NCBI RefSeq assembly: GCF_900111125.1
Contig: NZ_FOGE01000004.1
Coordinates: 248,001-312,000 of the forward strand
Direction of reading: 5' to 3'
DNA from: Sphingobium sp. YR768
GTDB lineage: Bacteria > Pseudomonadota > Alphaproteobacteria > Sphingomonadales > Sphingomonadaceae
DNA: 64,000 nt
The notes beneath the pieces are model-generated. The model had not been told where the DNA came from. It searched no databases and was given only the letters and a program-made list of their open reading frames with translations. This document shows positions 1 to 64,000 of this stretch, in pieces. Position 1 is the first letter of the stretch. Each line of letters opens with the position of its first letter. The translations under genes were made by a program, and so were the position numbers.

Positions 1-323
1 TGCACCGGCGTCATCACATAATTGTCGAACATCCGGTCGAGCAGCCGCACCTCCAGCGCGCTGTCCGGATCGGCCGGGATGGGGCGGAAGGTGCCCGGTT
101 CATGCCGGGCCAGATATTCCACGATGATGCTCGCTTCACCCACGGTCGCGTCCCGCGCCGGATCGTGCAGCACGGGGAAGCGCCCGATCGGCCATAGCGC
201 GCTCCATTCCTGCGCCACCGCCGCATCCTCCAGCAGGCGGGGGACGAAGGGCACGCCATTTTCGTAAAAGGCGATCAGCACCTTCCAGCAATAGGAGGAG
301 AGGGGGTGATAATAGAGGATCAT
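1..323 (-). CDS. Glutathione S-transferase family protein (3' part outside window)
   Basis: The reverse strand reads from an ATG at 323 to the window edge with no stop (107 codons), so the gene is cut by the window. The product starts MILYYHPLSSYCWKVLIAFY, a thioredoxin-fold GST N-terminal domain: the beta1 strand LYYHP, an SSYCWKV active-site helix start, then RFPVLHD with the cis-Pro and GEASIIVEYL for the glutathione gamma-glutamyl contact. The Cys in SYCWK occupies the catalytic region of beta/omega-like bacterial GSTs. Cytoplasmic glutathione conjugation or related thiol chemistry is expected from the family; the substrate cannot be told. It is transcribed away from nrdA. Confidence 0.85.
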   Translation of the reverse strand, partial: MILYYHPLSSYCWKVLIAFYENGVPFVPRLLEDAAVAQEWSALWPIGRFPVLHDPARDATVGEASIIVEYLARHEPGTFRPIPADPDSALEVRLLDRMFDNYVMTPV

Positions 324-894
324 GGCGTCGCTCTCCTTGCAGGGCGGGCGCGGGCGCTCCCGCCCCGCACTCCTGACCGACATGAAGCCTATCCTGATCG
401 ATCGGCCGCCTCAACATATGGGGTGTGATTCGGCTATCCTGCGCAATGGGGAGGGACATGGCTCCACCGCCGTCGATGACCGATTTTTCCCACCCCACGC
501 ATTTGCGTGGCAAGGTAATTTTATTTTTATTTCTGAAATCGGGCACTTGTCTTTTTCGGGGGCGGGAGAAGTCCGTGCGTCGCCCCCAAATAGGGGGTCG
601 GGCCGACGATGAATGGAATCGGATCAGCGACGAACAGAGTCCCCGAACTGTAATTTACCCTCTTGTGTCTGAAAGCGGCTATGGCACTATCTGTGGTATC
701 GGGTTAACAGGGGTCACCCAACAGATTGTGATCACATCGCTGGACTGGTTTCCAGCGACAGGGCGCTTTTGTCCATGCGATCCGCTCGGTTGGGCCCTTT
801 CCCGTCCCCGGCACGGTCCGGTTCATGCTAGGATGCGCGGCTGACGCGACCCGCTTGACCGAATCGAACGGAACAGGAACATTCGGGGGCTCGC
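324..894. other. 571-bp intergenic region between the divergent GST and nrdA genes
   Basis: I see no convincing gene here. A 139-codon plus-strand frame (425-844) has no family resemblance or coding look. The stretch holds a perfect inverted repeat CCACGCATTTGCGTGG at 495-510 followed by an AT-rich tract, an inverted repeat CCCCCAAATAGGGGG at 583-597, and a 10-bp palindrome TGTGATCACA at 727-736. These are candidate operators or leader structures for nrdA. I could not recognise a convincing pair of NrdR boxes. Confidence 0.5.
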
Positions 895-2844
895 ATGGAT
901 TTTAGAGATAGTGGACAAGGTGGCGACGTGGCGACTGTGATGGACGATCTGTTGGAAGATGCGAAGGTGGAGGCGCTGCTCGCGGCGGCTTCTGTGCCTG
1001 CTCCGGAGAAGGTGGAGCCCATGACCTCCTCGACCGTGCTGGCGCGCCGTTTCCCGGTCACGACGGATACGTCGCGCGATGCGCTGCTGACCGAATTCGG
1101 CAAGGACACGCTGAACGACCGCTATCTGCTGCCCGGTGAGAATTATCAGGATCTCTTCGCGCGCGTCGCTGCCGCCTATTCCGATGATGCGGACCATGCG
1201 CAGCGCGTTTACGACTATATCTCGAAACTCTGGTTCATGCCCGCAACGCCCGTCCTGTCGAACGGCGGCACCGGTCGCGGCCTGCCGATCAGCTGCTATC
1301 TGAACAGCGTGGACGACAGTCTGGAAGGCATCGTCAACACCTGGAACGAGAATGTCTGGCTCGCTTCGCGCGGCGGCGGCATCGGCACCTATTGGGGCAA
1401 TGTGCGCGGCATTGGCGAACCGGTCGGCCTCAACGGCAAGACCAGCGGCATCATCCCCTTCGTCCGCGTGATGGACAGCCTCACCCTCGCGATCAGCCAG
1501 GGCAGCCTGCGTCGTGGTTCGGCCGCCTGCTATCTCGACGTGTCGCATCCGGAGATCGAGGAATTCCTCGAAGTCCGCAACACCACCGGCGACTTCAACC
1601 GCAAGGCGCTGAACCTCCATCACGGCGTTCTCATCACCGACGCCTTCATGGAAGCGGTGCGCGCCAATGACGAATGGAACCTGACCTCGCCCAAGGACGG
1701 GTCGGTCCGTGCCACCGTCAACGCCCGTTCGCTGTTCCAGAAAATCGTGGAAACGCGCCTGCGCACCGGCGAGCCCTATATCGTGTTCAACGACACGGTG
1801 AACCGCATGATGCCCAAGCATCACCGCGATCTGGGCCTGAAAGTGTCGACCTCGAACCTCTGCTCGGAAATCACCCTGCCGACTGGTTTCGACCATCTGG
1901 GCAACGACCGCACGGCCGTCTGCTGCCTGTCGTCGATGAACCTGGAAACCTGGGACGAGTGGAAGGATCACCCGACCTTCGCGGAAGACATCATGCGCTT
2001 CCTCGACAATGTGCTTCAGGACTATATTGACCGCGCCCCGCCGGAAATGGCCCGCGCCAAATATAGCGCCACCCGCGAACGCTCGGTGGGCCTGGGCGTC
2101 ATGGGCTTCCACAGCTTCCTTCAGGCGCGTGGGCTTCCCTTCGAAGGCGCCATGGCCAAATCCTGGAACCTGCGCATCTTCAAGCATATCAATGCCAAGG
2201 TGAACGAAGCCTCGATGCTGCTGGCGCAGGAGCGCGGCCCGTGCCCCGACGCCGCCGACATGGGCGTGATGGAACGGTTCAGCTGCAAGATGGCGATCGC
2301 GCCCACCGCGTCGATTTCCATCATCTGCGGCGGCACCTCGGCCTGTATCGAACCGATCCCGGCGAACATCTACACGCACAAGACGCTGTCGGGCAGCTTC
2401 TCGGTCAAGAATCCCTATCTGGAAAAGCTGCTGGTGGCCAAGGCCAAGGACAGCAGCGCGGTGTGGAACTCGATCCTGGAGCGGGGCGGCTCGGTCCAGC
2501 ATCTCGACTTCCTGACCCAGGAAGAAAAGGACACGTTCAAGACCAGCTTCGAAATCGACCAGCGCTGGCTGCTCGAACTCGCGGCCGACCGCACGCCCTA
2601 TATCGATCAGGCCCAGTCGCTGAACCTGTTCATCCCGGCGGACGTCGAAAAGTGGGATCTGCTGATGCTCCACTTCCGCGCCTGGGAACTGGGCATCAAG
2701 TCGCTCTATTATCTGCGCTCCAAGTCGGTCCAGCGCGCGGGCTTTGCGGGCAGCGGCGGCGTGGAAGCCGACAACACGATCGACGCCCCCAAGTTCGAGA
2801 TCGGCGAGACCACCGACTATGACGAGTGCCTGGCCTGTCAGTGA
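895..2844 (+). CDS. nrdA: Ribonucleoside-diphosphate reductase class I, alpha (large) subunit
   Basis: 649-residue catalytic subunit that reduces ribonucleoside diphosphates to deoxyribonucleotides in the cytosol, working with NrdB encoded at 3219. Visible catalytic features are C134 (ISCYLN), the NLCSE box at 321-325 with radical Cys323, a second active-site cysteine at C343/C344 (AVCCLSSMNL), the radical-transfer pair Y605-Y606 (SLYYLRSKS), and the C-terminal redox pair C645/C648 (CLACQ). The E. coli enzyme is 761 residues with an N-terminal ATP-cone; here only about 50 unassigned residues precede the core and no ATP-cone signature is visible. The ATG at 895 has only a weak Shine-Dalgarno. 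Confidence 0.96.
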   Translation: MDFRDSGQGGDVATVMDDLLEDAKVEALLAAASVPAPEKVEPMTSSTVLARRFPVTTDTSRDALLTEFGKDTLNDRYLLPGENYQDLFARVAAAYSDDADHAQRVYDYISKLWFMPATPVLSNGGTGRGLPISCYLNSVDDSLEGIVNTWNENVWLASRGGGIGTYWGNVRGIGEPVGLNGKTSGIIPFVRVMDSLTLAISQGSLRRGSAACYLDVSHPEIEEFLEVRNTTGDFNRKALNLHHGVLITDAFMEAVRANDEWNLTSPKDGSVRATVNARSLFQKIVETRLRTGEPYIVFNDTVNRMMPKHHRDLGLKVSTSNLCSEITLPTGFDHLGNDRTAVCCLSSMNLETWDEWKDHPTFAEDIMRFLDNVLQDYIDRAPPEMARAKYSATRERSVGLGVMGFHSFLQARGLPFEGAMAKSWNLRIFKHINAKVNEASMLLAQERGPCPDAADMGVMERFSCKMAIAPTASISIICGGTSACIEPIPANIYTHKTLSGSFSVKNPYLEKLLVAKAKDSSAVWNSILERGGSVQHLDFLTQEEKDTFKTSFEIDQRWLLELAADRTPYIDQAQSLNLFIPADVEKWDLLMLHFRAWELGIKSLYYLRSKSVQRAGFAGSGGVEADNTIDAPKFEIGETTDYDECLACQ

Positions 2845-2849
2845 CTTTA

Positions 2850-2874
2850 ATCCCTCTCCCAACGGAAGAGGGAT
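2850..2874. repeat. Hairpin ATCCCTCT/AGAGGGAT downstream of nrdA
   Basis: An 8-bp perfect inverted repeat (2850-2857 and 2867-2874) lies 6 bp after the nrdA stop. There is no T-run, so it is a weak terminator or mRNA-stabilising hairpin at best. It may set the relative expression of nrdA against the downstream genes. Confidence 0.5.
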
Positions 2875-2928
2875 AATAGATGTCTTCGCTGCAAAATATG
2901 TGAGCCGATAGAACATGGACGTTGCGGC

Positions 2929-3204
2929 ATGAGTGAGGAAGCGCCCGTCTGGCCCGCACGACGCCTGTTCGCCGTCGCGCAGCTAGTGGTTGTTGTGACA
3001 TGCCTGTGCGTGATGATATTCTGCTCGGACCAGCAAGTCACCACTCTGGCGGTGCTCGCAATCCTGTTTGCCAACGCCATTCCGATGATCGTCTGGCCGG
3101 CCGAACTAGGCGTATTCCACCCGTTCGGGGTGCGTCTTGTCGGTATGATTTTTGTCGCTGCTGTCGCTTTCATATTCATCTCTGATTTTATCGAAATTCG
3201 CTAA
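2929..3204 (+). CDS. Small three-helix membrane protein between nrdA and nrdB
   Basis: 91-residue protein I do not recognise. After a short polar start (MSEEAPVWPARR) it shows three hydrophobic segments: about 13-31 (LFAVAQLVVVVTCLCVMIF), 38-57 (TTLAVLAILFANAIPMIVW) and 68-85 (VRLVGMIFVAAVAFIFISD), so an inner-membrane location is likely. It begins 84 bp after nrdA and stops 14 bp before nrdB, which suggests co-transcription. No strong Shine-Dalgarno is present. The regular hydrophobic/loop pattern and the tight fit between two same-strand genes argue that it is real, but its sequence is not one I can tie to a family. No function is proposed. Confidence 0.6.
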   Translation: MSEEAPVWPARRLFAVAQLVVVVTCLCVMIFCSDQQVTTLAVLAILFANAIPMIVWPAELGVFHPFGVRLVGMIFVAAVAFIFISDFIEIR

Positions 3205-3218
3205 AAAGGTTCGCCAAA

Positions 3219-4268
3219 ATGCCCCTTCTTCAAGCCAGCAAGGTCTACAAGCCTTTCGAATATCCCTGGGCCTATGAATTCTGGAAGCGTCAGCAGCAGC
3301 TCCACTGGTTGCCCGAAGAAGTACCGCTGGGCGAGGATTGCCGGGACTGGGCGCAGAAGCTGTCCGACCATGAGCGCAACCTGCTGACCCAGATTTTCCG
3401 CTTCTTCACCCAGGCCGACGTGGAAGTGCAGGATTGCTACCACGAAAAATATGGCCGCGTGTTCAAGCCGACCGAAATCAAGATGATGCTGACCGCGTTC
3501 AGCAACATGGAAACGGTCCATATCGCCGCCTACTCGCATCTGCTCGACACGATCGGCATGCCCGAAAGCGAATATTCGGCCTTCCTCCAATATAAGGAGA
3601 TGAAGGACAAGCATGACTATCTGGCGACCTTCGGCGTCGACAGCGATGAGGATATCGCCCGCACCCTCGCCATGTTCGGCGGCTTTACCGAAGGGCTCCA
3701 GCTCTTCGCCTCCTTCGCCATGCTGATGAACTTCCCGCGCTTCAACAAGATGAAGGGCATGGGCCAGATCGTCACCTGGTCGGTCCGCGACGAAACGCTG
3801 CATTGCGAGGGCATCATCAAGCTGTTCCACGCCTTCTGCGCCGAACGCCAGTGCCTGACCCCCGCGGTCAAGGACGACATCATGGACATGTGCCAGAAGA
3901 CGGTGCGTATCGAGGACGCCTTCGTCGATCTCGTCTTCGAAATGGGTCCGGTCCCCGGCATGACGCCCAAGGACATCAAGAAATATGTCCGCTACATCGC
4001 CGACTGGCGCCTGGGCCAGCTGGGCCTCAAGCCCATCTACATGATCGACGAGCATCCGCTCCCCTGGCTGACCCCGCTGCTCAACGGCGTGGAACATGCC
4101 AACTTCTTCGAAACCCGCGCGACCGAATATTCGAAGGGCGCGACCCGTGGCCAGTGGAACGACGTCTGGGACGCCTTCGACCGCCGCCAGAAGGTGAAGG
4201 GCGGCGAAGCAGCCAACATCGACGCCGACCCGGACATGTTCAAGGCCGCGGGGATCGCGGCGGAGTAG
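3219..4268 (+). CDS. nrdB: Ribonucleoside-diphosphate reductase class I, beta (small) subunit
   Basis: 349-residue ferritin-like subunit carrying the di-metal/tyrosyl radical cofactor. Ligands can be placed by motif: D67 (FTQAD), E98 and H101 (METVH), then Y105, at the spacing of E. coli E115/H118/Y122, so the radical tyrosine is kept. Further ligands lie in FTEGLQLFASFA and RDETLHCEG. There is no N-terminal ATP-cone, so neither subunit of this enzyme carries the usual dATP-inhibition domain. It follows nrdA and the small membrane gene in one direction. A 36-bp palindrome begins 12 bp after its stop. Confidence 0.96.
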   Translation: MPLLQASKVYKPFEYPWAYEFWKRQQQLHWLPEEVPLGEDCRDWAQKLSDHERNLLTQIFRFFTQADVEVQDCYHEKYGRVFKPTEIKMMLTAFSNMETVHIAAYSHLLDTIGMPESEYSAFLQYKEMKDKHDYLATFGVDSDEDIARTLAMFGGFTEGLQLFASFAMLMNFPRFNKMKGMGQIVTWSVRDETLHCEGIIKLFHAFCAERQCLTPAVKDDIMDMCQKTVRIEDAFVDLVFEMGPVPGMTPKDIKKYVRYIADWRLGQLGLKPIYMIDEHPLPWLTPLLNGVEHANFFETRATEYSKGATRGQWNDVWDAFDRRQKVKGGEAANIDADPDMFKAAGIAAE

Positions 4269-4280
4269 GTTTCGGTAACT

Positions 4281-4316
4281 TTCTGGATCAATCCGCAATT
4301 GCGGATTGATCCAGAA
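4281..4316. repeat. 36-bp perfect palindrome without loop, between nrdB and the methyltransferase gene
   Basis: Positions 4281-4298 are the exact reverse complement of 4299-4316, with no spacer. The arms start TTCTGGATCAATCC and the centre is CCGCAATTGCGG. Pairing stops at 4280/4317. No T-run follows, so a simple intrinsic terminator is not obvious, although as RNA it would fold strongly. It sits at the border of the AT-richer restriction-modification cassette, 25 bp before the methyltransferase start, so it could be an operator, a bidirectional transcription barrier, or an insertion scar. Confidence 0.85.
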
Positions 4317-4340
4317 TCTCGCATCTGCCAAGATCCCTTT

Positions 4341-4988
4341 ATGTTCCCGTCCACAGACCTGCCCGAAGCACATATCGACTTCCTCGCCAATGCGCAGGGA
4401 AAGCAATATGGCACGATCCTCGCTGACCCGCCGTGGCAGTTTCAAAACCGTACCGGTAAAGTCGCGCCCGAGCACAAGCGACTCAATCGTTATGGGACCA
4501 TGACCTTGGAGGAGATCTGCGCTTTGCCGGTCGCCGACATAGCGGCGGAGCCATCGCATCTTTATCTTTGGGTTCCCAATGCTCTGCTACCTGAAGGGTT
4601 GCAGGTCATGAATGCATGGGGTTTCCGCTACATATCCAATCTTGTCTGGCATAAAATCCGCAAGGATGGTGGTTCTGATGGGCGAGGCGTCGGATTTTAC
4701 TTTCGCAACGTCACCGAACTACTGCTCTTTGGCGTGCGTGGTAAAAATGCACGGACGCTTGGGCCCGGACGTAGTCAGGTCAATATGATCCAGACCCGTA
4801 AGCGCGAACATAGCCGTAAGCCCGATGAACAATATGAGATTATCGAGTCCTGCTCTTGGGGACCGCGTTTGGAAATGTTCAGCCGTGGTGCGCGTAAGGG
4901 ATGGGATGTTTGGGGTAATCAAGCTGATGACAGCTATGCGCCAACATGGGATACTTATAGCTATAATAGTACTATGGCGGCGGAATAA
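4341..4988 (+). CDS. MT-A70 family DNA adenine methyltransferase (restriction-modification)
   Basis: 215 residues from the ATG at 4341; an upstream in-frame TTG at 4299 lies inside the palindrome and is less likely. The catalytic DPPW box is near residues 29-32 (ILADPPWQF). Further family marks are LNRYGTM, LYLWVPNALL, RNVTELLLFGVRG and, near the end, SRKPDEQYEIIE with GPRLEMFSR and GWDVWGNQ. MT-A70 bacterial members, including M.MunI, make N6-methyladenine in DNA. It meets a BglII-like endonuclease gene tail to tail with no gap, so it is most simply the protecting methylase of a type II system. Base use is AT-richer than nrdB. The target site cannot be read from sequence. Confidence 0.88.
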   Translation: MFPSTDLPEAHIDFLANAQGKQYGTILADPPWQFQNRTGKVAPEHKRLNRYGTMTLEEICALPVADIAAEPSHLYLWVPNALLPEGLQVMNAWGFRYISNLVWHKIRKDGGSDGRGVGFYFRNVTELLLFGVRGKNARTLGPGRSQVNMIQTRKREHSRKPDEQYEIIESCSWGPRLEMFSRGARKGWDVWGNQADDSYAPTWDTYSYNSTMAAE

Positions 4989-5633
4989 TCAGTCCTCGTC
5001 TGCTGCATTTTGGGCGTCGGCCACTTGCTCGGCGGTAGGCGGTCCATCATCGACATATAAGTCCGGTTTGATAGCAAATGTCAGGATCGGGCAACCGCCA
5101 CCGCCGCCTCCTTCGATGCGCGGCCAAAGTTTTTCATGATGGGTGGTCGATGATCCGTAGGAAGAGCCTTTTCCGAGAAATTTGAAAATGGACTGCAATT
5201 CTGTTGAACGAGTTATAATGATACCGACATCAATTGCGCGAAGGTCAAAAAGCAACCGAAAATTGTTGAGATCCCTGTCGAAGAATGGATCTTTGTTGTT
5301 CCATTCCACTTCGAGCGCAACTCTGCCCTTGAGGCAATCAATCTTATGTGTAGGGCTCTCGAACAGGTCATCGTCAATCTTGATGGCCGTCTGAAACTGC
5401 TTTTCCTGCCATCCTCGGTCGTAAAAACCACCGTCAATTTGGTTGGCAATTGGTGATTTCCTACCGCCGGCGGCCTGGATTTCAGATCGTAAGAGTTGGA
5501 AGGCTCTTAACACATCAATAATATCTAGCCATTCGTCTGGGCAGGCGGTTGCCAGAACGCCGGTGGCATTTCGCCACTCTCGCACATGATAGAGTTGTTT
5601 CAGGTCGTCGGGTACGAGATGAATGGTCGACAT
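4989..5633 (-). CDS. BglII/BstYI-like type II restriction endonuclease
   Basis: 214 residues, ATG at 5633. The putative active site is D99-x8-E108-x-E110 in HKIDCLKGRVALEVEW. This copies the D-x8-E-x-Q spacing of BglII (D84, E93, Q95), but with Glu instead of Gln at the last position. It is followed by NNKDPFFDRDL and DVGIIITR, both characteristic of the BglII/BstYI family. A six-Gly run (175-180) is unusual. Its stop codon directly abuts that of the MT-A70 methylase. A hand count over 5221-5280 gives about 45% GC against 65% over 3661-3720 in nrdB, consistent with horizontal acquisition. Family members cut around GATC; the exact site here is unknown. Confidence 0.85.
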   Translation of the reverse strand: MSTIHLVPDDLKQLYHVREWRNATGVLATACPDEWLDIIDVLRAFQLLRSEIQAAGGRKSPIANQIDGGFYDRGWQEKQFQTAIKIDDDLFESPTHKIDCLKGRVALEVEWNNKDPFFDRDLNNFRLLFDLRAIDVGIIITRSTELQSIFKFLGKGSSYGSSTTHHEKLWPRIEGGGGGGCPILTFAIKPDLYVDDGPPTAEQVADAQNAADED

Positions 5634-5737
5634 TTATGCTTGGTGCCTGAGCATGACGTGAAACGCAATAAGTCCAGTTACCTCCATAACGGAGCTACTT
5701 CCCGCCAAAATGGCGGGACTCGCGCTATGCTCGCTGC

Positions 5738-5977
5738 ATGACCGAGACATCTTCCATCCGTCACGCTTATGTCTGCAACGTCTGCGGCAGCGACAATGTC
5801 ACGCGCGACGCCTGGGTGGCGTGGGACGTGGCGGCGCAGGACTGGGTGCTGGAGGCCACTTTCGACTATGCCTATTGCCATCGCTGTATGGGATCATCGC
5901 GGCTCGATCGGGTCGTGCTGACCAGTCCTGTAACCTTTGCCATGCCGGAGGCGGACAGGCCTGCATCGTCGGGGTGA
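5738..5977 (+). CDS. Small zinc-ribbon-like protein
   Basis: 79 residues with two CxxC pairs, CNVCGS (about 13-18) and CHRC (about 47-50), spaced as in a compact zinc ribbon. Between them lies an acidic-aromatic stretch (AWDVAAQDWVLEATFDYAY). It looks like the small conserved hypothetical proteins of sphingomonads; I know no function. ATG at 5738; no clear Shine-Dalgarno. It follows the restriction cassette and returns to high GC. Confidence 0.7.
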   Translation: MTETSSIRHAYVCNVCGSDNVTRDAWVAWDVAAQDWVLEATFDYAYCHRCMGSSRLDRVVLTSPVTFAMPEADRPASSG

Positions 5978-6013
5978 GGCTAAATTAACCCCTCAGCCTT
6001 ATCGTCCCGAACC

Positions 6014-6202
6014 ATGCTCTTCGGTGTTCGCCTTCGTTCGCTCTTCACCAGTCGCTGGATGGCGTTGCTCTGGGCGATATTGGTGATCCTGACCGCGATC
6101 CAGTTCGTGGGACCGGGGGAAGATCATCAGGCGGGCGACAATGCGACCGCCGCCGATGGTCTCACCAATGATCAGCGGGAGGCGATCGCCAACGCGCTCT
6201 GA
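6014..6202 (+). CDS. Small single-pass membrane protein
   Basis: 62 residues. A basic start (MLFGVRLRSLFTSR) precedes one hydrophobic helix at about 15-32 (WMALLWAILVILTAIQFV), then an acidic tail (GPGEDHQAGDN..) ending TNDQREAIANAL. The basic N-terminus suggests an N-in, C-out inner-membrane orientation. It starts 36 bp after the zinc-ribbon gene in the same direction. It is not a family I can name. Composition and topology look genuine, but it is short. Confidence 0.55.
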   Translation: MLFGVRLRSLFTSRWMALLWAILVILTAIQFVGPGEDHQAGDNATAADGLTNDQREAIANAL

Positions 6203-6490
6203 CCCGCGCCCCACGCACATGTCCTACAGGGCGCCATCCGCTTATTCTCGCACCATCGCTGCGCCGCGATCCCGCGCAACGATATGACCGGAATAGGAAA
6301 TATAATGCGCGATTTCACGGGACATATGCGAAGTTAAGCGCCGTATATCCTATTCCCGCCTTGTCCCCTCGCATCGGCCGATCGGCTGAGCGGAGGCTGA
6401 ACGCGCGGTTTTGTTCCGTTCATGCAACATCCTGTAATGCTGCGGGTTGTATCGCCAGTGTTACAGATTTTGAGGGAAGGAGCCTCAGCC

Positions 6491-7093
6491 ATGACGTTCA
6501 GTTTCAAACAGGCCATTGCCGCCCTGTCGCTCGGCGCGATGGCGCTGACCGGCCTTGCCGCCACGCCGGCCATGGCCCAGCCGGGCCGCGATGCGCGGGA
6601 ACGCCAGCGCGATGTTCGGGACGCGCGCAGGGAATATCGCCGCGACGTGCAGGATGCCCGTCAGGATTATCGCCGCAACGTTCGAGAGGCGAATCGCAAC
6701 TATCGCAACGACCGCCGCGATGATCGTCGCGACTGGCGCCAGGATCGTCGCGGCGACTATCGCCGTCCCGCGCCGCGCGTCGTCTATGGCTATGATTATA
6801 ACCGCCCCGATCCGCGCTATGGCCGCTATTATCAGCCCAACCGCTATTATCGCGGCGGCTATGCCCCGATCCGTGTCGACCGCCGCACCCGCATCTATCG
6901 CGGCTATGACGATCGCTATTATTGCCGCCGTTCGGACGGCACGACCGGCCTGATCGTCGGCGCGGCGCTGGGTGGTCTGCTGGGCAGCCAGATCGATCGC
7001 GGCCAGTCGAACGTTGCGGGCATCCTGATCGGCGGCGGCGCCGGCGCGCTGCTGGGTCGGGAAATCGATCGCGGCGGGGTCAGCTGCCGCTAA
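6491..7093 (+). CDS. Glycine-zipper 2TM (17 kDa surface antigen-like) envelope protein
   Basis: 200 residues from the ATG at 6491, chosen because GGAAGGAGCC lies just upstream and a classic signal peptide follows (MTFSFKQAIAALSLGAMALT.. cleaved near AMAQ). The mature part is an Arg/Asp/Tyr-rich linker of RDxRRDY-type units, about residues 32-140. It ends in a glycine-zipper module, GLIVGAALGGLLGSQIDRG then AGILIGGGAGALLGREIDRG, as in Rickettsia 17 kDa antigen proteins. It is presumably secreted to the periplasm or outer membrane. The exact role is unknown. Confidence 0.82.
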   Translation: MTFSFKQAIAALSLGAMALTGLAATPAMAQPGRDARERQRDVRDARREYRRDVQDARQDYRRNVREANRNYRNDRRDDRRDWRQDRRGDYRRPAPRVVYGYDYNRPDPRYGRYYQPNRYYRGGYAPIRVDRRTRIYRGYDDRYYCRRSDGTTGLIVGAALGGLLGSQIDRGQSNVAGILIGGGAGALLGREIDRGGVSCR

Positions 7094-7128
7094 TACCAAA
7101 TTGCATTGACAGGAACCTATAGCCAGTT

Positions 7129-7194
7129 GTTCCCCGGCGAAGGCCGGGGCCCAGTTCCGCGTTCAAAACTGGACCCCGGCGTTCGCCGGGGAAC
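7129..7194. repeat. Large REP-like inverted repeat (GTTCCCCGGCG... / ...CGCCGGGGAAC)
   Basis: Two arms, GTTCCCCGGCGAAGGCCGGG.. from 7129 and its near complement ending CGCCGGGGAAC at 7194, enclose CCAGTT/AACTGG. Each arm can itself fold on GCGAAGGC/GCGTTCGC. This is the style of dispersed palindromic repeats in sphingomonad intergenic regions. It lies between convergent genes, where it may also end transcription. Confidence 0.75.
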
Positions 7195-7302
7195 TGCCTT
7201 ATGGGTCAGCATCATCGCATTCTGGTATAAGCTCCAGACCTGGGGCCGATCGATATTCAGAAGATGACGGAGCGAAAATGGTGGATTTTCGCGACCCTTG
7301 AA

Positions 7303-7320
7303 ACGAGTCACGTGCCTCGT
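7303..7320. repeat. TCACGTGC-loop hairpin, copy A (with preceding hairpin 7272-7292)
   Basis: Stem ACGAG/CTCGT closes the 8-nt loop TCACGTGC. Ten bases before it lies a perfect hairpin GCGAAAAT-GGTGG-ATTTTCGC (7272-7292). AAACGAGTCACGTGCCTCGT is identical over 20 bases to copy C near 22.46 kb. The element sits 41 bp beyond the 3' end of the nuclease gene, in a convergent intergenic region. Confidence 0.7.
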
Positions 7321-7361
7321 CCCAACATTTGCAGCCCGTCAGGGCTGAATGTCGATTGGGC

Positions 7362-7883
7362 CTAGCACCAGGGGTGGCGCCTGCCGTCCCACTCGCGGGC
7401 CAGTCCTTCGGCGACCAGTTGGTCCCCGATCGACTGGCCTTCGCGCGTCACGATGCGCAGCTTGCGGCCGTAACGATCGGTCCTGCGCCCTTCCACTTCC
7501 AGAGAAAAGGCCCCCGCATTCATCAGCCCCTGCAACCGGTCCGTAGCCCGCTTGCCCAGAGTGCCCTCCTCCTCGCAACGCGGCCCATGGGTTTCGGGCG
7601 TATCGATGTCGGCGATCCGGTATTTCTCGCCCCGGAACCAGAAAGTGTCGCCATCGACCACGCAATTCGTCCCGCCGCCTGAATGGCAATATCCGAAATC
7701 GGCGGACAGGCTATCGACGGCCACGCTTTGCGGCGCTGGCGTGCTACCGGGCAAGTCGATCCGCGCCATCCATCCCGGCCCATACCAGCCGAGCAACAGT
7801 CCCAGACATAATGTATAGATCAGCGCCGGGCCGCTGAATCCCGCCCTTTTCTGCCGCCCGCGCGCATATCCCTGTCTTGCCAT
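7362..7883 (-). CDS. Membrane-anchored thermonuclease (SNase-like) family protein
   Basis: 173 residues. A basic start (MARQGYARGRQKR) is followed by a hydrophobic segment at about 18-35, so it is either a signal anchor or an uncleaved signal peptide exporting the nuclease. The staphylococcal-nuclease fold is marked by VVDGDTFWFRG, the RIADIDTPE calcium/active-site strand, the TLGKRAT helix and the RRTDRYGRKL box. Staphylococcal nuclease uses Arg, Glu and Asp from these elements. Expected role: Ca-dependent hydrolysis of DNA/RNA outside the cytoplasm. It is convergent with the glycine-zipper gene. Confidence 0.85.
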   Translation of the reverse strand: MARQGYARGRQKRAGFSGPALIYTLCLGLLLGWYGPGWMARIDLPGSTPAPQSVAVDSLSADFGYCHSGGGTNCVVDGDTFWFRGEKYRIADIDTPETHGPRCEEEGTLGKRATDRLQGLMNAGAFSLEVEGRRTDRYGRKLRIVTREGQSIGDQLVAEGLAREWDGRRHPWC

Positions 7884-7961
7884 CCCCCGGCTCTAGCGGG
7901 CGATAGGCAAACAGCGCGTTAAAGCCGCGCCACTTTATCCCCGATCCGGCGCATCCCCGAT

Positions 7962-7975
7962 TTGACCCACATCAA
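7962..7975 (+). promoter_or_regulatory. FNR/FixK-type box TTGAC-CCAC-ATCAA upstream of the globin gene
   Basis: The site matches the TTGAT-N4-ATCAA consensus at 9 of 10 defined positions. It lies 60 bp before the globin ATG at 8035. Low-oxygen control of a globin is biologically sensible. The FNR/FixK regulator itself is not in this window. Confidence 0.6.
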
Positions 7976-8034
7976 TGCCCCGCAGGCACGACACGCCATG
8001 CTGCCCCGGATCATCCGAAACGGAGCCGATAGCC

Positions 8035-8451
8035 ATGAACGCCGCCGCCCCGCCCAGCCCTTATGTCCGCATCGGCGGTGAGCCGGCCGCCCGTGCACTC
8101 GCCAATCGCTTCTATGATCTGGTGGAGCAGGACCCGGCCTATGCGGCGTTGCGTGCCATCCACCCCGCCGACATGACCGCCGTGCGTCATGGCCTGACCC
8201 GCTTCCTGTGCGGCTGGCTGGGCGGCCCGCGCGACTGGTTCGAACGCGGGCCGTGCATCATGTCGCTGCACCGCGCCTTCCCGATTACCCCGGCGCTGGC
8301 CGATCAATGGGCCACCGCCATGGCCTGCGCCATTGCCGGAATGGAGGATATCGATCCCGCCATCGGCGACGCCATGGCGCAGGCGCTGGGTCATATGGCG
8401 CGCGGCATGATCAATTTCGGGCTGACAACCGCCAGCCCGGCCGCCGCCTAA
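8035..8451 (+). CDS. Group II truncated hemoglobin
   Basis: 138 residues from the ATG at 8035; an in-frame upstream ATG at 7975 overlaps the FNR-type box and lacks globin sequence. The 2-on-2 globin fold is marked by YVRIGGE at the A/B start, RFYDLV (B helix with Tyr27), LTRFLCGWLGGP before the F helix, SLHRAFPI with the proximal heme ligand His79, and DQWATAM with the conserved G-helix Trp92. Group II globins bind O2/NO and are linked to redox or NO handling in the cytoplasm. Its last 4 bp overlap the convergent acidic-protein gene. Confidence 0.9.
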   Translation: MNAAAPPSPYVRIGGEPAARALANRFYDLVEQDPAYAALRAIHPADMTAVRHGLTRFLCGWLGGPRDWFERGPCIMSLHRAFPITPALADQWATAMACAIAGMEDIDPAIGDAMAQALGHMARGMINFGLTTASPAAA

Positions 8452-8753
8452 TCCTCGTCCTCTTCCTTGTCGGTCGGCCCGTAACTGTCCTCCTCATCAT
8501 CCATCTGCGGCTCCCCGGCATAGGCATCCATGTCGATCCGGCCGGACCGGTTCATCGCCTCCATCTTCTCGACCAGATCCTCCGTGTCGTCAGGCATCAC
8601 CTGCGCCACATTGGCCCGGCCGCCCCGCTCGCTATCCTCGCTCAGGTCCGTGGACCGGGCGCGCGCATCCTCCGCCATATCCTGCGCCTGGGTGCCGGCT
8701 TCGGCCTGTTCGCTATTCTCTTCAATCTCGCGGTCGGGGGTAGGGCGCGCCAT
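8448..8753 (-). CDS. Small acidic hydrophilic protein
   Basis: 101 residues from the ATG at 8753, chosen over the ATG at 8759 because AGGAG lies 7 bases before the former and 1 base before the latter. The protein is strongly charged, with no hydrophobic segment; it starts MARPTPDREIEENSEQAEAG and ends in an Asp/Glu-rich tail (MDDEEDSYGPTDKEEDED). It is probably cytoplasmic and partly disordered. I know no function. It converges on the globin gene with a 4-bp overlap. Confidence 0.65.
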   Translation of the reverse strand: MARPTPDREIEENSEQAEAGTQAQDMAEDARARSTDLSEDSERGGRANVAQVMPDDTEDLVEKMEAMNRSGRIDMDAYAGEPQMDDEEDSYGPTDKEEDED

Positions 8754-8892
8754 GGCCATTCTCCTGTCGGGTGTGTGATCCTCCCTTAACGGCTGGCCGC
8801 GCGCGCCTGTTCCGGGCGAAAGCGCTGGACAGCCCGCGCTACAGGGCGCAAAGGCGCGGGCGATCCTTTCGCACTGCAACAGGAATCCCCTC

Positions 8893-9273
8893 ATGTCCCG
8901 CCAGCTCATTTCCTCCGGCTCGCCTTTCGAGGCGCAGGTCGGCTATTCGCGCGCCGTCGTCCAGGGCGACTGGTGCTTCGTCGCCGGCACCACCGGCACC
9001 GATCCCGAAACCAAGACCATGCCCGAAGATGTGGTCGAACAGGGCCGCAACGCGCTCAAGGTGATCGGCAAGGCGCTGGAAGACGCCGGCTTCGCCTTTG
9101 CCGATGTCGTACGCGTGACCTATTATATCACCGACGCCGCCTATTGGGATGTGATGGGTGAGATCGCTGGCCCCGTTTTCGGCGACATTCGCCCGGCGGC
9201 CAGCTGCGTCATCGCCGGCCTCGTCAAGCCGGAGATGAAGATCGAGATCGAAGTCACCGCCTTCAAAGGGTAA
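8893..9273 (+). CDS. RidA family (YjgF/UK114) protein
   Basis: 126 residues, slightly longer than the roughly 110-130 family norm's lower end. Marks are GYSRAVVQGDWCFVAGTTG (family: sRAv..g..v.vsGt.g), the VVEQGRNALKVIGKALEDAG helix and DVVRVTYYITD. The C-terminal IRPAASCVIAGL holds the Arg that binds the substrate carboxylate in enamine/imine deaminases. Canonical RidA hydrolyses reactive 2-aminoacrylate formed by PLP enzymes; divergent subfamilies differ, so the substrate is uncertain. It is 15 bp ahead of the ArsC-like gene and likely in one operon with it. Confidence 0.88.
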   Translation: MSRQLISSGSPFEAQVGYSRAVVQGDWCFVAGTTGTDPETKTMPEDVVEQGRNALKVIGKALEDAGFAFADVVRVTYYITDAAYWDVMGEIAGPVFGDIRPAASCVIAGLVKPEMKIEIEVTAFKG

Positions 9274-9288
9274 CAGGAGCAGCGCGTC

Positions 9289-9648
9289 ATGATTACCATG
9301 TATGGCATCAAAAATTGCGACACGATCAAGAAGGCCCGCAACTGGCTGGATAATGAGCGCGTCGCCTATAATTTCCACGACTATAAGGTCGCCGGCGTCG
9401 ACAAGACGAAGCTGGAAGAATGGGTGATGGAGCATGGCTGGGAAACCATCCTCAACCGCTCCGGCACCACCTTCAAGGCGCTGGACGCGGGCGACAAGGC
9501 GCATATCGATGCGGACAAGGCGATCCTGCTGATGATCACCAACCCCTCGATGATCAAGCGCCCCATCCTCGACACCGGCCGGGGCGAAACGATCGTCGGC
9601 TTCAAGGCGACCACTTATGAAAACGCGCTTCAGGGCGTGAAGGCATGA
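9289..9648 (+). CDS. ArsC/Spx-like (YffB subfamily) thioredoxin-fold protein
   Basis: 119 residues. The N-terminal MYGIKNCDTIKKARNWL gives the single active cysteine of the ArsC family (GIxNCDTxKKAxxWL), followed by FHDYK and NRSGTTFKAL. It ends IKRPILDTGRGETIVGF, the family's cis-Pro region. YffB-type members bind glutathione and are not proven arsenate reductases, so I do not call it arsC. Its stop overlaps the start of the phosphodiesterase gene by 4 bp (ATGA), so the two are probably translationally coupled. Confidence 0.88.
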   Translation: MITMYGIKNCDTIKKARNWLDNERVAYNFHDYKVAGVDKTKLEEWVMEHGWETILNRSGTTFKALDAGDKAHIDADKAILLMITNPSMIKRPILDTGRGETIVGFKATTYENALQGVKA

Positions 9649-10688
9649 TCGGGCGGGGGCTGCTGCGCATCGGGTTGTTTCTGCTGATGAGCCTCATCCC
9701 CCTCCAGATAGTGCGGGCCGAACCGATCCTGATCGCCCATCGCGGCGCCAGCGGCGAACGGCCCGAACATACGCTCGCCAGCTATGAACGGGCGATCGAT
9801 CAGGGCGCCGATTTCATCGAGCCGGATCTGGTCCTGACGAAGGACGGCGTCCTTGTCGCCCGGCATGAAAATGAGATAAGCGGCACCACCGACGTCGCCG
9901 ACCATCCCGAATTTGCCGATCGCAAGACGACGAAGCAGATCGACGGTATCGACATGGTCGGCTGGTTCACCGAGGATTTCACCCTCGCCGAACTGCGTAC
10001 CCTGCGGGCGCGCGAACGCCTCCCCGATCTGCGCCCCGCCAACAAGCGCTTCAACGATCTCTATCTGATCCCGACCTTAGAAGAGATATTGAAGCTGGTC
10101 CGCGCCAAGGAAGCGGAAACCGGCCGCCGCATCGGCCTCTATCCCGAAACCAAGCATCCCAGCTATTTCGCGAAGATCGGCCTGCCGCATCAGGCGCCGA
10201 TGCTCGCGATGCTGGCCAAATATGGTTATGAAAATGCCGACGACCCGGTGTTCATCCAGTCGTTCGAGGTCGGCAATCTGAAAGCCCTTCGCACCGCCAC
10301 CCGGCTGCGCCTGATCCAGCTCGTCGATGCGGAGGGCGGCCCGGCCGATCTGCCCGGCGTCACCTATGCGGACATGCTGATGGTACAGGGGCTGAGCGAT
10401 ATCGCGACCTATGCCGATGGGGTCGGCCCCTCGGCCGCGCTGATCATCGCGCCCGAAGGCCCAACCGCGCTGGTCGGCCGCGCCCATGATGCGGGCTTGC
10501 AGGTCCATGTCTGGACGCTGCGGATGGAAAACAGCTTCCTTCCCGCCCAGTTTCAGCGGCTGGACGATCCGCAAGGGCGCGGCGACTTCACCGGCTATGT
10601 CCAGGCGATCGCCGCCACCGGCGTCGACGGCATCTTCAGCGACTTCCCCGGACAGGCCCGCGCGGCGCTGGGTGCGAATAGCCACTGA
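9645..10688 (+). CDS. Glycerophosphodiester phosphodiesterase, exported
   Basis: 347 residues with a signal peptide (RGLLRIGLFLLMSLIPLQIV-RAEP). The TIM-barrel GDPD domain starts at once: LIAHRGASGERPEHT holds the catalytic HRG...PE(N/H)T box, then FIEPDLVLTKDGVLVARHE with the metal-binding E/D and His. LYPETKHPSYF supplies the next Glu, and VDGIFSDFPGQA closes the barrel. It hydrolyses glycerophosphodiesters to glycerol-3-phosphate and alcohol, probably in the periplasm, which would feed the glpD/glpK pathway near 36-39 kb. It lies third in the ridA-like/arsC-like run. Confidence 0.9.
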   Translation: MIGRGLLRIGLFLLMSLIPLQIVRAEPILIAHRGASGERPEHTLASYERAIDQGADFIEPDLVLTKDGVLVARHENEISGTTDVADHPEFADRKTTKQIDGIDMVGWFTEDFTLAELRTLRARERLPDLRPANKRFNDLYLIPTLEEILKLVRAKEAETGRRIGLYPETKHPSYFAKIGLPHQAPMLAMLAKYGYENADDPVFIQSFEVGNLKALRTATRLRLIQLVDAEGGPADLPGVTYADMLMVQGLSDIATYADGVGPSAALIIAPEGPTALVGRAHDAGLQVHVWTLRMENSFLPAQFQRLDDPQGRGDFTGYVQAIAATGVDGIFSDFPGQARAALGANSH

Positions 10689-10702
10689 CCATCACCCACC
10701 AT

Positions 10703-10722
10703 GCTCCTGCGAAAGCAGGAGC
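10703..10722. repeat. Dispersed hairpin GCTCCTGC-GAAA-GCAGGAGC
   Basis: Perfect 8-bp stem with a GNRA (GAAA) loop, followed by CCAGGGCG. This is the core of a widespread alphaproteobacterial intergenic repeat. It sits 14 bp past the phosphodiesterase stop and may protect the mRNA 3' end. Confidence 0.7.
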
Positions 10723-10835
10723 CCAGGGCGAAACCGCGCATCCGACGATCCCTGGCGCGGAAATCCCTGAAAAACTTCTTTCTCGATTCCCCTGCTTGAC
10801 TTGCCAAAGCCGCCTCGCACGCGAATAACGGACCC

Positions 10836-11261
10836 ATGTTGTCCCAGAAGACCCGTTATGCCATCCGCGCGCTCCAGCATCTCGCCGATCGCTACCGCCA
10901 GGGTCCGGTTCCGTTGAACGAGATCGCCACGCGCCAGAATATTCCGGCCAAATTCCTGACCGTGATCCTGTCTGAACTGTCGCGCGAAGGGCTGGTCGCG
11001 ACCCAGCGGGGCCGGGACGGGGGCTATTGGCTGGCGCTGGCGCCGGTCGACATCAGCTACGGCGACATCGTCCGCCTGACCCGCGGCTCGCTCGCGCTCA
11101 CCCCCTGCGCCAGCCGCTTCGCCCATGAAAGCTGCACCAACTGCCTGCCCGAATCGGAATGCCGCCTCCACCGCGTCATGCTCCGCGTCCGCGACGAAAC
11201 CGCCAAGGTGCTGGACAGCATCAGCCTGGCCGAACCGTTCGCGATGGAAGGCGCGGAGTAG
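10836..11261 (+). CDS. Rrf2 family transcriptional regulator with cysteine cluster
   Basis: 141 residues. The winged-helix N-terminus reads MLSQKTRYAIRALQHLA with IATRQNIPAKFLTVILSELS as recognition region and RGRDGGYWLA as wing, all typical of Rrf2. Four cysteines, C91, C100, C103 and C109, fall where IscR/NsrR-type members bind an Fe-S cluster, though with an extra cysteine, so redox or NO sensing is plausible. A TTGACT-like -35 is visible near 10797. The targets are unknown; a repeat-rich gap separates it from the downstream hydrolase. Confidence 0.85.
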   Translation: MLSQKTRYAIRALQHLADRYRQGPVPLNEIATRQNIPAKFLTVILSELSREGLVATQRGRDGGYWLALAPVDISYGDIVRLTRGSLALTPCASRFAHESCTNCLPESECRLHRVMLRVRDETAKVLDSISLAEPFAMEGAE

Positions 11262-11269
11262 GAGCTATT

Positions 11270-11291
11270 CCCCTCCCGCCAGCGGGAGGGG
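11270..11291. repeat. Hairpin CCCCTCCCGC-CA-GCGGGAGGGG
   Basis: Perfect 10-bp stem, 9 bp after the Rrf2 gene stop. No T-run follows. It is a dispersed repeat type that may act as a transcript end or stabiliser. Confidence 0.65.
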
Positions 11292-11370
11292 CAGCGAGAC
11301 TTGGTTCGGCGCAGCCGGACCTAGTCGCAGCGGGGTGGGCATTAGCAACGTTGCGCATGCCCACTCCCTT

Positions 11371-11394
11371 GATGGGAGTCACGTGCCTCCCATC
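11371..11394. repeat. TCACGTGC-loop hairpin, copy B (with preceding hairpin 11335-11364)
   Basis: Stem GATGGGAG/CTCCCATC closes the same TCACGTGC loop. Six bases upstream is a hairpin GTGGGCAT.../...ATGCCCAC (11335-11364) with an inner GCAACGTTGC palindrome. The stem differs from copies A and C but pairs fully, so the differences are compensatory. It lies between the Rrf2 and MBL-hydrolase genes. Confidence 0.7.
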
Positions 11395-11487
11395 GACCCC
11401 TTCCGTCTACGGGAGGGGGAACAAGGCGCCCCCTCCCAATCCCCCAAGAGGCTTGCACATGCCTCCCCCGTCCGCCACATCCTCCCC

Positions 11488-12147
11488 ATGACCACGCCGC
11501 CGCTCAAAGCCGTCCTGATCCCCGTCACCCCGCTCCAGCAGAATTGCACCCTCTTCTGGTGCACGGAAACGATGCGCGGCGCCTTCGTCGATCCGGGCGG
11601 CGACCTGCCCGTGCTCAAGAAAGCAGCTGCCCAACATGGCGTCACGATCGAGAAGCTGCTCGTCACCCATGGTCATATCGACCATTGCGGGCAGGCGGGC
11701 GTGCTGGCGCGCGACTTCAATGTCCCGATCGAGGGGCCGCATGAGGATGATCGTTTCTGGATCGACCGGCTGCCGCAGGATGGCGAGCGCTGGGGCGTAC
11801 CCGGCGAAAGTTTCGAGCCGGACCGCTGGCTGAATGACGGCGATCAGGTGACGGTCGGCAACCTGACCTTCGACGTCATCCATTGCCCCGGTCACACGCC
11901 CGGCCATGTCGTCTTCCATCACGCCCCCAGCAAGCTGGCCATTGTGGGCGACGTGCTGTTTCAGGGATCGATCGGCCGCACCGACTTCCCGCGCGGCAAT
12001 CATCAGGATCTGATCGACGCGATCACCGGCAAGCTCTGGCCACTGGGCGGCGAAACGGCCTTCGTCCCCGGCCACGGCCAGATGAGCAATTTCGCCCATG
12101 AACGCCGCACCAACCCCTTCGTCGCCGATTCGGTGCTGGCCGGGTAA
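11488..12147 (+). CDS. MBL-fold metallo-hydrolase, glyoxalase II-like (YcbL type)
   Basis: 219 residues from the ATG at 11488; the upstream open frame runs through intergenic repeats and is not protein-like. Zinc ligands are in THGHIDHCGQ (HxHxDH), CPGHTPGH, IVGDVLF (bridging Asp) and the late PGHG. The LQQNCTLFW start and DPGG turn are typical of YcbL/glyoxalase II-like thioesterases. It probably hydrolyses a glutathione thioester or a similar small substrate in the cytosol; the substrate is not certain. Confidence 0.88.
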   Translation: MTTPPLKAVLIPVTPLQQNCTLFWCTETMRGAFVDPGGDLPVLKKAAAQHGVTIEKLLVTHGHIDHCGQAGVLARDFNVPIEGPHEDDRFWIDRLPQDGERWGVPGESFEPDRWLNDGDQVTVGNLTFDVIHCPGHTPGHVVFHHAPSKLAIVGDVLFQGSIGRTDFPRGNHQDLIDAITGKLWPLGGETAFVPGHGQMSNFAHERRTNPFVADSVLAG

Positions 12148-12234
12148 TCCTCCCCGGCACGGGGAGGGGGACCGCTTGCGCAGCAAGGGGTGGAGGGGGC
12201 TGCGTCGCGGGAGTATCGAGCCCTAAATAGAGCT

Positions 12235-12308
12235 CGTTCGGGCTGAGCCTGTCGAAGCCCTGTTCTTTTTTCAAGAAGTACAGCCCTTCGACAGGCTCAG
12301 GGCGAACG
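12235..12308. repeat. Dispersed inverted repeat CTGAGCCTGTCGAAG / CTTCGACAGGCTCAG
   Basis: Arms CGTTCGGGCTGAGCCTGTCG and its complement, ending CGAACG, face each other around a TTCTTTTTTCAAGAA centre. This is a common sphingomonad intergenic repeat; a degraded second copy is at 16118-16203. It lies between the convergent hydrolase and MAPEG genes. Confidence 0.8.
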
Positions 12309-12359
12309 GATACAGAGGTGATCCCGATTTGGCGCACGATGCTCTAAAGAATCGCGCAA

Positions 12360-12791
12360 TTACACCCGCGCCGCCATCGCCGGCGGCACCGGCATTTCGC
12401 GCGTCGCGCCATAGGCGATGCTGAGCGCCGTCCCGGCCATCACGATCATGATCCCCCAGGTCAGCAGCGCACCGCCCGCGCGCCACGCCGTGGGCTTGTC
12501 CGCATCCATGCCGAACGCATGGGCGACCCGCGCCACCACATAGACCAGCGCCCCGATCCACAGCCATAGCGAAGCACCCACCGCCATCTCGACCAGGGCG
12601 AAGAGAATCAGCACGATCGGCGTATATTCGACATAATTGGCATGCGCCCGCATCCGCCGCGCCAGCAGGCCGTGCCCGGCGTCGCCGTGCAATATCTTGT
12701 CCTTGATCCGGAACCGGGCGCACCGAATCGCCAGCCAGAAGTTGAGCAGCGCACAGGCGGCGGCAAAGGTCAGCGTAATCGGCAGCAGCAT
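12360..12791 (-). CDS. MAPEG family integral membrane protein
   Basis: 143 residues from the ATG at 12791. Four hydrophobic helices are visible: about 2-20 (LLPITLTFAAACALLNFWL), 58-76 (YTPIVLILFALVEMAVGAS), 78-93 (LWLWIGALVYVVARVA) and 111-130. Between the first two lies the cytoplasmic loop GHGLLARRMRAHANYVEYTP, whose RxxRAHxNxxEY motif defines MAPEG (membrane-associated proteins in eicosanoid and glutathione metabolism). Bacterial members may have glutathione transferase activity, but the substrate is unknown. It is convergent with the MBL gene across the dispersed repeat. Confidence 0.85.
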   Translation of the reverse strand: MLLPITLTFAAACALLNFWLAIRCARFRIKDKILHGDAGHGLLARRMRAHANYVEYTPIVLILFALVEMAVGASLWLWIGALVYVVARVAHAFGMDADKPTAWRAGGALLTWGIMIVMAGTALSIAYGATREMPVPPAMAARV

Positions 12792-12868
12792 GGTCAAATC
12801 CCTGTTATTCCGTGAAGCGCACCGTAGAGCGCCTTGGGGAAGGGACAAGGGCAAAGGGAAGGAAGGAC

Positions 12869-12896
12869 TTGCGCCTCCGGCAAAAAGCGCTATAGG
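12869..12896 (+). promoter_or_regulatory. Candidate promoter TTGCGC-N16-TATAGG upstream of rpmF
   Basis: TTGCGC at 12869-12874 and TATAGG at 12891-12896 are spaced 16 bp, close to alphaproteobacterial housekeeping promoters. It lies 115 bp before rpmF, on the correct strand. The leader between (ACCCGGGCCGC.., GGCGCCGTTGGCGTC..) is GC-rich. Confidence 0.4.
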
Positions 12897-13010
12897 CGCA
12901 GGGCTTCGCGATCACCCGGGCCGCATGGGTCTGCGGCGCCGTTGGCGTCGGCATCCTTTGGGAACCGGCCAGTCGCAAAACCTGATTAATTTATGGAATA
13001 AGGTGCCGAC

Positions 13011-13190
13011 ATGGCTGTCCCCAAGCGCAAAACTTCTCCCTCCAAGCGCGGCATGCGTCGCAGCCATGATTCGCTGCGCGTCGAAGCGTTCAACGAATGC
13101 TCGAACTGCGGTGAGCTGAAGCGTCCCCACAATCTGTGCGACGCTTGCGGTCACTATAACGGCCGCGAAATCGTCGCCGTCGGGGCCTGA
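13011..13190 (+). CDS. rpmF: 50S ribosomal protein L32
   Basis: 59 residues, [20 protein letters not shown]..., a full-length bL32. The [18 protein letters not shown] region is the zinc-ribbon form with two CxxC pairs (C+ type), so this L32 can bind zinc. It heads the rpmF-plsX-fabH order conserved in many proteobacteria. ATG at 13011 is preceded by GGAATAAGGTG. Confidence 0.97.
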
Positions 13191-13225
13191 GCCCGTTTCT
13201 GAACTCCGCAAAGGGGTGAATTAGA

Positions 13226-14284
13226 GTGTCCAGCCAACCGCGAATCGCAATCGACGCGATGGGCGGGGATGAAGGCGTGCGCGTGATGATGGCGGGGGCT
13301 GCTTTGGCCCGTCGCCGTCATGATGGCCTGCGTTTCACCCTGTTCGGCGACGAGGAGCGGATCAAGGCGGCGCTCGACCATCACCCCAATTTGCGGGCGG
13401 CGTCGGACATCGTCCATGCCGATACGGTCGTCGACGGCTCCGACAAGCCGAGCGTCGCGATTCGCAAGAAAACCAGCTCCATGGCCATGGCCATCGCTGC
13501 CGTGAAGGCGGGCGAGGCTGGCGCTGCCGTTTCTGGCGGCAATACCGGCGCGCTGATGGCGATGGCGAAGGTCGCCTTGCGCACCATGAAGGGTGTCGAT
13601 CGTCCTGCGCTGGCAGCCATGCTGCCTACGCTCGGCGACAATGACGTCATCATGCTGGACCTGGGCGCCAATACCGAATGCGACGCCCGCAACCTCGTCC
13701 AGTTCGCGGTGATGGGGGCTGCCTATGCCCGCATCGCTCTCGATCTTGATCGTCCGCGCGTCCGCCTGCTCAACATCGGCACCGAAGAGCTGAAGGGCAC
13801 CGACGAGATTCGCGATGCCGCCGCCGTGCTGCGCGCCGCCGACAATCTCTCGCTCCAGTTCGATGGCTTCACCGAAGGCGACAAGATCGCCCGCGGCGAT
13901 ACCGACGTCATCGTGTGCGATGGCTTCTCCGGCAATGTCGCACTGAAGACGGCCGAAGGTACGGCCCGTTTCGTGACCGACGTGCTGCGCAAGGCGTTCA
14001 CCAGTTCGATCCGCTCGAAGATCGGCTTCCTGATCTCGAAGCCGGCCATGTACATGCTCAAGCATCATCTTGACCCCAACAACCATAATGGCGCGGTTTT
14101 CCTGGGCCTCAATGGCGTGGTGGTGAAGAGCCATGGCAGCGCGGACGAAAAGGGCGTGGCCAATGCCGTGCATGTCGCCGCCCGCCTGCTGGAAGAAGAT
14201 ATTACCCGGCGCATCGCAGCCGACATCGCCGATATTCAGTCGCTGGCCGATGTAGCGTCAAAGCTGGAGCTGTCCGCCAAGTGA
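13226..14284 (+). CDS. plsX: Phosphate acyltransferase PlsX
   Basis: 352 residues, GTG start at 13226 (family start [12 protein letters not shown] follows directly). Converts acyl-ACP to acyl-phosphate, feeding PlsY in phosphatidic acid synthesis at the membrane surface. Family marks are [45 protein letters not shown] and [16 protein letters not shown]. Length is normal. It lies 36 bp after rpmF, and its stop overlaps the fabH start by 4 bp (GTGA), so lipid synthesis genes are coupled. Confidence 0.97.
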
Positions 14285-15249
14285 TTCGCCGGTCCATTTT
14301 GCTCGGCACGGGCTCGGCCCTGCCCGTTCGCGCCGTCAGCAATGCCGAACTGGCGCAGAGCGTCGACACCAGCGACGAATGGATCGTCGAACGCACCGGC
14401 ATCCGCAATCGCCACATCGCGGGGGAGGGCGAAACCACCGCCACCCTCGCGGCCGACGCCGCGCAGAAGGCGATCGAAGCGGCGGGCATCGCCGCGCAGG
14501 ATATCGACCTCATCATTCTGGCGACCGCCACCCCGGACCAGACCTTCCCCGCCACCGCGACCAAGGTGCAGGCGGCGCTGGGCATCGACGATTGCGTCGC
14601 TTTCGACGTCGCTGCCGTCTGCTCGGGCTTCCTCTACGCCGTCACCGTCGCCGACAGCATGATCCGCTCGGGCGCGGCGAATCGTGCGCTGGTGATCGGC
14701 GCGGAAACCTTCAGCCGCATCCTCGACTGGGAAGATCGCGCCACCTGCGTCCTGTTCGGCGACGGCGCCGGCGCGGTGGTGCTGGGCGCGGAGGAAAGCG
14801 CCGATGGCAATCGCGGCATTCTCGCCGCAAAGCTGCATGCCGATGGCCGCCATAACCAGCTTCTCTATGTCGATGGCGGGCCGTCCACGACCCAGACCGT
14901 GGGCAAGCTGCGGATGAGGGGGCAGGAAGTGTTCCGCCACGCCGTGGTGAATCTGGCCTCCGTGCTCAAGGAAGCGATGGAACTGGCGGGCCTCACCCCC
15001 GACGATATCGACTGGCTGGTGCCGCATCAGGCCAATGCCCGCATCCTCGACGCGACCGCGCGCAAGCTCAAGCTTTCCCCCGATCGCGTAGTGGTGACGG
15101 TGGACCGGCACGCCAACACATCGGCCGCTTCGGTGCCGCTGGCGCTGGACCTCGCCACGCGCGACGGACGGATCAAGCCGGGGGATCTGGTCGTGCTGGA
15201 AGCGATGGGCGGCGGCTTCACCTGGGGCGCCTGCGTCCTTCGGGTCTGA
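14281..15249 (+). CDS. fabH: Beta-ketoacyl-ACP synthase III
   Basis: 322 residues, GTG start at 14281 inside the plsX stop. It condenses acetyl-CoA with malonyl-ACP to begin fatty acid synthesis. The catalytic triad is visible: Cys114 in AAVCSGF, His in [10 protein letters not shown] and Asn in [29 protein letters not shown] is the typical N-terminal dimer and CoA region. The gene ends in the family's [16 protein letters not shown]. Normal length; expression is presumably set from upstream of rpmF/plsX. Confidence 0.97.
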
Positions 15250-15361
15250 CGGGCTAAATGATCACGGCCTAGCAACCGCTTGCCAAAGCGCCGCGAATCA
15301 ATCACATTTCAGTCAGATCATCCGCGGAGATGATCGGTGGGCGAAGAAGTGGGGATGTTCG

Positions 15362-15658
15362 ATGAGCGACAATGGAACCCTGACGCGCGCGGATCTGGCG
15401 GAAAGTGTCAATCGGCACGTCGGCCTGTCGCGGGCCGAAGCGGCGGCGCTGGTGGAATCGATCCTCGAACATATGTCGACGGCGCTGGCGCGCGGCGAAA
15501 ATGTGAAGATTTCCAGCTTCGGCACCTTCGTCCTGCGCGACAAGACCGAGCGTATGGGCCGCAATCCCAAGACCGGCGTGGAAGTGCCGATCGAACCGCG
15601 CCGGGTGCTCACTTTCCGCGCCAGCCAGACGATGCGGGATCGTGTCGCCTCGATTTGA
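15362..15658 (+). CDS. ihfA: Integration host factor subunit alpha
   Basis: 98 residues of HU/IHF fold: [20 protein letters not shown] at the N-terminus, the [21 protein letters not shown] strand-turn, and the DNA-inserting arm [20 protein letters not shown] with the intercalating Pro. The [11 protein letters not shown] form and the neighbourhood (fabH-ihfA-merR) identify the alpha subunit over HU. It bends DNA as a heterodimer with IhfB. An inverted repeat GATCATC/GATGATC at 15316-15335, 27 bp upstream, could be an operator. Confidence 0.94.
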
Positions 15659-15738
15659 GACGATCGGGCCCTTTTCCAATATTACCATTGCTTTACCATA
15701 GTTGACGTTGCCCCCTGGATGGGTGCAACATCCTCGTC

Positions 15739-16083
15739 ATGGAAAAGGAAGAGGGTGCATTTCTGACCATCAGCGAGCTGGCTGGCGAGCTTGGTCTTCC
15801 CCAACATATCTTGCGCTATTGGGAAACCCGCTTCCCGCGATTGCGCCCGCTCCAGCGGTCCGGAAACCGACGTTACTACCGCCCGGCTGACGTCGCGCTC
15901 GCGCGGCGTATCCACCAGCTGCTCAATGTCGAAGGCTTCACCGTCAAGGGCGCGCAAAAGGCGCTAGAGGATGGCGAGGCCACGCCCACGCCCGCCGCGG
16001 CACCGGCCTGCATTGCTGACACCGATCTGCTGGTCCGCCTGCGAGAAATCCGCACGACGCTGGCCAGCGCCATCGGCGACTAG
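15739..16083 (+). CDS. MerR family transcriptional regulator
   Basis: 114 residues. The winged-helix start LTISELAGELGLPQHILRYW with the ETRFPRLRPLQRSGNRRYYR wing is the MerR DNA-binding domain. A short dimer helix follows, and the C-terminus is brief (LLVRLREIRTTLASAIGD) without cysteine ligands, so no metal-binding loop is evident. This small MerR protein regularly follows ihfA in alphaproteobacteria; its targets are unknown to me. The ATG at 15739 follows GTTGACGTTGCCCC. Confidence 0.88.
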   Translation: MEKEEGAFLTISELAGELGLPQHILRYWETRFPRLRPLQRSGNRRYYRPADVALARRIHQLLNVEGFTVKGAQKALEDGEATPTPAAAPACIADTDLLVRLREIRTTLASAIGD

Positions 16084-16117
16084 GGCGACGCCCGTAAAAT
16101 GGGATTACCTTTGTAGC

Positions 16118-16203
16118 CGTTCGCCCTGAGCCTGTCGAAGGGCCGTACTTCTTGATGAACAGGGTAGGGCCTCGACAAGCGCAGCCTCACTCAGCACGAA
16201 CGG
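16118..16203. repeat. Degraded copy of the CTGAGCCTGTCGAAG inverted repeat
   Basis: Starts CGTTCGCCCTGAGCCTGTCG and ends CAGCACGAACGG. The right arm has decayed (CCTCGACAAGCGCAGCCTCA), so the palindrome is imperfect compared with 12235-12308. It lies between the convergent merR and GNAT genes. Confidence 0.7.
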
Positions 16204-16234
16204 TCCATGTTCAGGGTGCGATGCTCTTACCGCC

Positions 16235-16753
16235 CTACAACGCCCGCGCGTAGATCAGGTCGCGGAACGGTACGTCGCCGACCATGAAGGTCAGCTCGCC
16301 AATTTCCTCAAAGCCATGGCGCGCATAGAATCGCCGCGCCCGGTCATTCTGCGGATAGACCGCCAGCAACAGCCGCTTCGCCCTACGCCGCTGCGCTTCC
16401 TCCAGCACCAGCGTCATCAGCCGGTCGCCATTGCCACCGCCCTGCCAGCCATGCAGCAGATAGATGCGCTTCAGCTCGACATCCTGCGCGTCGGTCGGCA
16501 CCGGCAGGGCAGGCGGCGTGATCAGCGCATAGCCGACCGGCGCGCCCAGTGGCGTCTCCCCGATCAGCAGCGTCTGCGCCGGATCGCTCAAGGCGGCCTG
16601 ATAATAGCCCTCGCCATGGGCGCCGCGAATATGGCTCAGCAGCGCCGCGCCCGGATGATCATGGGCAAAGCTGGCAAGGAAGGTCGCACCACCCAATATC
16701 GACAGCGCCCCGGCATCCGCCGCCTCCGCCCGGCGCCACAGGATCGGCGTCAT
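16235..16753 (-). CDS. GNAT family N-acetyltransferase
   Basis: 172 residues from the ATG at 16753 (MTPILWRRAEAADAGALSIL). A longer frame upstream would overlap the phosphatase gene and lacks homology. The acetyl-CoA site is ELKRIYLLHGWQGGGNGDRL, a Q/RxxGxG/A-type pyrophosphate loop, then LLLAVYPQNDRARRFYARHG, the C-terminal GNAT strand-helix with the conserved N and Y. The substrate is unknown. It is third in a helicase-phosphatase-GNAT run on the minus strand, 10 bp after the phosphatase stop. Confidence 0.85.
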   Translation of the reverse strand: MTPILWRRAEAADAGALSILGGATFLASFAHDHPGAALLSHIRGAHGEGYYQAALSDPAQTLLIGETPLGAPVGYALITPPALPVPTDAQDVELKRIYLLHGWQGGGNGDRLMTLVLEEAQRRRAKRLLLAVYPQNDRARRFYARHGFEEIGELTFMVGDVPFRDLIYARAL

Positions 16754-16763
16754 GCCCGGCGGC

Positions 16764-17306
16764 TCAGCGGGTGCCCGGCCCGAGCGCCGGGTCGAGGTCG
16801 CGGGGGCGGGTGAAGCTGGCCAGCGTCGCCACATTGTCGCGCGCCTCGCTCCAGCGGTCGATCGCCAGATCCATCACGGCGATGCTGGCGGTGGGGAATT
16901 TCACCTCCACATCCTCGCGCAGCGGGCTGATCCCGTCATCGGGCACCAGATCCAGAATCAGTTCCTCCAGCCCCGGATTATGTCCCGCCATCAATACACT
17001 GTCGGCGCTGTCGGGCAGGTCGCGCACGACATCGAACAGCGTAGGCGAGGAGGCCAGATAGATGCGCCGGTCCCAGCGCGCGTCCAGCGTCTCGCCATAG
17101 CCTTCGAAGAAAGTCTCCAGCGTCTGCACCACGCGCACCGCGGGGGAGGCGACCAGCAGGTCGAACTGCATCTTCCGCTTGGCGGCAAACTGGCCCATCA
17201 GCAACGCCGCCTTTTCCCCGCGACGATTCAGCGGGCGATCAAAGTCGCGCGCCACCGGATCGTCCCAGTCCGATTTGGCGTGGCGCAACAGGGTCAGCCG
17301 CTTCAT
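16764..17306 (-). CDS. SixA-like histidine phosphatase
   Basis: 180 residues. LTLLRHAKSDWDD is the RHG/RHA catalytic box with phospho-acceptor His9, FDRPLNRRGEKAA is typical of SixA, VASPAVRVVQT provides the second Arg, and LMAGHNPGLEEL gives the second catalytic His. Family members dephosphorylate phosphohistidine proteins or small phosphoesters in the cytoplasm. Its start overlaps the helicase stop by 4 bp (17303-17306), indicating coupling. Confidence 0.88.
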   Translation of the reverse strand: MKRLTLLRHAKSDWDDPVARDFDRPLNRRGEKAALLMGQFAAKRKMQFDLLVASPAVRVVQTLETFFEGYGETLDARWDRRIYLASSPTLFDVVRDLPDSADSVLMAGHNPGLEELILDLVPDDGISPLREDVEVKFPTASIAVMDLAIDRWSEARDNVATLASFTRPRDLDPALGPGTR

Positions 17307-20056
17307 TGTTTCTCCTGTTGGGGCAAATCGGATTCGCCCCCCTGATGCCCTAACGACGCGGTTTCGCCAAGCGTTTCGCGGCGGGCGGCAACGCTGACGG
17401 CGATGATCGCCTCGTCCAGCGTCAGGCGGCGCACCGGCGTTCCGGGCGGAAAGGCGCTCAGCAACCGGCTGGGCATGGCGGCCGACAATATGACGAAGCT
17501 GCCCCGGTCCTCGGCCCGGCGGATCAGGCGACCAAAGGCCTGCGCCAGCCGCGCCCGGATCAGCCGGTCGTCATAGGCGCTGCCCCCGCCCGCCAGCCGC
17601 CGCGCCGCGTGCAGCACGGTGGGCTTGGACCATGGCACGCCCTCCATCACCACCAGCCGCAGTGAATGGCCCGGCACGTCCACGCCGTCCCGCAACGCAT
17701 CGGTGCCCAGCAGGGACGCGCGCGGATCATCGCGGAAAATGTCGACCAAGGTGCCGGTATCCATCGGATCGACATGCTGGGCGTAAAGCGGCAGTCCGCC
17801 CCGCGCCAGCCGGTCGGCGATCCGCGCATGCACCGCGCGCAGCCGCCGGATCGCGGTGAACAGTCCCAGCGTCCCGCCGCCCGCAGCCTCGATCAGCCGG
17901 GCATAGGCGCCCGACATGGCGGCGATATCGCCCTTTTTGATATCGGTGACGATCAGCACTTCGGCCTGGCCCGGATAGTCGAAGGGACTCGCTGCCTCGA
18001 ACCGTTCCGCGCCATGGGGCAGGTGGATCGTGCCGCTGCGCGCCTCCGCATTGCTCCATTCCCCGCCGCCCTTCAGCGTCGCCGATGTCAGCAGCACGCC
18101 CTGCGCCGGCTTCAGCACCGTTTCGGCGAGCGGCCGTGTCGGGTCCAGCCAGTGGCGATGGATGCCGATATCATATTCGCGCCCCTCGACCCGGTCGACC
18201 GTCATCCAGTCGACATAGTCGGCGTCGGCCGGCCCGCCGATCCGCGTCAGCAGCGCCAGCCAGGCCGCGATCAGGTCGCGCCGCCAGCCCAGCGAGGCCA
18301 CCGCGCCCTCGATCCGCGCCCGCGCGGCGCCGTCCAGCCAGTCGGGCGCGTCCTCGATTACCGCCTCCAGCCGCCGCGCCAGCCGCACCAGCGGCTTGAT
18401 CAGGGCATCCAGCGCCAGCGCCGCTTCCTGCGCCGCCTCCACCAAAGCGCCATCAGGCTCGGCCAGTTCGGTTTCCAGCCCATAGCCGGCATCCGCCTCG
18501 CCGGCCGCCTCCGCACGGGTATAGACCGTGCCGCGCACCGCCGCGAGCAGCCCCTCCAGCGGCCCGAACGGCTCACCAGCCACCACGCGCTTCAGCCAGT
18601 CATCAGCCGGCAGCGCCTGCGCCGCGTCCACCGCCGCGCGGATCGCCTGCCCGCCTTCCTCGTCATAGCTCGCCATGTCGGACAGGCGCGCCGCCAGCCC
18701 TCGCCGCCGCCCGCGCGATCCGCCTTCCGGCCCCATGATCCAGCGGCGCAGCTCGATCGCCTCCTGCCCCGACAAGGCGACGGAGAAGGTCGAATCCGCC
18801 GCGTCGAACAGATGATGCCCTTCGTCGAACACAATGCGCTGCGGCCGCTGCCCCGTCTCGCGCCCGCGCGCGGCGTTGATCATCACCAGCGCATGATTGG
18901 CGATGACGATGTCCGCGTCGGCGGAAGCGCGCGCCGACCGCTCGATGAAGCATTTGCGATAATGCGGGCAGCCCGCGTAAATACACTCGCCCCGCCGGTC
19001 GGTCAGCGCCGTGGAGCCATTGCGGCGGAACAGGGTCGGCAACCATCCGGGCAGGTCGCCGCCCACCATGTCGCCATCCTTGGTGAAGGCGGCCCAGCGC
19101 GCCACCAGCTGCGCCAATATCGCGGCCCGCCCGGCAAAGCCGCCCTGCAAGGCATCTTCCAGATTCAGCAGGCAGAGATAATTTTCCCGCCCCTTGCGCA
19201 CCACCACCCGCCGCGCGGCCATGGCGGGATCGGGAAACAGGCGCAGCGTTTCGCGGTCCAGCTGTCGTTGCAGCGCCTTGGTATAGGTCGACACCCACAC
19301 CGTCCCCTGCGCTTCGGTTGCCCAGAGCGAAGCCGGGGCCAGATAGCCCAATGTCTTGCCGATCCCGGTGCCGGCTTCCGCCAGCAGCATATTGGGCTGG
19401 TCGCGATGCTTGCGCGGTGTGAAGGCGATGCGGGCGGCGGCGGCATAGGCGCGCTGGCCGGGGCGCGGCTCCGCGCCCGCGCCGGTCAGCGCGTCCAGCC
19501 GGGCCAGCACCTGATCCTCCGCCAGGCTGACGGTGCGCGGGGCCGGACGGGGCTGTGTCTCCTCCCATTCGGGCAGCTTGGAGAAGAGCCAGCGTTCCGC
19601 TTCGCGCGGGCGGGCGATGCGCGGCGCGACCAATGGCGACCAGGGCCAGCGCATCCGGTGCAGCGATTGCGCGGCGGTCCATCCGCCCTCACGCTCCACC
19701 CAGTCGGGCGCATCCAGCCGGGCCAGCAGCAATGTGGCAGCCTGTTGCAGCAGCGCAGGAATATCCCCTTCATTGCCCGGCGCGGGCAGGCCCAGCGCTT
19801 CGGCCAGCCCCTTGGGCGTGGGCACCAGAAAACGGGCGGGATGCAGAAAGGCCCAGAGTTCCAGCAGGTCGAGGCCATTCAGCTCCGGATAGCCAAGCCT
19901 TTGTCCGGTCAGCGGCGCATTGAGCAGCAGCACCGGCGTTTCAGCCGCGCGGGCAATCGCCTGCCCCTTGGCCAGCGCATGGGTATCGTCGCCCTCGCGC
20001 AGCCAGATGCCGCCATGGCTGGCGTGAAGCGCGGGCAGGGATGCGGGGTCGATCAC
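17303..20056 (-). CDS. DinG-like Fe-S superfamily 2 DNA helicase
   Basis: 917 residues, GTG start at 20056. An N-terminal region of about 200 residues with no clear motif precedes the helicase: Walker A AEAGTGIGKT (226-235), Fe-S cysteines C295, C358, C363 and C369 between motif I and II, DEGH box (411-414), and a C-terminal TSATLKG plus GTDALRDGVDVPG and a QAFGRLIRR motif VI. This matches XPD/DinG-type 5'-3' helicases that unwind D-loops, R-loops or G4 DNA. The long N-terminal extension is absent from E. coli DinG (716 residues). It leads the phosphatase and GNAT genes. Confidence 0.9.
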   Translation of the reverse strand: MIDPASLPALHASHGGIWLREGDDTHALAKGQAIARAAETPVLLLNAPLTGQRLGYPELNGLDLLELWAFLHPARFLVPTPKGLAEALGLPAPGNEGDIPALLQQAATLLLARLDAPDWVEREGGWTAAQSLHRMRWPWSPLVAPRIARPREAERWLFSKLPEWEETQPRPAPRTVSLAEDQVLARLDALTGAGAEPRPGQRAYAAAARIAFTPRKHRDQPNMLLAEAGTGIGKTLGYLAPASLWATEAQGTVWVSTYTKALQRQLDRETLRLFPDPAMAARRVVVRKGRENYLCLLNLEDALQGGFAGRAAILAQLVARWAAFTKDGDMVGGDLPGWLPTLFRRNGSTALTDRRGECIYAGCPHYRKCFIERSARASADADIVIANHALVMINAARGRETGQRPQRIVFDEGHHLFDAADSTFSVALSGQEAIELRRWIMGPEGGSRGRRRGLAARLSDMASYDEEGGQAIRAAVDAAQALPADDWLKRVVAGEPFGPLEGLLAAVRGTVYTRAEAAGEADAGYGLETELAEPDGALVEAAQEAALALDALIKPLVRLARRLEAVIEDAPDWLDGAARARIEGAVASLGWRRDLIAAWLALLTRIGGPADADYVDWMTVDRVEGREYDIGIHRHWLDPTRPLAETVLKPAQGVLLTSATLKGGGEWSNAEARSGTIHLPHGAERFEAASPFDYPGQAEVLIVTDIKKGDIAAMSGAYARLIEAAGGGTLGLFTAIRRLRAVHARIADRLARGGLPLYAQHVDPMDTGTLVDIFRDDPRASLLGTDALRDGVDVPGHSLRLVVMEGVPWSKPTVLHAARRLAGGGSAYDDRLIRARLAQAFGRLIRRAEDRGSFVILSAAMPSRLLSAFPPGTPVRRLTLDEAIIAVSVAARRETLGETASLGHQGGESDLPQQEKQ

Positions 20057-20097
20057 CCGTAGGGTTTAGGCGAACGGGAACAAAAGGAAAACCTGTT

Positions 20098-20448
20098 TCA
20101 GCCGGCGCGCCGTCCAAAACCGCCTGCGACATTGAGGCGCGGCTGGAAGGCGACCGGCGCACGCTGGGCGGCGCGTGCCAGTTCCAGCTTGTCGAACAGC
20201 GGACCATCATTCAGTTCATAGGGGAAACGAATGCCCATCCGGTCCTCTTCGGACCAGCGTACCGTGCCGAATACGACATGGCCGTCCAGATCGAGCTGGC
20301 ATTGTGATCGCGGCGGCAGGGTGCAGCCCACGACTTGCGCGCCCCCTTCGCTCAGGTCGACGATCATGCCTTCCAGGCTGTCGAGCACGGTCGTCACCAC
20401 GATGGGAATCTCCACCGTAATACGCTCATGACTACGTTTGACCTGCAT
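20098..20448 (-). CDS. PilZ domain c-di-GMP-binding protein
   Basis: 116 residues, essentially one PilZ domain. The c-di-GMP site is present: an RxxxR pair (R5...R9 in KRSHERITVEIP) and the DLSEGGAQV (D/N-x-S-x-x-G) turn. The barrel ends with RMGIRFPYEL. A Pro/Arg-rich tail follows. It is transcribed away from lysK; the only other c-di-GMP genes in the window are the cyclase near 40 kb and a second PilZ near 48.6 kb. Confidence 0.87.
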   Translation of the reverse strand: MQVKRSHERITVEIPIVVTTVLDSLEGMIVDLSEGGAQVVGCTLPPRSQCQLDLDGHVVFGTVRWSEEDRMGIRFPYELNDGPLFDKLELARAAQRAPVAFQPRLNVAGGFGRRAG

Positions 20449-20588
20449 ATCGCCTCCGATCCTGCTTAATATAGCAGGCAGAATTACTTAAAAGTAAATA
20501 TGAGAACGGTTCTTATCAGGCTTTGTCATGCATTGCCATCAAAGGGCGTTCCCTTTCGATCGGCCAGCAGCTAGGGGCTTTCGTCATT

Positions 20589-22181
20589 ATGACAGTGTCC
20601 GACATTCTCCGCACCGCCGCAAACGCATCCAAGGCCTGGCCCTATGAGGAGGCGCGCAAGCTTCTCAAGCGCTATTCCAACGGCGCGCCGGAGAAAGGGC
20701 ATATCCTGTTCGAAACCGGCTATGGTCCCTCGGGCCTGCCGCATATCGGCACCTTCAACGAAGTGCTGCGCACCACCATGGTCCGCAATGCCTATCACGC
20801 CCTGTCGGATATCCCGACCCGTCTGGTGGCGTTCAGCGACGATATGGATGGCCTGCGCAAGGTGCCGGGCAATGTCCCCAATCAGGCGATGCTGGAAGAA
20901 CATCTGGGCAAGCCGCTGACGCAGGTGCCCGATCCGTTCGAAAAGTTCGAAAGTTTCGCCCATCATAACAATGCGATGCTGCGCGATTTTCTCGACAGCT
21001 ACGGCTTCGAATATGAATTCGTGTCCGCCACCGAGCGCTATAAGGCCGGGGCCTTCGATGAAGCGCTGCGGCAGGTGCTGCGCCGTTATCAGGCGATCAT
21101 GGACATCATGCTGCCGACCCTGCGCAAGGAACGGCAGGCGACCTATTCCCCGGTCCTGCCGATCAGCCCGAAGAGCGGCATCGTGCTTCAGGTGCCGGTT
21201 GAGGTGATCGACGCCGAGGCGGGCATCGTTCGCTTCGAAGACACTTCCGTCCCTGGGGGCGACATCATCGAACAGTCGATCCTGTCGGGCGGCGCGAAGC
21301 TGCAATGGAAGGTCGACTGGGCGATGCGCTGGTACGGGCTGGGCGTTGACTATGAAATGGCGGGCAAGGATCTGATCGATTCGGTCACCCAATCGTCCAA
21401 GATCTGCCGCGCGCTGGGCGGCCGCCCGCCCGAAGGCTTCAATTATGAGATGTTCCTCGACGAAAAGGGCGAGAAAATCTCCAAGACCAAGGGCAATGGC
21501 CTCAGCCTCGAACAATGGCTGACCTATGGCCCGCAGGAAAGCCTGGCCTTCTACGCCTATCGCGAACCCAAGAAGGCGAAGCAGCTGCACATGGGCGTCA
21601 TCCCGCGCGCAGTGGACGAATATTGGCAGTTCCGCGCCAATTATCCACGCCAAGCGATCGAACAACAGCTCGGCAACCCGGTGCATCATATCCATGATGG
21701 CAAGCTGCCGCAGGGCGAACTGCCCGTCACTTTCGGCCTGCTGCTGAACCTCGTCGGCGTGATGGGCGATGCCAGCCGCGAACAGGTGTGGAGCTATCTG
21801 CAAAATTATGTGCCCGGCGCCAGCGCGGAGACCTATCCGGAACTGGACGCGCTGATCGGCCATGCGCTCGCCTATCATCGCGATTTCGTCGCCCCCACGC
21901 TCCAGCGCCGGCCACCGCACGCGAACGAAGCCGCCGCCCTGCGCCAGTTGGACAGCGAACTGGCCGCGCTGCCGGCCGATGCGTCGGCCGAAGATATCCA
22001 GAATATCGTCTATGCCATCGGCAAGGATGAGGCGTTCGGCTTTGCTGAACTGCGCGACTGGTTCAAGGCGCTGTATCAGACCTTGCTGGGCGCGGATCAG
22101 GGGCCACGCATGGGCAGCTTCATCGCGCTCTACGGCATCGACAACAGCCGCAAGCTGATTGCCGAGGCGCTCGCTTCTTGA
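20589..22181 (+). CDS. lysK: Class I lysyl-tRNA synthetase
   Basis: 530 residues from the ATG at 20589 (MTVSDILRTAANASKAWPYE). The upstream in-frame extension is non-conserved. It is the archaeal-type class I enzyme found in many alphaproteobacteria, not the common class II LysS. Signature HIGH is in GYGPSGLPHIGTFNEV and KMSKS is KISKTKGNGLSLE. It charges tRNA-Lys in the cytoplasm. The divergent promoter region shared with the PilZ gene holds CCTGCT-TAATAT-AGCAGG, a possible hairpin or operator. Confidence 0.95.
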   Translation: MTVSDILRTAANASKAWPYEEARKLLKRYSNGAPEKGHILFETGYGPSGLPHIGTFNEVLRTTMVRNAYHALSDIPTRLVAFSDDMDGLRKVPGNVPNQAMLEEHLGKPLTQVPDPFEKFESFAHHNNAMLRDFLDSYGFEYEFVSATERYKAGAFDEALRQVLRRYQAIMDIMLPTLRKERQATYSPVLPISPKSGIVLQVPVEVIDAEAGIVRFEDTSVPGGDIIEQSILSGGAKLQWKVDWAMRWYGLGVDYEMAGKDLIDSVTQSSKICRALGGRPPEGFNYEMFLDEKGEKISKTKGNGLSLEQWLTYGPQESLAFYAYREPKKAKQLHMGVIPRAVDEYWQFRANYPRQAIEQQLGNPVHHIHDGKLPQGELPVTFGLLLNLVGVMGDASREQVWSYLQNYVPGASAETYPELDALIGHALAYHRDFVAPTLQRRPPHANEAAALRQLDSELAALPADASAEDIQNIVYAIGKDEAFGFAELRDWFKALYQTLLGADQGPRMGSFIALYGIDNSRKLIAEALAS

Positions 22182-22329
22182 TCTGAATCAACCATGCTGC
22201 GGAACAATCTGGCGGCATGATCGTTACGCGCAACGGTCCACCCCCCTTTCGGACTGGTGGCGTGCCCCGCGTACGCCATCGGCCGCGTGCGCCCGGAAAC
22301 GGGCGGCGCGGCCAAGTGGGGGGAACAGC

Positions 22330-22372
22330 AAAAAGGCGGCCCGGAATTCGCTATTCCGGGCCGCCTTTTTTT
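22330..22372. terminator. Bidirectional rho-independent terminator
   Basis: An 18-bp perfect stem (AAAAAGGCGGCCCGGAAT with ATTCCGGGCCGCCTTTTT) around TCGCT, with T-runs on both strands. It can end lysK transcripts on the plus strand and RcnB-side transcripts on the minus strand. Confidence 0.9.
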
Positions 22373-22458
22373 GGACATGCGCCTCTGGCGCATCCGCACC
22401 GGCCCGCCCCCCCACCCGACCGTCCAGACATGGTATCCTGATGGGAGGTCGGGTGGGG

Positions 22459-22486
22459 TTCAAACGAGTCACGTGCCTCGTTTGAA
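22459..22486. repeat. TCACGTGC-loop hairpin, copy C (with preceding hairpin 22410-22458)
   Basis: A 10-bp stem TTCAAACGAG/CTCGTTTGAA closes loop TCACGTGC; it is the longest stem of the three copies. It directly follows, with no gap, a hairpin whose 12-bp arms are CCCCACCCGACC (22410-22421) and GGTCGGGTGGGG (22447-22458). On the minus strand it is downstream of the RcnB-like gene. Confidence 0.75.
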
Positions 22487-22538
22487 GGCCGGTGCCGTAT
22501 CGAAAATGCGCTCTTTCGCGCATTTTCCAAACAGCCTT

Positions 22539-23009
22539 TTACCAGAAGAAGGCCCGATGCGCGGTGATCACGCGGCCGGTGCGGACATTCACCAGCAGGA
22601 CGTCATTATAGTGGCGGACCCAGCGCTGGTTCACGCCCGGACGGGGCAGGCGATAGCGATAGGGATCGGCGATATAATAGCGCGAGTTATAATAGGCCGG
22701 GCGAAGCTGCGCGCCGGCATTCCACTGGCTGTAACGAAACGGCGCGCGCCAGTTGCCGCCACGATAGACGTCGCGGTGCGAACGGCGATAATCCTGCCAA
22801 TCCTCGCGGGCTTCCTGTCGCGCCTCGCGCACGTCGCGGCGGGCTTCGCGCACATCGCGGCGATCGCCATAGCGCTGCGCCTGCCGCAGATCGCGCTGTT
22901 CCTCACGCACGCGCTGCTCGCTGCGGCGCGCTTCGCCATAGGATTGGGCCGACGCCACGCTCGGTACGACGGTCGCGGCCAGCAGGCCCAATATGATCAG
23001 TTTACGCAT
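22539..23009 (-). CDS. RcnB-like periplasmic protein
   Basis: 156 residues, ATG at 23009, with a signal peptide (MRKLIILGLLAATVVPSVASA-QS). The middle is an Arg/Glu/Asp-rich helical stretch (REEQRDLRQAQRYGDRRDVR). The C-terminus carries the RcnB domain pattern: YRLPRPGVNQRWVRHYNDVL, then LVNVRTGRVITAHRAFFW. E. coli RcnB is a periplasmic Ni/Co homeostasis protein, but sphingomonad paralogues are numerous and their role is unproven. It resembles the protein at 23943-24932. Confidence 0.8.
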   Translation of the reverse strand: MRKLIILGLLAATVVPSVASAQSYGEARRSEQRVREEQRDLRQAQRYGDRRDVREARRDVREARQEAREDWQDYRRSHRDVYRGGNWRAPFRYSQWNAGAQLRPAYYNSRYYIADPYRYRLPRPGVNQRWVRHYNDVLLVNVRTGRVITAHRAFFW

Positions 23010-23149
23010 CTCTAATCTCCCACAATCTGTGGCGGAAACCTCTGGGCTTCGTCGCCAACACAAGGAGATATGCCCCTCCGCCCCTGAACGGCCGGGGAAT
23101 GACCCAGTCAGATTCCAGTCATTTATGTCGCAGTTTGTATCAACCCTTC

Positions 23150-23824
23150 CTATCCCCACGGCCGCTCGCGAAACCACTTCGTCACGACATATTTCGTACC
23201 CTGTTCCACCGGCCGCGCCGCGTGCAGGCTGAACCGGTTGGGCGCGCCATCGCGGGCCATATTGTTCCAGATCAGGATCATCCCCTCGACCGGCGGCACC
23301 ATGAATTCGCATTGCGGGAAATGCGTTTCGCCACCCGCCTCCACCGGCGACAGATAGATCATCGCCGTCCAGGTCCGCTGCCCGCCGGTCTTGCGCATGT
23401 CCTGCCAGTAGCTGGCCGTCACCGGGAAATAGTCGCAATGGACCTTATATTCCTGTCCCGCCGTATAGCGCTGCCCCTGCAACGTCTCGCCATGCGGCGC
23501 AGGCAGGCCGGTCAGCGCGCAGATGCGGTCGGTGATCGTCTCGACCAGCGGGCTCCAGGGGCTGAGGTTCCCGCTATGGCTGGTGCGATATTCCGCATTG
23601 GCGCTGCCGGAAAAGAGCGAAGACGGCTTGGCGCTGGCGTCGATCAACTCGCGCAGCCCCGCGCATTCCTCGCCACTCAAAAAGCCCTGGCGGCCGTAGA
23701 TTTCCAGATGGGGGCTATCGATGCGGCTGACCATCGGATTGCGGTCCAGCCGGGCGCGAACAGTGTCGCCAATCAGGGCGCGGGCGGGCGAAGCGATGCC
23801 GCCGTCATCGGTCAAGTCGGTCAT
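23150..23824 (-). CDS. 2-oxoglutarate/Fe(II)-dependent oxygenase (prolyl 4-hydroxylase-like)
   Basis: 224 residues. The double-stranded beta-helix core shows VHCDYF (H-x-D iron ligands), the distal SLHAARPV histidine, and the 2-oxoglutarate-binding Lys in KYVVTKWFRE. GQRYTAGQEYKVHCD and AMIYLSPVEAGGETHFP match the P4Hc subfamily that hydroxylates proline or related residues. The substrate is unknown. It lies between two RcnB-like genes on the same strand, 140 bp from the first and 118 bp from the second. Confidence 0.87.
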   Translation of the reverse strand: MTDLTDDGGIASPARALIGDTVRARLDRNPMVSRIDSPHLEIYGRQGFLSGEECAGLRELIDASAKPSSLFSGSANAEYRTSHSGNLSPWSPLVETITDRICALTGLPAPHGETLQGQRYTAGQEYKVHCDYFPVTASYWQDMRKTGGQRTWTAMIYLSPVEAGGETHFPQCEFMVPPVEGMILIWNNMARDGAPNRFSLHAARPVEQGTKYVVTKWFRERPWG

Positions 23825-23942
23825 GTCGCCCTCCTGCCACAGGGCGGGCGGGCATGAAAAGACCCCGGACCGTTGCCGATCCGGGGCCAGGACTCCTGAA
23901 GGCCAGTTCAGGAAGGGGGAAGGGAGAAGGGCGCTGCCCTAA

Positions 23943-24932
23943 TCACCAGAAGAAATCATGGATCACATCGACCACATAGCCGTCGCGAATATCGACCAGC
24001 ATCGCATCGTCATAATAGCGGACCCAGCGCAGCGATCCATAAGCGGGCGGCAGGCGATAGGCATAGGGGTCGTCCAGCCAGTAGCTGTTGGAATAGAGCA
24101 GGCTGTTCAGCATGATCCCGACGGAAAAGCGCCGATAGCCATAATCCCATCCGCGCGGGGCATAATAATTGCCCATGCGGAACCGGTCGCCATAGCGATT
24201 GCGATACCCCTGCCAGTCATAGCGCCGGTCCTGCCGCCAGCCATTATTCCAGCGCTGCTGGTTGCTCCAGCGGGTGCGGTCGTCGAAGCGACGGCCATTA
24301 TTCCAGCTACCATTGTTCCAGTTGCCACCGCGATTGTCGCTCCAGCGCCGGTCGTCATTCCGTCCGGCATTGCGCCAGTCGGACCGGTCATTGCCGCGAT
24401 CATTGTTCCAGCCTGGCCGACCGTCACCGCGCCGGTCGTCACGCCCATTGCGCCAGTCCTGCCTGATGTCGCGACGGTCGTCCCGCTGCGCATTGCGCCA
24501 ATTCTGCTGCTGCTGCTGCTGCTGTTGTTCCCGGCGCATGCGCACGTCATTTTCGACCGCGCGATTGGCCGGCAGATTGGGTTCGCCGCGCCAGCGCGCA
24601 TCGGGCCGCGGCGGCGCCATCTGGCCCCCGTTCATCTGCCCGCCATTCATCTGACCACCCGCACCGGCGCGCTGCTGCCAGCGCTGCCCGCCTGCGTCGC
24701 CACGCGAGGGCGCCTGCTGATCGCCACGCGGCTGAACCTGCGGATTGCCACGCTGCTGCTGCGGCCCCCGGTCGCCCCGCATCCGCTCGCCGCCGCCATC
24801 CTGCCGCTGCGCGCGCTCGCCGCCATTGCCGCGCTCGCCGCGCTGACCCGGATCGCTCTGCGCATAGGCGGGGGCGATGCCGCCAAACACCGTCGCGGTC
24901 ATCAGCCCCGCCAGCATCATCTTCCTGAACAT
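23943..24932 (-). CDS. Large low-complexity RcnB-like protein with poly-Gln tract
   Basis: 329 residues from the ATG at 24932 (MFRKMMLAGLMTATVFGG.. signal peptide cut near AYA-QS). A long disordered Gly/Gln/Arg/Asn region (about 25-240) includes three NGGQM repeats, a run of nine glutamines, and many RNDDRRW/NNGSWNNGR units. The C-terminal RcnB domain reads DPYAYRLPPAYGSLRWVRYY then DAMLVDIRDGYVVDVIHDFFW. It is probably periplasmic. The Gln run is coded by tandem CTG/CAG-type triplets (24510-24530), a possible slippage site. Confidence 0.78.
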   Translation of the reverse strand: MFRKMMLAGLMTATVFGGIAPAYAQSDPGQRGERGNGGERAQRQDGGGERMRGDRGPQQQRGNPQVQPRGDQQAPSRGDAGGQRWQQRAGAGGQMNGGQMNGGQMAPPRPDARWRGEPNLPANRAVENDVRMRREQQQQQQQQNWRNAQRDDRRDIRQDWRNGRDDRRGDGRPGWNNDRGNDRSDWRNAGRNDDRRWSDNRGGNWNNGSWNNGRRFDDRTRWSNQQRWNNGWRQDRRYDWQGYRNRYGDRFRMGNYYAPRGWDYGYRRFSVGIMLNSLLYSNSYWLDDPYAYRLPPAYGSLRWVRYYDDAMLVDIRDGYVVDVIHDFFW

Positions 24933-25175
24933 CGTCCTGTCTTTCCTCGGCGGGGGCACATCGCCCCCTGATGATGCCTGTCTAGACCGGGCGCGATGTC
25001 GAGAGGCTGAACTATCCTGTCAGCCATTTGAAAGAATCGCGCGGGCCATGGACATCGCGCCCTGAACCCTCCACTGTCTGCCGTTTCGTGTCGCATCACC
25101 CCGTAAATGGAGCCTGCAAGCGAAAAGCTGATCCAGATCAGTGCAGTGTCGCTGATCTGCCTCTAGGACGATGAT

Positions 25176-25715
25176 GTGACTATAGCCCCTGATGTTGGCG
25201 GAATCCGCCACGCCCTGCGTGAAGCGACGATGGATGACCATCGCCGGGTCGACGCCATCTATGCGGGCCATAGGCTCGATTCGGTTAGCGCTTATCGCGC
25301 CTTCCTGATCGCCCATGCCCGCGCGCTGCCCGCGCTGGAGGATGCTGCGCGGCCCGAATCGCGGCGTCTTCCTTTGCTGGCGCGGGATATGGCGGCGCTG
25401 GATGTCGTCCTGCCCGCACCGCTGCCGCTGGAAGCACCCGATTCGGATGGCTTCCGCTGGGGCCTGCGCTATGCGCTGGAAGGATCGCGGCTGGGTGGCG
25501 CCATGCTGTCGCGACAGGTCGGCGAAGGGCTGCCTCGCGCCTACCTGTCCGCCGTCCATGGCAAGGGCGAATGGATTGCCTTCCAGCGCGCGCTCGACAG
25601 CGCCGCAGCGGAAGGCGGCGAAGGCTGGCTGGATGACGCCGTGCAGGGCGCTCTGGCCGCCTTCGCCCTGTTCGCGCAGGCGGGGGAAGCCGAAAAGATC
25701 GCCGTCCATGGTTGA
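25176..25715 (+). CDS. bphO: Biliverdin-producing heme oxygenase (BphO)
   Basis: 179 residues, GTG start at 25176. It opens heme to biliverdin, the chromophore for the phytochrome encoded directly downstream. The proximal heme His lies in REATMDDHRRVDAIY, and the distal helix is LRYALEGSRLGGAML with the Gly-rich kink of heme oxygenases. It overlaps the phytochrome start by 8 bp, so the pair is one translational unit. Direct GCTGATC repeats at 25127 and 25151 lie in the promoter region and could be an operator. Confidence 0.86.
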   Translation: MTIAPDVGGIRHALREATMDDHRRVDAIYAGHRLDSVSAYRAFLIAHARALPALEDAARPESRRLPLLARDMAALDVVLPAPLPLEAPDSDGFRWGLRYALEGSRLGGAMLSRQVGEGLPRAYLSAVHGKGEWIAFQRALDSAAAEGGEGWLDDAVQGALAAFALFAQAGEAEKIAVHG

Positions 25716-28266
25716 TCGGAACGGCACCGCGCCCGGCTTCGCTGTCGACCTCAGCAATTGCGACCGGGAACCGATCCATGTGCTGGGCACGGTCCAGCCC
25801 TTCGGTTTCCTGATTGCCCTGACCGCCGACTGGCTGGTGTCGCGCGTCTCGGCCAACAGCGCGCAGTTCATCGGCCTGTCGCCGCAGGAGATGCTGGGCA
25901 AGCCGGTCAGCGGCGTGCTGAGCGCGGAGGCGATCCATTCGCTGCGCAATCGCATCACCCTGCTGCGCGGCCCCGATTCGGTCGAGCGCCTCTTCTCCAT
26001 CCCGCTGATCGATGGCGGCCAGCCCTTCGACGTCGCCGTCCATTTCTCCGGCCAGCTTGTGGTGATCGAGGCGGAACCTGCCGCCCATGACGAGATGGAG
26101 GCGAGCAGCACCGTTCGTTCCATGGTCGCGCGGCTGGCGCAGGCCGACAGCATGACCGCCTTCCTGCGCGATGGCGCGCGGCAGGTGCGGGCGCTGACCG
26201 GTTTCGACCGGGTGATGGTCTATCGCTTTGCCGATGGCGGCGATGGCGAAGTCGTGGCCGAAGCCCTGAAGCCCGGCATCGACAGCTTTTTCGGCCTCCA
26301 TTATCCCGCGTCGGATATCCCGGCGCAGGCGCGCGCTCTCTATCTGCGCAACATCTTCCGCGTGATCGCGGATATCGGCGCGGATGCGGTGCCGGTCGTG
26401 CCGCAGCTCGATCCCACCGGCGCGGCGCTCGACATGTCGCTGTGCATCACGCGCGCCGTGTCGCCGATCCATATCGAATATCTGCGCAACATGGGCGTGG
26501 GCGCCTCGCTCTCCATCTCGATCATTGTCGAAGGCAAGCTGTGGGGCCTGTTCGCCTGCCACCATTATGCGCCGCGCCTGCCGACCTTCGCCCAGCGCAG
26601 CGCGGCGGAACTGTTCGGCCAGATCTTCTCGATGATGCTGGAAAGCCGCGAGCGCGGCGATACCGCCACCTATGAGGGCAAGGCGCGGCAAGTGGCCGAC
26701 CGACTGCTCGCCGCCGTGGCGCAGGATCATGATCTGCTGTCCAACGCCCGCTGGCTGGGCGACATCATCTTCGACACCATCCCGGCCGATGGCGTGGGCG
26801 TCTATATCGATGGGCAGATGACCTTTTCCGGCCTGACGCCGGACGAACCGGCCTTCGTCGCGATCGTGGGCATGCTCAATCAGGTCGCCGCCAGTCAGGT
26901 CTATACCACCGATTGCCTGTCCGCCGTGCTGCCTGAAGCGGCTGCCTATGCCGATCGTGCGTCCGGCATCCTCGCCATTCCGCTGTCGCGCCGGCCGCGC
27001 GACTATGTCGTGCTGTTCCGCGCCGAACAGCTTCGCTCGGTGCGCTGGGCCGGCAATCCGGAAAAGGAAATCGACTATGGGCCGAACGGTCCGCGCCTGA
27101 CCCCACGCAAGAGTTTCGAGGCCTGGTCGCAACTGGTGCAGGGCACCGCCTTGCCCTTCACCCCCGCCGAACTGCGCGTGGCCGAAGCGCTGCGCACCGC
27201 CCTGCTGGAAGTGATCCTGCGCCTGTCCGATTCCGCCGATGCGGAGCGGCAGCGGGCGCATGAGAAGCAGGAATTGCTGATCGCGGAACTGAACCACCGC
27301 GTCCGCAACATCCTCTCGCTCATCCGCGGGCTCCTGTCGCAGACCCGCGACAGCGCGCGCTCCGTGGACGAATTTATCGGCACGCTGGAAAGCCGCGTCC
27401 ATGCGCTGGCCCGCGCTCATGACCAGATTACGGCCGATCGCTGGGCGCCCGCGCGTCTCTACGACCTGATCGAGGTGGAGGCCGGCGCTTATCTCGGCGA
27501 ACGGCGGGACCGGGTCCGGCTGACCGGCCCCAATGTATTGCTGACGCCCGGCTGCTTCACCGTGCTGGCGCTGGTGCTGCATGAAATGCTGACCAACGCC
27601 GCGAAATATGGCGCCCTGTCGGATAATGGCACGGTTGCGATCGACTGGCGCGTCGATAGGGATGGCAGCCTGTTGCTCGACTGGGTGGAAAGCGGCGGCC
27701 CCGCCGTCGTCGCGCCCACCCGGCGCGGCTTCGGCTCGACGGTGATCGAACGCTCCATCCCCTATGATCTGGGCGGCCATGCGGAGATCAACTATCGCCT
27801 TGCGGGCATAGAGGCGCAATTCTGCATCCCCTCGCGCCATGTCGTGTCGGTGCTGCCCGACCGGGTGGAAACGGAACGCGCCAAGCCCGCCGCGCCGGTT
27901 ACTGCCGGCCTGCTCAAGGGGCGAAACGTCCTGCTGGTCGAAGATAATATGATCATCGCCATGGATGGCGAGGATGCGCTGCGCGATCTGGGGGCGGAGG
28001 TGATGACGGCCTCCAGCGTCGGCCGCGCCCGCGAAGCAATCGCGATCCAGTCGGTGGACATGGCCGTGCTGGACTTCAATCTGGGCCATGAAACCAGCCT
28101 GCCGGTCGCGGACCTGCTGGCGGAAAAGGGCATCCCCTTCCTCTTCGCCACCGGCTATGGCGACGGCCTCGACCTGCCCAGCCGGTTCGAAAATGTGGTG
28201 CTGCTCAAGAAACCCTATTCGGGCGCAACCCTGGCACAGGCCCTGGCCCCGATCATCGAAGCCTGA
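25708..28266 (+). CDS. Bacteriophytochrome HWE-type sensor kinase with C-terminal receiver
   Basis: 852 residues from the ATG at 25708. Order: PAS with the biliverdin-binding Cys18 (NCDREPIHVLGTVQPFG), GAF with the PASDIPAQAR pocket (about 205), PHY with its PRKSF tongue (about 466), HWE/HisKA_2 kinase with ELNHRVRNIL (about 527) and HEMLTNAAKYG (about 625), the W-x-E in LDWVESGGP, and a receiver domain from about 735 (LLVEDN; acceptor Asp in AVLDFNLG about 788). It is a red/far-red photosensor made with its own chromophore enzyme. Unlike the common BphP, output uses an HWE kinase and a fused REC, so phosphate may pass in cis or be sunk there. Confidence 0.93.
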   Translation: MVDRNGTAPGFAVDLSNCDREPIHVLGTVQPFGFLIALTADWLVSRVSANSAQFIGLSPQEMLGKPVSGVLSAEAIHSLRNRITLLRGPDSVERLFSIPLIDGGQPFDVAVHFSGQLVVIEAEPAAHDEMEASSTVRSMVARLAQADSMTAFLRDGARQVRALTGFDRVMVYRFADGGDGEVVAEALKPGIDSFFGLHYPASDIPAQARALYLRNIFRVIADIGADAVPVVPQLDPTGAALDMSLCITRAVSPIHIEYLRNMGVGASLSISIIVEGKLWGLFACHHYAPRLPTFAQRSAAELFGQIFSMMLESRERGDTATYEGKARQVADRLLAAVAQDHDLLSNARWLGDIIFDTIPADGVGVYIDGQMTFSGLTPDEPAFVAIVGMLNQVAASQVYTTDCLSAVLPEAAAYADRASGILAIPLSRRPRDYVVLFRAEQLRSVRWAGNPEKEIDYGPNGPRLTPRKSFEAWSQLVQGTALPFTPAELRVAEALRTALLEVILRLSDSADAERQRAHEKQELLIAELNHRVRNILSLIRGLLSQTRDSARSVDEFIGTLESRVHALARAHDQITADRWAPARLYDLIEVEAGAYLGERRDRVRLTGPNVLLTPGCFTVLALVLHEMLTNAAKYGALSDNGTVAIDWRVDRDGSLLLDWVESGGPAVVAPTRRGFGSTVIERSIPYDLGGHAEINYRLAGIEAQFCIPSRHVVSVLPDRVETERAKPAAPVTAGLLKGRNVLLVEDNMIIAMDGEDALRDLGAEVMTASSVGRAREAIAIQSVDMAVLDFNLGHETSLPVADLLAEKGIPFLFATGYGDGLDLPSRFENVVLLKKPYSGATLAQALAPIIEA

Positions 28267-28650
28267 TTGATCCGGCCGTATGACGGCACCCGGAACGGGA
28301 TGACCTAACACTGAATCGTCATTGCGAGCGCAGCGAAGCAATCCATGTGCGCGCCAGTTGATTGCTTCGCTTCGCTCGCAATGACAGGTGAGGGCGCGCC
28401 GGTTGCCGTTCGCGACAGCGAAACGGACAGTTTCCAGCCTGTCCGTTGCATCCCCTCAGCCGCGCGCCGATCTGTCGATCATGTTCCGCGCCCGATCTTC
28501 TGTCCTATCGCGCTCCCCCATGGCACCTTTACGGGCCATGGAAGGCCGCCTGCCGGACTTTCCGATAGGATCGCGGTGAAGCAACAAAATGTCAGAATTT
28601 GCGGGAAAGATGCGAAGCTAAGCCCGCACTCTCCTACAACCGAGTAAGCC
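28267..28650. other. 384-bp intergenic region with dispersed repeat
   Basis: No gene is seen. It contains the repeat at 28318-28385, a CCATGG..CCATGG inverted repeat near 28527-28551, and a motif ATGCGAAGCTAAGC (28610-28623) also found with one change at 6326-6339. The last 40 bp are the likely promoter/leader of the dioxygenase gene. Confidence 0.5.
28318..28385. repeat. Dispersed inverted repeat GTCATTGCGAGCGCAGCGAA.../...TTCGCTCGCAATGAC
   Basis: Near-perfect 25-bp arms (28318-28342 and 28361-28385) around an 18-bp centre. This palindrome type is common in intergenic regions of sphingomonads and other proteobacteria. It lies downstream of the phytochrome gene and may act as a transcript end. 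Confidence 0.85.
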
Positions 28651-29460
28651 ATGACCCTGCCCAGCCTCTTCATTCCCCATGGTGGCGGACCCTGTTTCTT
28701 CATGGACCCGTCCGATCCTGACCGTCCGCACAGCGATCCGATGTGGCATCCGATGCAGGACTATCTGGCCGGCCTGATCGCCGACCTGCCCGAATGGCCC
28801 AAGGCGATCCTGCTCGTCTCGGGCCATTGGGAGGAAGCAGCCTTCACCGTCCATGTCGGCGAGCAGCCCGCGCTGCTGTTCGATTATTATGGCTTCCCCC
28901 CGCACACCTACACACTGCGCTGGGATGCGCCCGGCGCCCCGGACCTTGCCCGTCGCGCCGCCGCCCTGTTGCAGCAGGCCGGCTTCGCCACGGGGGAGGA
29001 GGCTGCGCGCGGCTGGGACCATGGCGTCTTCATCCCGATGAAGGTGGCGCTGCCCGATGCCGACATTCCGGTGGCGCAATTGTCGCTGCGCCATGATCTC
29101 GATCCCGCCGCCCATATCGCCGCCGGGCGCGCCCTTGCGCCGCTGCGCGATGAAGGCGTGCTGATCGTGGGATCGGGGATGAGCTTCCACAATCTGCGCG
29201 TTCGTGGCGCACAGGCGATCGCACCGTCGACCGCCTTCGACTACGCCCTGACGGCCGCCGTCACCGATCCCGATCCACAGAGCCGCGCCGCGCGCGTCGC
29301 CGACTGGGATCATCTGCCTCATGCCCATTTCGCGCACCCACGCGAGGAGCATCTGCTGCCGCTGATGGTGGCGCTGGGCGCGGGGGGCGACGACGCCGCG
29401 ACCTGCACCCATCGCAGCAGTGTGCTGGGCTGGACCGTTTCGGGCTACCGCTTCGGCTGA
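28651..29460 (+). CDS. DODA-type class III extradiol ring-cleavage dioxygenase
   Basis: 269 residues. The metal and active-site histidines are visible in LFIPHGGGPCF, LLVSGHWEE, WDHGVFIPM and a late THRSS stretch, as in YgiD/LigB-like 4,5-DOPA dioxygenases. YGFPPHTYTLRWDAPG is typical of the DODA group. E. coli YgiD opens DOPA; here the substrate could be another catechol. It ends 16 bp inside the convergent 2Fe-2S gene. No neighbouring ring-cleavage pathway genes are present. Confidence 0.88.
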   Translation: MTLPSLFIPHGGGPCFFMDPSDPDRPHSDPMWHPMQDYLAGLIADLPEWPKAILLVSGHWEEAAFTVHVGEQPALLFDYYGFPPHTYTLRWDAPGAPDLARRAAALLQQAGFATGEEAARGWDHGVFIPMKVALPDADIPVAQLSLRHDLDPAAHIAAGRALAPLRDEGVLIVGSGMSFHNLRVRGAQAIAPSTAFDYALTAAVTDPDPQSRAARVADWDHLPHAHFAHPREEHLLPLMVALGAGGDDAATCTHRSSVLGWTVSGYRFG

Positions 29461-29999
29461 GCCGTCGGTCGGCCCAGTGCAGGCACCGTCCGCGCCGCAT
29501 CCTCCGGGCTGATGCCCGATGGCGGCGCGGCGGCGACCTGCTCCTCACCGCGCATGATCCGGCCGGCCCGCTTGATCGCGCCGCGTAGCCGGGGATAGAT
29601 GCCGCAACGGCAGATATTGGTGATGGCGGCGTCGATCTGCTCGTCGGACGGATCGTTGGTCCGGCGCAGCAGCACCGACGCAGCCATGATCATGCCGGGA
29701 ATGCAGTAACCGCATTGCGACACATTGTCCGCCGCGAACGCCTGTTGCAGCGGATGGCCGCGATCGGGCGACAGCGCCTCGATCGTGGTGACGAACCGCC
29801 CCTCGGTCTTGCCGATCGTCACCTGGCAGGATCGCACCGCCTCGCCATCGATATCCACGGTGCAGGCGCCGCAACCGCCGGTGCCGCAACCATATTTGGT
29901 CCCGGTCAGGTTGGATGCGTCGCGCAGCGCCCACAGCAGCGGCGTTTCCGGGTCCATGCGATATTGCACCGGCCGGTCGTTGACGGTGAAGCGGGTCAA
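29445..29999 (-). CDS. 2Fe-2S subunit of a xanthine dehydrogenase-family oxidoreductase (IorA/CoxS-like)
   Basis: 184 residues, a little longer than the usual 150-160. The plant-type cluster is in GTKYGCGTGGCGACTVD with C at the SCQVTIG turn, and the second four-helix cluster is in SQCGYCIPGMIM plus NICRCGIYPRLRGAI. These small subunits pass electrons from a molybdopterin large subunit, yet no such gene lies nearby, so the partner must be elsewhere or lost. Its ATG overlaps the DUF2721 stop by 4 bp. An unusual tail of about 30 residues (QVAAAPPSGISPEDAARTVP) follows the domain. Confidence 0.9.
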   Translation of the reverse strand: MTRFTVNDRPVQYRMDPETPLLWALRDASNLTGTKYGCGTGGCGACTVDIDGEAVRSCQVTIGKTEGRFVTTIEALSPDRGHPLQQAFAADNVSQCGYCIPGMIMAASVLLRRTNDPSDEQIDAAITNICRCGIYPRLRGAIKRAGRIMRGEEQVAAAPPSGISPEDAARTVPALGRPTAQPKR

Positions 30000-30475
30000 G
30001 CCGCCTCTTCCTCCTCGACCTGATGATAGAGCACTTCATTGCGGATATGGATGATCCGCGAGGCCAGCCGGATTTCCTGAATGAAGGTGGCGAAGGCCGC
30101 AGCCTGCAACACCATCGCCAGGCTGAACAGGATGGCGACCGGCGTCCCCAGATGGGCGTTGAACAGGTTTCCGGCAAACAGCAGGATGACGACCAGACAG
30201 ACGGCGCAGGCTGACGCGACCGAAAAGAAGATGGCGCTGTTCACCACGCTCATCCGCCGGTCGAGCACGCGGATTTCGCCGACCATCCGGTCATGCTCCT
30301 TGCCCCGTGTGGACAGCACCCATTTTTCCACATCGCGCGCCCGGTCGATAATCCGCGACAGACGGCTGACGCAGACATTCAGGAAGGCGCCGATGCCCGC
30401 CAGCAGGAAGACGGGGGCCAGCGCCAGCTGGATCGTCTGGGCGACCTGGCTGACTTGGGGCAGGGGGATCATCAA
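29996..30475 (-). CDS. DUF2721 family membrane protein
   Basis: 159 residues with three hydrophobic helices: about 15-33 (IQLALAPVFLLAGIGAFLN), 76-101 (VVNSAIFFSVASACAVCLVVILLF) and 108-128 (GTPVAILFSLAMVLQAAAFA). Between the first two is a charged cytoplasmic loop with RLSRIIDRARDVEKW, the motif that marks DUF2721. The function of this family is unknown. The start may be 30475 or the next Met at 30472. It is translationally coupled to the 2Fe-2S gene downstream. Confidence 0.82.
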   Translation of the reverse strand: MMIPLPQVSQVAQTIQLALAPVFLLAGIGAFLNVCVSRLSRIIDRARDVEKWVLSTRGKEHDRMVGEIRVLDRRMSVVNSAIFFSVASACAVCLVVILLFAGNLFNAHLGTPVAILFSLAMVLQAAAFATFIQEIRLASRIIHIRNEVLYHQVEEEEAA

Positions 30476-30613
30476 ACGGCACCTCTCATCCCGCGAATCT
30501 ATCCTTCATCGCGGGACGAGGGGCAAGGGGCGGTGTCGAGTATAAATGCGTCGCAAAACGACACTTTTCATCTGCTTGGGCGCTCCCGCAGGGCAGGAGC
30601 GCCCATGGCAAGA

Positions 30614-31825
30614 TCAGGCCGCGCCCTTGGTCGACGGCGTGTTGACGCCCATGGACTTGAGATATTGCTTGATGTTGCGGGCGGCCTGCCGCAGCCGCTG
30701 CTCATTCTCGACCATGGCGATGCGCACGAAGCCTTCGCCATCCTCGCCATAGCCCACGCCCGGCGCGACCGCGACCTTGGCATGGGTCAGCAATTGCTTG
30801 GAGAATTCCAGCGACCCCATGTCCTTGAGCGCAGGCGGCAATGGCGCCCAGCAGAACATGGAGGCCCGCGCCGCCGGAATGTCCCATCCCGCCCGGCTGA
30901 AGCTTTCGACCAGCACGTCGCGGCGCTTGTGATAGAGCAGCCGGTTCTTCTCGACGATATCCTGCGGTCCGTTCAGCGCCGCGCAGGCAGCCGCCTGAAT
31001 CGGCGTGAAGGCGCCATAGTCCAGATAGGACTTCACTCGCGTCATCGCCGCGATCAGCTTCTTGTTGCCGACAGCAAAGCCCATGCGCCAGCCGGCCATG
31101 GAGTAGGTCTTGCTGAGCGAGGTGAATTCGATCGCCACATCCTTGGCGCCCGGCACCTGAAGGATGGAGGGCGTCGGATTGCCGTCATAATAAAGCTCGG
31201 AATAGGCAAGGTCGGACAGGATCCAGACCTTATTCTCCTTCGCCCAGGCGACGAGGCGCTCATAGAAAGCGAGGTCCACCGTCTCGGCCGTCGGATTGGA
31301 CGGATAATTGACCACCAGAATCGACGGGCGCGGCACGGTGAAGGCCATGGCGCGATCGAGCGAGCGGAAATAATTCTCGTCCGGCGTCGTCGGCACCGAC
31401 CGGATGGTCGCGCCCGCTATGATGAAGCCGAACGTATGGATCGGATAGCTGGGATTGGGCGCCAGCACCACGTCGCCCGGCTCGGTGATCGCCGTGGCCA
31501 GCGACGCAAGGCCCTCCTTCGATCCCATCGTGACGACGACTTCGGTCTCGGGATCGACATCCACGCCGAAGCGGCGACCATAATAGTTGGCCTGCGCCTT
31601 GCGAAGGCCGGGGATGCCGCGCGACTGGCTATAGCCATGGGCGCTGGGCTTCTGCGCGACTTCGATCAGTTTCGCGATCACATGGTCGGGCGGCGGCAGG
31701 TCGGGATTGCCCATGCCCAGGTCGATAATGTCCTCGCCCGCGGCCCGCGCGGCCGCTCGCATCGCATTCACTTCGGCGATGACATAGGGCGGCAGGCGCT
31801 TCATGCGGTAAAATTCTTCGGACAT
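30614..31825 (-). CDS. Class I/II PLP-dependent aminotransferase (AlaC/DapL-like)
   Basis: 403 residues from the ATG at 31825 (MSEEFYRMKRLPPYVIAEVN). The longer upstream frame is not protein-like. Fold type I marks: DLGMGNPDLPPP, HGYSQSRGIPGLR, VNYPSNPTAETV, SDLAYSELYYDG and SLSKTYSMAGWRMGF with the PLP lysine. It resembles the AlaC-type alanine/glutamate transaminases often annotated as LL-diaminopimelate aminotransferase; the substrate is not certain. A GCTTTC-CT-GAAAGC hairpin (31833-31846) covers the probable ribosome-binding site. It is divergent from phaC. Confidence 0.88.
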   Translation of the reverse strand: MSEEFYRMKRLPPYVIAEVNAMRAAARAAGEDIIDLGMGNPDLPPPDHVIAKLIEVAQKPSAHGYSQSRGIPGLRKAQANYYGRRFGVDVDPETEVVVTMGSKEGLASLATAITEPGDVVLAPNPSYPIHTFGFIIAGATIRSVPTTPDENYFRSLDRAMAFTVPRPSILVVNYPSNPTAETVDLAFYERLVAWAKENKVWILSDLAYSELYYDGNPTPSILQVPGAKDVAIEFTSLSKTYSMAGWRMGFAVGNKKLIAAMTRVKSYLDYGAFTPIQAAACAALNGPQDIVEKNRLLYHKRRDVLVESFSRAGWDIPAARASMFCWAPLPPALKDMGSLEFSKQLLTHAKVAVAPGVGYGEDGEGFVRIAMVENEQRLRQAARNIKQYLKSMGVNTPSTKGAA

Positions 31826-31962
31826 TATAGGGGCTTTCCTGAAAGCTCTCTGTAGGGAATAGTGCGTGACGCGCCGCTGGCATGTCACAATCGGGCTATA
31901 ACCGCCTGATAGGTGACATGCTAGCGAAAGCGGCGCAGACCGATAATGCCAGGAGGAGCAAG

Positions 31963-33708
31963 GTGGCCATGGAGAAGACCGACGTCCTGGAGCCGCATCT
32001 GCCAAGCCTTGGCGATATGCAACAATGGACGCAGGTGATCGGGCGCGCCCAGCAATTGCTGCTGGAGCAGGCGGCAGGCGCCACCGGCCAGACGCTCCCC
32101 TTCGATCCCGCCCTGTTCGCGCGCATCCAGACCGGCTTTGCCGATGAAGGACTGGCGCTGTGGCAGCGTTTCCTCGATTCGGGCGGCCTGCTGCGCGACC
32201 AGCCTGATCCCGCACCGGCGGGCAGCCCGGCCGCTCGCAAGGACCGGCGCTTCGCCGACCCGGCCTGGACCGAACATCCCTTTTACGACCTCATCCGGCA
32301 AAGCTATCTGCTGCTTTCCGATTATATGATGAAGATGGCCGACGCGGTCGATGGCGTCGATCCCCGGCAAAAGGCCAAGCTGCGCTTCGCCACCACCGGC
32401 CTGCTCGATGCGATCGCGCCCAGCAACTTCCCCTTCACCAATCCGCAGGTGGTGGCCAAGACGATCGAGAGCGGCGGCGAAAATCTGGTCAAGGGCATCC
32501 AGCATATGCTCGCCGATCTGGAAAAAGGCCAGTTGACCCATACCGACGGCACCCAGTTCGAACTGGGGCGCAATATCGCCTCGACACCGGGCAAGGTGAT
32601 CCACGAAACCCCGCTCTATCAGCTGATCCATTATGCGCCGTCGACGGATATGGTGCTGGAAACGCCGCTGATCATCTTCCCGCCATGGATCAATCGTTTC
32701 TATATTCTCGATCTTTCGCCCGAAAAGAGCTTCGTCAAATGGGCGGTGGATCAGGGGATCAGCGTCTTTCTGGTGTCGTGGAAATCGGCCGACGCCTCGA
32801 TGAAGGACCTGGTCTGGGACGATTATATCCTGAAAGGACAGGTCGACGCGATCGATGTGGTGCGCGATCTGCTGAAGGTGAAAAGCGTCCACACGATCGG
32901 CTATTGCGTGGCGGGCACGACGCTGGCGGCGACGCTGGCGCTGCTGGCGGCGCGGGGCGAGGCGGAGAAGGTCGCCAGCGCCACTTTCTTCACCGCGCAG
33001 GTGGATTTCAGCCAGGCCGGCGACCTGACGCTGTTCGTCGATGATGAACAGATGAAGATGGTCGAACGGCTCTCGTCCAAGGGGTTTCTGGACGGGCGCT
33101 ATATGGCCGTGACGTTCAACCTGCTGCGTGGGCGCGACCTGATCTGGAATTATGTCGTCAATAATTACCTGCTGGGCATGGATTATCCGCCCTTCGACCT
33201 CCTCTATTGGAATGGCGACACCACCAACCTGCCGGCGCGCTGGCACCGCGATTATCTGACCCAGCTTTATCGCGACAATCTGCTGGTCGTGCCTGGCGCG
33301 ATCAGTGTCGATGGCACGCCCATCGACCTGACCAAAGTGCAGACGCCCGCCTATGTCCAGGCCGGCCGGGAAGATCATATCGCCCCGCTGGAGAGCGTGT
33401 GGAAGCTGACAGAAAATCTCTCCGGGCCGATCCGCTTCCTGCTGGCGGGGTCGGGCCATATCGCCGGTGTCGTCAATCCGCCCGCCGCGGGCAAATATCA
33501 ATATTGGGCCTGTGATGAGCATATGCCGACTCTCGACGCCTTCCTCGCAGCCGCGAAGGAGACGAAGGGCAGCTGGTGGCCCGACTGGCGCGTCTGGATC
33601 GAAAGCCTTGATTCGCGCCAGGTGCCGGTAAAAGGCGCGCGGGTGCCGGGCAAGGGCAAGAGCAAGGCGATCGAGGATGCGCCGGGCCGCTACGTAAAGG
33701 CCCGGTAA
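31963..33708 (+). CDS. phaC: Class I poly(3-hydroxyalkanoate) synthase
   Basis: 581 residues from a GTG at 31963, preferred because AGGAGG lies 6 bases before it; an in-frame ATG at 31882 gives 608 residues but lacks a ribosome-binding site, and ATG 31969 is also possible. It polymerises (R)-3-hydroxyacyl-CoA on granules. The lipase-like box is GYCVAGT with catalytic Cys315, Asp is in GREDHIAP, and His is in GSGHIAGVVNPP. LETPLIIFPPWINRFYILDL and NLLRGRDLIWNYVVNNYLLG are class I signatures. The phasin gene follows. Confidence 0.95.
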   Translation: MAMEKTDVLEPHLPSLGDMQQWTQVIGRAQQLLLEQAAGATGQTLPFDPALFARIQTGFADEGLALWQRFLDSGGLLRDQPDPAPAGSPAARKDRRFADPAWTEHPFYDLIRQSYLLLSDYMMKMADAVDGVDPRQKAKLRFATTGLLDAIAPSNFPFTNPQVVAKTIESGGENLVKGIQHMLADLEKGQLTHTDGTQFELGRNIASTPGKVIHETPLYQLIHYAPSTDMVLETPLIIFPPWINRFYILDLSPEKSFVKWAVDQGISVFLVSWKSADASMKDLVWDDYILKGQVDAIDVVRDLLKVKSVHTIGYCVAGTTLAATLALLAARGEAEKVASATFFTAQVDFSQAGDLTLFVDDEQMKMVERLSSKGFLDGRYMAVTFNLLRGRDLIWNYVVNNYLLGMDYPPFDLLYWNGDTTNLPARWHRDYLTQLYRDNLLVVPGAISVDGTPIDLTKVQTPAYVQAGREDHIAPLESVWKLTENLSGPIRFLLAGSGHIAGVVNPPAAGKYQYWACDEHMPTLDAFLAAAKETKGSWWPDWRVWIESLDSRQVPVKGARVPGKGKSKAIEDAPGRYVKAR

Positions 33709-33773
33709 GACACGGTTTTTCGGCTTTGTGGATAGGGTGGAGGGCCTTGGCTACGGGTGCAGATGACGTTTTT

Positions 33774-33832
33774 GCTGCACTGCACAATGCGTCTTGCAAT
33801 CCGCCAACGAAACCTATATTGTGCAGTGCAAC
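33774..33832 (+). promoter_or_regulatory. Paired TGCACTGCA-type operators around the phasin promoter
   Basis: Box 1 GCTGCACTGCACAAT (33774-33788) and box 2 ATTGTGCAGTGCAAC (33818-33832) are inverted copies (14 of 15 bases). They flank a possible -35 (TTGCAA, 33794) and overlap a -10-like TATATT (33815). CTGC-N3-GCA resembles the known binding site of the alphaproteobacterial repressor PhaR. Confidence 0.6.
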
Positions 33833-33847
33833 AAACGGAGGATGGTC

Positions 33848-34876
33848 ATGGCCGATACCCCGAAGACCCCGAGAAACAAGCCGCGCAATGCTACGGGCGC
33901 GGCAACCTTGTCGGCGAGTGAAGCGCTAAAGGCTGCCGAGGCGGCGATCGGGACCGCGCCAGCGAAGCCCAAGCCTGCGACGAAGAGCGTGAAGCCGATT
34001 GATGCGAACCCTCAGGCGAAGAGCGTGAAGCCGATCGACGCGAATCCTCAGGCCAAGAGCGTGAAGCCGATCGACGCGAATCCTCAGGCCAAGAGCGTGA
34101 AGCCGATCGATGCGAATCCTCAGGCCAAGAGCGTGAAGCCGATCGACGCGAATCCTCAGGCCAAGAGTGTGAAGCCGATCGATACGAACCCGCAAGCTGC
34201 GAGCGTGAAACCGATCGACACCAATCCACAGTCCGCGCCCGAACCGGAGCCGGAACCGCCAGTCGCTGAACCGCCCGTCGTTGAACCGGTCGAGGAACCC
34301 GCTGCGCCTGAACCCGCTGCGCCTGAACCCGATACCGAAATCACAGAGAGCCTGCCGCAAGAGGCCGAAACCATCGCGACAACGCTGCTGCCCGCCACAG
34401 AAGGAACGAAAATCATGACCGACGTCATCGAAACCGGAAAGAAGTTTGCCGAAGAAACCAAGGCCAAGTTCGAAACCGCCTACACCGACTTTAACGCGAA
34501 GGCGAAGGCCGGCGTTGAAAAGTCGTCCAAGGCGATCGAGGAACTGAGCGACCTGGCCAAGGGCAATGTCGAAGCGCTGGTCGAATCCGGCAAGATCGCT
34601 GCCAAGGGCATCGAGACGCTGGGTCAGGAAGCCGTCGACTACAGCAAGAAGAATTTCGAAAAGGCGACTGCTTCGTTCAAGAGCCTCTCGACCGTCAAGA
34701 CGCCGACCGAATTCTTCCAGCTGCAAAGCCAGCTGCTGTCGAGCAGCTTCGACGAATTCACGAAGGAAGCTGCCAAGAGCAGCGAAGCCTTCATGAAGCT
34801 GGCCGGCGATGTCGCCCAGCCGCTGACCGCGCGCGTGACCCTGGTCACCGACAAGGTGAAGTCGCTGGCCGCCTGA
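33848..34876 (+). CDS. phaP: Phasin family protein with N-terminal 12-residue tandem repeats
   Basis: 342 residues; ATG at 33848 is chosen for the GGAGG 7 bases upstream. The N-terminal part (46-129) is seven tandem copies of KSVKPIDANPQA (12 residues), then a Pro/Glu-rich linker (PEPEPEPPVAEPPVVEPVEE). The C-terminal part from about 195 (TDVIETGKKFAEETKAKFET) is a helical phasin_2 domain with SKAIEELSDLAKGNVEAL and FFQLQSQLLSSSFDEF. Phasins coat PHA granules. The repeat/linker half is unusual for the family and may vary in copy number. A hairpin terminator follows at 34907. Confidence 0.88.
   Translation: MADTPKTPRNKPRNATGAATLSASEALKAAEAAIGTAPAKPKPATKSVKPIDANPQAKSVKPIDANPQAKSVKPIDANPQAKSVKPIDANPQAKSVKPIDANPQAKSVKPIDTNPQAASVKPIDTNPQSAPEPEPEPPVAEPPVVEPVEEPAAPEPAAPEPDTEITESLPQEAETIATTLLPATEGTKIMTDVIETGKKFAEETKAKFETAYTDFNAKAKAGVEKSSKAIEELSDLAKGNVEALVESGKIAAKGIETLGQEAVDYSKKNFEKATASFKSLSTVKTPTEFFQLQSQLLSSSFDEFTKEAAKSSEAFMKLAGDVAQPLTARVTLVTDKVKSLAA
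33983..34234 (+). repeat. Seven tandem 36-bp repeats inside the phasin gene
   Basis: Units of 36 bp begin AAGAGCGTGAAGCCGAT and encode KSVKPIDANPQA. The first five are near-identical; the last two carry DTNPQ. Whole-codon units make it a coding minisatellite that can change number in frame. Confidence 0.92.
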
Positions 34877-34906
34877 GGCGCCTGCGAAATCGCCAAGTCA
34901 TAGCCT

Positions 34907-34942
34907 GAAGGGCGTCTCTTCCATGGGGAAGGGGCGCCCTTC
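34907..34942 (+). terminator. Hairpin terminator of the phasin gene
   Basis: Arms GAAGGGCG (34907-34914) and CGCCCTTC (34935-34942) with an inner CTTCC/GGAAG pair, followed by GCTTTGAT. The weak T-run makes efficiency uncertain. Confidence 0.6.
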
Positions 34943-35069
34943 GCTTTGATGATAAAGGCAAAGGGCAAGTGGTCAGTAACCACGTCGCCCCCTTGCCATG
35001 GCCGGACGAATCGCCATATTCCTGTCCATCATGAATAATCTCACCACCGCATCGGCGTGGTCCGTCCAG

Positions 35070-35408
35070 ATGGCGGGCCGGGATCAGGACGACCAGGGCG
35101 AAGGCCCGGGCGGGCCGAACGTCGGCATCGCCACGCGCACCCGTACGCGCACCAAGAAGCCGTCGCTCTACAAGGTGCTGATGCTGAATGATGATTACAC
35201 GCCGATGGAATTCGTCGTGCATGTCCTCCAGAATTTCTTCCGCATGGATATGGAGGAAGCGACGCGCGTGATGCTGCATGTGCACCAGCGCGGTGTGGGC
35301 GTCTGCGGCATCTTCAGCTATGAAGTTGCGGAGACGAAGGTGAATCAGGTCATGGATTTTGCCCGTCAGAATCAGCATCCGCTGCAATGCACGCTGGAAA
35401 AGGCCTGA
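35070..35408 (+). CDS. clpS: ATP-dependent Clp protease adaptor ClpS
   Basis: 112 residues from the ATG at 35070 ([15 protein letters not shown]); earlier in-frame starts at 34998 and 35031 add a non-conserved stretch. The core [20 protein letters not shown] holds the N-degron pocket ([10 protein letters not shown]), followed by the [14 protein letters not shown] helix-turn with the conserved His, and ends [18 protein letters not shown]. ClpS hands N-end-rule substrates to ClpA. The flexible charged N-terminus (RTRTRTKKP) is typical. No strong Shine-Dalgarno is seen. Confidence 0.93.
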
Positions 35409-35540
35409 TCCGGTCGGCGCATTAACTCTGCCTTGACCATTGTAGCGCCAATATTTCAATAAATTATATCGTTGAAATACAAGGTTTTTTAGACCTTGTC
35501 GGCATGATGTCCCTGCTGAACTGAAGTGGGGACTTCAATC

Positions 35541-36146
35541 ATGACGACTATCACCAACTATAATATGGCAATGCCACCTTCGCCACGCGCGTCCATGGAT
35601 CGCAAGATCGATGCCGCCGTGGAGGCCGGTTCGCTGTCGGAAGTCGACAGCACGGCGCTCGAATCCGCGCTGGATTCGATCGACACCGCGCTTTCTTCGT
35701 CCGCGAGCGAAACGACCTCGCGGCTCGACCCGTCGGAGATGAAGGACCGGATCGATTCGCTGATCGACGAACAGGTGTCGGCCGGTACGCTGACGGAAGA
35801 ACAGGCGAGCGCGCTTCAGAGCTTCTTCGCTCAGGGGCCGGGCGGGTCGGTGCAGAGCGCCGACGCCAGCAGCGATGACAGCATGAGCATCGAGGGCATG
35901 GGCGGCGTTGGCGGCCCCGGCCGCATGGGCGGGCCACCGCCCGGCCCGCCGCCATCGGAAGCGACCGATGAAGATAGCGACAGCAGCACCGTCAGCGCCA
36001 CCGACAGCAGCGTCACGGATCAACTCGATTCGATGATCGCCTTTCTCGAAAATCTGCGCGCCAGCATGTCGCAGTCGCTCTACGGCAGCGCCGCGAGCAG
36101 TGCCGACAGCAGCAATAGCGGCCTGCTGGTCGACAGCCTCGCCTGA
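35541..36146 (+). CDS. Hypothetical acidic Ser/Asp-rich protein
   Basis: 201 residues from the ATG at 35541 (a GTG at 35526 is possible). Helical N-terminus (SMDRKIDAAVEAGSLSEVD...) and a repeated logic: MKDRIDSLIDEQVSAGTLTE then EQASALQSFF resembles the first SMDRKIDAAVEAGSLSEVD block, so an internal duplication is possible. The centre is Gly/Pro-rich (GMGGVGGPGRMGGPPPGPPP), and the C-terminus has a helix (QLDSMIAFLENLRASMSQSL). No signal peptide. I do not recognise the family. Its AT-rich promoter has IRs ATTTCAA/TTGAAAT (35453-35478) and ACAAGGT/ACCTTGT (35479-35499). Confidence 0.65.
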   Translation: MTTITNYNMAMPPSPRASMDRKIDAAVEAGSLSEVDSTALESALDSIDTALSSSASETTSRLDPSEMKDRIDSLIDEQVSAGTLTEEQASALQSFFAQGPGGSVQSADASSDDSMSIEGMGGVGGPGRMGGPPPGPPPSEATDEDSDSSTVSATDSSVTDQLDSMIAFLENLRASMSQSLYGSAASSADSSNSGLLVDSLA

Positions 36147-36219
36147 TCCGTCCGGGGCGAGCGGGGGCTCGCTCCGGATGGCCTCAGGCCAACTTCCTTC
36201 GTCCGGGGACTGACGAAGG

Positions 36220-36249
36220 CCCGGCGGTGGCTGACAGGCTACCGCCGGG
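36220..36249. repeat. Hairpin CCCGGCGGT/ACCGCCGGG upstream of glpD
   Basis: A 9-bp perfect stem lies 51 bp before the glpD start and 73 bp after the upstream gene. With GGCCTCAGGCC just before, it may end the upstream transcript or shape the glpD leader. Confidence 0.5.
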
Positions 36250-36300
36250 TTATGGCTTTCCCGGTTCCCTCATCCGCCCGGCCGTCCTACAGCATGGGAC

Positions 36301-37806
36301 GTGATCGAGGCGCGCACCGATATCCACGACCTTGCCGTCATTGGCGGCGGCGTGAACGGGTGCGGTATCGCCCGCGATGCGGCGGGGCGGGGCGCCCGCG
36401 TGCTGCTGCTGGAGCGGGGCGATCTGGCGCAGGGCACATCGTCCGCCTCGACCAAACTGATCCATGGCGGGCTGCGCTATCTGGAGCATCGCGAATTCGG
36501 TCTTGTCCGCGAATCGCTGGTCGAGCGGGAACGCCTCTGGGCGATCGCGCCGCACATCATCCACCCGATGCGTTTCGTCCTGCCATGGACCCCCGGATTG
36601 CGGCCGCGCTGGATGCTGCGCCTCGGCCTGTTTCTCTACGACCATATCGGCGGTCGCCGCGCCCTTCCGCCGACGGAGGCGATCGACCTGCGCCGCCATC
36701 CGGCCGGCGTGCCGCTCCAGCCGACGTTCGGCCCGGCCTATTGCTATTCGGATGGATGGGTGGACGACGCGCGACTGGTCCTGCTCAACGCCCGTGACGC
36801 TGCTGACCGGGGCGCCGACATACACACTCGCACCGAAGTCCTGCAATTGGAGCGCAGGCCGGATCATTGGCGCATCCTTGTGCGCAGGCCCGACGGCGAA
36901 ACGGACCATTTCGCCGCCCGCGCCGTGGTGAATGCGGCGGGGCCATCGGTGCTCGACCTGCTCGACCGGGCGCACCGCCCTGCCGCGCTTTCCATGCGGT
37001 TGGTGCGCGGATCGCATATCGTCGTGCCGCGCCTGTTCGACCATGGCTTCGCCTATTTCTTTCAACTGCCCGACGGCCGCATTGTCTTCGCCATTCCCTA
37101 TGAGCGGGATTTCACGCTGATCGGCACCACCGATCGCGATCATCAACATGGCCTCGACCATGTCGTCGCGAGCGAGGAGGAGGTCGCCTATCTGTGCGAG
37201 GCGGCCAATCGCTATTTCGCGCGGCAGATCAGCCCCGCCGATGTCGTCTGGTCCTATGCCGGCGTTCGCCCCCTGATCGACGATGGATCGAACAAGCCGG
37301 AAGCCGCCACGCGCGGCTATCGGCTGGAACTGGATGGCGGGGAGGGGCTGCCGCCCTTGCTCAGTATCTTCGGCGGCAAGATCACCACCTATCGTCATCT
37401 CGCCGCCGAAGCGGTGGACCGGCTCAAACCCTGCCTCCCGGGATTGAAGGGCGATGACTGGACAGCCGATGCGCCGCTGCCCGGCGGCGATTTTGCCATG
37501 ACCGGCCTTGCCGATCTGACCGCCCGGCTGGCGTCCGACTATCCCTTTCTGGACGCGCAGACGATCGACCGGATCGCCCGCGCCTATGGCACGACGTCCT
37601 GGTCCTGGCTTGGCATGGCGCGGAACAAGGCCGCGCTGGGCGAGGATTTCGGCCATGGCCTGACCGAAGCGGAAGTGCGGCACATGATCACCCGCGAATG
37701 GGCGCGGACCAGTGAGGATATTCTCTGGCGGCGCAGCAAGCTGGGGCTGCGGCTGGACGGGCGCCAAGTGGAAAGACTGGATCGATGGGTAAAGGAGAGG
37801 CCGTGA
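36301..37806 (+). CDS. glpD: Aerobic glycerol-3-phosphate dehydrogenase
   Basis: 501 residues, GTG start at 36301. FAD-binding fold at the N-terminus: LAVIGGGVNGCGIARDAAGR with LLLERGDLAQGTSSASTKLI and HGGLRYLEHREFGLV, the latter pair specific for GlpD. ALSMRLVRGSHIVVPRL, IGTTDRDH and FGGKITTYRHLAAEAV complete the family pattern. It oxidises glycerol-3-phosphate to DHAP at the inner membrane and passes electrons to quinone. Its stop overlaps the glpK start (GTGA). Glycerophosphodiester cleavage by the 9.6-kb enzyme would supply substrate. Confidence 0.95.
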   Translation: MIEARTDIHDLAVIGGGVNGCGIARDAAGRGARVLLLERGDLAQGTSSASTKLIHGGLRYLEHREFGLVRESLVERERLWAIAPHIIHPMRFVLPWTPGLRPRWMLRLGLFLYDHIGGRRALPPTEAIDLRRHPAGVPLQPTFGPAYCYSDGWVDDARLVLLNARDAADRGADIHTRTEVLQLERRPDHWRILVRRPDGETDHFAARAVVNAAGPSVLDLLDRAHRPAALSMRLVRGSHIVVPRLFDHGFAYFFQLPDGRIVFAIPYERDFTLIGTTDRDHQHGLDHVVASEEEVAYLCEAANRYFARQISPADVVWSYAGVRPLIDDGSNKPEAATRGYRLELDGGEGLPPLLSIFGGKITTYRHLAAEAVDRLKPCLPGLKGDDWTADAPLPGGDFAMTGLADLTARLASDYPFLDAQTIDRIARAYGTTSWSWLGMARNKAALGEDFGHGLTEAEVRHMITREWARTSEDILWRRSKLGLRLDGRQVERLDRWVKERP

Positions 37807-39269
37807 ACGAGCGCCTGATTCTGGTGCTGGATGCGGGGACGACATCGACCCGCGCGATGCTCTACGCGCCCGACGGTGCGCGTGTCGCGACGGCGCAGGC
37901 GGACCTGACCCAATATTATCCCCGCCCCGGCCGGGTAGAGCATGATGCCGCCGAGATATGGGGCAAGACGCTCGATTGCGCGCGCCGGATGGTGGCGCAG
38001 GTGGGCGGGGCGGACCGGATCGCGGCGATCGGCATCACCAATCAGCGCGAGACGGTGGTGGCATGGAGCCGCCGGACCGGCGCGCCGCTCAGCCGCGCGA
38101 TCGTCTGGCAGGATCGCCGCACCGCCGACCAGTGCGATCGTCTGCGCGAACAGGGACATGAAGCGCTGATCCAGCGGCGCACGGGCCTGATCATCGATCC
38201 CTATTTCTCCGCGACCAAGATGCGCTGGCTGATCGATCATGAGCCGCAAGTCGCGGCGGCCGGACCCGATCTGGCGTTGGGCACGGTGGAAAGCTGGCTG
38301 ATGTGGAAGCTGACCGGCGGCCTGCATGTCAGCGACGCCAGCAATGCCAGCCGCACCCAGTTGCTGGCGCTGGACGGGCCCGGATGGGATGCCGACCTGT
38401 GCGCCCTGTTCGGCGTGCCTGCATCGGCGCTGCCGGAGATTGTCGACAATGTTGGCGCCTTCGGCACGACGGTGCCGGCGCTGCTGGGGGGGGCGATCCC
38501 GCTCTGTGGTCTGGCCGGCGATCAGCAGGCGGCGACCATCGGTCAGGCCTGTCTGACGCCCGGTGCGGTCAAGGCGACGCTTGGCACCGGTGCCTTCATC
38601 CTGGCGTCGACCGGCAATACCCTCCCTTCTTCTACCCACAGGTTGCTCGGCACCATACTGTGCCAGCTTGGTGGTCGCCGTCTCTATGCGATGGAAGGAT
38701 CGATCTTCGTCGCCGGCAGCCTGATCCAGTGGCTGCGTGACCGGCTGGGGCTGATCGCCGCCGCCGCCGATAGTGATGCGATAGCGCGATCGGTGCCGGA
38801 CAATGGCGGCGTCTATCTGTTGCCGGCACTGTCCGGGCTGGGCGCGCCCTATTGGCGGCCGGAGGCGACCGGCAGCATCAGTGGTCTGACCCATGGCTCG
38901 ACACGGGCGCATATCGTGCGCGCCGCGCTCGAATCCATGGCGCATCAGGTCCATGATCTGGCCGCCGCCTTTGCGGCCGATGGCGCGCCGTGGCAAGCGC
39001 TGCGGATCGATGGCGGTATGAGCGCCAATGACTGGGTCGCGCAGGACATGGCCGACATGCTGGCGCTGCCTGTGGAACGTCCCGCTGATGTGGAGACGAC
39101 GGCGCGGGGCGCGGCGATGCTGGCCAGTGTGGGGGCAGGCCTCTACCCGACGCTGGAGGCCGCGATGGCAATGGTGCCAGCCCGCACCCGCTTCACGTCG
39201 GCAATGACGGATGAAGACCGTTCGCGACGATTGGCAGGATGGCGATCGCTGGTTGCGGCCAGCCTCTAA
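37803..39269 (+). CDS. glpK: Glycerol kinase
   Basis: 488 residues from the GTG at 37803, chosen because AAAGGAG lies just upstream and because the 4-bp overlap with glpD is typical of coupled genes; an ATG at 37785 is in frame but sits inside glpD. FGGY kinase marks: LVLDAGTTSTRAML, AIGITNQRETVVAW, IVWQDRRTADQC, GLIIDPYFSATKMRWL, LGTGAFILASTG and RIDGGMSANDW. It phosphorylates glycerol to glycerol-3-phosphate for GlpD. No glpF facilitator or glpR repressor is adjacent. Confidence 0.95.
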   Translation: MNERLILVLDAGTTSTRAMLYAPDGARVATAQADLTQYYPRPGRVEHDAAEIWGKTLDCARRMVAQVGGADRIAAIGITNQRETVVAWSRRTGAPLSRAIVWQDRRTADQCDRLREQGHEALIQRRTGLIIDPYFSATKMRWLIDHEPQVAAAGPDLALGTVESWLMWKLTGGLHVSDASNASRTQLLALDGPGWDADLCALFGVPASALPEIVDNVGAFGTTVPALLGGAIPLCGLAGDQQAATIGQACLTPGAVKATLGTGAFILASTGNTLPSSTHRLLGTILCQLGGRRLYAMEGSIFVAGSLIQWLRDRLGLIAAAADSDAIARSVPDNGGVYLLPALSGLGAPYWRPEATGSISGLTHGSTRAHIVRAALESMAHQVHDLAAAFAADGAPWQALRIDGGMSANDWVAQDMADMLALPVERPADVETTARGAAMLASVGAGLYPTLEAAMAMVPARTRFTSAMTDEDRSRRLAGWRSLVAASL

Positions 39270-39365
39270 GTTACTCGCACCCGACTAAAAATTCGTTCCG
39301 TGGCAGTATCATCGTCATGCACTGGCAATAAATATTAAGATTGAGGCTCTAGCCACGATCGCAAC

Positions 39366-41141
39366 ATGCTACGGGCCGCCCTCAGACAACCTTCCTCCCT
39401 GTGGGGACCGCTGGTAACCGGCGGCGTTTATTTCGTTGCGGCATCCATTGCGCTGATCATTTCGCGATTCGAAGGCGGCCTCGCTTTCCTTTGGGGCGCC
39501 AATGCCTTCCTGATGGCGGAATTGCTGACGACGCGGACCGCGCATTGGCCCCGCGCGATCATCGCCTGCGCGGTCGCCAGCACGGCCGCCACCGCCTTGT
39601 TCGGCATGGGGCCAATCGCGGCGATTCCGATGGCGGCGATCAACATGCTCGAATCGCTGATCGTCGCGATTCTCTGCCGCCGGTTCGTGCCCGATCATCG
39701 CGTGACCGAATCGATTCGTCCGCTCATCGTCTTCATTCTGGCATTGAGCGGCGTGGCGGACATCGTCACCGGCCTGATGGCGGCTGCCGTGGCATCGCAG
39801 CTGACGCCCGTGTCCTTCGGTGCGTCCTGGCTGCAATGGTATACCGGCCATGTCCTGGGCGGCCTGACCTGTACGCCGATCCTGATCATGCTGTTTCAAG
39901 GCGAGTTTGATCGCTGGCGGCGCGAAACATCGCGGCACGAAAAGGTGGAGGCCGCGCTGCTGCTGACGCTGTTTGCGATCAGCACATTCCATATCTTCTA
40001 TGGGGCGCGCTATCCCATGTTGTTCGCGCCGTTGCTGCCGCTGGTGCTGATCGCCTTTCGCGTGGGCCAGATCGGCGCCGCCGCATCGATCATCATTCTC
40101 GCCCTGATCGGCGGTGTGGCGACCATGTCGGGGGTCGGACCGCTGACCATGATTCCCGGGACCGCCGGAGAACGAGTACAGTTCTTCCAATTCTATCTGG
40201 CGCTCAGCTTCCTGCTCTGCATGCCGGTGGCGGCCGAACTGCATGCGCGCCGTCGCCTGTTCCGGATGCTGGAGCAGAGCGAAACCCGCTTCCGCACCAT
40301 CGCCGAACATAGCGGCGACGTGGTGCTCAATATCAGCGTGGACGGCGTCATCGAATATGCCTCACCCTCCGCGCATGAACAAATTGGTTGCGCACCGGAA
40401 TTGCTGGTGGGCCAGTCCGCCGCCAACCTTGTCGACCCACAGGACCGCGCGGTCGTGATTGCCGCGCACCATCGCGCGCTGATGCAACCCGGCAGCATCC
40501 ACAAGGTGGAGTTCCGGCCGCTGGTGACGACCGGCGATCTCGACTGGTGTGAGATCGTGACGCGGGCCGTGGTGGATGAACGCGGCCAGCCAAGCGGCAT
40601 CGTCAGCATGATCCGCGACATCTCCCGGCACAAGGCGCGCCAGCGCGCGCTGCAACAGGTCGCCGCCAGCGATTCGCTGACCGGCGCCGACAGCCGTCGC
40701 GCCTTTCTGGAGAAGCTGGACGACGAAATTGCACGGGCCCGCATGGGTGCGCGCTCCAGCCTGCTGCTGATCGACATCGATCATTTCAAGTCGGTGAACG
40801 ACCGCTATGGTCATGGCGCCGGCGACCGCGTGCTCAGCAGCTTTGTCGAGCGGATGCGCCTCGGCCTGCGCGGCATCGACAGTATCGGCCGACTGGGCGG
40901 GGAGGAGTTCGCCATCCTGCTGGTGGATAGCGACATCGACAGGTCCAGCATGGTCTGCGAACGGCTGCGTGCCCTGCTGGCCGATCCGACCACCATCGAA
41001 CCGCCGATCCGCGTGACCTTCAGCGCCGGCCTTGTCGAACTGGATGGCGGGTCCGATCGGTCGATGATGCTGGAGGCAGCGGACAAGGCCCTCTACCGTG
41101 CGAAACATAGCGGCCGCAATTGCCTGAGGCTGGCCGCCTGA
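39366..41141 (+). CDS. MASE1-PAS-GGDEF diguanylate cyclase
   Basis: 591 residues. The first 290 or so form a multi-helix MASE1-type membrane sensor (about eight hydrophobic segments, e.g. LVTGGVYFVAASIALIISRF). A PAS domain follows (SETRFRTIAEHSGDVVLNIS to VSMIRDISRHKARQ). The GGDEF domain has DSLTGADSRRAFLE, LLIDIDHFKSVNDRYGHGAG and GGEEF at 511-515. The inhibitory I-site RGID lies five residues before GGEEF, so product feedback is likely. It makes c-di-GMP at the inner membrane. The ligand is unknown; PilZ proteins at 20 and 48.6 kb are possible targets. Confidence 0.93.
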   Translation: MLRAALRQPSSLWGPLVTGGVYFVAASIALIISRFEGGLAFLWGANAFLMAELLTTRTAHWPRAIIACAVASTAATALFGMGPIAAIPMAAINMLESLIVAILCRRFVPDHRVTESIRPLIVFILALSGVADIVTGLMAAAVASQLTPVSFGASWLQWYTGHVLGGLTCTPILIMLFQGEFDRWRRETSRHEKVEAALLLTLFAISTFHIFYGARYPMLFAPLLPLVLIAFRVGQIGAAASIIILALIGGVATMSGVGPLTMIPGTAGERVQFFQFYLALSFLLCMPVAAELHARRRLFRMLEQSETRFRTIAEHSGDVVLNISVDGVIEYASPSAHEQIGCAPELLVGQSAANLVDPQDRAVVIAAHHRALMQPGSIHKVEFRPLVTTGDLDWCEIVTRAVVDERGQPSGIVSMIRDISRHKARQRALQQVAASDSLTGADSRRAFLEKLDDEIARARMGARSSLLLIDIDHFKSVNDRYGHGAGDRVLSSFVERMRLGLRGIDSIGRLGGEEFAILLVDSDIDRSSMVCERLRALLADPTTIEPPIRVTFSAGLVELDGGSDRSMMLEAADKALYRAKHSGRNCLRLAA

Positions 41142-41176
41142 CCTTGCCCAGCCAAGTCTGGCCGCCAAAAAATCGC

Positions 41177-41195
41177 AATGTTATATTGTAACTTT
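41177..41195 (+). promoter_or_regulatory. Zur-like box upstream of the MerC-like gene
   Basis: AATGTTATATTGTAACTTT is an imperfect palindrome centred on GTTATATTGTAAC. It resembles the proteobacterial Zur consensus AATGTTATAwTATAACATT, with three mismatches. It lies 28 bp before the ATG at 41224, a position fit for repression by zinc-loaded Zur. Confidence 0.55.
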
Positions 41196-41223
41196 GGTCG
41201 GTCTGCCCTATGTAGCGGCGACC

Positions 41224-41601
41224 ATGAAGTTGACCCTGCGCAATGCCCTGATGACTGGCCGGATCGATCGGATCGCGATTGCCTTGTCGGGTCTGTGCGT
41301 GGCGCATTGTTTTGCCACCGCCGTCATATTGGGGCTGCTGGCATCGGCGGGCGGGGTTTTCGAAAGCCCGATTTTCCATGAAGCCGGACTGGTGCTGGCG
41401 ATCCTGCTCGGCGGCGTGGCGCTGGGCCATGGCGCGATCGTCCACGGTTTCATGATGCCGGCTGCGATCGGATCGTTGGGCCTCGGCGTGATGGCCGGTG
41501 CGCTGACGATGGATCATGGCATGTCGGAAGGTGTCTATACGCTGATCGGCGTTGGCATATTGGCGCTGGGTCACGATCTCAACCACCGCGCCAGTCACTG
41601 A
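41224..41601 (+). CDS. MerC-domain membrane protein
   Basis: 125 residues from the ATG at 41224; a TTG in frame at 41194 overlaps the Zur-like box and is discounted. Four hydrophobic helices are visible, with ALSGLCVAHCFATAVILG holding the C-x3-C of MerC-like metal transporters, and His/Met-rich ends (MDHGMSEGVY, GHDLNHRASH). MerC itself moves Hg(II). With no mer operon here and a Zur-like box upstream, transport of zinc or another metal is more likely than mercury resistance. It is convergent with glpX. Confidence 0.8.
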   Translation: MKLTLRNALMTGRIDRIAIALSGLCVAHCFATAVILGLLASAGGVFESPIFHEAGLVLAILLGGVALGHGAIVHGFMMPAAIGSLGLGVMAGALTMDHGMSEGVYTLIGVGILALGHDLNHRASH

Positions 41602-41658
41602 CAGCAGCGGTGGGGCAGGGTGCCCGGCCGCGCTTCCTCCCGGACCAAATCGCTTACT

Positions 41659-42642
41659 TCACAATCCCTTATTATCGATACGATGCTCGCCCTTCACCCA
41701 GCGGACGGTGCCGGTGCTGGCGCGCATCACGACGCTCTGGGTGGTCAGCTTGCCGCCGCGCAGGCGCTTGACGCCGTCGAGCAGCGACCCGTCGGTCACG
41801 CCGGTCGCCGCGAAGATGCAGTCCCCCTTGGCCAGTTCCTTCAGATCATAGACCTTGTCGAGGTCGCGAATCCCCCATTTGCGCGCGCGGGCCCGTTCAT
41901 CCTCGTTGCGGAAGATCAGCTTGCCCTTGAACTGCCCACCGACGCAGCGCAGCGCGGCACAGGCCAGCACGCCTTCGGGTGCGCCGCCCGATCCCATATA
42001 GATGTCGATCGTGGTGTCCGGATCGCTGGTCGCGATCACCCCGGCGACGTCGCCATCGGGGATCAGCATGATGCCGCAGCCGATCGTCCGCAATTCGCCG
42101 ATCAGTTTCTCGTGGCGCGGCCGGTCCAGCACGCAGACGATGATTTCATGCGGATCGACGCCCTTGGCGCTGGCCACCGCCTCGATATTCTCGCGCACCG
42201 GCCGGTTGAGGTCGATCGTCCCTTCCGGATAGCCCGGCCCGATGGCCAGCTTCTCCATATAGACGTCGGGCGCATTCAGCAGGCCGCCTTCTTCGGAAAT
42301 GGCAAGGACCGCCAATGCATTGGGGCCGGCCTTGGCAGTGATGGTGGTGCCTTCCAGCGGATCGAGCGCGATGTCGATCTTCGGCCCGGTGCCGATCGCG
42401 CTGCCGACCTTTTCGCCGATATAGAGCATCGGCGCTTCATCCCGTTCGCCTTCGCCGATGACGACGGTTCCGTCCATATAGAGGTCGTTGAAGGCAAGGC
42501 GCATGGCTTCCACGGCGGCGGCATCGGCGGCCTTTTCATCGCCGCGACCGATCAGCTTCGACGCGGCGATCGCGGCCGCTTCGGTAACGCGGACCATTTC
42601 GAGCACCAGCACGCGATCGAGAATCGAGCTTGCCTGAACCAT
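41659..42642 (-). CDS. glpX: Class II fructose-1,6-bisphosphatase
   Basis: 327 residues. Marks of GlpX: RVTEAAAIAASKLIGRGDE, GTVVIGEGERDEAPMLYIGE with the metal-binding acidic residues, ALDPLEGTTITAKAGPNALA and YMGSGGAPEGVLACAALRC. It removes the 1-phosphate of fructose-1,6-bisphosphate in gluconeogenesis, here needed for growth on glycerol, lipids or PHA-derived carbon. ATG at 42642. It lies with hom on the same strand but a small opposite-strand gene separates them. Confidence 0.95.
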   Translation of the reverse strand: MVQASSILDRVLVLEMVRVTEAAAIAASKLIGRGDEKAADAAAVEAMRLAFNDLYMDGTVVIGEGERDEAPMLYIGEKVGSAIGTGPKIDIALDPLEGTTITAKAGPNALAVLAISEEGGLLNAPDVYMEKLAIGPGYPEGTIDLNRPVRENIEAVASAKGVDPHEIIVCVLDRPRHEKLIGELRTIGCGIMLIPDGDVAGVIATSDPDTTIDIYMGSGGAPEGVLACAALRCVGGQFKGKLIFRNEDERARARKWGIRDLDKVYDLKELAKGDCIFAATGVTDGSLLDGVKRLRGGKLTTQSVVMRASTGTVRWVKGEHRIDNKGL

Positions 42643-42771
42643 GATTTCCTCTGCCTTTTCTTATGGGCATGGCGATAGGAGGTCGCCCGCTTCTTGTCGA
42701 GCGAGGAAGGCGCTTTTCCGCCGCTCTGGTCACGTCATGATGTGGCCATGATTGATTGCTCTTCTCCTGAA

Positions 42772-43209
42772 ATGGCGCGCTTCCTTCTCCTCCTGATCGG
42801 CCTGATGATGGTGTGGCCGGCTCAGGCGCAGGAGGATGCCGATCCGCTGATGGCGGCCTATAAGGAAAAGACGCGGGTGGTCCGCCCGTGCGATCGAAGC
42901 GGCGACGCGATCGTCGTGTGCGGGACACGGGCGGAGCGCAATGCAAAGGAACGCCTGCCGCTGCCTCGCGAAGAGGCGGATGGCGCCAGCCCCGTTCGCG
43001 GCGAGGCCCCCCGCGCGTCGGCGGCTGCGGTACGGCAGGGCAGTTGTGGCGTGGTCGGCGGGCAGGGGGCGGGCTGCACCGGCGGCCTGCCGGTCTTTCA
43101 GGCGGTCGGCGCGCTCATGAAGGCGGTGACCGCCATCGCCGATCCCGATGCGGAAATCAGTCCACCGCCGCCGCTGCCCGATCGCTTTAAAGGCGCCGGG
43201 CAGCATTGA
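42772..43209 (+). CDS. Exported cysteine-containing hypothetical protein
   Basis: 145 residues from the ATG at 42772, picked because it opens a clean signal peptide (MARFLLLLIGLMMVWPAQAQ); ATG 42748 is an alternative. The mature part has the pair RPCDRSGDAIVVCGTRAE, a motif I recognise from small sphingomonad secreted proteins, then a second Cys pair (GSCGVVGGQGAGCTGGLP) and a Pro-rich end. Two disulfides are plausible. The function is unknown. It sits alone on the plus strand between glpX and hom. Confidence 0.7.
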   Translation: MARFLLLLIGLMMVWPAQAQEDADPLMAAYKEKTRVVRPCDRSGDAIVVCGTRAERNAKERLPLPREEADGASPVRGEAPRASAAAVRQGSCGVVGGQGAGCTGGLPVFQAVGALMKAVTAIADPDAEISPPPPLPDRFKGAGQH

Positions 43210-43216
43210 TGGTCGG

Positions 43217-44521
43217 TCAGTCGAGAATGTGCATCACCATCGGCGCGTCGAGCAGACTGTCGGAGCCAGCCAGTCGCTCCAGCGTCTCCCGTACGCAGCG
43301 TTCTTCGCCCGCATGGGTGACGATGGCGACCAGCACGCCGTCGGCCTGATTCGCGCCGCGCTGGATCATGCTTTCGATCGACACGCCGGCATCGCGCGTG
43401 GCGGCTGCAATCTCGGCCAGCACGCCGGGGCGATCCTGTACCTTGAAGCGCAGATAGGCGCGGCCGATCCGCTTGCCGGCGTCGGCCGTATTCTGCGGCG
43501 TCAGCGCGGCGACCGGCATGGCGAAGGCATCGCCATATTCATCGCGCGCGACGTCGATCAGATCGGCAACCACGGCCGATGCGGTCGGGCCATCGCCCGC
43601 GCCGCGTCCCTGGAAGAAGAGGCGACCCACGAAATTGCCTTCCGCCACCACGGCGTTGAGCGATCCGTCGACATGGGCGAGCGGATGGTCGAGCGGCACC
43701 AGCATCGGATGGACCCGCTGGAACAGGCCTTCGGGACCATTTTGCGCCATCCCGACCAGACGGATGCGGAAGCCAAGCGCCGCGGCTTCGGCAATGTCGG
43801 CAGCAATGACGTCGCGGATGCCGGTGGTGGCGACCGCCTCGAAATCCAGTTCCGTGCCAAAGGCCAGGCTGGCAAGGATGGTCAGCTTGTGCGCCGCATC
43901 CACACCATCGATGTCGAAGCTGGGATCGGCTTCGGCATAGCCCAGATCCTGCGCTTCCTTCAGCACTTCGTCAAAGCCCCGGCCTTCCTTTTCCATCGTG
44001 GTCAGGATGTAATTGCAGGTGCCGTTGAGGATGCCATAGACGCGGCTGATCTCGTTCGCGGCAGCGCCTTCGCGCATGCCCTTGATGACCGGGATGCCGC
44101 CCGCGACCGCCGCTTCATATTTCAGCGCGATGCCGCCGGTCTCCGCCAGCCGTGCCAGGTCCAGCCCATGATGCGCCAGCATCGCCTTGTTGGCGGTGAC
44201 GAAGGGCTTGCCGTGAGTCAGGCACTGGCGCGCCAGCGCGAGGGCAGGGCCGTCCGCCCCGCCGATCAGCTCGACCACCACGTCGACATCGTCGCGAGTC
44301 GCCAGGCTGTTCATGTCGTCGACCCATTCATAAGGCGACAGATCGACACCGCGATCCTTGTTCCGGTCGCGCGCGGAAATGGCGACGATCTGAATCGGGC
44401 AGCCGGCCCGGCGTGCGATCAGGTCGCCATTTTTCTCAAGCAGGCGAATGACGCCGCCGCCCACCGTGCCGAGGCCGACGAGCGCGACGCGCAGCGGGGC
44501 ATGGCGGTGCAGATTGGTCAT
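43217..44521 (-). CDS. hom: Homoserine dehydrogenase with ACT domain
   Basis: 434 residues from the ATG at 44521 (MTNLHRHAPLRVALVGLGTV). NAD(P)-binding GLGTVGGGVIRLL, catalytic-core KPFVTANKAMLAHHG, GGIPVIKGMREGAAANEISR and YAEADPSFDIDGVDAAHKL are all present. A C-terminal ACT domain (RPGVLAEIAAATRDAGVSIE) implies feedback control by threonine or another amino acid. It reduces aspartate semialdehyde to homoserine. The 3' end lies 7 bp from the convergent small exported gene. Confidence 0.95.
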   Translation of the reverse strand: MTNLHRHAPLRVALVGLGTVGGGVIRLLEKNGDLIARRAGCPIQIVAISARDRNKDRGVDLSPYEWVDDMNSLATRDDVDVVVELIGGADGPALALARQCLTHGKPFVTANKAMLAHHGLDLARLAETGGIALKYEAAVAGGIPVIKGMREGAAANEISRVYGILNGTCNYILTTMEKEGRGFDEVLKEAQDLGYAEADPSFDIDGVDAAHKLTILASLAFGTELDFEAVATTGIRDVIAADIAEAAALGFRIRLVGMAQNGPEGLFQRVHPMLVPLDHPLAHVDGSLNAVVAEGNFVGRLFFQGRGAGDGPTASAVVADLIDVARDEYGDAFAMPVAALTPQNTADAGKRIGRAYLRFKVQDRPGVLAEIAAATRDAGVSIESMIQRGANQADGVLVAIVTHAGEERCVRETLERLAGSDSLLDAPMVMHILD

Positions 44522-44599
44522 GGCGGCGTTTTTCCCTTCCAAGGTTGCGGACGGCGCGCTGATAGCCGCCCGCGCGCCGCTGTCCAAGAAAAAGGCGAA

Positions 44600-45472
44600 T
44601 CAGCCCTGCTTACGCGTACGGCCGCAGGGGCCGAGCGCATCGATCACGAACTGGTAATCGGCTCGCGCGGCTTCTGCATCCTGCACCGCCAATGTGCGAA
44701 CCGATCGTGACGGCAGCGTCGCGGGCAGGGCGCAGGCAAGGCGATACCATAGCAGGCTGCCCGGTTGCGGCGCGCGGGCGGCTTCATCTACGATTTCGCC
44801 CAGCGCCACGGCCCAGCGCGGCGCCTGCCCCGGCCGGCGCAGGATGGACAAGGAAACCGGGTCGCCATTTTCGGTGCGCAGGAATATCTGCGTCTCGCCT
44901 TCACCGGCGATCGTCCCGGCAACATGGAAGGCGTCTCCCAGATCCAGGATTCGCGGCGGCGCATTGGGTGCGACCAGCGCCGACAGCACGGCCTTGACCC
45001 GTTCGACCTCGGCCGGGGTCGAGGGAATCTGCGCATCCGATGCGATAAGCTGCACTTCGCCGGGACGTCCACCGGGGCGGGCGAACAGGATCATCTGCGC
45101 CTTTTTCAGCTTGGGCACCTTGCCGCGCGCGTCCAGCGGGGCATCGTACAGGTAAGATACAAGGGGACTGATTCCCGATTCACCGCGAATCAGCCCCGTC
45201 ACATCCGCCTCTATGAACAGCCTTTTGTGCCCCTGTGGGACGGTCCCGGCCTGCTCCGGCTTCAAAATGATGATGTTGCGGATGCGCACATTGGCGACCA
45301 GCGGCGCTTTGTCCGACAGGTCTACAATGTCCGAATAGGACAGGGCTGACCCGGTCCGGGATGGTTGCGTTACCACCGGAGCATTTTCCGCAAAGGCCGG
45401 GAAAACCGCGATGGATGCGGCGGAAATGAGGCACAGCATTCCGAGTTTATGAAAAGGGGTGGCGGATTTCAT
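44600..45472 (-). CDS. Exported hypothetical protein
   Basis: 290 residues from the ATG at 45472 (or 45478); signal peptide KLGMLCLISAASIAVFPAFA-EN. The mature protein begins SYSDIVDLSDKAPLVANVRI, then GHKRLFIEADVTGLIRGES, LVSYLYDAPLDARGKVPKL and two cysteines near the C-terminus (LACALPATL, ALGPCGR). It resembles conserved sphingomonad secreted proteins that I cannot assign. It is divergent from tonB across a 253-bp region, in which I see no clear Fur box. Confidence 0.7.
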   Translation of the reverse strand: MKSATPFHKLGMLCLISAASIAVFPAFAENAPVVTQPSRTGSALSYSDIVDLSDKAPLVANVRIRNIIILKPEQAGTVPQGHKRLFIEADVTGLIRGESGISPLVSYLYDAPLDARGKVPKLKKAQMILFARPGGRPGEVQLIASDAQIPSTPAEVERVKAVLSALVAPNAPPRILDLGDAFHVAGTIAGEGETQIFLRTENGDPVSLSILRRPGQAPRWAVALGEIVDEAARAPQPGSLLWYRLACALPATLPSRSVRTLAVQDAEAARADYQFVIDALGPCGRTRKQG

Positions 45473-45725
45473 CGTCAACTTCGTCCTATGGTTGTAGCCC
45501 GTGGCAACTTTGTCACAGGCAAGTCATTCCGATATGAAATGGTAGTCGCAAATGAGGATATCGATAAAGCGTTTGCGTGCCACGATGCGCCGCGATAGGA
45601 GTTCGCTCGGTAGCAAATATACGGTTACGGACCAAAGGTGATCGGGGCAGCCCGGTCGGCTAGGGTCATTTTTGGCTGATTTGTATAAACCACTGGTAAG
45701 ATGAGTTAAGGAGTGTCGTTGCCGA

Positions 45726-46388
45726 ATGGCCTATGCTGACCACTCGCAAGGATCGAGTCGGACTGTCTCGATCGTCATCGTCGCCCTGATTCACGCTGTT
45801 CTTGGCTATGCCTTCGTCACCGGTCTTGGCATGAAATATGTCAAAAAGGCGGCAGAACAGCTGAACGTGATCGACGTGAAGGAGGAACCGCCACCACCGG
45901 ACGAGGAGCCGCCGCCGCCGCCGCCAGATCAGCCGATCGAGCCGCCGCCGGTCGTTGCTCCCCCGCCGATCGTGCAAACCCCGGCGCCTGCGCCGCCGAT
46001 CCAGACCGTTCGGACGCCCCCTCCGGTGTTCAACCCGGTTCCGGTCGCCGCACCGCCGCCGCCGCCGCCGGCTCCACCGCCGCCCGCTCAGGCCGCTACT
46101 CGCGCTACGCCGCGTGGGGCACCTGGCAGCTGGCTCAGCGATGCCGACTATCCGAGCCGCGCACAGCGTGAGGAACGTTCGGGTACGGCTGGTTTCCGTC
46201 TGGAAATCGGTGCGGACGGTCGGGTGACGAGCTGCACCATCACTTCGTCGACCGGTCATGCCGACCTTGACGAAGCGACCTGTCGCCTGCTGCCGAAGCG
46301 TGCGCGCTTCAAGCCGGCAAAGGGGTCTGATGGCGCGGACATGCCCGATACGTACAATGGCCGTATCACCTGGCGTCTGCCGGAATAA
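45726..46388 (+). CDS. tonB: Energy transducer TonB
   Basis: 220 residues. An N-terminal anchor (SSRTVSIVIVALIHAVLGYA, with the His in the membrane helix) is followed by a periplasmic Pro-rich arm of about 90 residues with many PP runs, and a C-terminal TonB domain (GTAGFRLEIGADGRVTSCTI to CRLLPKRARFKPA and GRITWRLPE). It couples the proton gradient through ExbBD to outer-membrane receptors such as the one at 62 kb. TAAGGAG lies upstream of the ATG at 45726. First gene of tonB-exbB-exbD-exbD. Confidence 0.94.
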   Translation: MAYADHSQGSSRTVSIVIVALIHAVLGYAFVTGLGMKYVKKAAEQLNVIDVKEEPPPPDEEPPPPPPDQPIEPPPVVAPPPIVQTPAPAPPIQTVRTPPPVFNPVPVAAPPPPPPAPPPPAQAATRATPRGAPGSWLSDADYPSRAQREERSGTAGFRLEIGADGRVTSCTITSSTGHADLDEATCRLLPKRARFKPAKGSDGADMPDTYNGRITWRLPE

Positions 46389-46460
46389 TCCAAATCGGGG
46401 GGGCGCGCGCCCGGCGCCGCCCGTCCCACGCTTGATCTCATTGAGAGGGAAGTCTTGAAC

Positions 46461-47216
46461 ATGTTGATGTATCTCGCAGCTGCGGCTCCCAAGCCGGAAA
46501 ACCCGTATGGCCTGATGGAAGCTCTGGAACAGGGCGGCACGATCGCCTGGACCGTGTTCCTCATCCTGTGCGCCATGTCGGTCGGCACTTTCTACGTTCT
46601 GTTCACCAAGCTGATCGAACAGCAGAAGGTGATCAACCAGGGCAAGAAGGTTCGTGCGACCTTCTGGCGCTCGGCTTCGCTCAAGGAAGCAGCCGCCAAG
46701 CTCGAAAAGAACTCGGCCTACAAGCAGATCGTCGACGACGGCATCAAGGCTCAGGAAGAGCATGGCAAGCTGAAGGATCCGGTCGAAGCACATGACTGGC
46801 TGCACGGCTCGCTGGCCCGTTCGGAAGCCGGCATCAACTCCTCGCTGGGTGGCGGTCTGGCCTTCCTCGCGACCGTCGGTTCGACCTCGCCGTTCATCGG
46901 TCTGTTCGGTACCGTTATCGGTATCTACCGCGCTCTGATCAAGATCGGTGCCGCTGGTCAGGCCTCGATCGACGCCGTTGCCGGCCCGGTTGGTGAAGCT
47001 CTGATCATGACCGCTCTGGGTCTGGCCGTCGCCGTTCCTGCGGTGCTTGCCTACAACTTCCTGCAGCGCCGCAACAAGTCGATCGCCGAACAGCTCAACG
47101 GTTTCACCGTCGACCTGCTGGCCTACCTGGTTTCGGACGGCGCTGTGAAGCCTTCCGTTGCTGCCGCTCCGGCTGCTTCGGTTGCCAAGCCGGCTGCTGC
47201 GCCGACCAAGGCCTGA
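46461..47216 (+). CDS. exbB: TonB-system proton channel protein ExbB
   Basis: 251 residues from the ATG at 46461. Three membrane helices: about 27-50 (GTIAWTVFLILCAMSVGTFY), then the paired MotA/TolQ/ExbB helices FLATVGSTSPFIGLFGTVIG and GEALIMTALGLAVAVPAVLA, with the proton-path Thr/Ser pattern. Between helix 1 and 2 lies a long cytoplasmic loop rich in Lys/Glu. The tail is Ala/Pro/Lys-rich (AAAPAASVAKPAAAPTKA). Follows tonB by 72 bp. Confidence 0.93.
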   Translation: MLMYLAAAAPKPENPYGLMEALEQGGTIAWTVFLILCAMSVGTFYVLFTKLIEQQKVINQGKKVRATFWRSASLKEAAAKLEKNSAYKQIVDDGIKAQEEHGKLKDPVEAHDWLHGSLARSEAGINSSLGGGLAFLATVGSTSPFIGLFGTVIGIYRALIKIGAAGQASIDAVAGPVGEALIMTALGLAVAVPAVLAYNFLQRRNKSIAEQLNGFTVDLLAYLVSDGAVKPSVAAAPAASVAKPAAAPTKA

Positions 47217-47330
47217 TTGGCTTAAAACTCCGATTGGGGGACCGGGTGGCGGCTGCGACCGCCCGGTTCTCCACCGGACGTGGGCCTCGCGAGACGAGGC
47301 GCCATCGACACCAAGGTTAGGATAGTATCA

Positions 47331-47819
47331 ATGGCAATGAGTGTTGGCCCCGGCGGCGGTGACGACAAACCCTTGTCCGACATCAACACGACGCCGCTCG
47401 TCGACGTCATGCTGGTGTTGCTCATCATCTTTCTCATCGCGGTCCCGGTCGTGGTTCAGACGGTCGATCTCCAGCTTCCCAAGGTAGCGTTCGAGCCGAC
47501 CACGACGAAGCCGGAAAATGTGTCGCTTTCGGTGACGCAGGGTTCCGACGGTAGCTGTGCGGTTTTCTGGGGTCTTTCCCCGGTGAATTCGAGCGAGCTG
47601 CTCGACCGTGCTGTCGCGAAGCTTGAAGCGGATATCAAGAAAGCTGGCGGCGTTGAAAATATGACGCCCGAGGATCTGCCTGAAGTGCATATCCGCGGCG
47701 ACATCAACACCCCCTATCGTTGCATCGGCGGCACCATCTATACGATGCAGCGCGCTGGCTTCCCGAAGGTGGGCTTCATCTCCGAGCCGGAACCCGGCAC
47801 GTCGACGACTCGCCTCTGA
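47331..47819 (+). CDS. exbD: ExbD/TolR family protein, first copy
   Basis: 162 residues from the ATG at 47331; the frame upstream to 47280 is not conserved. One N-terminal helix, DINTTPLVDVMLVLLIIFLI, carries the essential membrane Asp (PLVDVML). The periplasmic domain is longer than usual, with two cysteines (GSCAVFWG, YRCIGGTIYT) not found in the second copy, and a disulfide is plausible. It forms the ExbBD motor with exbB just upstream. Confidence 0.92.
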   Translation: MAMSVGPGGGDDKPLSDINTTPLVDVMLVLLIIFLIAVPVVVQTVDLQLPKVAFEPTTTKPENVSLSVTQGSDGSCAVFWGLSPVNSSELLDRAVAKLEADIKKAGGVENMTPEDLPEVHIRGDINTPYRCIGGTIYTMQRAGFPKVGFISEPEPGTSTTRL

Positions 47820-47843
47820 CCGGCTGATTAAGGAGAATTCGCT

Positions 47844-48266
47844 ATGGCCATGAGCATGGGCTCCGATGATGGTGAGCCGATGATGGAAATGAACACGACG
47901 CCGTTGATCGACGTCATGCTCGTTCTCCTCATCATGTTCATCATCACCATTCCGATCCAGACCCACGCGGTGAAGATCGACCTGCCGCAGAACGCGCCGC
48001 CTACGGACAGCGTGATCGACCCGGTCAAGAACAAGGTCGCTATTGACGCCGGTGGCGTCATCACCTGGAACGGTGCGTCGATCGACCTGCTGACCCTGCG
48101 TCAGTATCTGCAGCAGTCGCTGCGTCTGCCCGTCGAGCCGGAACTCCAGTTCCAGCCCAACGCGCAGACCCGCTACGTCGTCGTTGACGAGGTGCTGGCA
48201 GAGATTAAGCGCGCTGGCGTGACGAAGCTGGGCTTCGTCGGCAACGAGCAATATGGCAGCTTCTGA
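47844..48266 (+). CDS. exbD: ExbD/TolR family protein, second copy
   Basis: 140 residues, ATG at 47844 with AAGGAG upstream. EMNTTPLIDVMLVLLIMFII is the membrane helix with the essential Asp; the periplasmic domain (THAVKIDLPQNAPPTDSVID) is standard length and lacks the cysteines of copy one. Two exbD genes after exbB recur in xanthomonads and sphingomonads, where the second is often dispensable for iron uptake. A UUCG-loop terminator at 48362 closes the operon. Confidence 0.93.
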   Translation: MAMSMGSDDGEPMMEMNTTPLIDVMLVLLIMFIITIPIQTHAVKIDLPQNAPPTDSVIDPVKNKVAIDAGGVITWNGASIDLLTLRQYLQQSLRLPVEPELQFQPNAQTRYVVVDEVLAEIKRAGVTKLGFVGNEQYGSF

Positions 48267-48361
48267 TCGCTGACATCCAGTCAGGCCCATCCCGGCACAA
48301 GACTTCCCGGTTTTCCGGATGGGGCGCTGGATCGGAGCGATAGGAAGATTGCAGAAATTCA

Positions 48362-48387
48362 GGGTCGCCTTCGGGCGGCCCTTTTTT
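48362..48387 (+). terminator. Rho-independent terminator with TTCG tetraloop
   Basis: Stem GGGTCGCC/GGCGGCCC (one G-T pair) closed by a TTCG loop and followed by six T. It ends the tonB-exbB-exbD-exbD transcript 95 bp after the last stop. Confidence 0.9.
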
Positions 48388-48496
48388 GTGCGCGGCCCGC
48401 CATCTTATGCGACCAAGCTATCGGGTGGAGCCGGGTTTAACCCTTTGCTTACCCAGATTGGTGCATGATGGGGCAGAAGCGACGCGATATCGAACC

Positions 48497-48826
48497 ATGG
48501 CTGCTGAACGACTGACAGAATATGATCGCAAGGGACGGGCAGCCGAACGGCAGCACGTACAGATCGTTGTCAGGGTTCGTCGCCCCGGCGAAACCTGGTT
48601 CACCAGCCGCATTACCGATGTGTCGGTCAGCGGCTTTCGCCTGCAAAGTTTCATGAAGCTGACAGTCGGGGCAGATATCTGGATCATGTTGCCCGGTTTC
48701 GAAGGTCGCCGGGCCAGGGTCACATGGAACCGCGCGCACGAATCGGGCTGCGCCTTCGAACGCTCGCTGCACCCCGCCATCCTCGATCATATCGTTCGGC
48801 TCAGTCAGGCATCTGCCGCGCGCTGA
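48497..48826 (+). CDS. PilZ domain protein
   Basis: 109 residues from the ATG at 48497 (MAAERLTEYDRKGRAAERQH); the in-frame stretch before it is not PilZ-like. The c-di-GMP motif is partly kept: R-x3-R in GRAAERQHV and DVSVSGFRL (D-x-S-x-x-G). The barrel ends VTWNRAHESGCAFERSLHP. It is presumably a c-di-GMP effector. It is monocistronic between the TonB terminator and the convergent ABC gene. Confidence 0.82.
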   Translation: MAAERLTEYDRKGRAAERQHVQIVVRVRRPGETWFTSRITDVSVSGFRLQSFMKLTVGADIWIMLPGFEGRRARVTWNRAHESGCAFERSLHPAILDHIVRLSQASAAR

Positions 48827-48879
48827 TCCGTTGGGAATAGCGGAGCGCGGACTGTTCCGCCGCTCCACTCCCGCCTTCG

Positions 48880-50667
48880 TCAGGCGATGGCGACATCCTG
48901 AAATTGGAGGCTGGCGAGCCGGGCATAGAGGCCACCCTGCGCCACCAGCGCGGCATGATCGCCCTGTTCCACGATCCGACCTTCATCCATCACGATGATG
49001 CGATCGGCGGCGCGTATCGTGGCCAGCCGATGCGCGATGACGATGGTCGTGCGGCCCTGCATCAGGCGGCCCAAAGCATCCTGCACCAACCGTTCGGATT
49101 CCGCATCGAGCGCGGAAGTGGCTTCATCCAGCAGCAGGATCGGCGCATCGCGCAGCAGGGCGCGGGCGATCGACAGGCGCTGGCGTTGCCCGCCGGACAG
49201 GCGCGCCCCGCCTTCGCCCATGAAACTGTCCAGCCCCTGCGGCAAGGCGCGCAGGAAGCCTTCCGCATTGGCCGCGCGAGCCGCTGCCCAGATATCCTCA
49301 TCGCTGGCATCCCACCGGCCATAGCGCAGATTGTCCCGCGCAGAGGCGGCGAAGATGACGCTGTCCTGCGGCACCATAGCCGTCATCGCGCGCAATTCTG
49401 CGGGATCGGCGTCGGTCAACGGAATGTCATTCAGGCGAATACAGCCCGAATCCGGATCATAGAAGCGTAGCGCCAACTGGATCAGGGTCGATTTGCCTGC
49501 TCCGGATGGGCCGACGACCGCCACCGTCTTGCCCGGCGCGACGTCCAGCGAAATGCCATGCAAGGCTGCCTGATCGGGCCGGGTGGGATAATGGAAATGC
49601 ACATCGTCGAAATGCAGCCGTGCACCATTGGCATGCCGGGCAATGGAGATCGGCTGGGCCGGCGGCAGAATATCCGGCGTGGCGGACATGAGTTCCTCCA
49701 GCCGACTGGCCGCACCGGCCCCGCGCAACAGATCGCCCCAGCTTTCCGACAGTGAACCAAAGGCACCCGCAACAAGCGCTCCGGTTAGCACGAAGGCAGC
49801 GATACTCCCGCCCGACAGGCGGCCGGCGGCAACGTCCAGCGCGCCCTGCCACATTACCGCTGTAATCGAGCCGAAGATCAGCGAGATCACCACCGCTGTC
49901 ATGATGGCACGCAGGCGAATGCGCTTGTGCGCCGTGGCAAAGCCCGCATCGACGGTAGCGCCGAACCGCTCTGCCTCTCGCGCTTCCTGACCGAAAGCCT
50001 GCACGATCTTCATCGCGCCCAGCACTTCGCTGGTGATGCTGCCGATGTCGGCCAGCCGGTCCTGACTGGCGCGGGACAGGCTACGCACCTGTCGACCCAG
50101 GCTGATCAGCACCAGCAGAATGACCGGAATGCCCAGCAGCAACAGCGCAGCCAGCTTGGGCGCCAGCACGAACAGATAGACAAGACCGCCCAGTCCCGTG
50201 ACCAGATTGCGCAGCGCCACCGAAACGGTCGATCCGACCACCTGTTCGACGATCGCGGTGTCCGCGGTCATGCGGGAGGCGATTTCCGATGGCCGATTTT
50301 CTTCGAAGAAGCGGGGCGCCTGCCGCAACAGATTGGCCTGCGTCGCGCTGCGGATATCGGCGACCACCCGCTCGCCCAGCCAGGATACGAAGTAGAATCG
50401 CAGCGCCGTGGCAAGCGCCAGCACGGTCACGATCATCAGCAGATATTCGAACCAGCGGCTGATGTCCCCGCCACCCATGAAGCCGCGATCGATCACGAGC
50501 CGGAAACCGCTGGGGATGCCCAGCGTGGCGGCCGATGAAATGATCAGCGCGGCCAACGCCCCGGCGATACGGCCGGGATAGCGGCGGGCAAAACGCCACA
50601 GCATCGCCAGGCTGCCAAGGGCGGGGCGCGCATTGGCGCGCGGTGCGGGGTTCGGGACATCCACCAT
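48880..50667 (-). CDS. ABC transporter, fused membrane and ATPase domains (MsbA-like half-transporter)
   Basis: 595 residues. Six membrane helices in about 1-320, with the coupling-helix region FFEENRPSEIASRMTADTAI. The nucleotide-binding domain has GPSGAGKST (Walker A), LSGGQRQRLSIARALL (signature) and ILLLDEATSALD (Walker B) with the H-loop IVIAHRLATIR. It is a homodimeric exporter; the substrate may be lipid or a drug. Proteins of this exact type occur singly in many alphaproteobacteria. It is 96 bp downstream of the methyltransferase-fusion gene on the same strand. Confidence 0.93.
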   Translation of the reverse strand: MVDVPNPAPRANARPALGSLAMLWRFARRYPGRIAGALAALIISSAATLGIPSGFRLVIDRGFMGGGDISRWFEYLLMIVTVLALATALRFYFVSWLGERVVADIRSATQANLLRQAPRFFEENRPSEIASRMTADTAIVEQVVGSTVSVALRNLVTGLGGLVYLFVLAPKLAALLLLGIPVILLVLISLGRQVRSLSRASQDRLADIGSITSEVLGAMKIVQAFGQEAREAERFGATVDAGFATAHKRIRLRAIMTAVVISLIFGSITAVMWQGALDVAAGRLSGGSIAAFVLTGALVAGAFGSLSESWGDLLRGAGAASRLEELMSATPDILPPAQPISIARHANGARLHFDDVHFHYPTRPDQAALHGISLDVAPGKTVAVVGPSGAGKSTLIQLALRFYDPDSGCIRLNDIPLTDADPAELRAMTAMVPQDSVIFAASARDNLRYGRWDASDEDIWAAARAANAEGFLRALPQGLDSFMGEGGARLSGGQRQRLSIARALLRDAPILLLDEATSALDAESERLVQDALGRLMQGRTTIVIAHRLATIRAADRIIVMDEGRIVEQGDHAALVAQGGLYARLASLQFQDVAIA

Positions 50668-50763
50668 CCGCGCCGCTTAGAGCATTTTGCGTGCCGGTGG
50701 AATGACCAGAACGTCCGGGACATTACGGAAGGACAAGCGCCGTGGCCCTTCCGCCCCCGTGCT

Positions 50764-52095
50764 TCAGGCGTCCGGCGCGATCGCGCCTGCCAGTTGCATG
50801 ATCCGCCGCGCATCGCCCTTGCCGCTCAAGGCATAGGCCATCGCGCCCTCCTCCCAATAGGCGATCGTCTCCCCGGCCCGGCGCGCCATTAATGGCGTCG
50901 CCTCTGCGGGCGTCTCCGCCCGGTCGGCGAACAGGGAGAGCGGTTCGCCCTGCGGCGTGGTGACGCTCATGGCGATGGCGGGGCTGTCGGGCGTGGGGAA
51001 GAGTTGGACGTCGGTCACGCGCCATCCCGTCGGCAGCACGGGCAGGATGATGCCCGTCGATTTTTCGATTTCCCGCGCGTCGAATGTGGCGGTTTCGACC
51101 TGCGACGTCATCGACTGGCGCAACAGTCCGGCCCGGCGGGAGGCGGCCGCTTCGTCGATGAAGCTGTTCGCCTGCGCCGCCTGCGGAAATTCGCCCATTT
51201 CGCCGCGCGCGATCCAGCCGGTGGTGATCAGTGCGGCAATCGCGGCGGCACGGCCCAGATGGCGCCAGTTGCGGCCATCCTCATTATCGTTGGCGACCGG
51301 CAGGCGGGTGTCGCGCCGACGGCCGACCAGCGTGCCCTTGGTCCCGTCTTTCATCAGGCGGAAGTCGATATGCGGCCAGCGCTGCCGCCAGCGGCGCGCG
51401 ACCAGCCTTTCGCCGGGGCGCGCGGCATCGTCCAGCAACACCACGCCATTGGGGGAAAGGCGGGAAAAGAGGCTGTCGGCCGCGCCCCGCACCAGTGGAT
51501 GCACGCTCCAGGGCGGGCCATCGATAATGATCAGGTCGATCTGTTCGGGCAGCCGATCGATCGCATACCAGCGCCCCGGCCAGTCCGCGCTTTCATGGGT
51601 CAGCGGCGCATGGCGGATATCGACGTCCAGCGCATGGTCGACCAGCCACTGGCGCGTCGCATCCACGAAGCCGCCATGCTGGTCGAAACTGTGCAGCCGG
51701 CCATTGCCATGCAGTTGAAGCGCGCGCGCCGCGATCAGGGAGGATGCGCCCGCGCCCAGTTCGACCACATGGGCGGGGCGAAGCCGCGCGACCTCCCGCA
51801 CGATATGTCGCAGAAAGCCGACATCCGCCTTCCAGCTACCCAGATGCGGCAGGGCGTCATGCGGCAGATCGAGCTCATCCAGCAGCGCGCGCTTGTCCGC
51901 CTTCCGCCCGCCCGACAGGCTCGCCAGCAACCAGGGCCAGCCGATCGCGCCAAAGCCGATGCGCCAGGCCATGTCGGACAGGCGGCGGGGCAGGTCGCTG
52001 TCGACAGGAAGTGTCTCACTCAGGGGAAGAAGGCCGGTAAGGTCGCGGGATGTCACGGAAACCATGCTCCAGTTGGGAAGCGCAGGACTATTCAC
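50764..52095 (-). CDS. Fusion of SAM methyltransferase and membrane-anchored anti-sigma-factor-like domain
   Basis: 443 residues in one uninterrupted frame. N-terminal part (about 80-260): class I methyltransferase with VVELGAGASSLIAARALQ (motif I), LHSFDQHGGF, and LIIIDGPPWSVHP / GVVLLDDAARPGE. After a short linker comes one membrane helix (about 285-300, AAAIAALITTGWIARG). The C-terminal part (about 310-440) reads TGIILPVLPTGWRVTDVQLF, GEPLSLFADRAETP and ETIAYWEEGAMAYALSG, the pattern I know from the periplasmic end of COG5662-type alphaproteobacterial anti-sigma factors. The usual anti-sigma helical domain is absent; the methyltransferase takes its place. No sigma gene is adjacent. Confidence 0.75.
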   Translation of the reverse strand: MNSPALPNWSMVSVTSRDLTGLLPLSETLPVDSDLPRRLSDMAWRIGFGAIGWPWLLASLSGGRKADKRALLDELDLPHDALPHLGSWKADVGFLRHIVREVARLRPAHVVELGAGASSLIAARALQLHGNGRLHSFDQHGGFVDATRQWLVDHALDVDIRHAPLTHESADWPGRWYAIDRLPEQIDLIIIDGPPWSVHPLVRGAADSLFSRLSPNGVVLLDDAARPGERLVARRWRQRWPHIDFRLMKDGTKGTLVGRRRDTRLPVANDNEDGRNWRHLGRAAAIAALITTGWIARGEMGEFPQAAQANSFIDEAAASRRAGLLRQSMTSQVETATFDAREIEKSTGIILPVLPTGWRVTDVQLFPTPDSPAIAMSVTTPQGEPLSLFADRAETPAEATPLMARRAGETIAYWEEGAMAYALSGKGDARRIMQLAGAIAPDA

Positions 52096-52198
52096 GCATC
52101 CTGTTGCATCGCGATGACGCAGGAAACGCCAGCAACCCGTAAAATGTCCGCGATTCTCGCCGATGCCACCCGCTATGGACGGCTATCGGGCGATAGGC

Positions 52199-52591
52199 TC
52201 AATAGCCCAGCGTCAGGCCGACCGCATAATATTTGGGTCCGGCATTGGCCTTGGCGCGCAGCTTGGGAAGGATAGGCATCGCCAGCGTGGCATAGGGGCG
52301 GGTATTGTCGCCGCTCACGCGCACACCTGCGCCGATCGTGGCGGACAGGGGAATGCTATAGGCCGCCTCGACCCGGCCATAGAGTTTGGTGTCGCCATCG
52401 CGCAGATAGATGCCGCCGCCCGGCGTCAGGCTGAAGCCTGCGAGGCCGAACGCATAGCCGCCGCCGATTTCGGTTCCCCAATGGCCGTCGGCGCGGCCAT
52501 AATTGATTTCCGCGCCGATGCCTTCGGCCTGGGCGGTGGCGGGCAGCAGGGCGAGTGTCGCGGCGGTGAGCGCAAGAGCAAGTATCTTCAT
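52199..52591 (-). CDS. Small exported beta-rich protein, possible outer-membrane barrel
   Basis: 130 residues from the ATG at 52591 (MKILALALTAATLALLPATAQA-EG signal). The mature part alternates small and aromatic residues (EINYGRADGHWGTEIGGGYA, FGLAGFSLTPGGGIYLRDGD) and ends KYYAVGLTLGY with a terminal aromatic, both hints of an outer-membrane beta-barrel. It is too short for a full porin; eight strands are just possible. I know no function. It lies alone on the minus strand. Confidence 0.7.
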   Translation of the reverse strand: MKILALALTAATLALLPATAQAEGIGAEINYGRADGHWGTEIGGGYAFGLAGFSLTPGGGIYLRDGDTKLYGRVEAAYSIPLSATIGAGVRVSGDNTRPYATLAMPILPKLRAKANAGPKYYAVGLTLGY

Positions 52592-52695
52592 GGATCGACT
52601 GGCTATGCCCGCCTCCACGGCGCGGCAATGATCGCGGGACGAGGCGAGTCGCTGGCGCGGTGACGCGAGCGACTGCCTTGTCCGATGCAGGATCG

Positions 52696-53943
52696 TCAGG
52701 CCGGGGTCAGTTCCGCCGCTGCGCGCGCGGCCGGGCGCGGATATTGGCGCGGTCCCTGATCCAGACGCAGGGGCGACAGGCGATCGGCAGGCGGCTCCTG
52801 CTCCTGCCCGACGATGAAGGCGCGCGCGGTGCGCCCCTGACCCGGCTCCTCACCCTCCATGCTCCAGCGATAGGCCATGTCGAAAGCGGCGAGCGGGATC
52901 AGCAGGCTCCGCTGCCCCATGGTCACGGGCACGATCTCTTCGGGCGACAGGCGCAGTTCGCCGGTCAGTTGATGGGTTTCGCCCGGCGGAATCGACAACG
53001 CGCTATGGAGTGGCAGGCCATCTTCGCCAGCGAAGAAGCTCTGGAGCAAAGCGGATTGCTGGGCGCCCGCATTGCCGACGATGGCGCGGATGAGAATGTC
53101 CTGCGCCGGGCGATTGCCACGATTATGCAGGATCAGGCTATAGGCGATGGTCACGCCCATCATCGAATAGCGCGCCTGCCCGACGGCCATGTCCATGTCT
53201 AGCCAGGGCCGATCGGCGACCACCGGTGCGGGTGTCGGTGCCACGGGGCGCGGCTCTGGTGCGGGCTGCGGCGCCGCTTCGGTCGGCTTGGGGGCAGGGG
53301 GTGTCGCCGGTTTGGCAACGGGCGCCGGCGCTTCCGCCGGGCGACGGCGACGCAGCAGGAAGGCGGCCGCCAGGGCGATCAGCGCCAGCGCACCGCCGAT
53401 GATCCACGGCAGCGCACTGCCTTCTTCCGCGGTGGGTGCGGGCGTGGCGACGGGGGTGCCAGGCTCCACGGCATTGGTGGCCGGCACCGGAACCGGCAGC
53501 GTCTGTGGCGCCGTTTCGACCGGCGCGCTCTGGTTCGCGGCCGCGCTGTCATCCGTCGGTGCGGCAGGCGCCGGCGTCGCTTGTGGCTTCGGCGTTTCGC
53601 GTTCGGCGGGGCGCTGGGCCTTCGGCTCAGGCGTGGTCTGGCGCGGCGTAGCCGGTGCCGTCGTGGTGGTAGGCCGTGATGCAGCCGGACGGGCAGGGGC
53701 CTGTTGCTGCACGGGCTGCACCGTCACCGGCGGCGGCGTTATTACCGGCGGCGTGGCCCGCGGGGTCACCGGATCGCGAAAGACGTTGAGTTCCGGTCCT
53801 TGCCGACTGGGATCAGGCGCGGGTGCGGTGCTGGCCGGCGGGATCGACAGGCTGGTGGCCGGCGTCTCCGTCTGCTGGGCGTGGACAGGCGCAGCCAGCA
53901 TCAGCGGCGCGATGAAAAGCAACGGACGAACGATAGACCCCAT
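52696..53943 (-). CDS. Exported Pro/Ala-rich membrane protein, conserved in sphingomonads
   Basis: 415 residues from the ATG at 53943, picked for its signal peptide (MGSIVRPLLFIAPLMLAAPV-HAQQ); the frame upstream is not protein-like. A long Pro/Ala/Thr-rich stretch (about 25-175) is followed by one membrane helix (LPWIIGGALALIALAAAFLL, RRRR after it marks the cytoplasmic side), a second Pro-rich linker, and a beta-rich C-terminal domain (LILHNRGNRPAQDILIRAIV, SIPPGETHQLTGELRL). No family known to me; the C-domain looks Ig-like. Confidence 0.75.
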   Translation of the reverse strand: MGSIVRPLLFIAPLMLAAPVHAQQTETPATSLSIPPASTAPAPDPSRQGPELNVFRDPVTPRATPPVITPPPVTVQPVQQQAPARPAASRPTTTTAPATPRQTTPEPKAQRPAERETPKPQATPAPAAPTDDSAAANQSAPVETAPQTLPVPVPATNAVEPGTPVATPAPTAEEGSALPWIIGGALALIALAAAFLLRRRRPAEAPAPVAKPATPPAPKPTEAAPQPAPEPRPVAPTPAPVVADRPWLDMDMAVGQARYSMMGVTIAYSLILHNRGNRPAQDILIRAIVGNAGAQQSALLQSFFAGEDGLPLHSALSIPPGETHQLTGELRLSPEEIVPVTMGQRSLLIPLAAFDMAYRWSMEGEEPGQGRTARAFIVGQEQEPPADRLSPLRLDQGPRQYPRPAARAAAELTPA

Positions 53944-54031
53944 AAGCCTGCCAAGGCACAAGAATGGCTGAACCGCAAGTGAACAATGCAGGATGCTGAC
54001 ATCAGCCGTGCAATGGCGTAGATGGCGCGGC

Positions 54032-54493
54032 ATGACTGACATTCCCACCACTCCCCTGCATCTGGGCCAGACCAGTGCGCTGCCCGCCTCTCCGCAAGAG
54101 GCCGTGCTCGACTATGTCGCCAATCCGCGCCCCGGCAAGCCCTATCTGGTGCGTTTCACCGCGCCTGAATTTACCTCGCTCTGCCCGGTGACGGGTCAGC
54201 CCGATTTCGCCCATCTGGTGATCGATTATGCGCCCGCCGCGACGATCGTGGAATCGAAGTCGCTCAAGCTGTTTCTCGGCGCCTTCCGCAACCATGCCGC
54301 TTTCCATGAAGATTGCACCGTGGGCATCGGCCAGCGCCTGTTCGACGAGATGAAGCCGGTCTGGCTGCGCATCGGTGGCTATTGGTATCCGCGCGGCGGC
54401 ATCCCGATCGACGTCTTCTGGCAGTCGGGCGAGCCGCCCGTCGGTATGTGGCTGCCGCCGCAGGACGTACCGGGCTATCGCGGCCGGGGGTAA
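54032..54493 (+). CDS. queF: NADPH-dependent 7-cyano-7-deazaguanine reductase
   Basis: 153 residues from the ATG at 54032, the short unimodular QueF. Catalytic Cys51 is in [18 protein letters not shown] with Asp58, the [13 protein letters not shown] stretch (E74) binds NADPH, and FHEDC (H92/E93) completes the site. It reduces preQ0 to preQ1 for queuosine in tRNA. It is monocistronic; I looked for a preQ1 riboswitch in the 88 bp before it and do not see one. Confidence 0.95.
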
Positions 54494-54515
54494 TCTTCAT
54501 CGCTGCGTTATGGGA

Positions 54516-54791
54516 TCAACGCTCGCAGGCATGGTCGTCCAGCGTCAGCGCGATCCCTTTGACCGATCCGTGCACTGTGTCGCCGACCCGACAGTTCAAC
54601 CGAGCGGTGGGAACAAATTTCTGACCCATCGCTCCGTCCTGGCTTCGGGCGGTGACGACCAGCTTGTCACTATCCCATTTGGGATTTGCTGGTCCGGCGA
54701 TACTGACGACGACAGCCCAGGCCTCGTGTCTGGGCTGGTCGGAGCACGCGGTTAGCGCGCATAGTGGAAGCAGGATGCGAACAAGCGCCAT
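54516..54791 (-). CDS. Small lipoprotein
   Basis: 91 residues from the ATG at 54791 (MALVRILLPLCALTACSDQP). LTAC is a lipobox, so Cys16 is the likely lipidated residue after signal peptidase II cleavage. The mature part (HEAWAVVVSIAGPANPKWDS, TARLNCRVGDTVHGSVKGIA) is beta-like with a probable disulfide between NCR and the terminal HACER. The function is unknown. Convergent with queF. Confidence 0.6.
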   Translation of the reverse strand: MALVRILLPLCALTACSDQPRHEAWAVVVSIAGPANPKWDSDKLVVTARSQDGAMGQKFVPTARLNCRVGDTVHGSVKGIALTLDDHACER

Positions 54792-54998
54792 GTGCCGAAT
54801 TTCGCACCGAAGCGGCTCATGCCGCAATATACTTCCTCCGGCGCCCTGTCGGACGAACGTGCAACAGGGTTCGACCAACGACATCGGGTTGCGGATAGTT
54901 CACTTGACCCATGCAGCCAAACGGCCGATCCGACGTTCATCGCTGCGCGTGACACTATCTCATCGCGCTCTGCCTGACGTGTCGGAGTCTGCTATCCT

Positions 54999-57650
<2,652 letters not shown>

Positions 57651-57657
57651 GTGCAGG

Positions 57658-57688
57658 GGGCGGCGGCGCGATCCGCCGCCCTTCTTCT
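57658..57688 (+). terminator. Rho-independent terminator after the M1 peptidase gene
   Basis: Stem GGGCGGCGG/CCGCCGCCC around CGCGAT, followed by TTCTTCT. It is 8 bp from the stop codon. Confidence 0.75.
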
Positions 57689-57699
57689 ATGGGGTAAAC

Positions 57700-58104
57700 A
57701 TGATGCAAAGCGAACCGCGCGTCGGATGCGGCGCGGCCATCCTTCGTAATGGCCAATTGTTGTTGGTGCAGCGGCGGCGCGAACCGGAAGCGGGGCATTG
57801 GGGCCTGCCGGGCGGCAAGGTCGACCTGTTCGAAACCATGGCCGCCGCCGCCGAGCGGGAGATTTTCGAGGAACTGGGCCTGACGATCAGGGCGCGCGAT
57901 CTGCTGTGCCTGACGGATCAGATCGATGCAGCGCGCGGCACCCATTGGGTCGCGCCGGTCTATCTGGTCGAGGATGCGCAGGGCGATCCCGAAGTCCGGG
58001 AACCGGAGGCACTGGCGGCCTGCGGCTGGTTCGCGCTGGACGCTCTGCCGCAGCCCCTCACGGCGTCGACGCAGGCTGCACTGACGGCGCTGCAAGCGCG
58101 ATAA
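57700..58104 (+). CDS. Nudix hydrolase
   Basis: 134 residues. Nudix box GGKVDLFETMAAAAEREIFEEL (residues in this order from about 39; G-x5-E-x7-RE-x2-EE-x-G) is complete. Start VGCGAAILRNGQLLLVQRRR and the acceptor WVAPVYLVEDAQGDPEVREP suggest an ADP-ribose or NTP pyrophosphohydrolase of the MutT/ADPRase type. The substrate cannot be told. The start could be 57700 or the next Met at 57703. Its stop directly abuts the stop of the CoA-transferase gene on the other strand. Confidence 0.9.
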   Translation: MMQSEPRVGCGAAILRNGQLLLVQRRREPEAGHWGLPGGKVDLFETMAAAAEREIFEELGLTIRARDLLCLTDQIDAARGTHWVAPVYLVEDAQGDPEVREPEALAACGWFALDALPQPLTASTQAALTALQAR

Positions 58105-59418
58105 TCAGGCCAATATGCGCCGTTCATGTGCGGCGCGTTCCAGTCCTTCGCGAAAATCGGGATGGGCGATGGCGATCAGCGCACGGGCGCGTTCGGACAG
58201 GCTCTTGCCCTTCATGTCGGCCCAGCCAAATTCGGTGACGACGATATGCGTGTCGGTGCGCGGGGTCGTCACCGGCCCGTCCAGCCAGGGGACGATGCGA
58301 GACACCGTCCCCTTCGCCGCCGTCGAATGGCAGGCGATGATCGACCGGCCGCCTTTCGACGCATAGGCGCCGCGCACGAAATCGAGTTGCCCGCCGGTGC
58401 CGCTATATTGGCGACCGTTCATATATTCCGAATTGCACGCACCGCTCAGGTCCATCTGGATCGTCGCATTGACGGACAGCACCCGGTCATTCTGCGCAAT
58501 GATGTGCGGCGCGTTCACATAGTCCACCGGATGGGCGGCCACTGCTGGATTATCATGGATGAAATCATAGAGCGGCTGGTCCCCCATGGCGAAGGTGAAG
58601 ACCGATAGGCCGGGATGCAGCGCCTTGGCGCTGTTGTCGACCACGCCCGCCTGTATCAGCTTGACGAGGCCGGGGGTCAGCAATTCGGTGTGGATGCCCA
58701 GATGCTTGTGCCCCATCAGCGCGGCGCAGACCGCGTCGGGCACCGCGCCGATCCCCATTTGCAGGCAGGCGCCATCCTCCACCATGTTCGCAATGATCGC
58801 GCCGATCGCATCGTCGGTGGCGTTGCGGGGCAGCGCAGGCACCTGACAGAGCGGGACATGATTTTCGATGAGCGCCGTGACGTCCGACACATGGATCATG
58901 CAGTCGCCATGGACATAGGGCATGGCCGGGTTCACTTCCACGATCAGCCGGGCGCCGCTGCGCGCGACGGCCAGCGCATAATCGGCGTCCGTGCCCAGGC
59001 TGAAGCAGCCATTGGCGTCCATCGGCGAGACGGTGGTGATGAAGCTGTCGACGCCAATATGCTCTGTCAGCGTGCGGGGTATCTGGTGGAACTGCACCGG
59101 CAGTATATCGATGCACGGCCCGTCGCCCCGCGCCGCATCGCCTGCGCGGTCGATGCCGCCATGGAACAGGCTGACCTGTCTGATGCGGTCGGCAAGATCG
59201 GGAGACAGGATCGGCGCGGCCGATGTGGCGGGCGGCAGCATGGTATAGATGCTGGCATCGCGCAGTCCGCCGGATCGAACCCGGTCCGCCAAGGCTGCTG
59301 CCAATACAGGCGGGAAGCTGACGGCAAGACCCGTGGCGACCTTCGCGCCATCGGGTATCAGGGCGACGGCCTGATCCGCCGTCATCCTGCGTACGTCATA
59401 GAGGTGCTGGATGGTCAT
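58105..59418 (-). CDS. Acetyl-CoA hydrolase/transferase family protein
   Basis: 437 residues. The family's two Rossmann-like halves are visible, with ALIPDGAKVATGLAVSFPPV at the start, LQMGIGAVPDAVCAALMGHK and LGIHTELLTPGLVKLIQAGV, where Glu in HTELL is the likely catalytic residue. TEFGWADMKGKSLSERARAL closes the domain. It acts as an acyl-CoA:acetate CoA-transferase or hydrolase; 4-hydroxybutyrate CoA-transferases share this family, so the substrate is open. Cytoplasmic. It is separated from the phytase gene by 86 bp. Confidence 0.92.
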   Translation of the reverse strand: MTIQHLYDVRRMTADQAVALIPDGAKVATGLAVSFPPVLAAALADRVRSGGLRDASIYTMLPPATSAAPILSPDLADRIRQVSLFHGGIDRAGDAARGDGPCIDILPVQFHQIPRTLTEHIGVDSFITTVSPMDANGCFSLGTDADYALAVARSGARLIVEVNPAMPYVHGDCMIHVSDVTALIENHVPLCQVPALPRNATDDAIGAIIANMVEDGACLQMGIGAVPDAVCAALMGHKHLGIHTELLTPGLVKLIQAGVVDNSAKALHPGLSVFTFAMGDQPLYDFIHDNPAVAAHPVDYVNAPHIIAQNDRVLSVNATIQMDLSGACNSEYMNGRQYSGTGGQLDFVRGAYASKGGRSIIACHSTAAKGTVSRIVPWLDGPVTTPRTDTHIVVTEFGWADMKGKSLSERARALIAIAHPDFREGLERAAHERRILA

Positions 59419-59504
59419 GCGCTCTCCCGGACTGTTTCCAGCCTTGTCGCCCGCAGGCGGGGAGAGCGCAATCCATCCTTGGTCGAAAGGGACGCTTTCG
59501 GCCG

Positions 59505-60575
59505 TCAGCGCGGCAGGCCGAGCGCCTTGACGATGTCGTCCCAGGCGACCAGTTTGAAATTCTGTGCCGCCGTCGCGTTATGACCATCCTGCGCGATGAA
59601 CAGCCCGCCTGGATAAGCCGGGCCGAAGTCGCCCAGCATCAACTCGATTCCGTCGGTTTCCTCCGACCCGCCGATGGCGCCGTCGACCACGCGGAAGCGG
59701 CCGACATAGCTGTCGTCGCGCATATTGTAGACGACATAAGCATTGTCGCCCTGGCTGGAGACGAGGACATAGCCTTCCTTCTCGCCGATCGGGGCGATGG
59801 CGACACCTTCGGCGTCCATCACCAGATTCTTGCCATCGGCCGCCGCGATCTTGGTGGGCGTGGTCGATCCGGTCGCGCGCGCGTCGAAGCGCCAGAGGCC
59901 GACATCTTCCTCCGCGACATAGAGGATCCCGGTGCGGTCATCCACGGCGCAGCCTTCCGACTGGGTGCCCAGCTTCATGGTGCGCACGATCCGGCCGGTC
60001 GGCGTCGCACCCGATGCATCGAGCGCAACCTGATTCACCGTGCCGTCCTTCAGCACGATGAAGGCGTAGGTCGCTTCGGGCGCCTTGTACATGCAGATGC
60101 CATAGGCTTCGCCTTTGCCGGCATCGACTTTACCCAAAGCCGTCAACTTCGCCGTCGCGCTATTGAGCCGGAACAGCGCCAGCTTCGCATTCGCCACGTC
60201 ATTGCGGTCGCTGGCGACGACGAGGATGCCGTTCTGACCGCCCATCGCCACGCCATCACGCAGGTCGACATTATTGACCCGACCCGCGTCGAGGAAATCG
60301 CGGGTCTTGCCGTCCAGCCCATAGACATAGAGGCCGGCCTTTTTGTCGGTGCCCACGATCAGGCTGGCGGCCGGGTTGGCGGCATTGCGCCAGATCGCCG
60401 GATCGTCCGCCGCATCGGCATTGGGCGTGCCGACCGGGGTGGTTTCACCGCGCGCGGTGACATTCACGGCCGGGGTCGCATTGGCGATACGGATTTCGAC
60501 CGGCACTTCCTTCTCGGCGGTCGCGCAGGCGGCCAGCGCGAGGAGGCTCACGAGGGGGAGGGCGAAAGGCTTCAT
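59505..60575 (-). CDS. Beta-propeller phytase (3-phytase), lipoprotein
   Basis: 356 residues from the ATG at 60575 (MKPFALPLVSLLALAACATA). The LALAAC lipobox makes it a probable outer-membrane lipoprotein. Propeller motifs NADAADDPAIWRN, VASDRNDVANA, EGCAVDDRTGILYVAEEDVG, DAEGVAI and VLVSSQGDNAYVVYN are the calcium- and phytate-binding loops of beta-propeller phytases (BPP). It releases phosphate from myo-inositol hexakisphosphate. It is third in the receptor-phosphatase-phytase run, 11 bp after the phosphatase stop. Confidence 0.92.
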   Translation of the reverse strand: MKPFALPLVSLLALAACATAEKEVPVEIRIANATPAVNVTARGETTPVGTPNADAADDPAIWRNAANPAASLIVGTDKKAGLYVYGLDGKTRDFLDAGRVNNVDLRDGVAMGGQNGILVVASDRNDVANAKLALFRLNSATAKLTALGKVDAGKGEAYGICMYKAPEATYAFIVLKDGTVNQVALDASGATPTGRIVRTMKLGTQSEGCAVDDRTGILYVAEEDVGLWRFDARATGSTTPTKIAAADGKNLVMDAEGVAIAPIGEKEGYVLVSSQGDNAYVVYNMRDDSYVGRFRVVDGAIGGSEETDGIELMLGDFGPAYPGGLFIAQDGHNATAAQNFKLVAWDDIVKALGLPR

Positions 60576-60586
60576 CTTGATCTTCC

Positions 60587-61987
60587 TCACTTGCCGCGCG
60601 CGACGCATTTGCCGCCGTCCGGGCCGATATTGCCCGTGCAGGTGCGCACGGCGATGGTGGGTTCGCTGGTGTCGGCCAAGTGATTGCCATCCGCGCCCTT
60701 GGTAAGGTCGAAACCATCATACAGCTTGCCCGACGCGGTATAGGTGCGGAATTTCAACCGATCGCCATCCACATCCACCACCTGATAGAGTTCGGTGGCT
60801 TCGGCCGTCTTGTCCGGCTGGGTCCGGGCGCGGTCGTTAAGGCCATACATTTTGGAACCCGTGACGGAGACAAGATAGACCGGCCCCTGAATCGCGCCAT
60901 TCTTGCGCGCCTGCGCTGACGCCTCACGCCCCGTTTCGGAGGTCAGGCGGCTATAGCAATGATCATGGCCCTGAAGCACCAGATCGACCTTGCGCTTGTC
61001 GAACACTGGCTTCCACGCAGCCTTGATTTCCACCGTGTCATCGGGACGGGCGCAGGTGAAGACGGGCTGATGGAACAGCACGACATTCCACTTCGCCTTG
61101 CTGGAGGCTAGCGTGGCATCCAGCCATCGCGTCTGTTGCGCCATGGTGCCCAGGTCGATCGCGGACGTGCCGTCCAGTATGATGAACCGCACGCCCTGAT
61201 AATCGACATAATAGGTCGTCTTCAGGCCTGGCACGCCATTGTCGGGCAGCGCGAATTGCAACGGGAAATAGGGGCCGAGTTTGCGGCTTTCCTTCCCGTC
61301 GGGCAGCGTCACGTCGACATATTCATGATTGCCGGTGGCGGGCAGTTGCGGAACGATCGACCAGTTATAGGCACCGGCCTGATTGAACTCGCCCCATTCG
61401 TCATCATGGTCCAGATCGTCGCGCTGCGCGGCGAGATCACCGGCATGGGCAACCAGTTCGATCCCGCCATTGGCATGAAAGGCCTGACGGATGACCCGGC
61501 TGGCATAGGTCAATATGCCGTTCTGAATATCGCCCAGATAGAGGAAGCGGAAGGGCTTGGCTTGCGTCGCGGCGGTGCGGAACTGCAACCATTCGCTCCA
61601 ACCCGCGCTGCCCTTCAGGCGATAGGCATAGACGGTATCGGGCGTCAGCTTGTCGAAGCGGATCTGGTGATAGAGGGCCGGGCCGTTCGCGCTGTTTTTC
61701 ACCGTGCCGGCCGGGCCGGTGACGGTGGCGGCCTTCTCCTCCAGCGTCGGGCCATCGACCGAGATGGCGATCTGCGCCTCGCTCGTCGCCTGCGCGGTAT
61801 CAGTGCGATAAGCGACCGCCATGCCCTGCGTCGGGTCGGCAGCGGGCGTTAGCATGATGCGATCGGGCAGGGTGCGGGCCGCATAGGGTGTGCCAGCGGA
61901 ACGGGGCACGGGCGGGGTGGTCGCGGGTTGAGCCATGGCCGGAGCCGCACTCGCCAGCAGCAGGGCGACGATGGATAGTCGGGACAT
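60587..61987 (-). CDS. Purple acid phosphatase-like metallophosphoesterase, exported
   Basis: 466 residues from the ATG at 61987 (MSRLSIVALLLASAAPAMAQ signal peptide). An N-terminal fibronectin III-like domain (about 40-150; PDTVYAYRLKG) precedes the calcineurin-type metal site: YLGDIQNG, HAGDLAAQ, ATGNHEY, LFHQPVF and QGHDHCYSR. This order is that of plant/bacterial purple acid phosphatases, which hydrolyse phosphomonoesters in the periplasm. It lies directly between the receptor and the phytase, so it may complete phytate dephosphorylation. Confidence 0.92.
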   Translation of the reverse strand: MSRLSIVALLLASAAPAMAQPATTPPVPRSAGTPYAARTLPDRIMLTPAADPTQGMAVAYRTDTAQATSEAQIAISVDGPTLEEKAATVTGPAGTVKNSANGPALYHQIRFDKLTPDTVYAYRLKGSAGWSEWLQFRTAATQAKPFRFLYLGDIQNGILTYASRVIRQAFHANGGIELVAHAGDLAAQRDDLDHDDEWGEFNQAGAYNWSIVPQLPATGNHEYVDVTLPDGKESRKLGPYFPLQFALPDNGVPGLKTTYYVDYQGVRFIILDGTSAIDLGTMAQQTRWLDATLASSKAKWNVVLFHQPVFTCARPDDTVEIKAAWKPVFDKRKVDLVLQGHDHCYSRLTSETGREASAQARKNGAIQGPVYLVSVTGSKMYGLNDRARTQPDKTAEATELYQVVDVDGDRLKFRTYTASGKLYDGFDLTKGADGNHLADTSEPTIAVRTCTGNIGPDGGKCVARGK

Positions 61988-62010
61988 ATCAGTCCTTTCC
62001 GAAAACGGGA

Positions 62011-62042
62011 CTTGCCGGCCGCGCAAGGGCGCGACCGGCAAG
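62011..62042. repeat. Hairpin CTTGCCGG.../...CCGGCAAG between the receptor and phosphatase genes
   Basis: 8-bp perfect outer stem with an inner CGCGC/GCGCG pair. It lies 24 bp before the phosphatase start and 20 bp after the receptor stop on the minus strand. It could partly terminate transcription or protect the receptor mRNA. Confidence 0.6.
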
Positions 62043-62061
62043 CAGGGGAAAGCGAACGGGA

Positions 62062-64000
62062 TCAGAAGCTGGCGGAAATGCCGAACTTCGCGGTCCAGTT
62101 ATATTCCTCATATTGCAGCAGGCGCTTGCTGCCATTGTAGTTCTGATAGGCGAAATATTTGGCGTTGTTGACGTTCACCCAGTCGGCGAACAGGCGCACG
62201 CCCGGCAGGATCTTGTACTTCGCGCTCAGGTCGAGCTGGAAGTGATTGTCGACGATCCGATCCGTCTCGACGCCGTCGCCCACTTCATCCAGATATTTGC
62301 TGCGATAGGTGCCCGCCGCACGCAGCGAGAGCCCACCCTTTTCATAGCCCAGCACGGCGTTGGCGGTGTGCTTCGACGCATTGGGCAGGCCGATCGTGCG
62401 GATATAGGCGTTGTCGTCGCCGTCATAGCTGGTGATCTTCGCCTTGGCGTCGGTGTAGGTGTAGTTGAGGTTCACCAGCAGGCCGTCGAGCGGGGCGGGC
62501 AGGAAGCTCAGCACCTGGCTAAAGGACAGTTCGACGCCCTTCACCTTGGCCGTGTCGCCGTTCACATAATAGACCGCTTCGCTATAATCGATGCCATTAT
62601 AGCTGCCGTCGTTAAAGTCGCGGATCGCGGTCGTGTAATCCTTGATCGACTTGTAGAACAGGCCGGCGGTCAGCGCGCCATTCTTGCTGAAATACCATTC
62701 GGCCGACGCATCGAAGTTCCATGCGCGATAGGGCTTCAGGTCCGGATTGCCGAATTCAGCGGCATAATCCTCGTCCAGGATGAAGCGCGGGGCGAGCTGC
62801 GACAGCTTGGGACGCACCAGGCTCTTATAGCCGGCAGCGCGAAACACCACGCCCTGGCTCGGTTCGAAGCGCGCGGTCAGGCTCGGCAGCCAGTCGGTAT
62901 AATGTTTGGTGAAGACATTGGGCGTGGAGATCACGCCGGTCGCTTCACCCTCTTCGTCCAGCGCATATTCGGTCACATTGCCGCGCAGCACGTTGCGGGT
63001 CTGCTCCATGCGAACGCCGCCGACCAGGCGAACCTTTTCGCTGTCCCAACGGCTGAGCAGGTAGCTGGCCAGGATGTCTTCCTTCGCGCTGTAATCCTGC
63101 GCCGCCGATTCATAGGCGCTGGTGATGGGGTCGAGTTCGAACTCACCGATATTATCATAGAAATAGTTGGTGGCCTGGCCCTTGCCGGGCATCGCGCCCA
63201 GATCGGCGAGGCGATAGGTCTGGTCGCCCAGCACATCGGCCAGTGACAGGTCGCCATCGCCATAATAGTTCATGTTGAAATTATAGCTCTTCTTGCGGAA
63301 ACGGGCCTTCATGCCCGCCTGCACGGTGAAGGTGCCATTATCCGCAGCGAAGGCGCGGGAAATGTCGCCCTTCAGCGCATATTCGCGGTCACGCGAGTCC
63401 GACAGGGCGGTCTGTTCGACGCGGTTGAAACTATATTCCGACGGATCGTTGAACAGGTCGGCGCCGCTGGTCACTTCGAAGGTGGGAACGCGCGGATCGG
63501 AATAGTTGAAGCCGACATCGACGCCATCACCGTCGAAACGGGCGCGCCAGCGGATCGGGTCGATTGATCCCTTTTCCTTCTCGGTCGATTCCGACCAGCT
63601 ACCCGAATAGGTCAGCTTCCACGGGCCGGTATCGGTCGTGCCGCCCAGCACGATCGACTTGATGCGCTGACGCTCGAACCGGTCCTTCAGGTCGCGGCGC
63701 ACTTCGATGCGGCCGTCCTCGTCGGTGAAGTTTGCGCTGTCCGCGTCACCCGATGCCGGCTGCTCGTCCATGACGAAGGTCAGGCGACGACGATATTCAT
63801 GGTCGTCAAACTGGTTGTAGATGCTGCGCAGATAGAGCTTGGTCGTGTCGGACGGCTTCCAGTCCAGGTTCAGCGTTGCGCCGATGCGCTTGCGGGTCAC
63901 GTCATAGTCGCGATATTCCAGCGTCTCGGCATAATCGATGCCATCATCGCTGGTGGTCCAGTCCGCCGCTTCGATATTGTCGGTTTCGAACTTGCGCTTA
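62062..64000 (-). CDS. TonB-dependent receptor (5' part outside window)
   Basis: The frame stays open to the window edge at 64000 (646 codons present), so the N-terminus, including the plug and TonB box, is missing. What is present is the 22-stranded barrel part: many alternating aromatic strands (DTTKLYLRSIYNQFDDHEYR, FRAAGYKSLVRPKLSQLAPR, AEFGNPDLKPYRAWNFDAS) and a C-terminal end YNWTAKFGISASF with the terminal Phe needed for outer-membrane insertion. It imports a ligand through TonB-ExbBD. The neighbouring phosphatase and phytase suggest inositol phosphates or another phosphorylated ligand. The exact subfamily is uncertain. Confidence 0.92.
   Translation of the reverse strand, partial: KRKFETDNIEAADWTTSDDGIDYAETLEYRDYDVTRKRIGATLNLDWKPSDTTKLYLRSIYNQFDDHEYRRRLTFVMDEQPASGDADSANFTDEDGRIEVRRDLKDRFERQRIKSIVLGGTTDTGPWKLTYSGSWSESTEKEKGSIDPIRWRARFDGDGVDVGFNYSDPRVPTFEVTSGADLFNDPSEYSFNRVEQTALSDSRDREYALKGDISRAFAADNGTFTVQAGMKARFRKKSYNFNMNYYGDGDLSLADVLGDQTYRLADLGAMPGKGQATNYFYDNIGEFELDPITSAYESAAQDYSAKEDILASYLLSRWDSEKVRLVGGVRMEQTRNVLRGNVTEYALDEEGEATGVISTPNVFTKHYTDWLPSLTARFEPSQGVVFRAAGYKSLVRPKLSQLAPRFILDEDYAAEFGNPDLKPYRAWNFDASAEWYFSKNGALTAGLFYKSIKDYTTAIRDFNDGSYNGIDYSEAVYYVNGDTAKVKGVELSFSQVLSFLPAPLDGLLVNLNYTYTDAKAKITSYDGDDNAYIRTIGLPNASKHTANAVLGYEKGGLSLRAAGTYRSKYLDEVGDGVETDRIVDNHFQLDLSAKYKILPGVRLFADWVNVNNAKYFAYQNYNGSKRLLQYEEYNWTAKFGISASF

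Follow-up and report, generated by a model that had tools for sequence, protein, structure and literature searches.

Three hairpin units and their host repeats

The window, the whole stretch of 64,000 nucleotides from Sphingobium sp. YR768 that was analysed, contains three copies of a 28-bp unit of the form N7-GAG-TCACGTGC-CTC-N7', in which a 14-nt tip is fixed and the 7-nt arms are variable yet complementary. All three lie on the + strand. Unit 1 (7298-7325; TTGAAAC-GAG-TCACGTGC-CTC-GTCCCAA) is decayed, with 8 of 10 pairs by eye; unit 2 (11369-11396; TTGATGG-GAG-TCACGTGC-CTC-CCATCGA) has 10 pairs including one T-G; unit 3 (22459-22486; TTCAAAC-GAG-TCACGTGC-CTC-GTTTGAA) has a perfect 10-bp stem. 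The exact core GAGTCACGTGCCTC is present at every site (7305-7318, 11376-11389 and 22466-22479, + strand), showing that the hairpins with a common core reported in the initial annotation are real, and they are members of a repeat family. The motif CACGTG was found three times in the window, always within these cores, as had been claimed, against 16 +/- 3.9 expected from shuffles. Across the whole genome of 5.73 Mb, 23 exact cores were counted, with none for the reversed control, and relative to this background three units in 64 kb are dense.

The units sit inside other palindromic, REP-like repeats, whose family labels (A-D) and approximate limits were assigned by eye. The family D host of unit 1 (7249-7365; gcgaaaatggtggattttcgcgaccc...catttgcagcccgtcagggctg) includes the hairpin at 7272-7292, the family C host of unit 2 (11269-11426; ccctcccgc..gcgggaggg ends) that at 11335-11364, and the family A host of unit 3 (22374-22534; nested palindromes) that at 22410-22458. 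The preceding hairpins, once taken for partners of the units, are parts of these host repeats, which represent three different families. Family D repeats were found both with and without units at other loci, and the alignment of family C contained a copy without the unit (G000:C38:127156) and copies with it in G375, the closest relative. In G375, the inner block is missing from the family A repeat at the site orthologous to 22459; at this locus and at 11369 the whole inner repeat, not the unit alone, is absent or swapped. Furthermore, in family A composites from several loci, and from other species too, an identical unit occupies an identical place. Units also travel as passengers of family A host repeats, and this evident co-amplification could be the source of many copies.

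The loop, previously described as invariant, is so inside the window; elsewhere, units have TCACGCGC, CCACGCGC, TCACACGC, TCACGTCC or ACACGTGT loops, and the TCACGCGC loop is present once in the same genome (C51:28392). The left arm of unit 2 was found in other genomes with TCACGTGC, TCACGCGC, CCACGCGC, TCACGTCC and TCACACGC loops, in both orientations. There were 63 different left arms among 143 unit contexts, and 46 perfect arms. The mean nearest distance in the arm network was 1.37, compared with 1.58 +/- 0.09 when shuffled, which lends weak support.

Distribution and covariation of the arms

A covariance-model search, which the initial annotation had proposed for sphingomonad genomes, recovered the repeat family in 77 of 94 congeneric Sphingobium genomes, 12 of 298 genomes in a sample of the family and 2 of 385 across the class. 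It is widespread in Sphingobium and occurs in some other Sphingomonadaceae as well. Seventeen of the 94 congeners had no model match while others carry dozens, although these per-genome counts are rough, since the near-palindrome is matched on each strand and scoring was limited to 80 candidates per genome. Five Sphingopyxis-type copies have a bulged arm in common and, by eye, similar flanks.

Pairing of the arms was evaluated in copies picked by the core alone among the matches listed and divided by eye and record title into sphingomonad (84) and other (32) copies. At arm positions 1-7, 80, 84, 79, 77, 72, 71 and 71 of the 84 sphingomonad copies were paired, and just outside the arms pairing dropped to 22/84 and then 11/84. 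In the non-sphingomonad copies pairing at the same positions was near chance (5-12 of 32). The covariation score was 0.749 for the arms, at most 0.152 for slid arms and 0.155 for shuffles, none of 500 of which reached the observed value; of the 55 rows in this sample, 48 were preselected for no more than one mismatch and 7 were chosen for variant loops, with perfect arms. Two of five covariation measures were not above the shuffles, namely pairs changed on both sides (7 vs. 6.8) and further pair types (23 vs. 21.5). Moreover, a compensated A-T/G-C change separates the two filled orthologs at a conserved locus considered below, and L004 and L228 also differ by such a change. The per-position pairing, the score and the compensated pair between orthologs bear out the covarying stems of the initial annotation.

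As was initially proposed, the feature might be a structured RNA element whose self-complementary loops could kiss; in the form considered here it would act in 3' UTRs. The compensatory changes fit such an element, and two of the three window units form strong RNA hairpins (-15.1 kcal/mol, z -3.9; -12.1 kcal/mol, z -2.3), the one at 7298 being weaker (-5.8 kcal/mol, z -1.6). In addition, none of 37 copies lay between divergent genes on a crude gene map. However, this placement is the general pattern of REPs, which the available text of Di Nocera et al. 2013 (PMC3733652) describes as intergenic, high-copy palindromes of 20-40 bp between unidirectional or convergent genes. Loops such as TCACGCGC, found on the same arms, lack self-complementarity, and the units showed no preferred strand with respect to the genes (14 vs. 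14 of 37, crude ORF map); on these grounds a kissing-loop RNA is unsupported. Rfam gave no match in the window at the gathering score, and the filled/empty polymorphism described below also argues against an RNA element, which is very improbable. The term "intergenic" is itself approximate, since 14 of the 37 copies overlap an ORF of the crude map.

Filled and empty sites

The 143 unit contexts corresponded to 107 host sites when an 8+8 flank key was used. An empty counterpart was found for 36 of these, and none among the sequences examined for the other 71. The modal gap in the empty form was 4 nt at 28 of the 36 sites, 5 nt at seven and 9 nt at one, the 5-nt gaps being mainly from family A and the length-variable spacer of family C. 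Because the host repeats are palindromic and related, the 36 sites represent fewer independent events, at a guess about 15. Filled and empty forms could be told apart at a single orthologous locus, where two genomes carry the 28-bp unit and five have 4 bp (ACCG) instead, in flanks 81-90% identical to the query. The same 28-mer was found in differing contexts, the junctions coinciding with the ends of the unit; the arms TTGATGG and TTCAAAC each occupied 12 host sites, and 9 kinds of host site that are not palindromic carried units in both orientations. No target duplication was seen at the compared filled and empty sites, where 4 bp are replaced instead. These exchanges support the initial suggestion of a retained mobile repeat, and the feature is probably a mobile 28-bp hairpin that enters REP-like palindromic repeats in either orientation, mostly replacing 4 bp.

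Alternatively, the hairpin may be immobile itself, a module of larger REP-like repeats that passes from one repeat family to another when the palindromic pieces they share take part in homologous recombination or gene conversion. The family A composites and the Sphingopyxis-type copies are consistent with this explanation. However, it is rather unlikely given that one 28-mer lies in different surroundings, with the junctions at its own ends and mostly 4 bp replaced, and given also the 28-for-4 difference at the orthologous locus, and the finding that no homology able to guide conversion was obvious by eye at the junctions.

Selection on the folded form would be an alternative source of the covariation. 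A functional DNA site, either a cruciform or a protein-binding hairpin, could be kept by selection, and a link to CcrM is conceivable, GAGTC (GANTC) being part of the usual core. The fixed 14-nt tip and 10-bp stem resemble a recognition ruler, the tip carries GAGTC, and the CIR repeats of Caulobacter take their name from CcrM sites in the part of PMC10969869 available. GANTC is nevertheless missing from the ACACGTGT and CCACGCGC units, and both the uneven occurrence among congeners and the presence or absence at an orthologous site argue against such a site, making it unlikely.

The copies might also be independent quasi-palindromes made by template switching during replication. Template switching perfects palindromes and could help keep the arms complementary, but the process cannot repeatedly create one 14-nt core or a stem that ends at 10 bp. 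The shared core refutes it as the sole cause, and it has almost no likelihood as an explanation of the feature.

Candidate movers and relation to known systems

The Y1 transposase (PF01797) was identified in 23 of the 94 congeneric genomes. Of the 13 genomes with at least 20 unit matches 6 carried it, and of the remaining 81 it was present in 17 (Fisher P 0.08); its association with unit matches was weak (Spearman 0.20, P 0.05). Since seven of the 13 unit-rich genomes (G299, G318, G330, G361, G364, G368 and G375) are without PF01797, a Y1/RAYT transposase is not required as the mover; a since-lost Y1 enzyme may have acted earlier. On inspection, no transposase was seen among the genes between close unit pairs, which by eye encode oxygenase-like, DUF559-like and phosphoglucosamine-mutase-like proteins.

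Unit matches correlated with the counts of GIY-YIG (0.37) and DUF559 (0.42) domains, and with genome size itself (0.39). After genome size was removed the values were 0.32 and 0.36; as genome size rises too, and relatedness and REP number are uncontrolled, these correlations are a lead only. The GIY-YIG loci had an inverted repeat of at least 15 nt at 21 of 30. However, flanking DNA is common to 27 of the 30, which are one locus, encoding a protein of about 350-390 residues where readable, not a single-domain one, and a 9-bp hairpin was found at 0 of 60 sides compared with 83 of 800 controls. GIY-YIG genes were accordingly dropped as REP partners. Among the matches listed, units were near DUF559 domains in G144, G299, G349, G368 and G308, a proximity that may merely reflect REPs flanking these genes; DUF559 genes have inverted copies of one type of host repeat on either side.

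For the mobile hairpin, the pattern suggests passage through a folded single-strand stage, as a hairpin or cruciform, in which each arm would serve as template for the other. Mutations in one arm would therefore be fixed as compensated pairs while the stem would keep its length of 10 bp. The GAG-loop-CTC tip would be the putative recognition part, and the missing 4 bp would be the mark of a staggered cut with overhangs that are lost, DUF559 nucleases being one candidate for making it. A speculative form of this mechanism dispenses with a transposase: REP-flanked DUF559 nucleases might make 4-nt staggered cuts in REPs, and the break might then capture a folded single strand of 28 nt, the arms copying each other when folded, so that the tip and structure rather than a fixed sequence would be inherited.

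In the literature searched, most subscription journals being outside its coverage, no description of the 28-bp unit was found, and a word search of the available text of PMC12306157 gave no occurrence. The unit resembles REPs of the GTAG and CGTC super-families in being 28 bp, palindromic, in high copy and within other palindromes, an arrangement on record for T. roseum GTAG-23, A. variabilis GTAG-15 and H. neapolitanus CGTC-1 in the accessible part of PMC3733652, which also describes REPtrons. It differs from REPs in that there is no family-wide stem sequence, the arms varying by copy while the tip is fixed, 4 bp are replaced and a tyrosine transposase is not required. Moreover, the 84 copies, among the matches listed, had no conserved tetranucleotide beside the arms corresponding to the GTAG/CGTC tag at the stem foot. 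REP palindromes are insertion hot spots for insertion sequences in the available text of Tobes and Pareja 2006 (PMC1525189); here the target is likewise a REP palindrome, but the insert is a 28-bp hairpin.

The unit is, like MITEs, a small intergenic inverted-repeat element, but it has only 28 bp, a 4-bp loss in place of target duplication and no parent transposon seen. REPINs and RAYT-mobilised REPs are non-autonomous short mobile hairpins, which the unit resembles, although it lacks their Y1 link. The CIR repeats of Caulobacter, counted here with the MITEs, are over 100 bp in length. GANTC lies in the usual core of the unit and is absent from some units. To our knowledge, no REP or MITE mechanism predicts a 28-for-4 base exchange. 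If the hairpin is indeed mobile, it would rank with the smallest of mobile DNAs, having a conserved tip and variable arms, and would make it possible to test whether a folded intermediate imposes compensatory evolution on short palindromes. The unit also cautions that covarying intergenic hairpins can be mobile DNA, not RNA genes. Furthermore, it opens a test of what moves REPs such as the CGTC REPs, for which the available text of PMC3733652 records no dedicated transposase.

A 28-bp hairpin with paired, variable arms

The core recurred exactly at three sites in the window, within units 1, 2 and 3 at 7298..7325, 11369..11396 and 22459..22486 (+), and there was no further CACGTG, both as the initial annotation had stated. 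CACGTG is rare in the window (1-64000), with 3 occurrences observed vs. 16 expected, all 3 within units. Across the 5.73 Mb of the genome the exact core occurs 23 times (15 forward, 8 reverse), vs. 0 for the reversed control. Outside these cores, TCACGTGC was found 29 times genome-wide, equal to the reversed control (29), and avoidance was not shown at that scale.

The unit has the form N7-GAG-TCACGTGC-CTC-N7'. Its length was set at 28 bp because arm pairing is high at distances 1-7 outside the core and drops at 8 and 9. Among 84 sphingomonad copies, picked by the 14-nt core alone after removal of duplicate contexts and of copies without a 60-nt flank, Watson-Crick pairs were present in 80, 84, 79, 77, 72, 71 and 71 copies at distances 1 to 7, and in 22 and 11 copies at distances 8 and 9. 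The 32 copies from other taxa paired in 5-12 at distances 1-7, near chance. The covarying stems proposed initially were supported, both by this pairing (71-84 of 84 across the seven arm positions) and by a covariation of 0.749 vs. 0.155 after shuffling (0 of 500 shuffles) in 55 sequences, 48 of them preselected at no more than one mismatch and the 7 variant-loop rows having perfect arms; partners slid out of register gave at most 0.152. In the same 55 sequences, cells with both sides changed numbered 161 vs. 46 by shuffling, as a count of pairs, while there was no excess in the number of double-change pairs (7 vs. 6.8 shuffled) or in pair types (23 vs. 21.5). Sequences added later brought the collection to 143 contexts, among which 63 arms occur.

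In a scan for repeated hairpins over about 1.14 Mb of fetched sequence, this core was by far the most repeated, with 58 different arm sets (6 for the runner-up); as the core itself had served to select the loci, the scan is informative for stem sharpness and arm variety only. The stem ends sharply, with a length of 10 in 67 entries, 11 in 11 and other lengths in 8, overlapping loci being counted repeatedly. The tip loop was TCACGTGC in 108 of 126, TCACGCGC in 7, ACACGTGT in 2 and one of nine variants occurring once each in the rest, a share of variants that is underestimated since most loci were located via the exact core.

Exchange of the unit for a few base pairs

An empty counterpart, in which the host sequence matches but the unit is missing, was identified for 36 of 107 host sites, defined by 8+8 nt of flank; the remaining 71 had none among the sequences compared. 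In place of the unit, the modal gap was 4 nt for 28 of these sites, 5 nt for another 7 and 9 nt for the last one, with 4-nt examples in CCACCCCAACCC[CTCC]CCTGAAGGGGAG, TCCCCGGCGCAG[GCCG]GGGTCCAG and GCCTGCAAATGG[CGGC]TTTCCG. When unit-free host sites were compared less strictly, the gap lengths were 2 (8), 3 (15), 4 (117), 5 (45), 6 (6) and 7 (3), with a tail of longer gaps that were mostly unrelated. The independent events are fewer than the sites because the host repeats are related and palindromic. Identical arms recur across as many as 12 host sites, and both orientations occur at 9 non-palindromic kinds of site (7+7 flank).

The query L220:1150-1900, from a conserved intergenic region, was matched in a single uninterrupted piece in 11 of 94 Sphingobium genomes; in the others the repeat was absent or the match broken into pieces. 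Alignment ran through the unit site in 7 of the 11, the other 4 having a different repeat there. Five genomes (G325, G318, G381, G321 and G377) are empty, reading GTAAGG or similar, then ACCG, then AG, and two (G380 and G237) are filled, 28 bp standing in place of ACCG. The filled copies, with arms TTGAAGC and TCGAAAC/GTTTCAA, respectively, differ by one compensated G-C/A-T pair and by one loop base, and that of G237 has one additional mismatch. A compensated change of this kind also separates the orthologs L004 and L228, which are 78-79% identical in each flank.

Mobility of the unit is therefore well supported, and of the initial readings that of a mobile repeat is the one supported: 28 bp are exchanged mostly for 4 bp, and filled and empty forms share an orthologous locus. 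In the cases inspected the 4-bp form fits the regular palindrome of the host, and on this ground is probably the more ancient of the two. The unit may be recognised via its tip; at a folded stage each arm would template the other, and a staggered cut would be made with loss of the overhangs.

Host repeats, gene setting and distribution

The three window copies lie in three different host repeats, of family D (about 7249-7365), C (11269-11426) and A (22374-22534), families being assigned by eye with approximate limits. The strong hairpins that the initial annotation noted before each copy all proved to be pieces of these host repeats. In the closest relative, G375, the 22459 locus (flanks 94-95% identical) keeps the outermost palindrome and is without the inner palindromes and the unit, so the repeats are nested like Russian dolls; the 11369 locus has an entirely different repeat. 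Nested palindromes with a unit are seen at 22374-22534 and also in the fetched locus L440. At 7298-7365, unit 1 is joined to the far half of its family-D host (CATTTGCAGCCC), an arrangement resembling the outcome of recombination between two units of a single repeat with loss of the middle. Repeats with two units are found in L155 and L227. A complete family-B palindrome without a unit, GTTCCCCGGCGAAGGCCGGGG...CCCCGGCGTTCGCCGGGGAAC, lies at 7129-7194, some 100 bp ahead of unit 1.

On a crude ORF map of 37 copies, 28 lay between tandem genes, 14 of them along the unit strand and 14 opposed to it. Another 8 had convergent neighbours, none had divergent ones and 1 was in an unknown setting. REPs are described as generally lying between unidirectional and convergent genes (PMC3733652). 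Called ORFs overlapped 14 of the 37 copies, most likely because start sites were set too far upstream. The copy in L013 is deep within a long ORF and its stem has decayed.

A covariance model of the unit, a kind of search proposed in the initial annotation, was run with strict filters and a limited number of candidates per genome. It matched at least 77 of 94 genus genomes (E 0.01); at E 0.001 it matched at least 12 of 298 genomes sampled across the family (5 of 96 genera, some via weak matches) and at least 2 of 385 sampled across the class, one being the source genome and the other a single weak match. The exact core alone was found in 9 of 298 family genomes. Among the matches listed, contigs with the 10-bp stem belonged to Sphingobium, Sphingopyxis, Novosphingobium and unnamed Sphingomonadales or Sphingomonadaceae. 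In IMG/VR, 24 core-bearing stretches were readable, and 10 of them had the stem at no more than one mismatch (L412, L413, L415, L419, L422, L427, L428, L431, L434 and L435); these are not all independent, L427 being identical to L428 and L419 sharing a contig with L428. Sphingomonad prophages or prophage flanks are perhaps their source.

Candidate enzymes and relation to REPs

A Y1 transposase was weakly associated with units and was rejected as a requirement, being missing from 7 of 13 unit-rich genomes. GIY-YIG genes (L321, L336, L337, L311-L340) have inverted CCGTTCG-type repeats nearby in 21 of 30 loci. They were rejected as REP partners, since 27 of the 30, by shared flanking DNA, are one locus; the other three are a second common locus, with inverted repeats of 24, 15 and 28 nt.

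DUF559 genes of the genus often have inverted CCCTCTCCC-type palindromes on both flanks (Sphingobium loci L371-L377, L379 and L380). In these best-scoring loci (9, of which 7 are distinct by flanking DNA), the two 250-bp flanks shared an inverted repeat of 15 nt or longer in 5 of 9, compared with 1 of 400 positions chosen at random. Hairpins of 9 bp were present on 15 of 18 sides vs. 83 of 800 in the control. The same palindrome type also hosts units. The arrangement suggests that DUF559 nucleases may act on REPs. In L379 and L092, probably one genome, a 28-bp unit sits in the repeat on either side of the DUF559 gene, and the two units differ in their arms; for L092 the gene was judged DUF559-like by eye.

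The DUF559 loci resemble REPtrons and appear as nuclease-based versions of them. The unit is a REP-like hairpin nested inside REP-like repeats; it is similar to a REP, but differs in its absent tag and variable arms.
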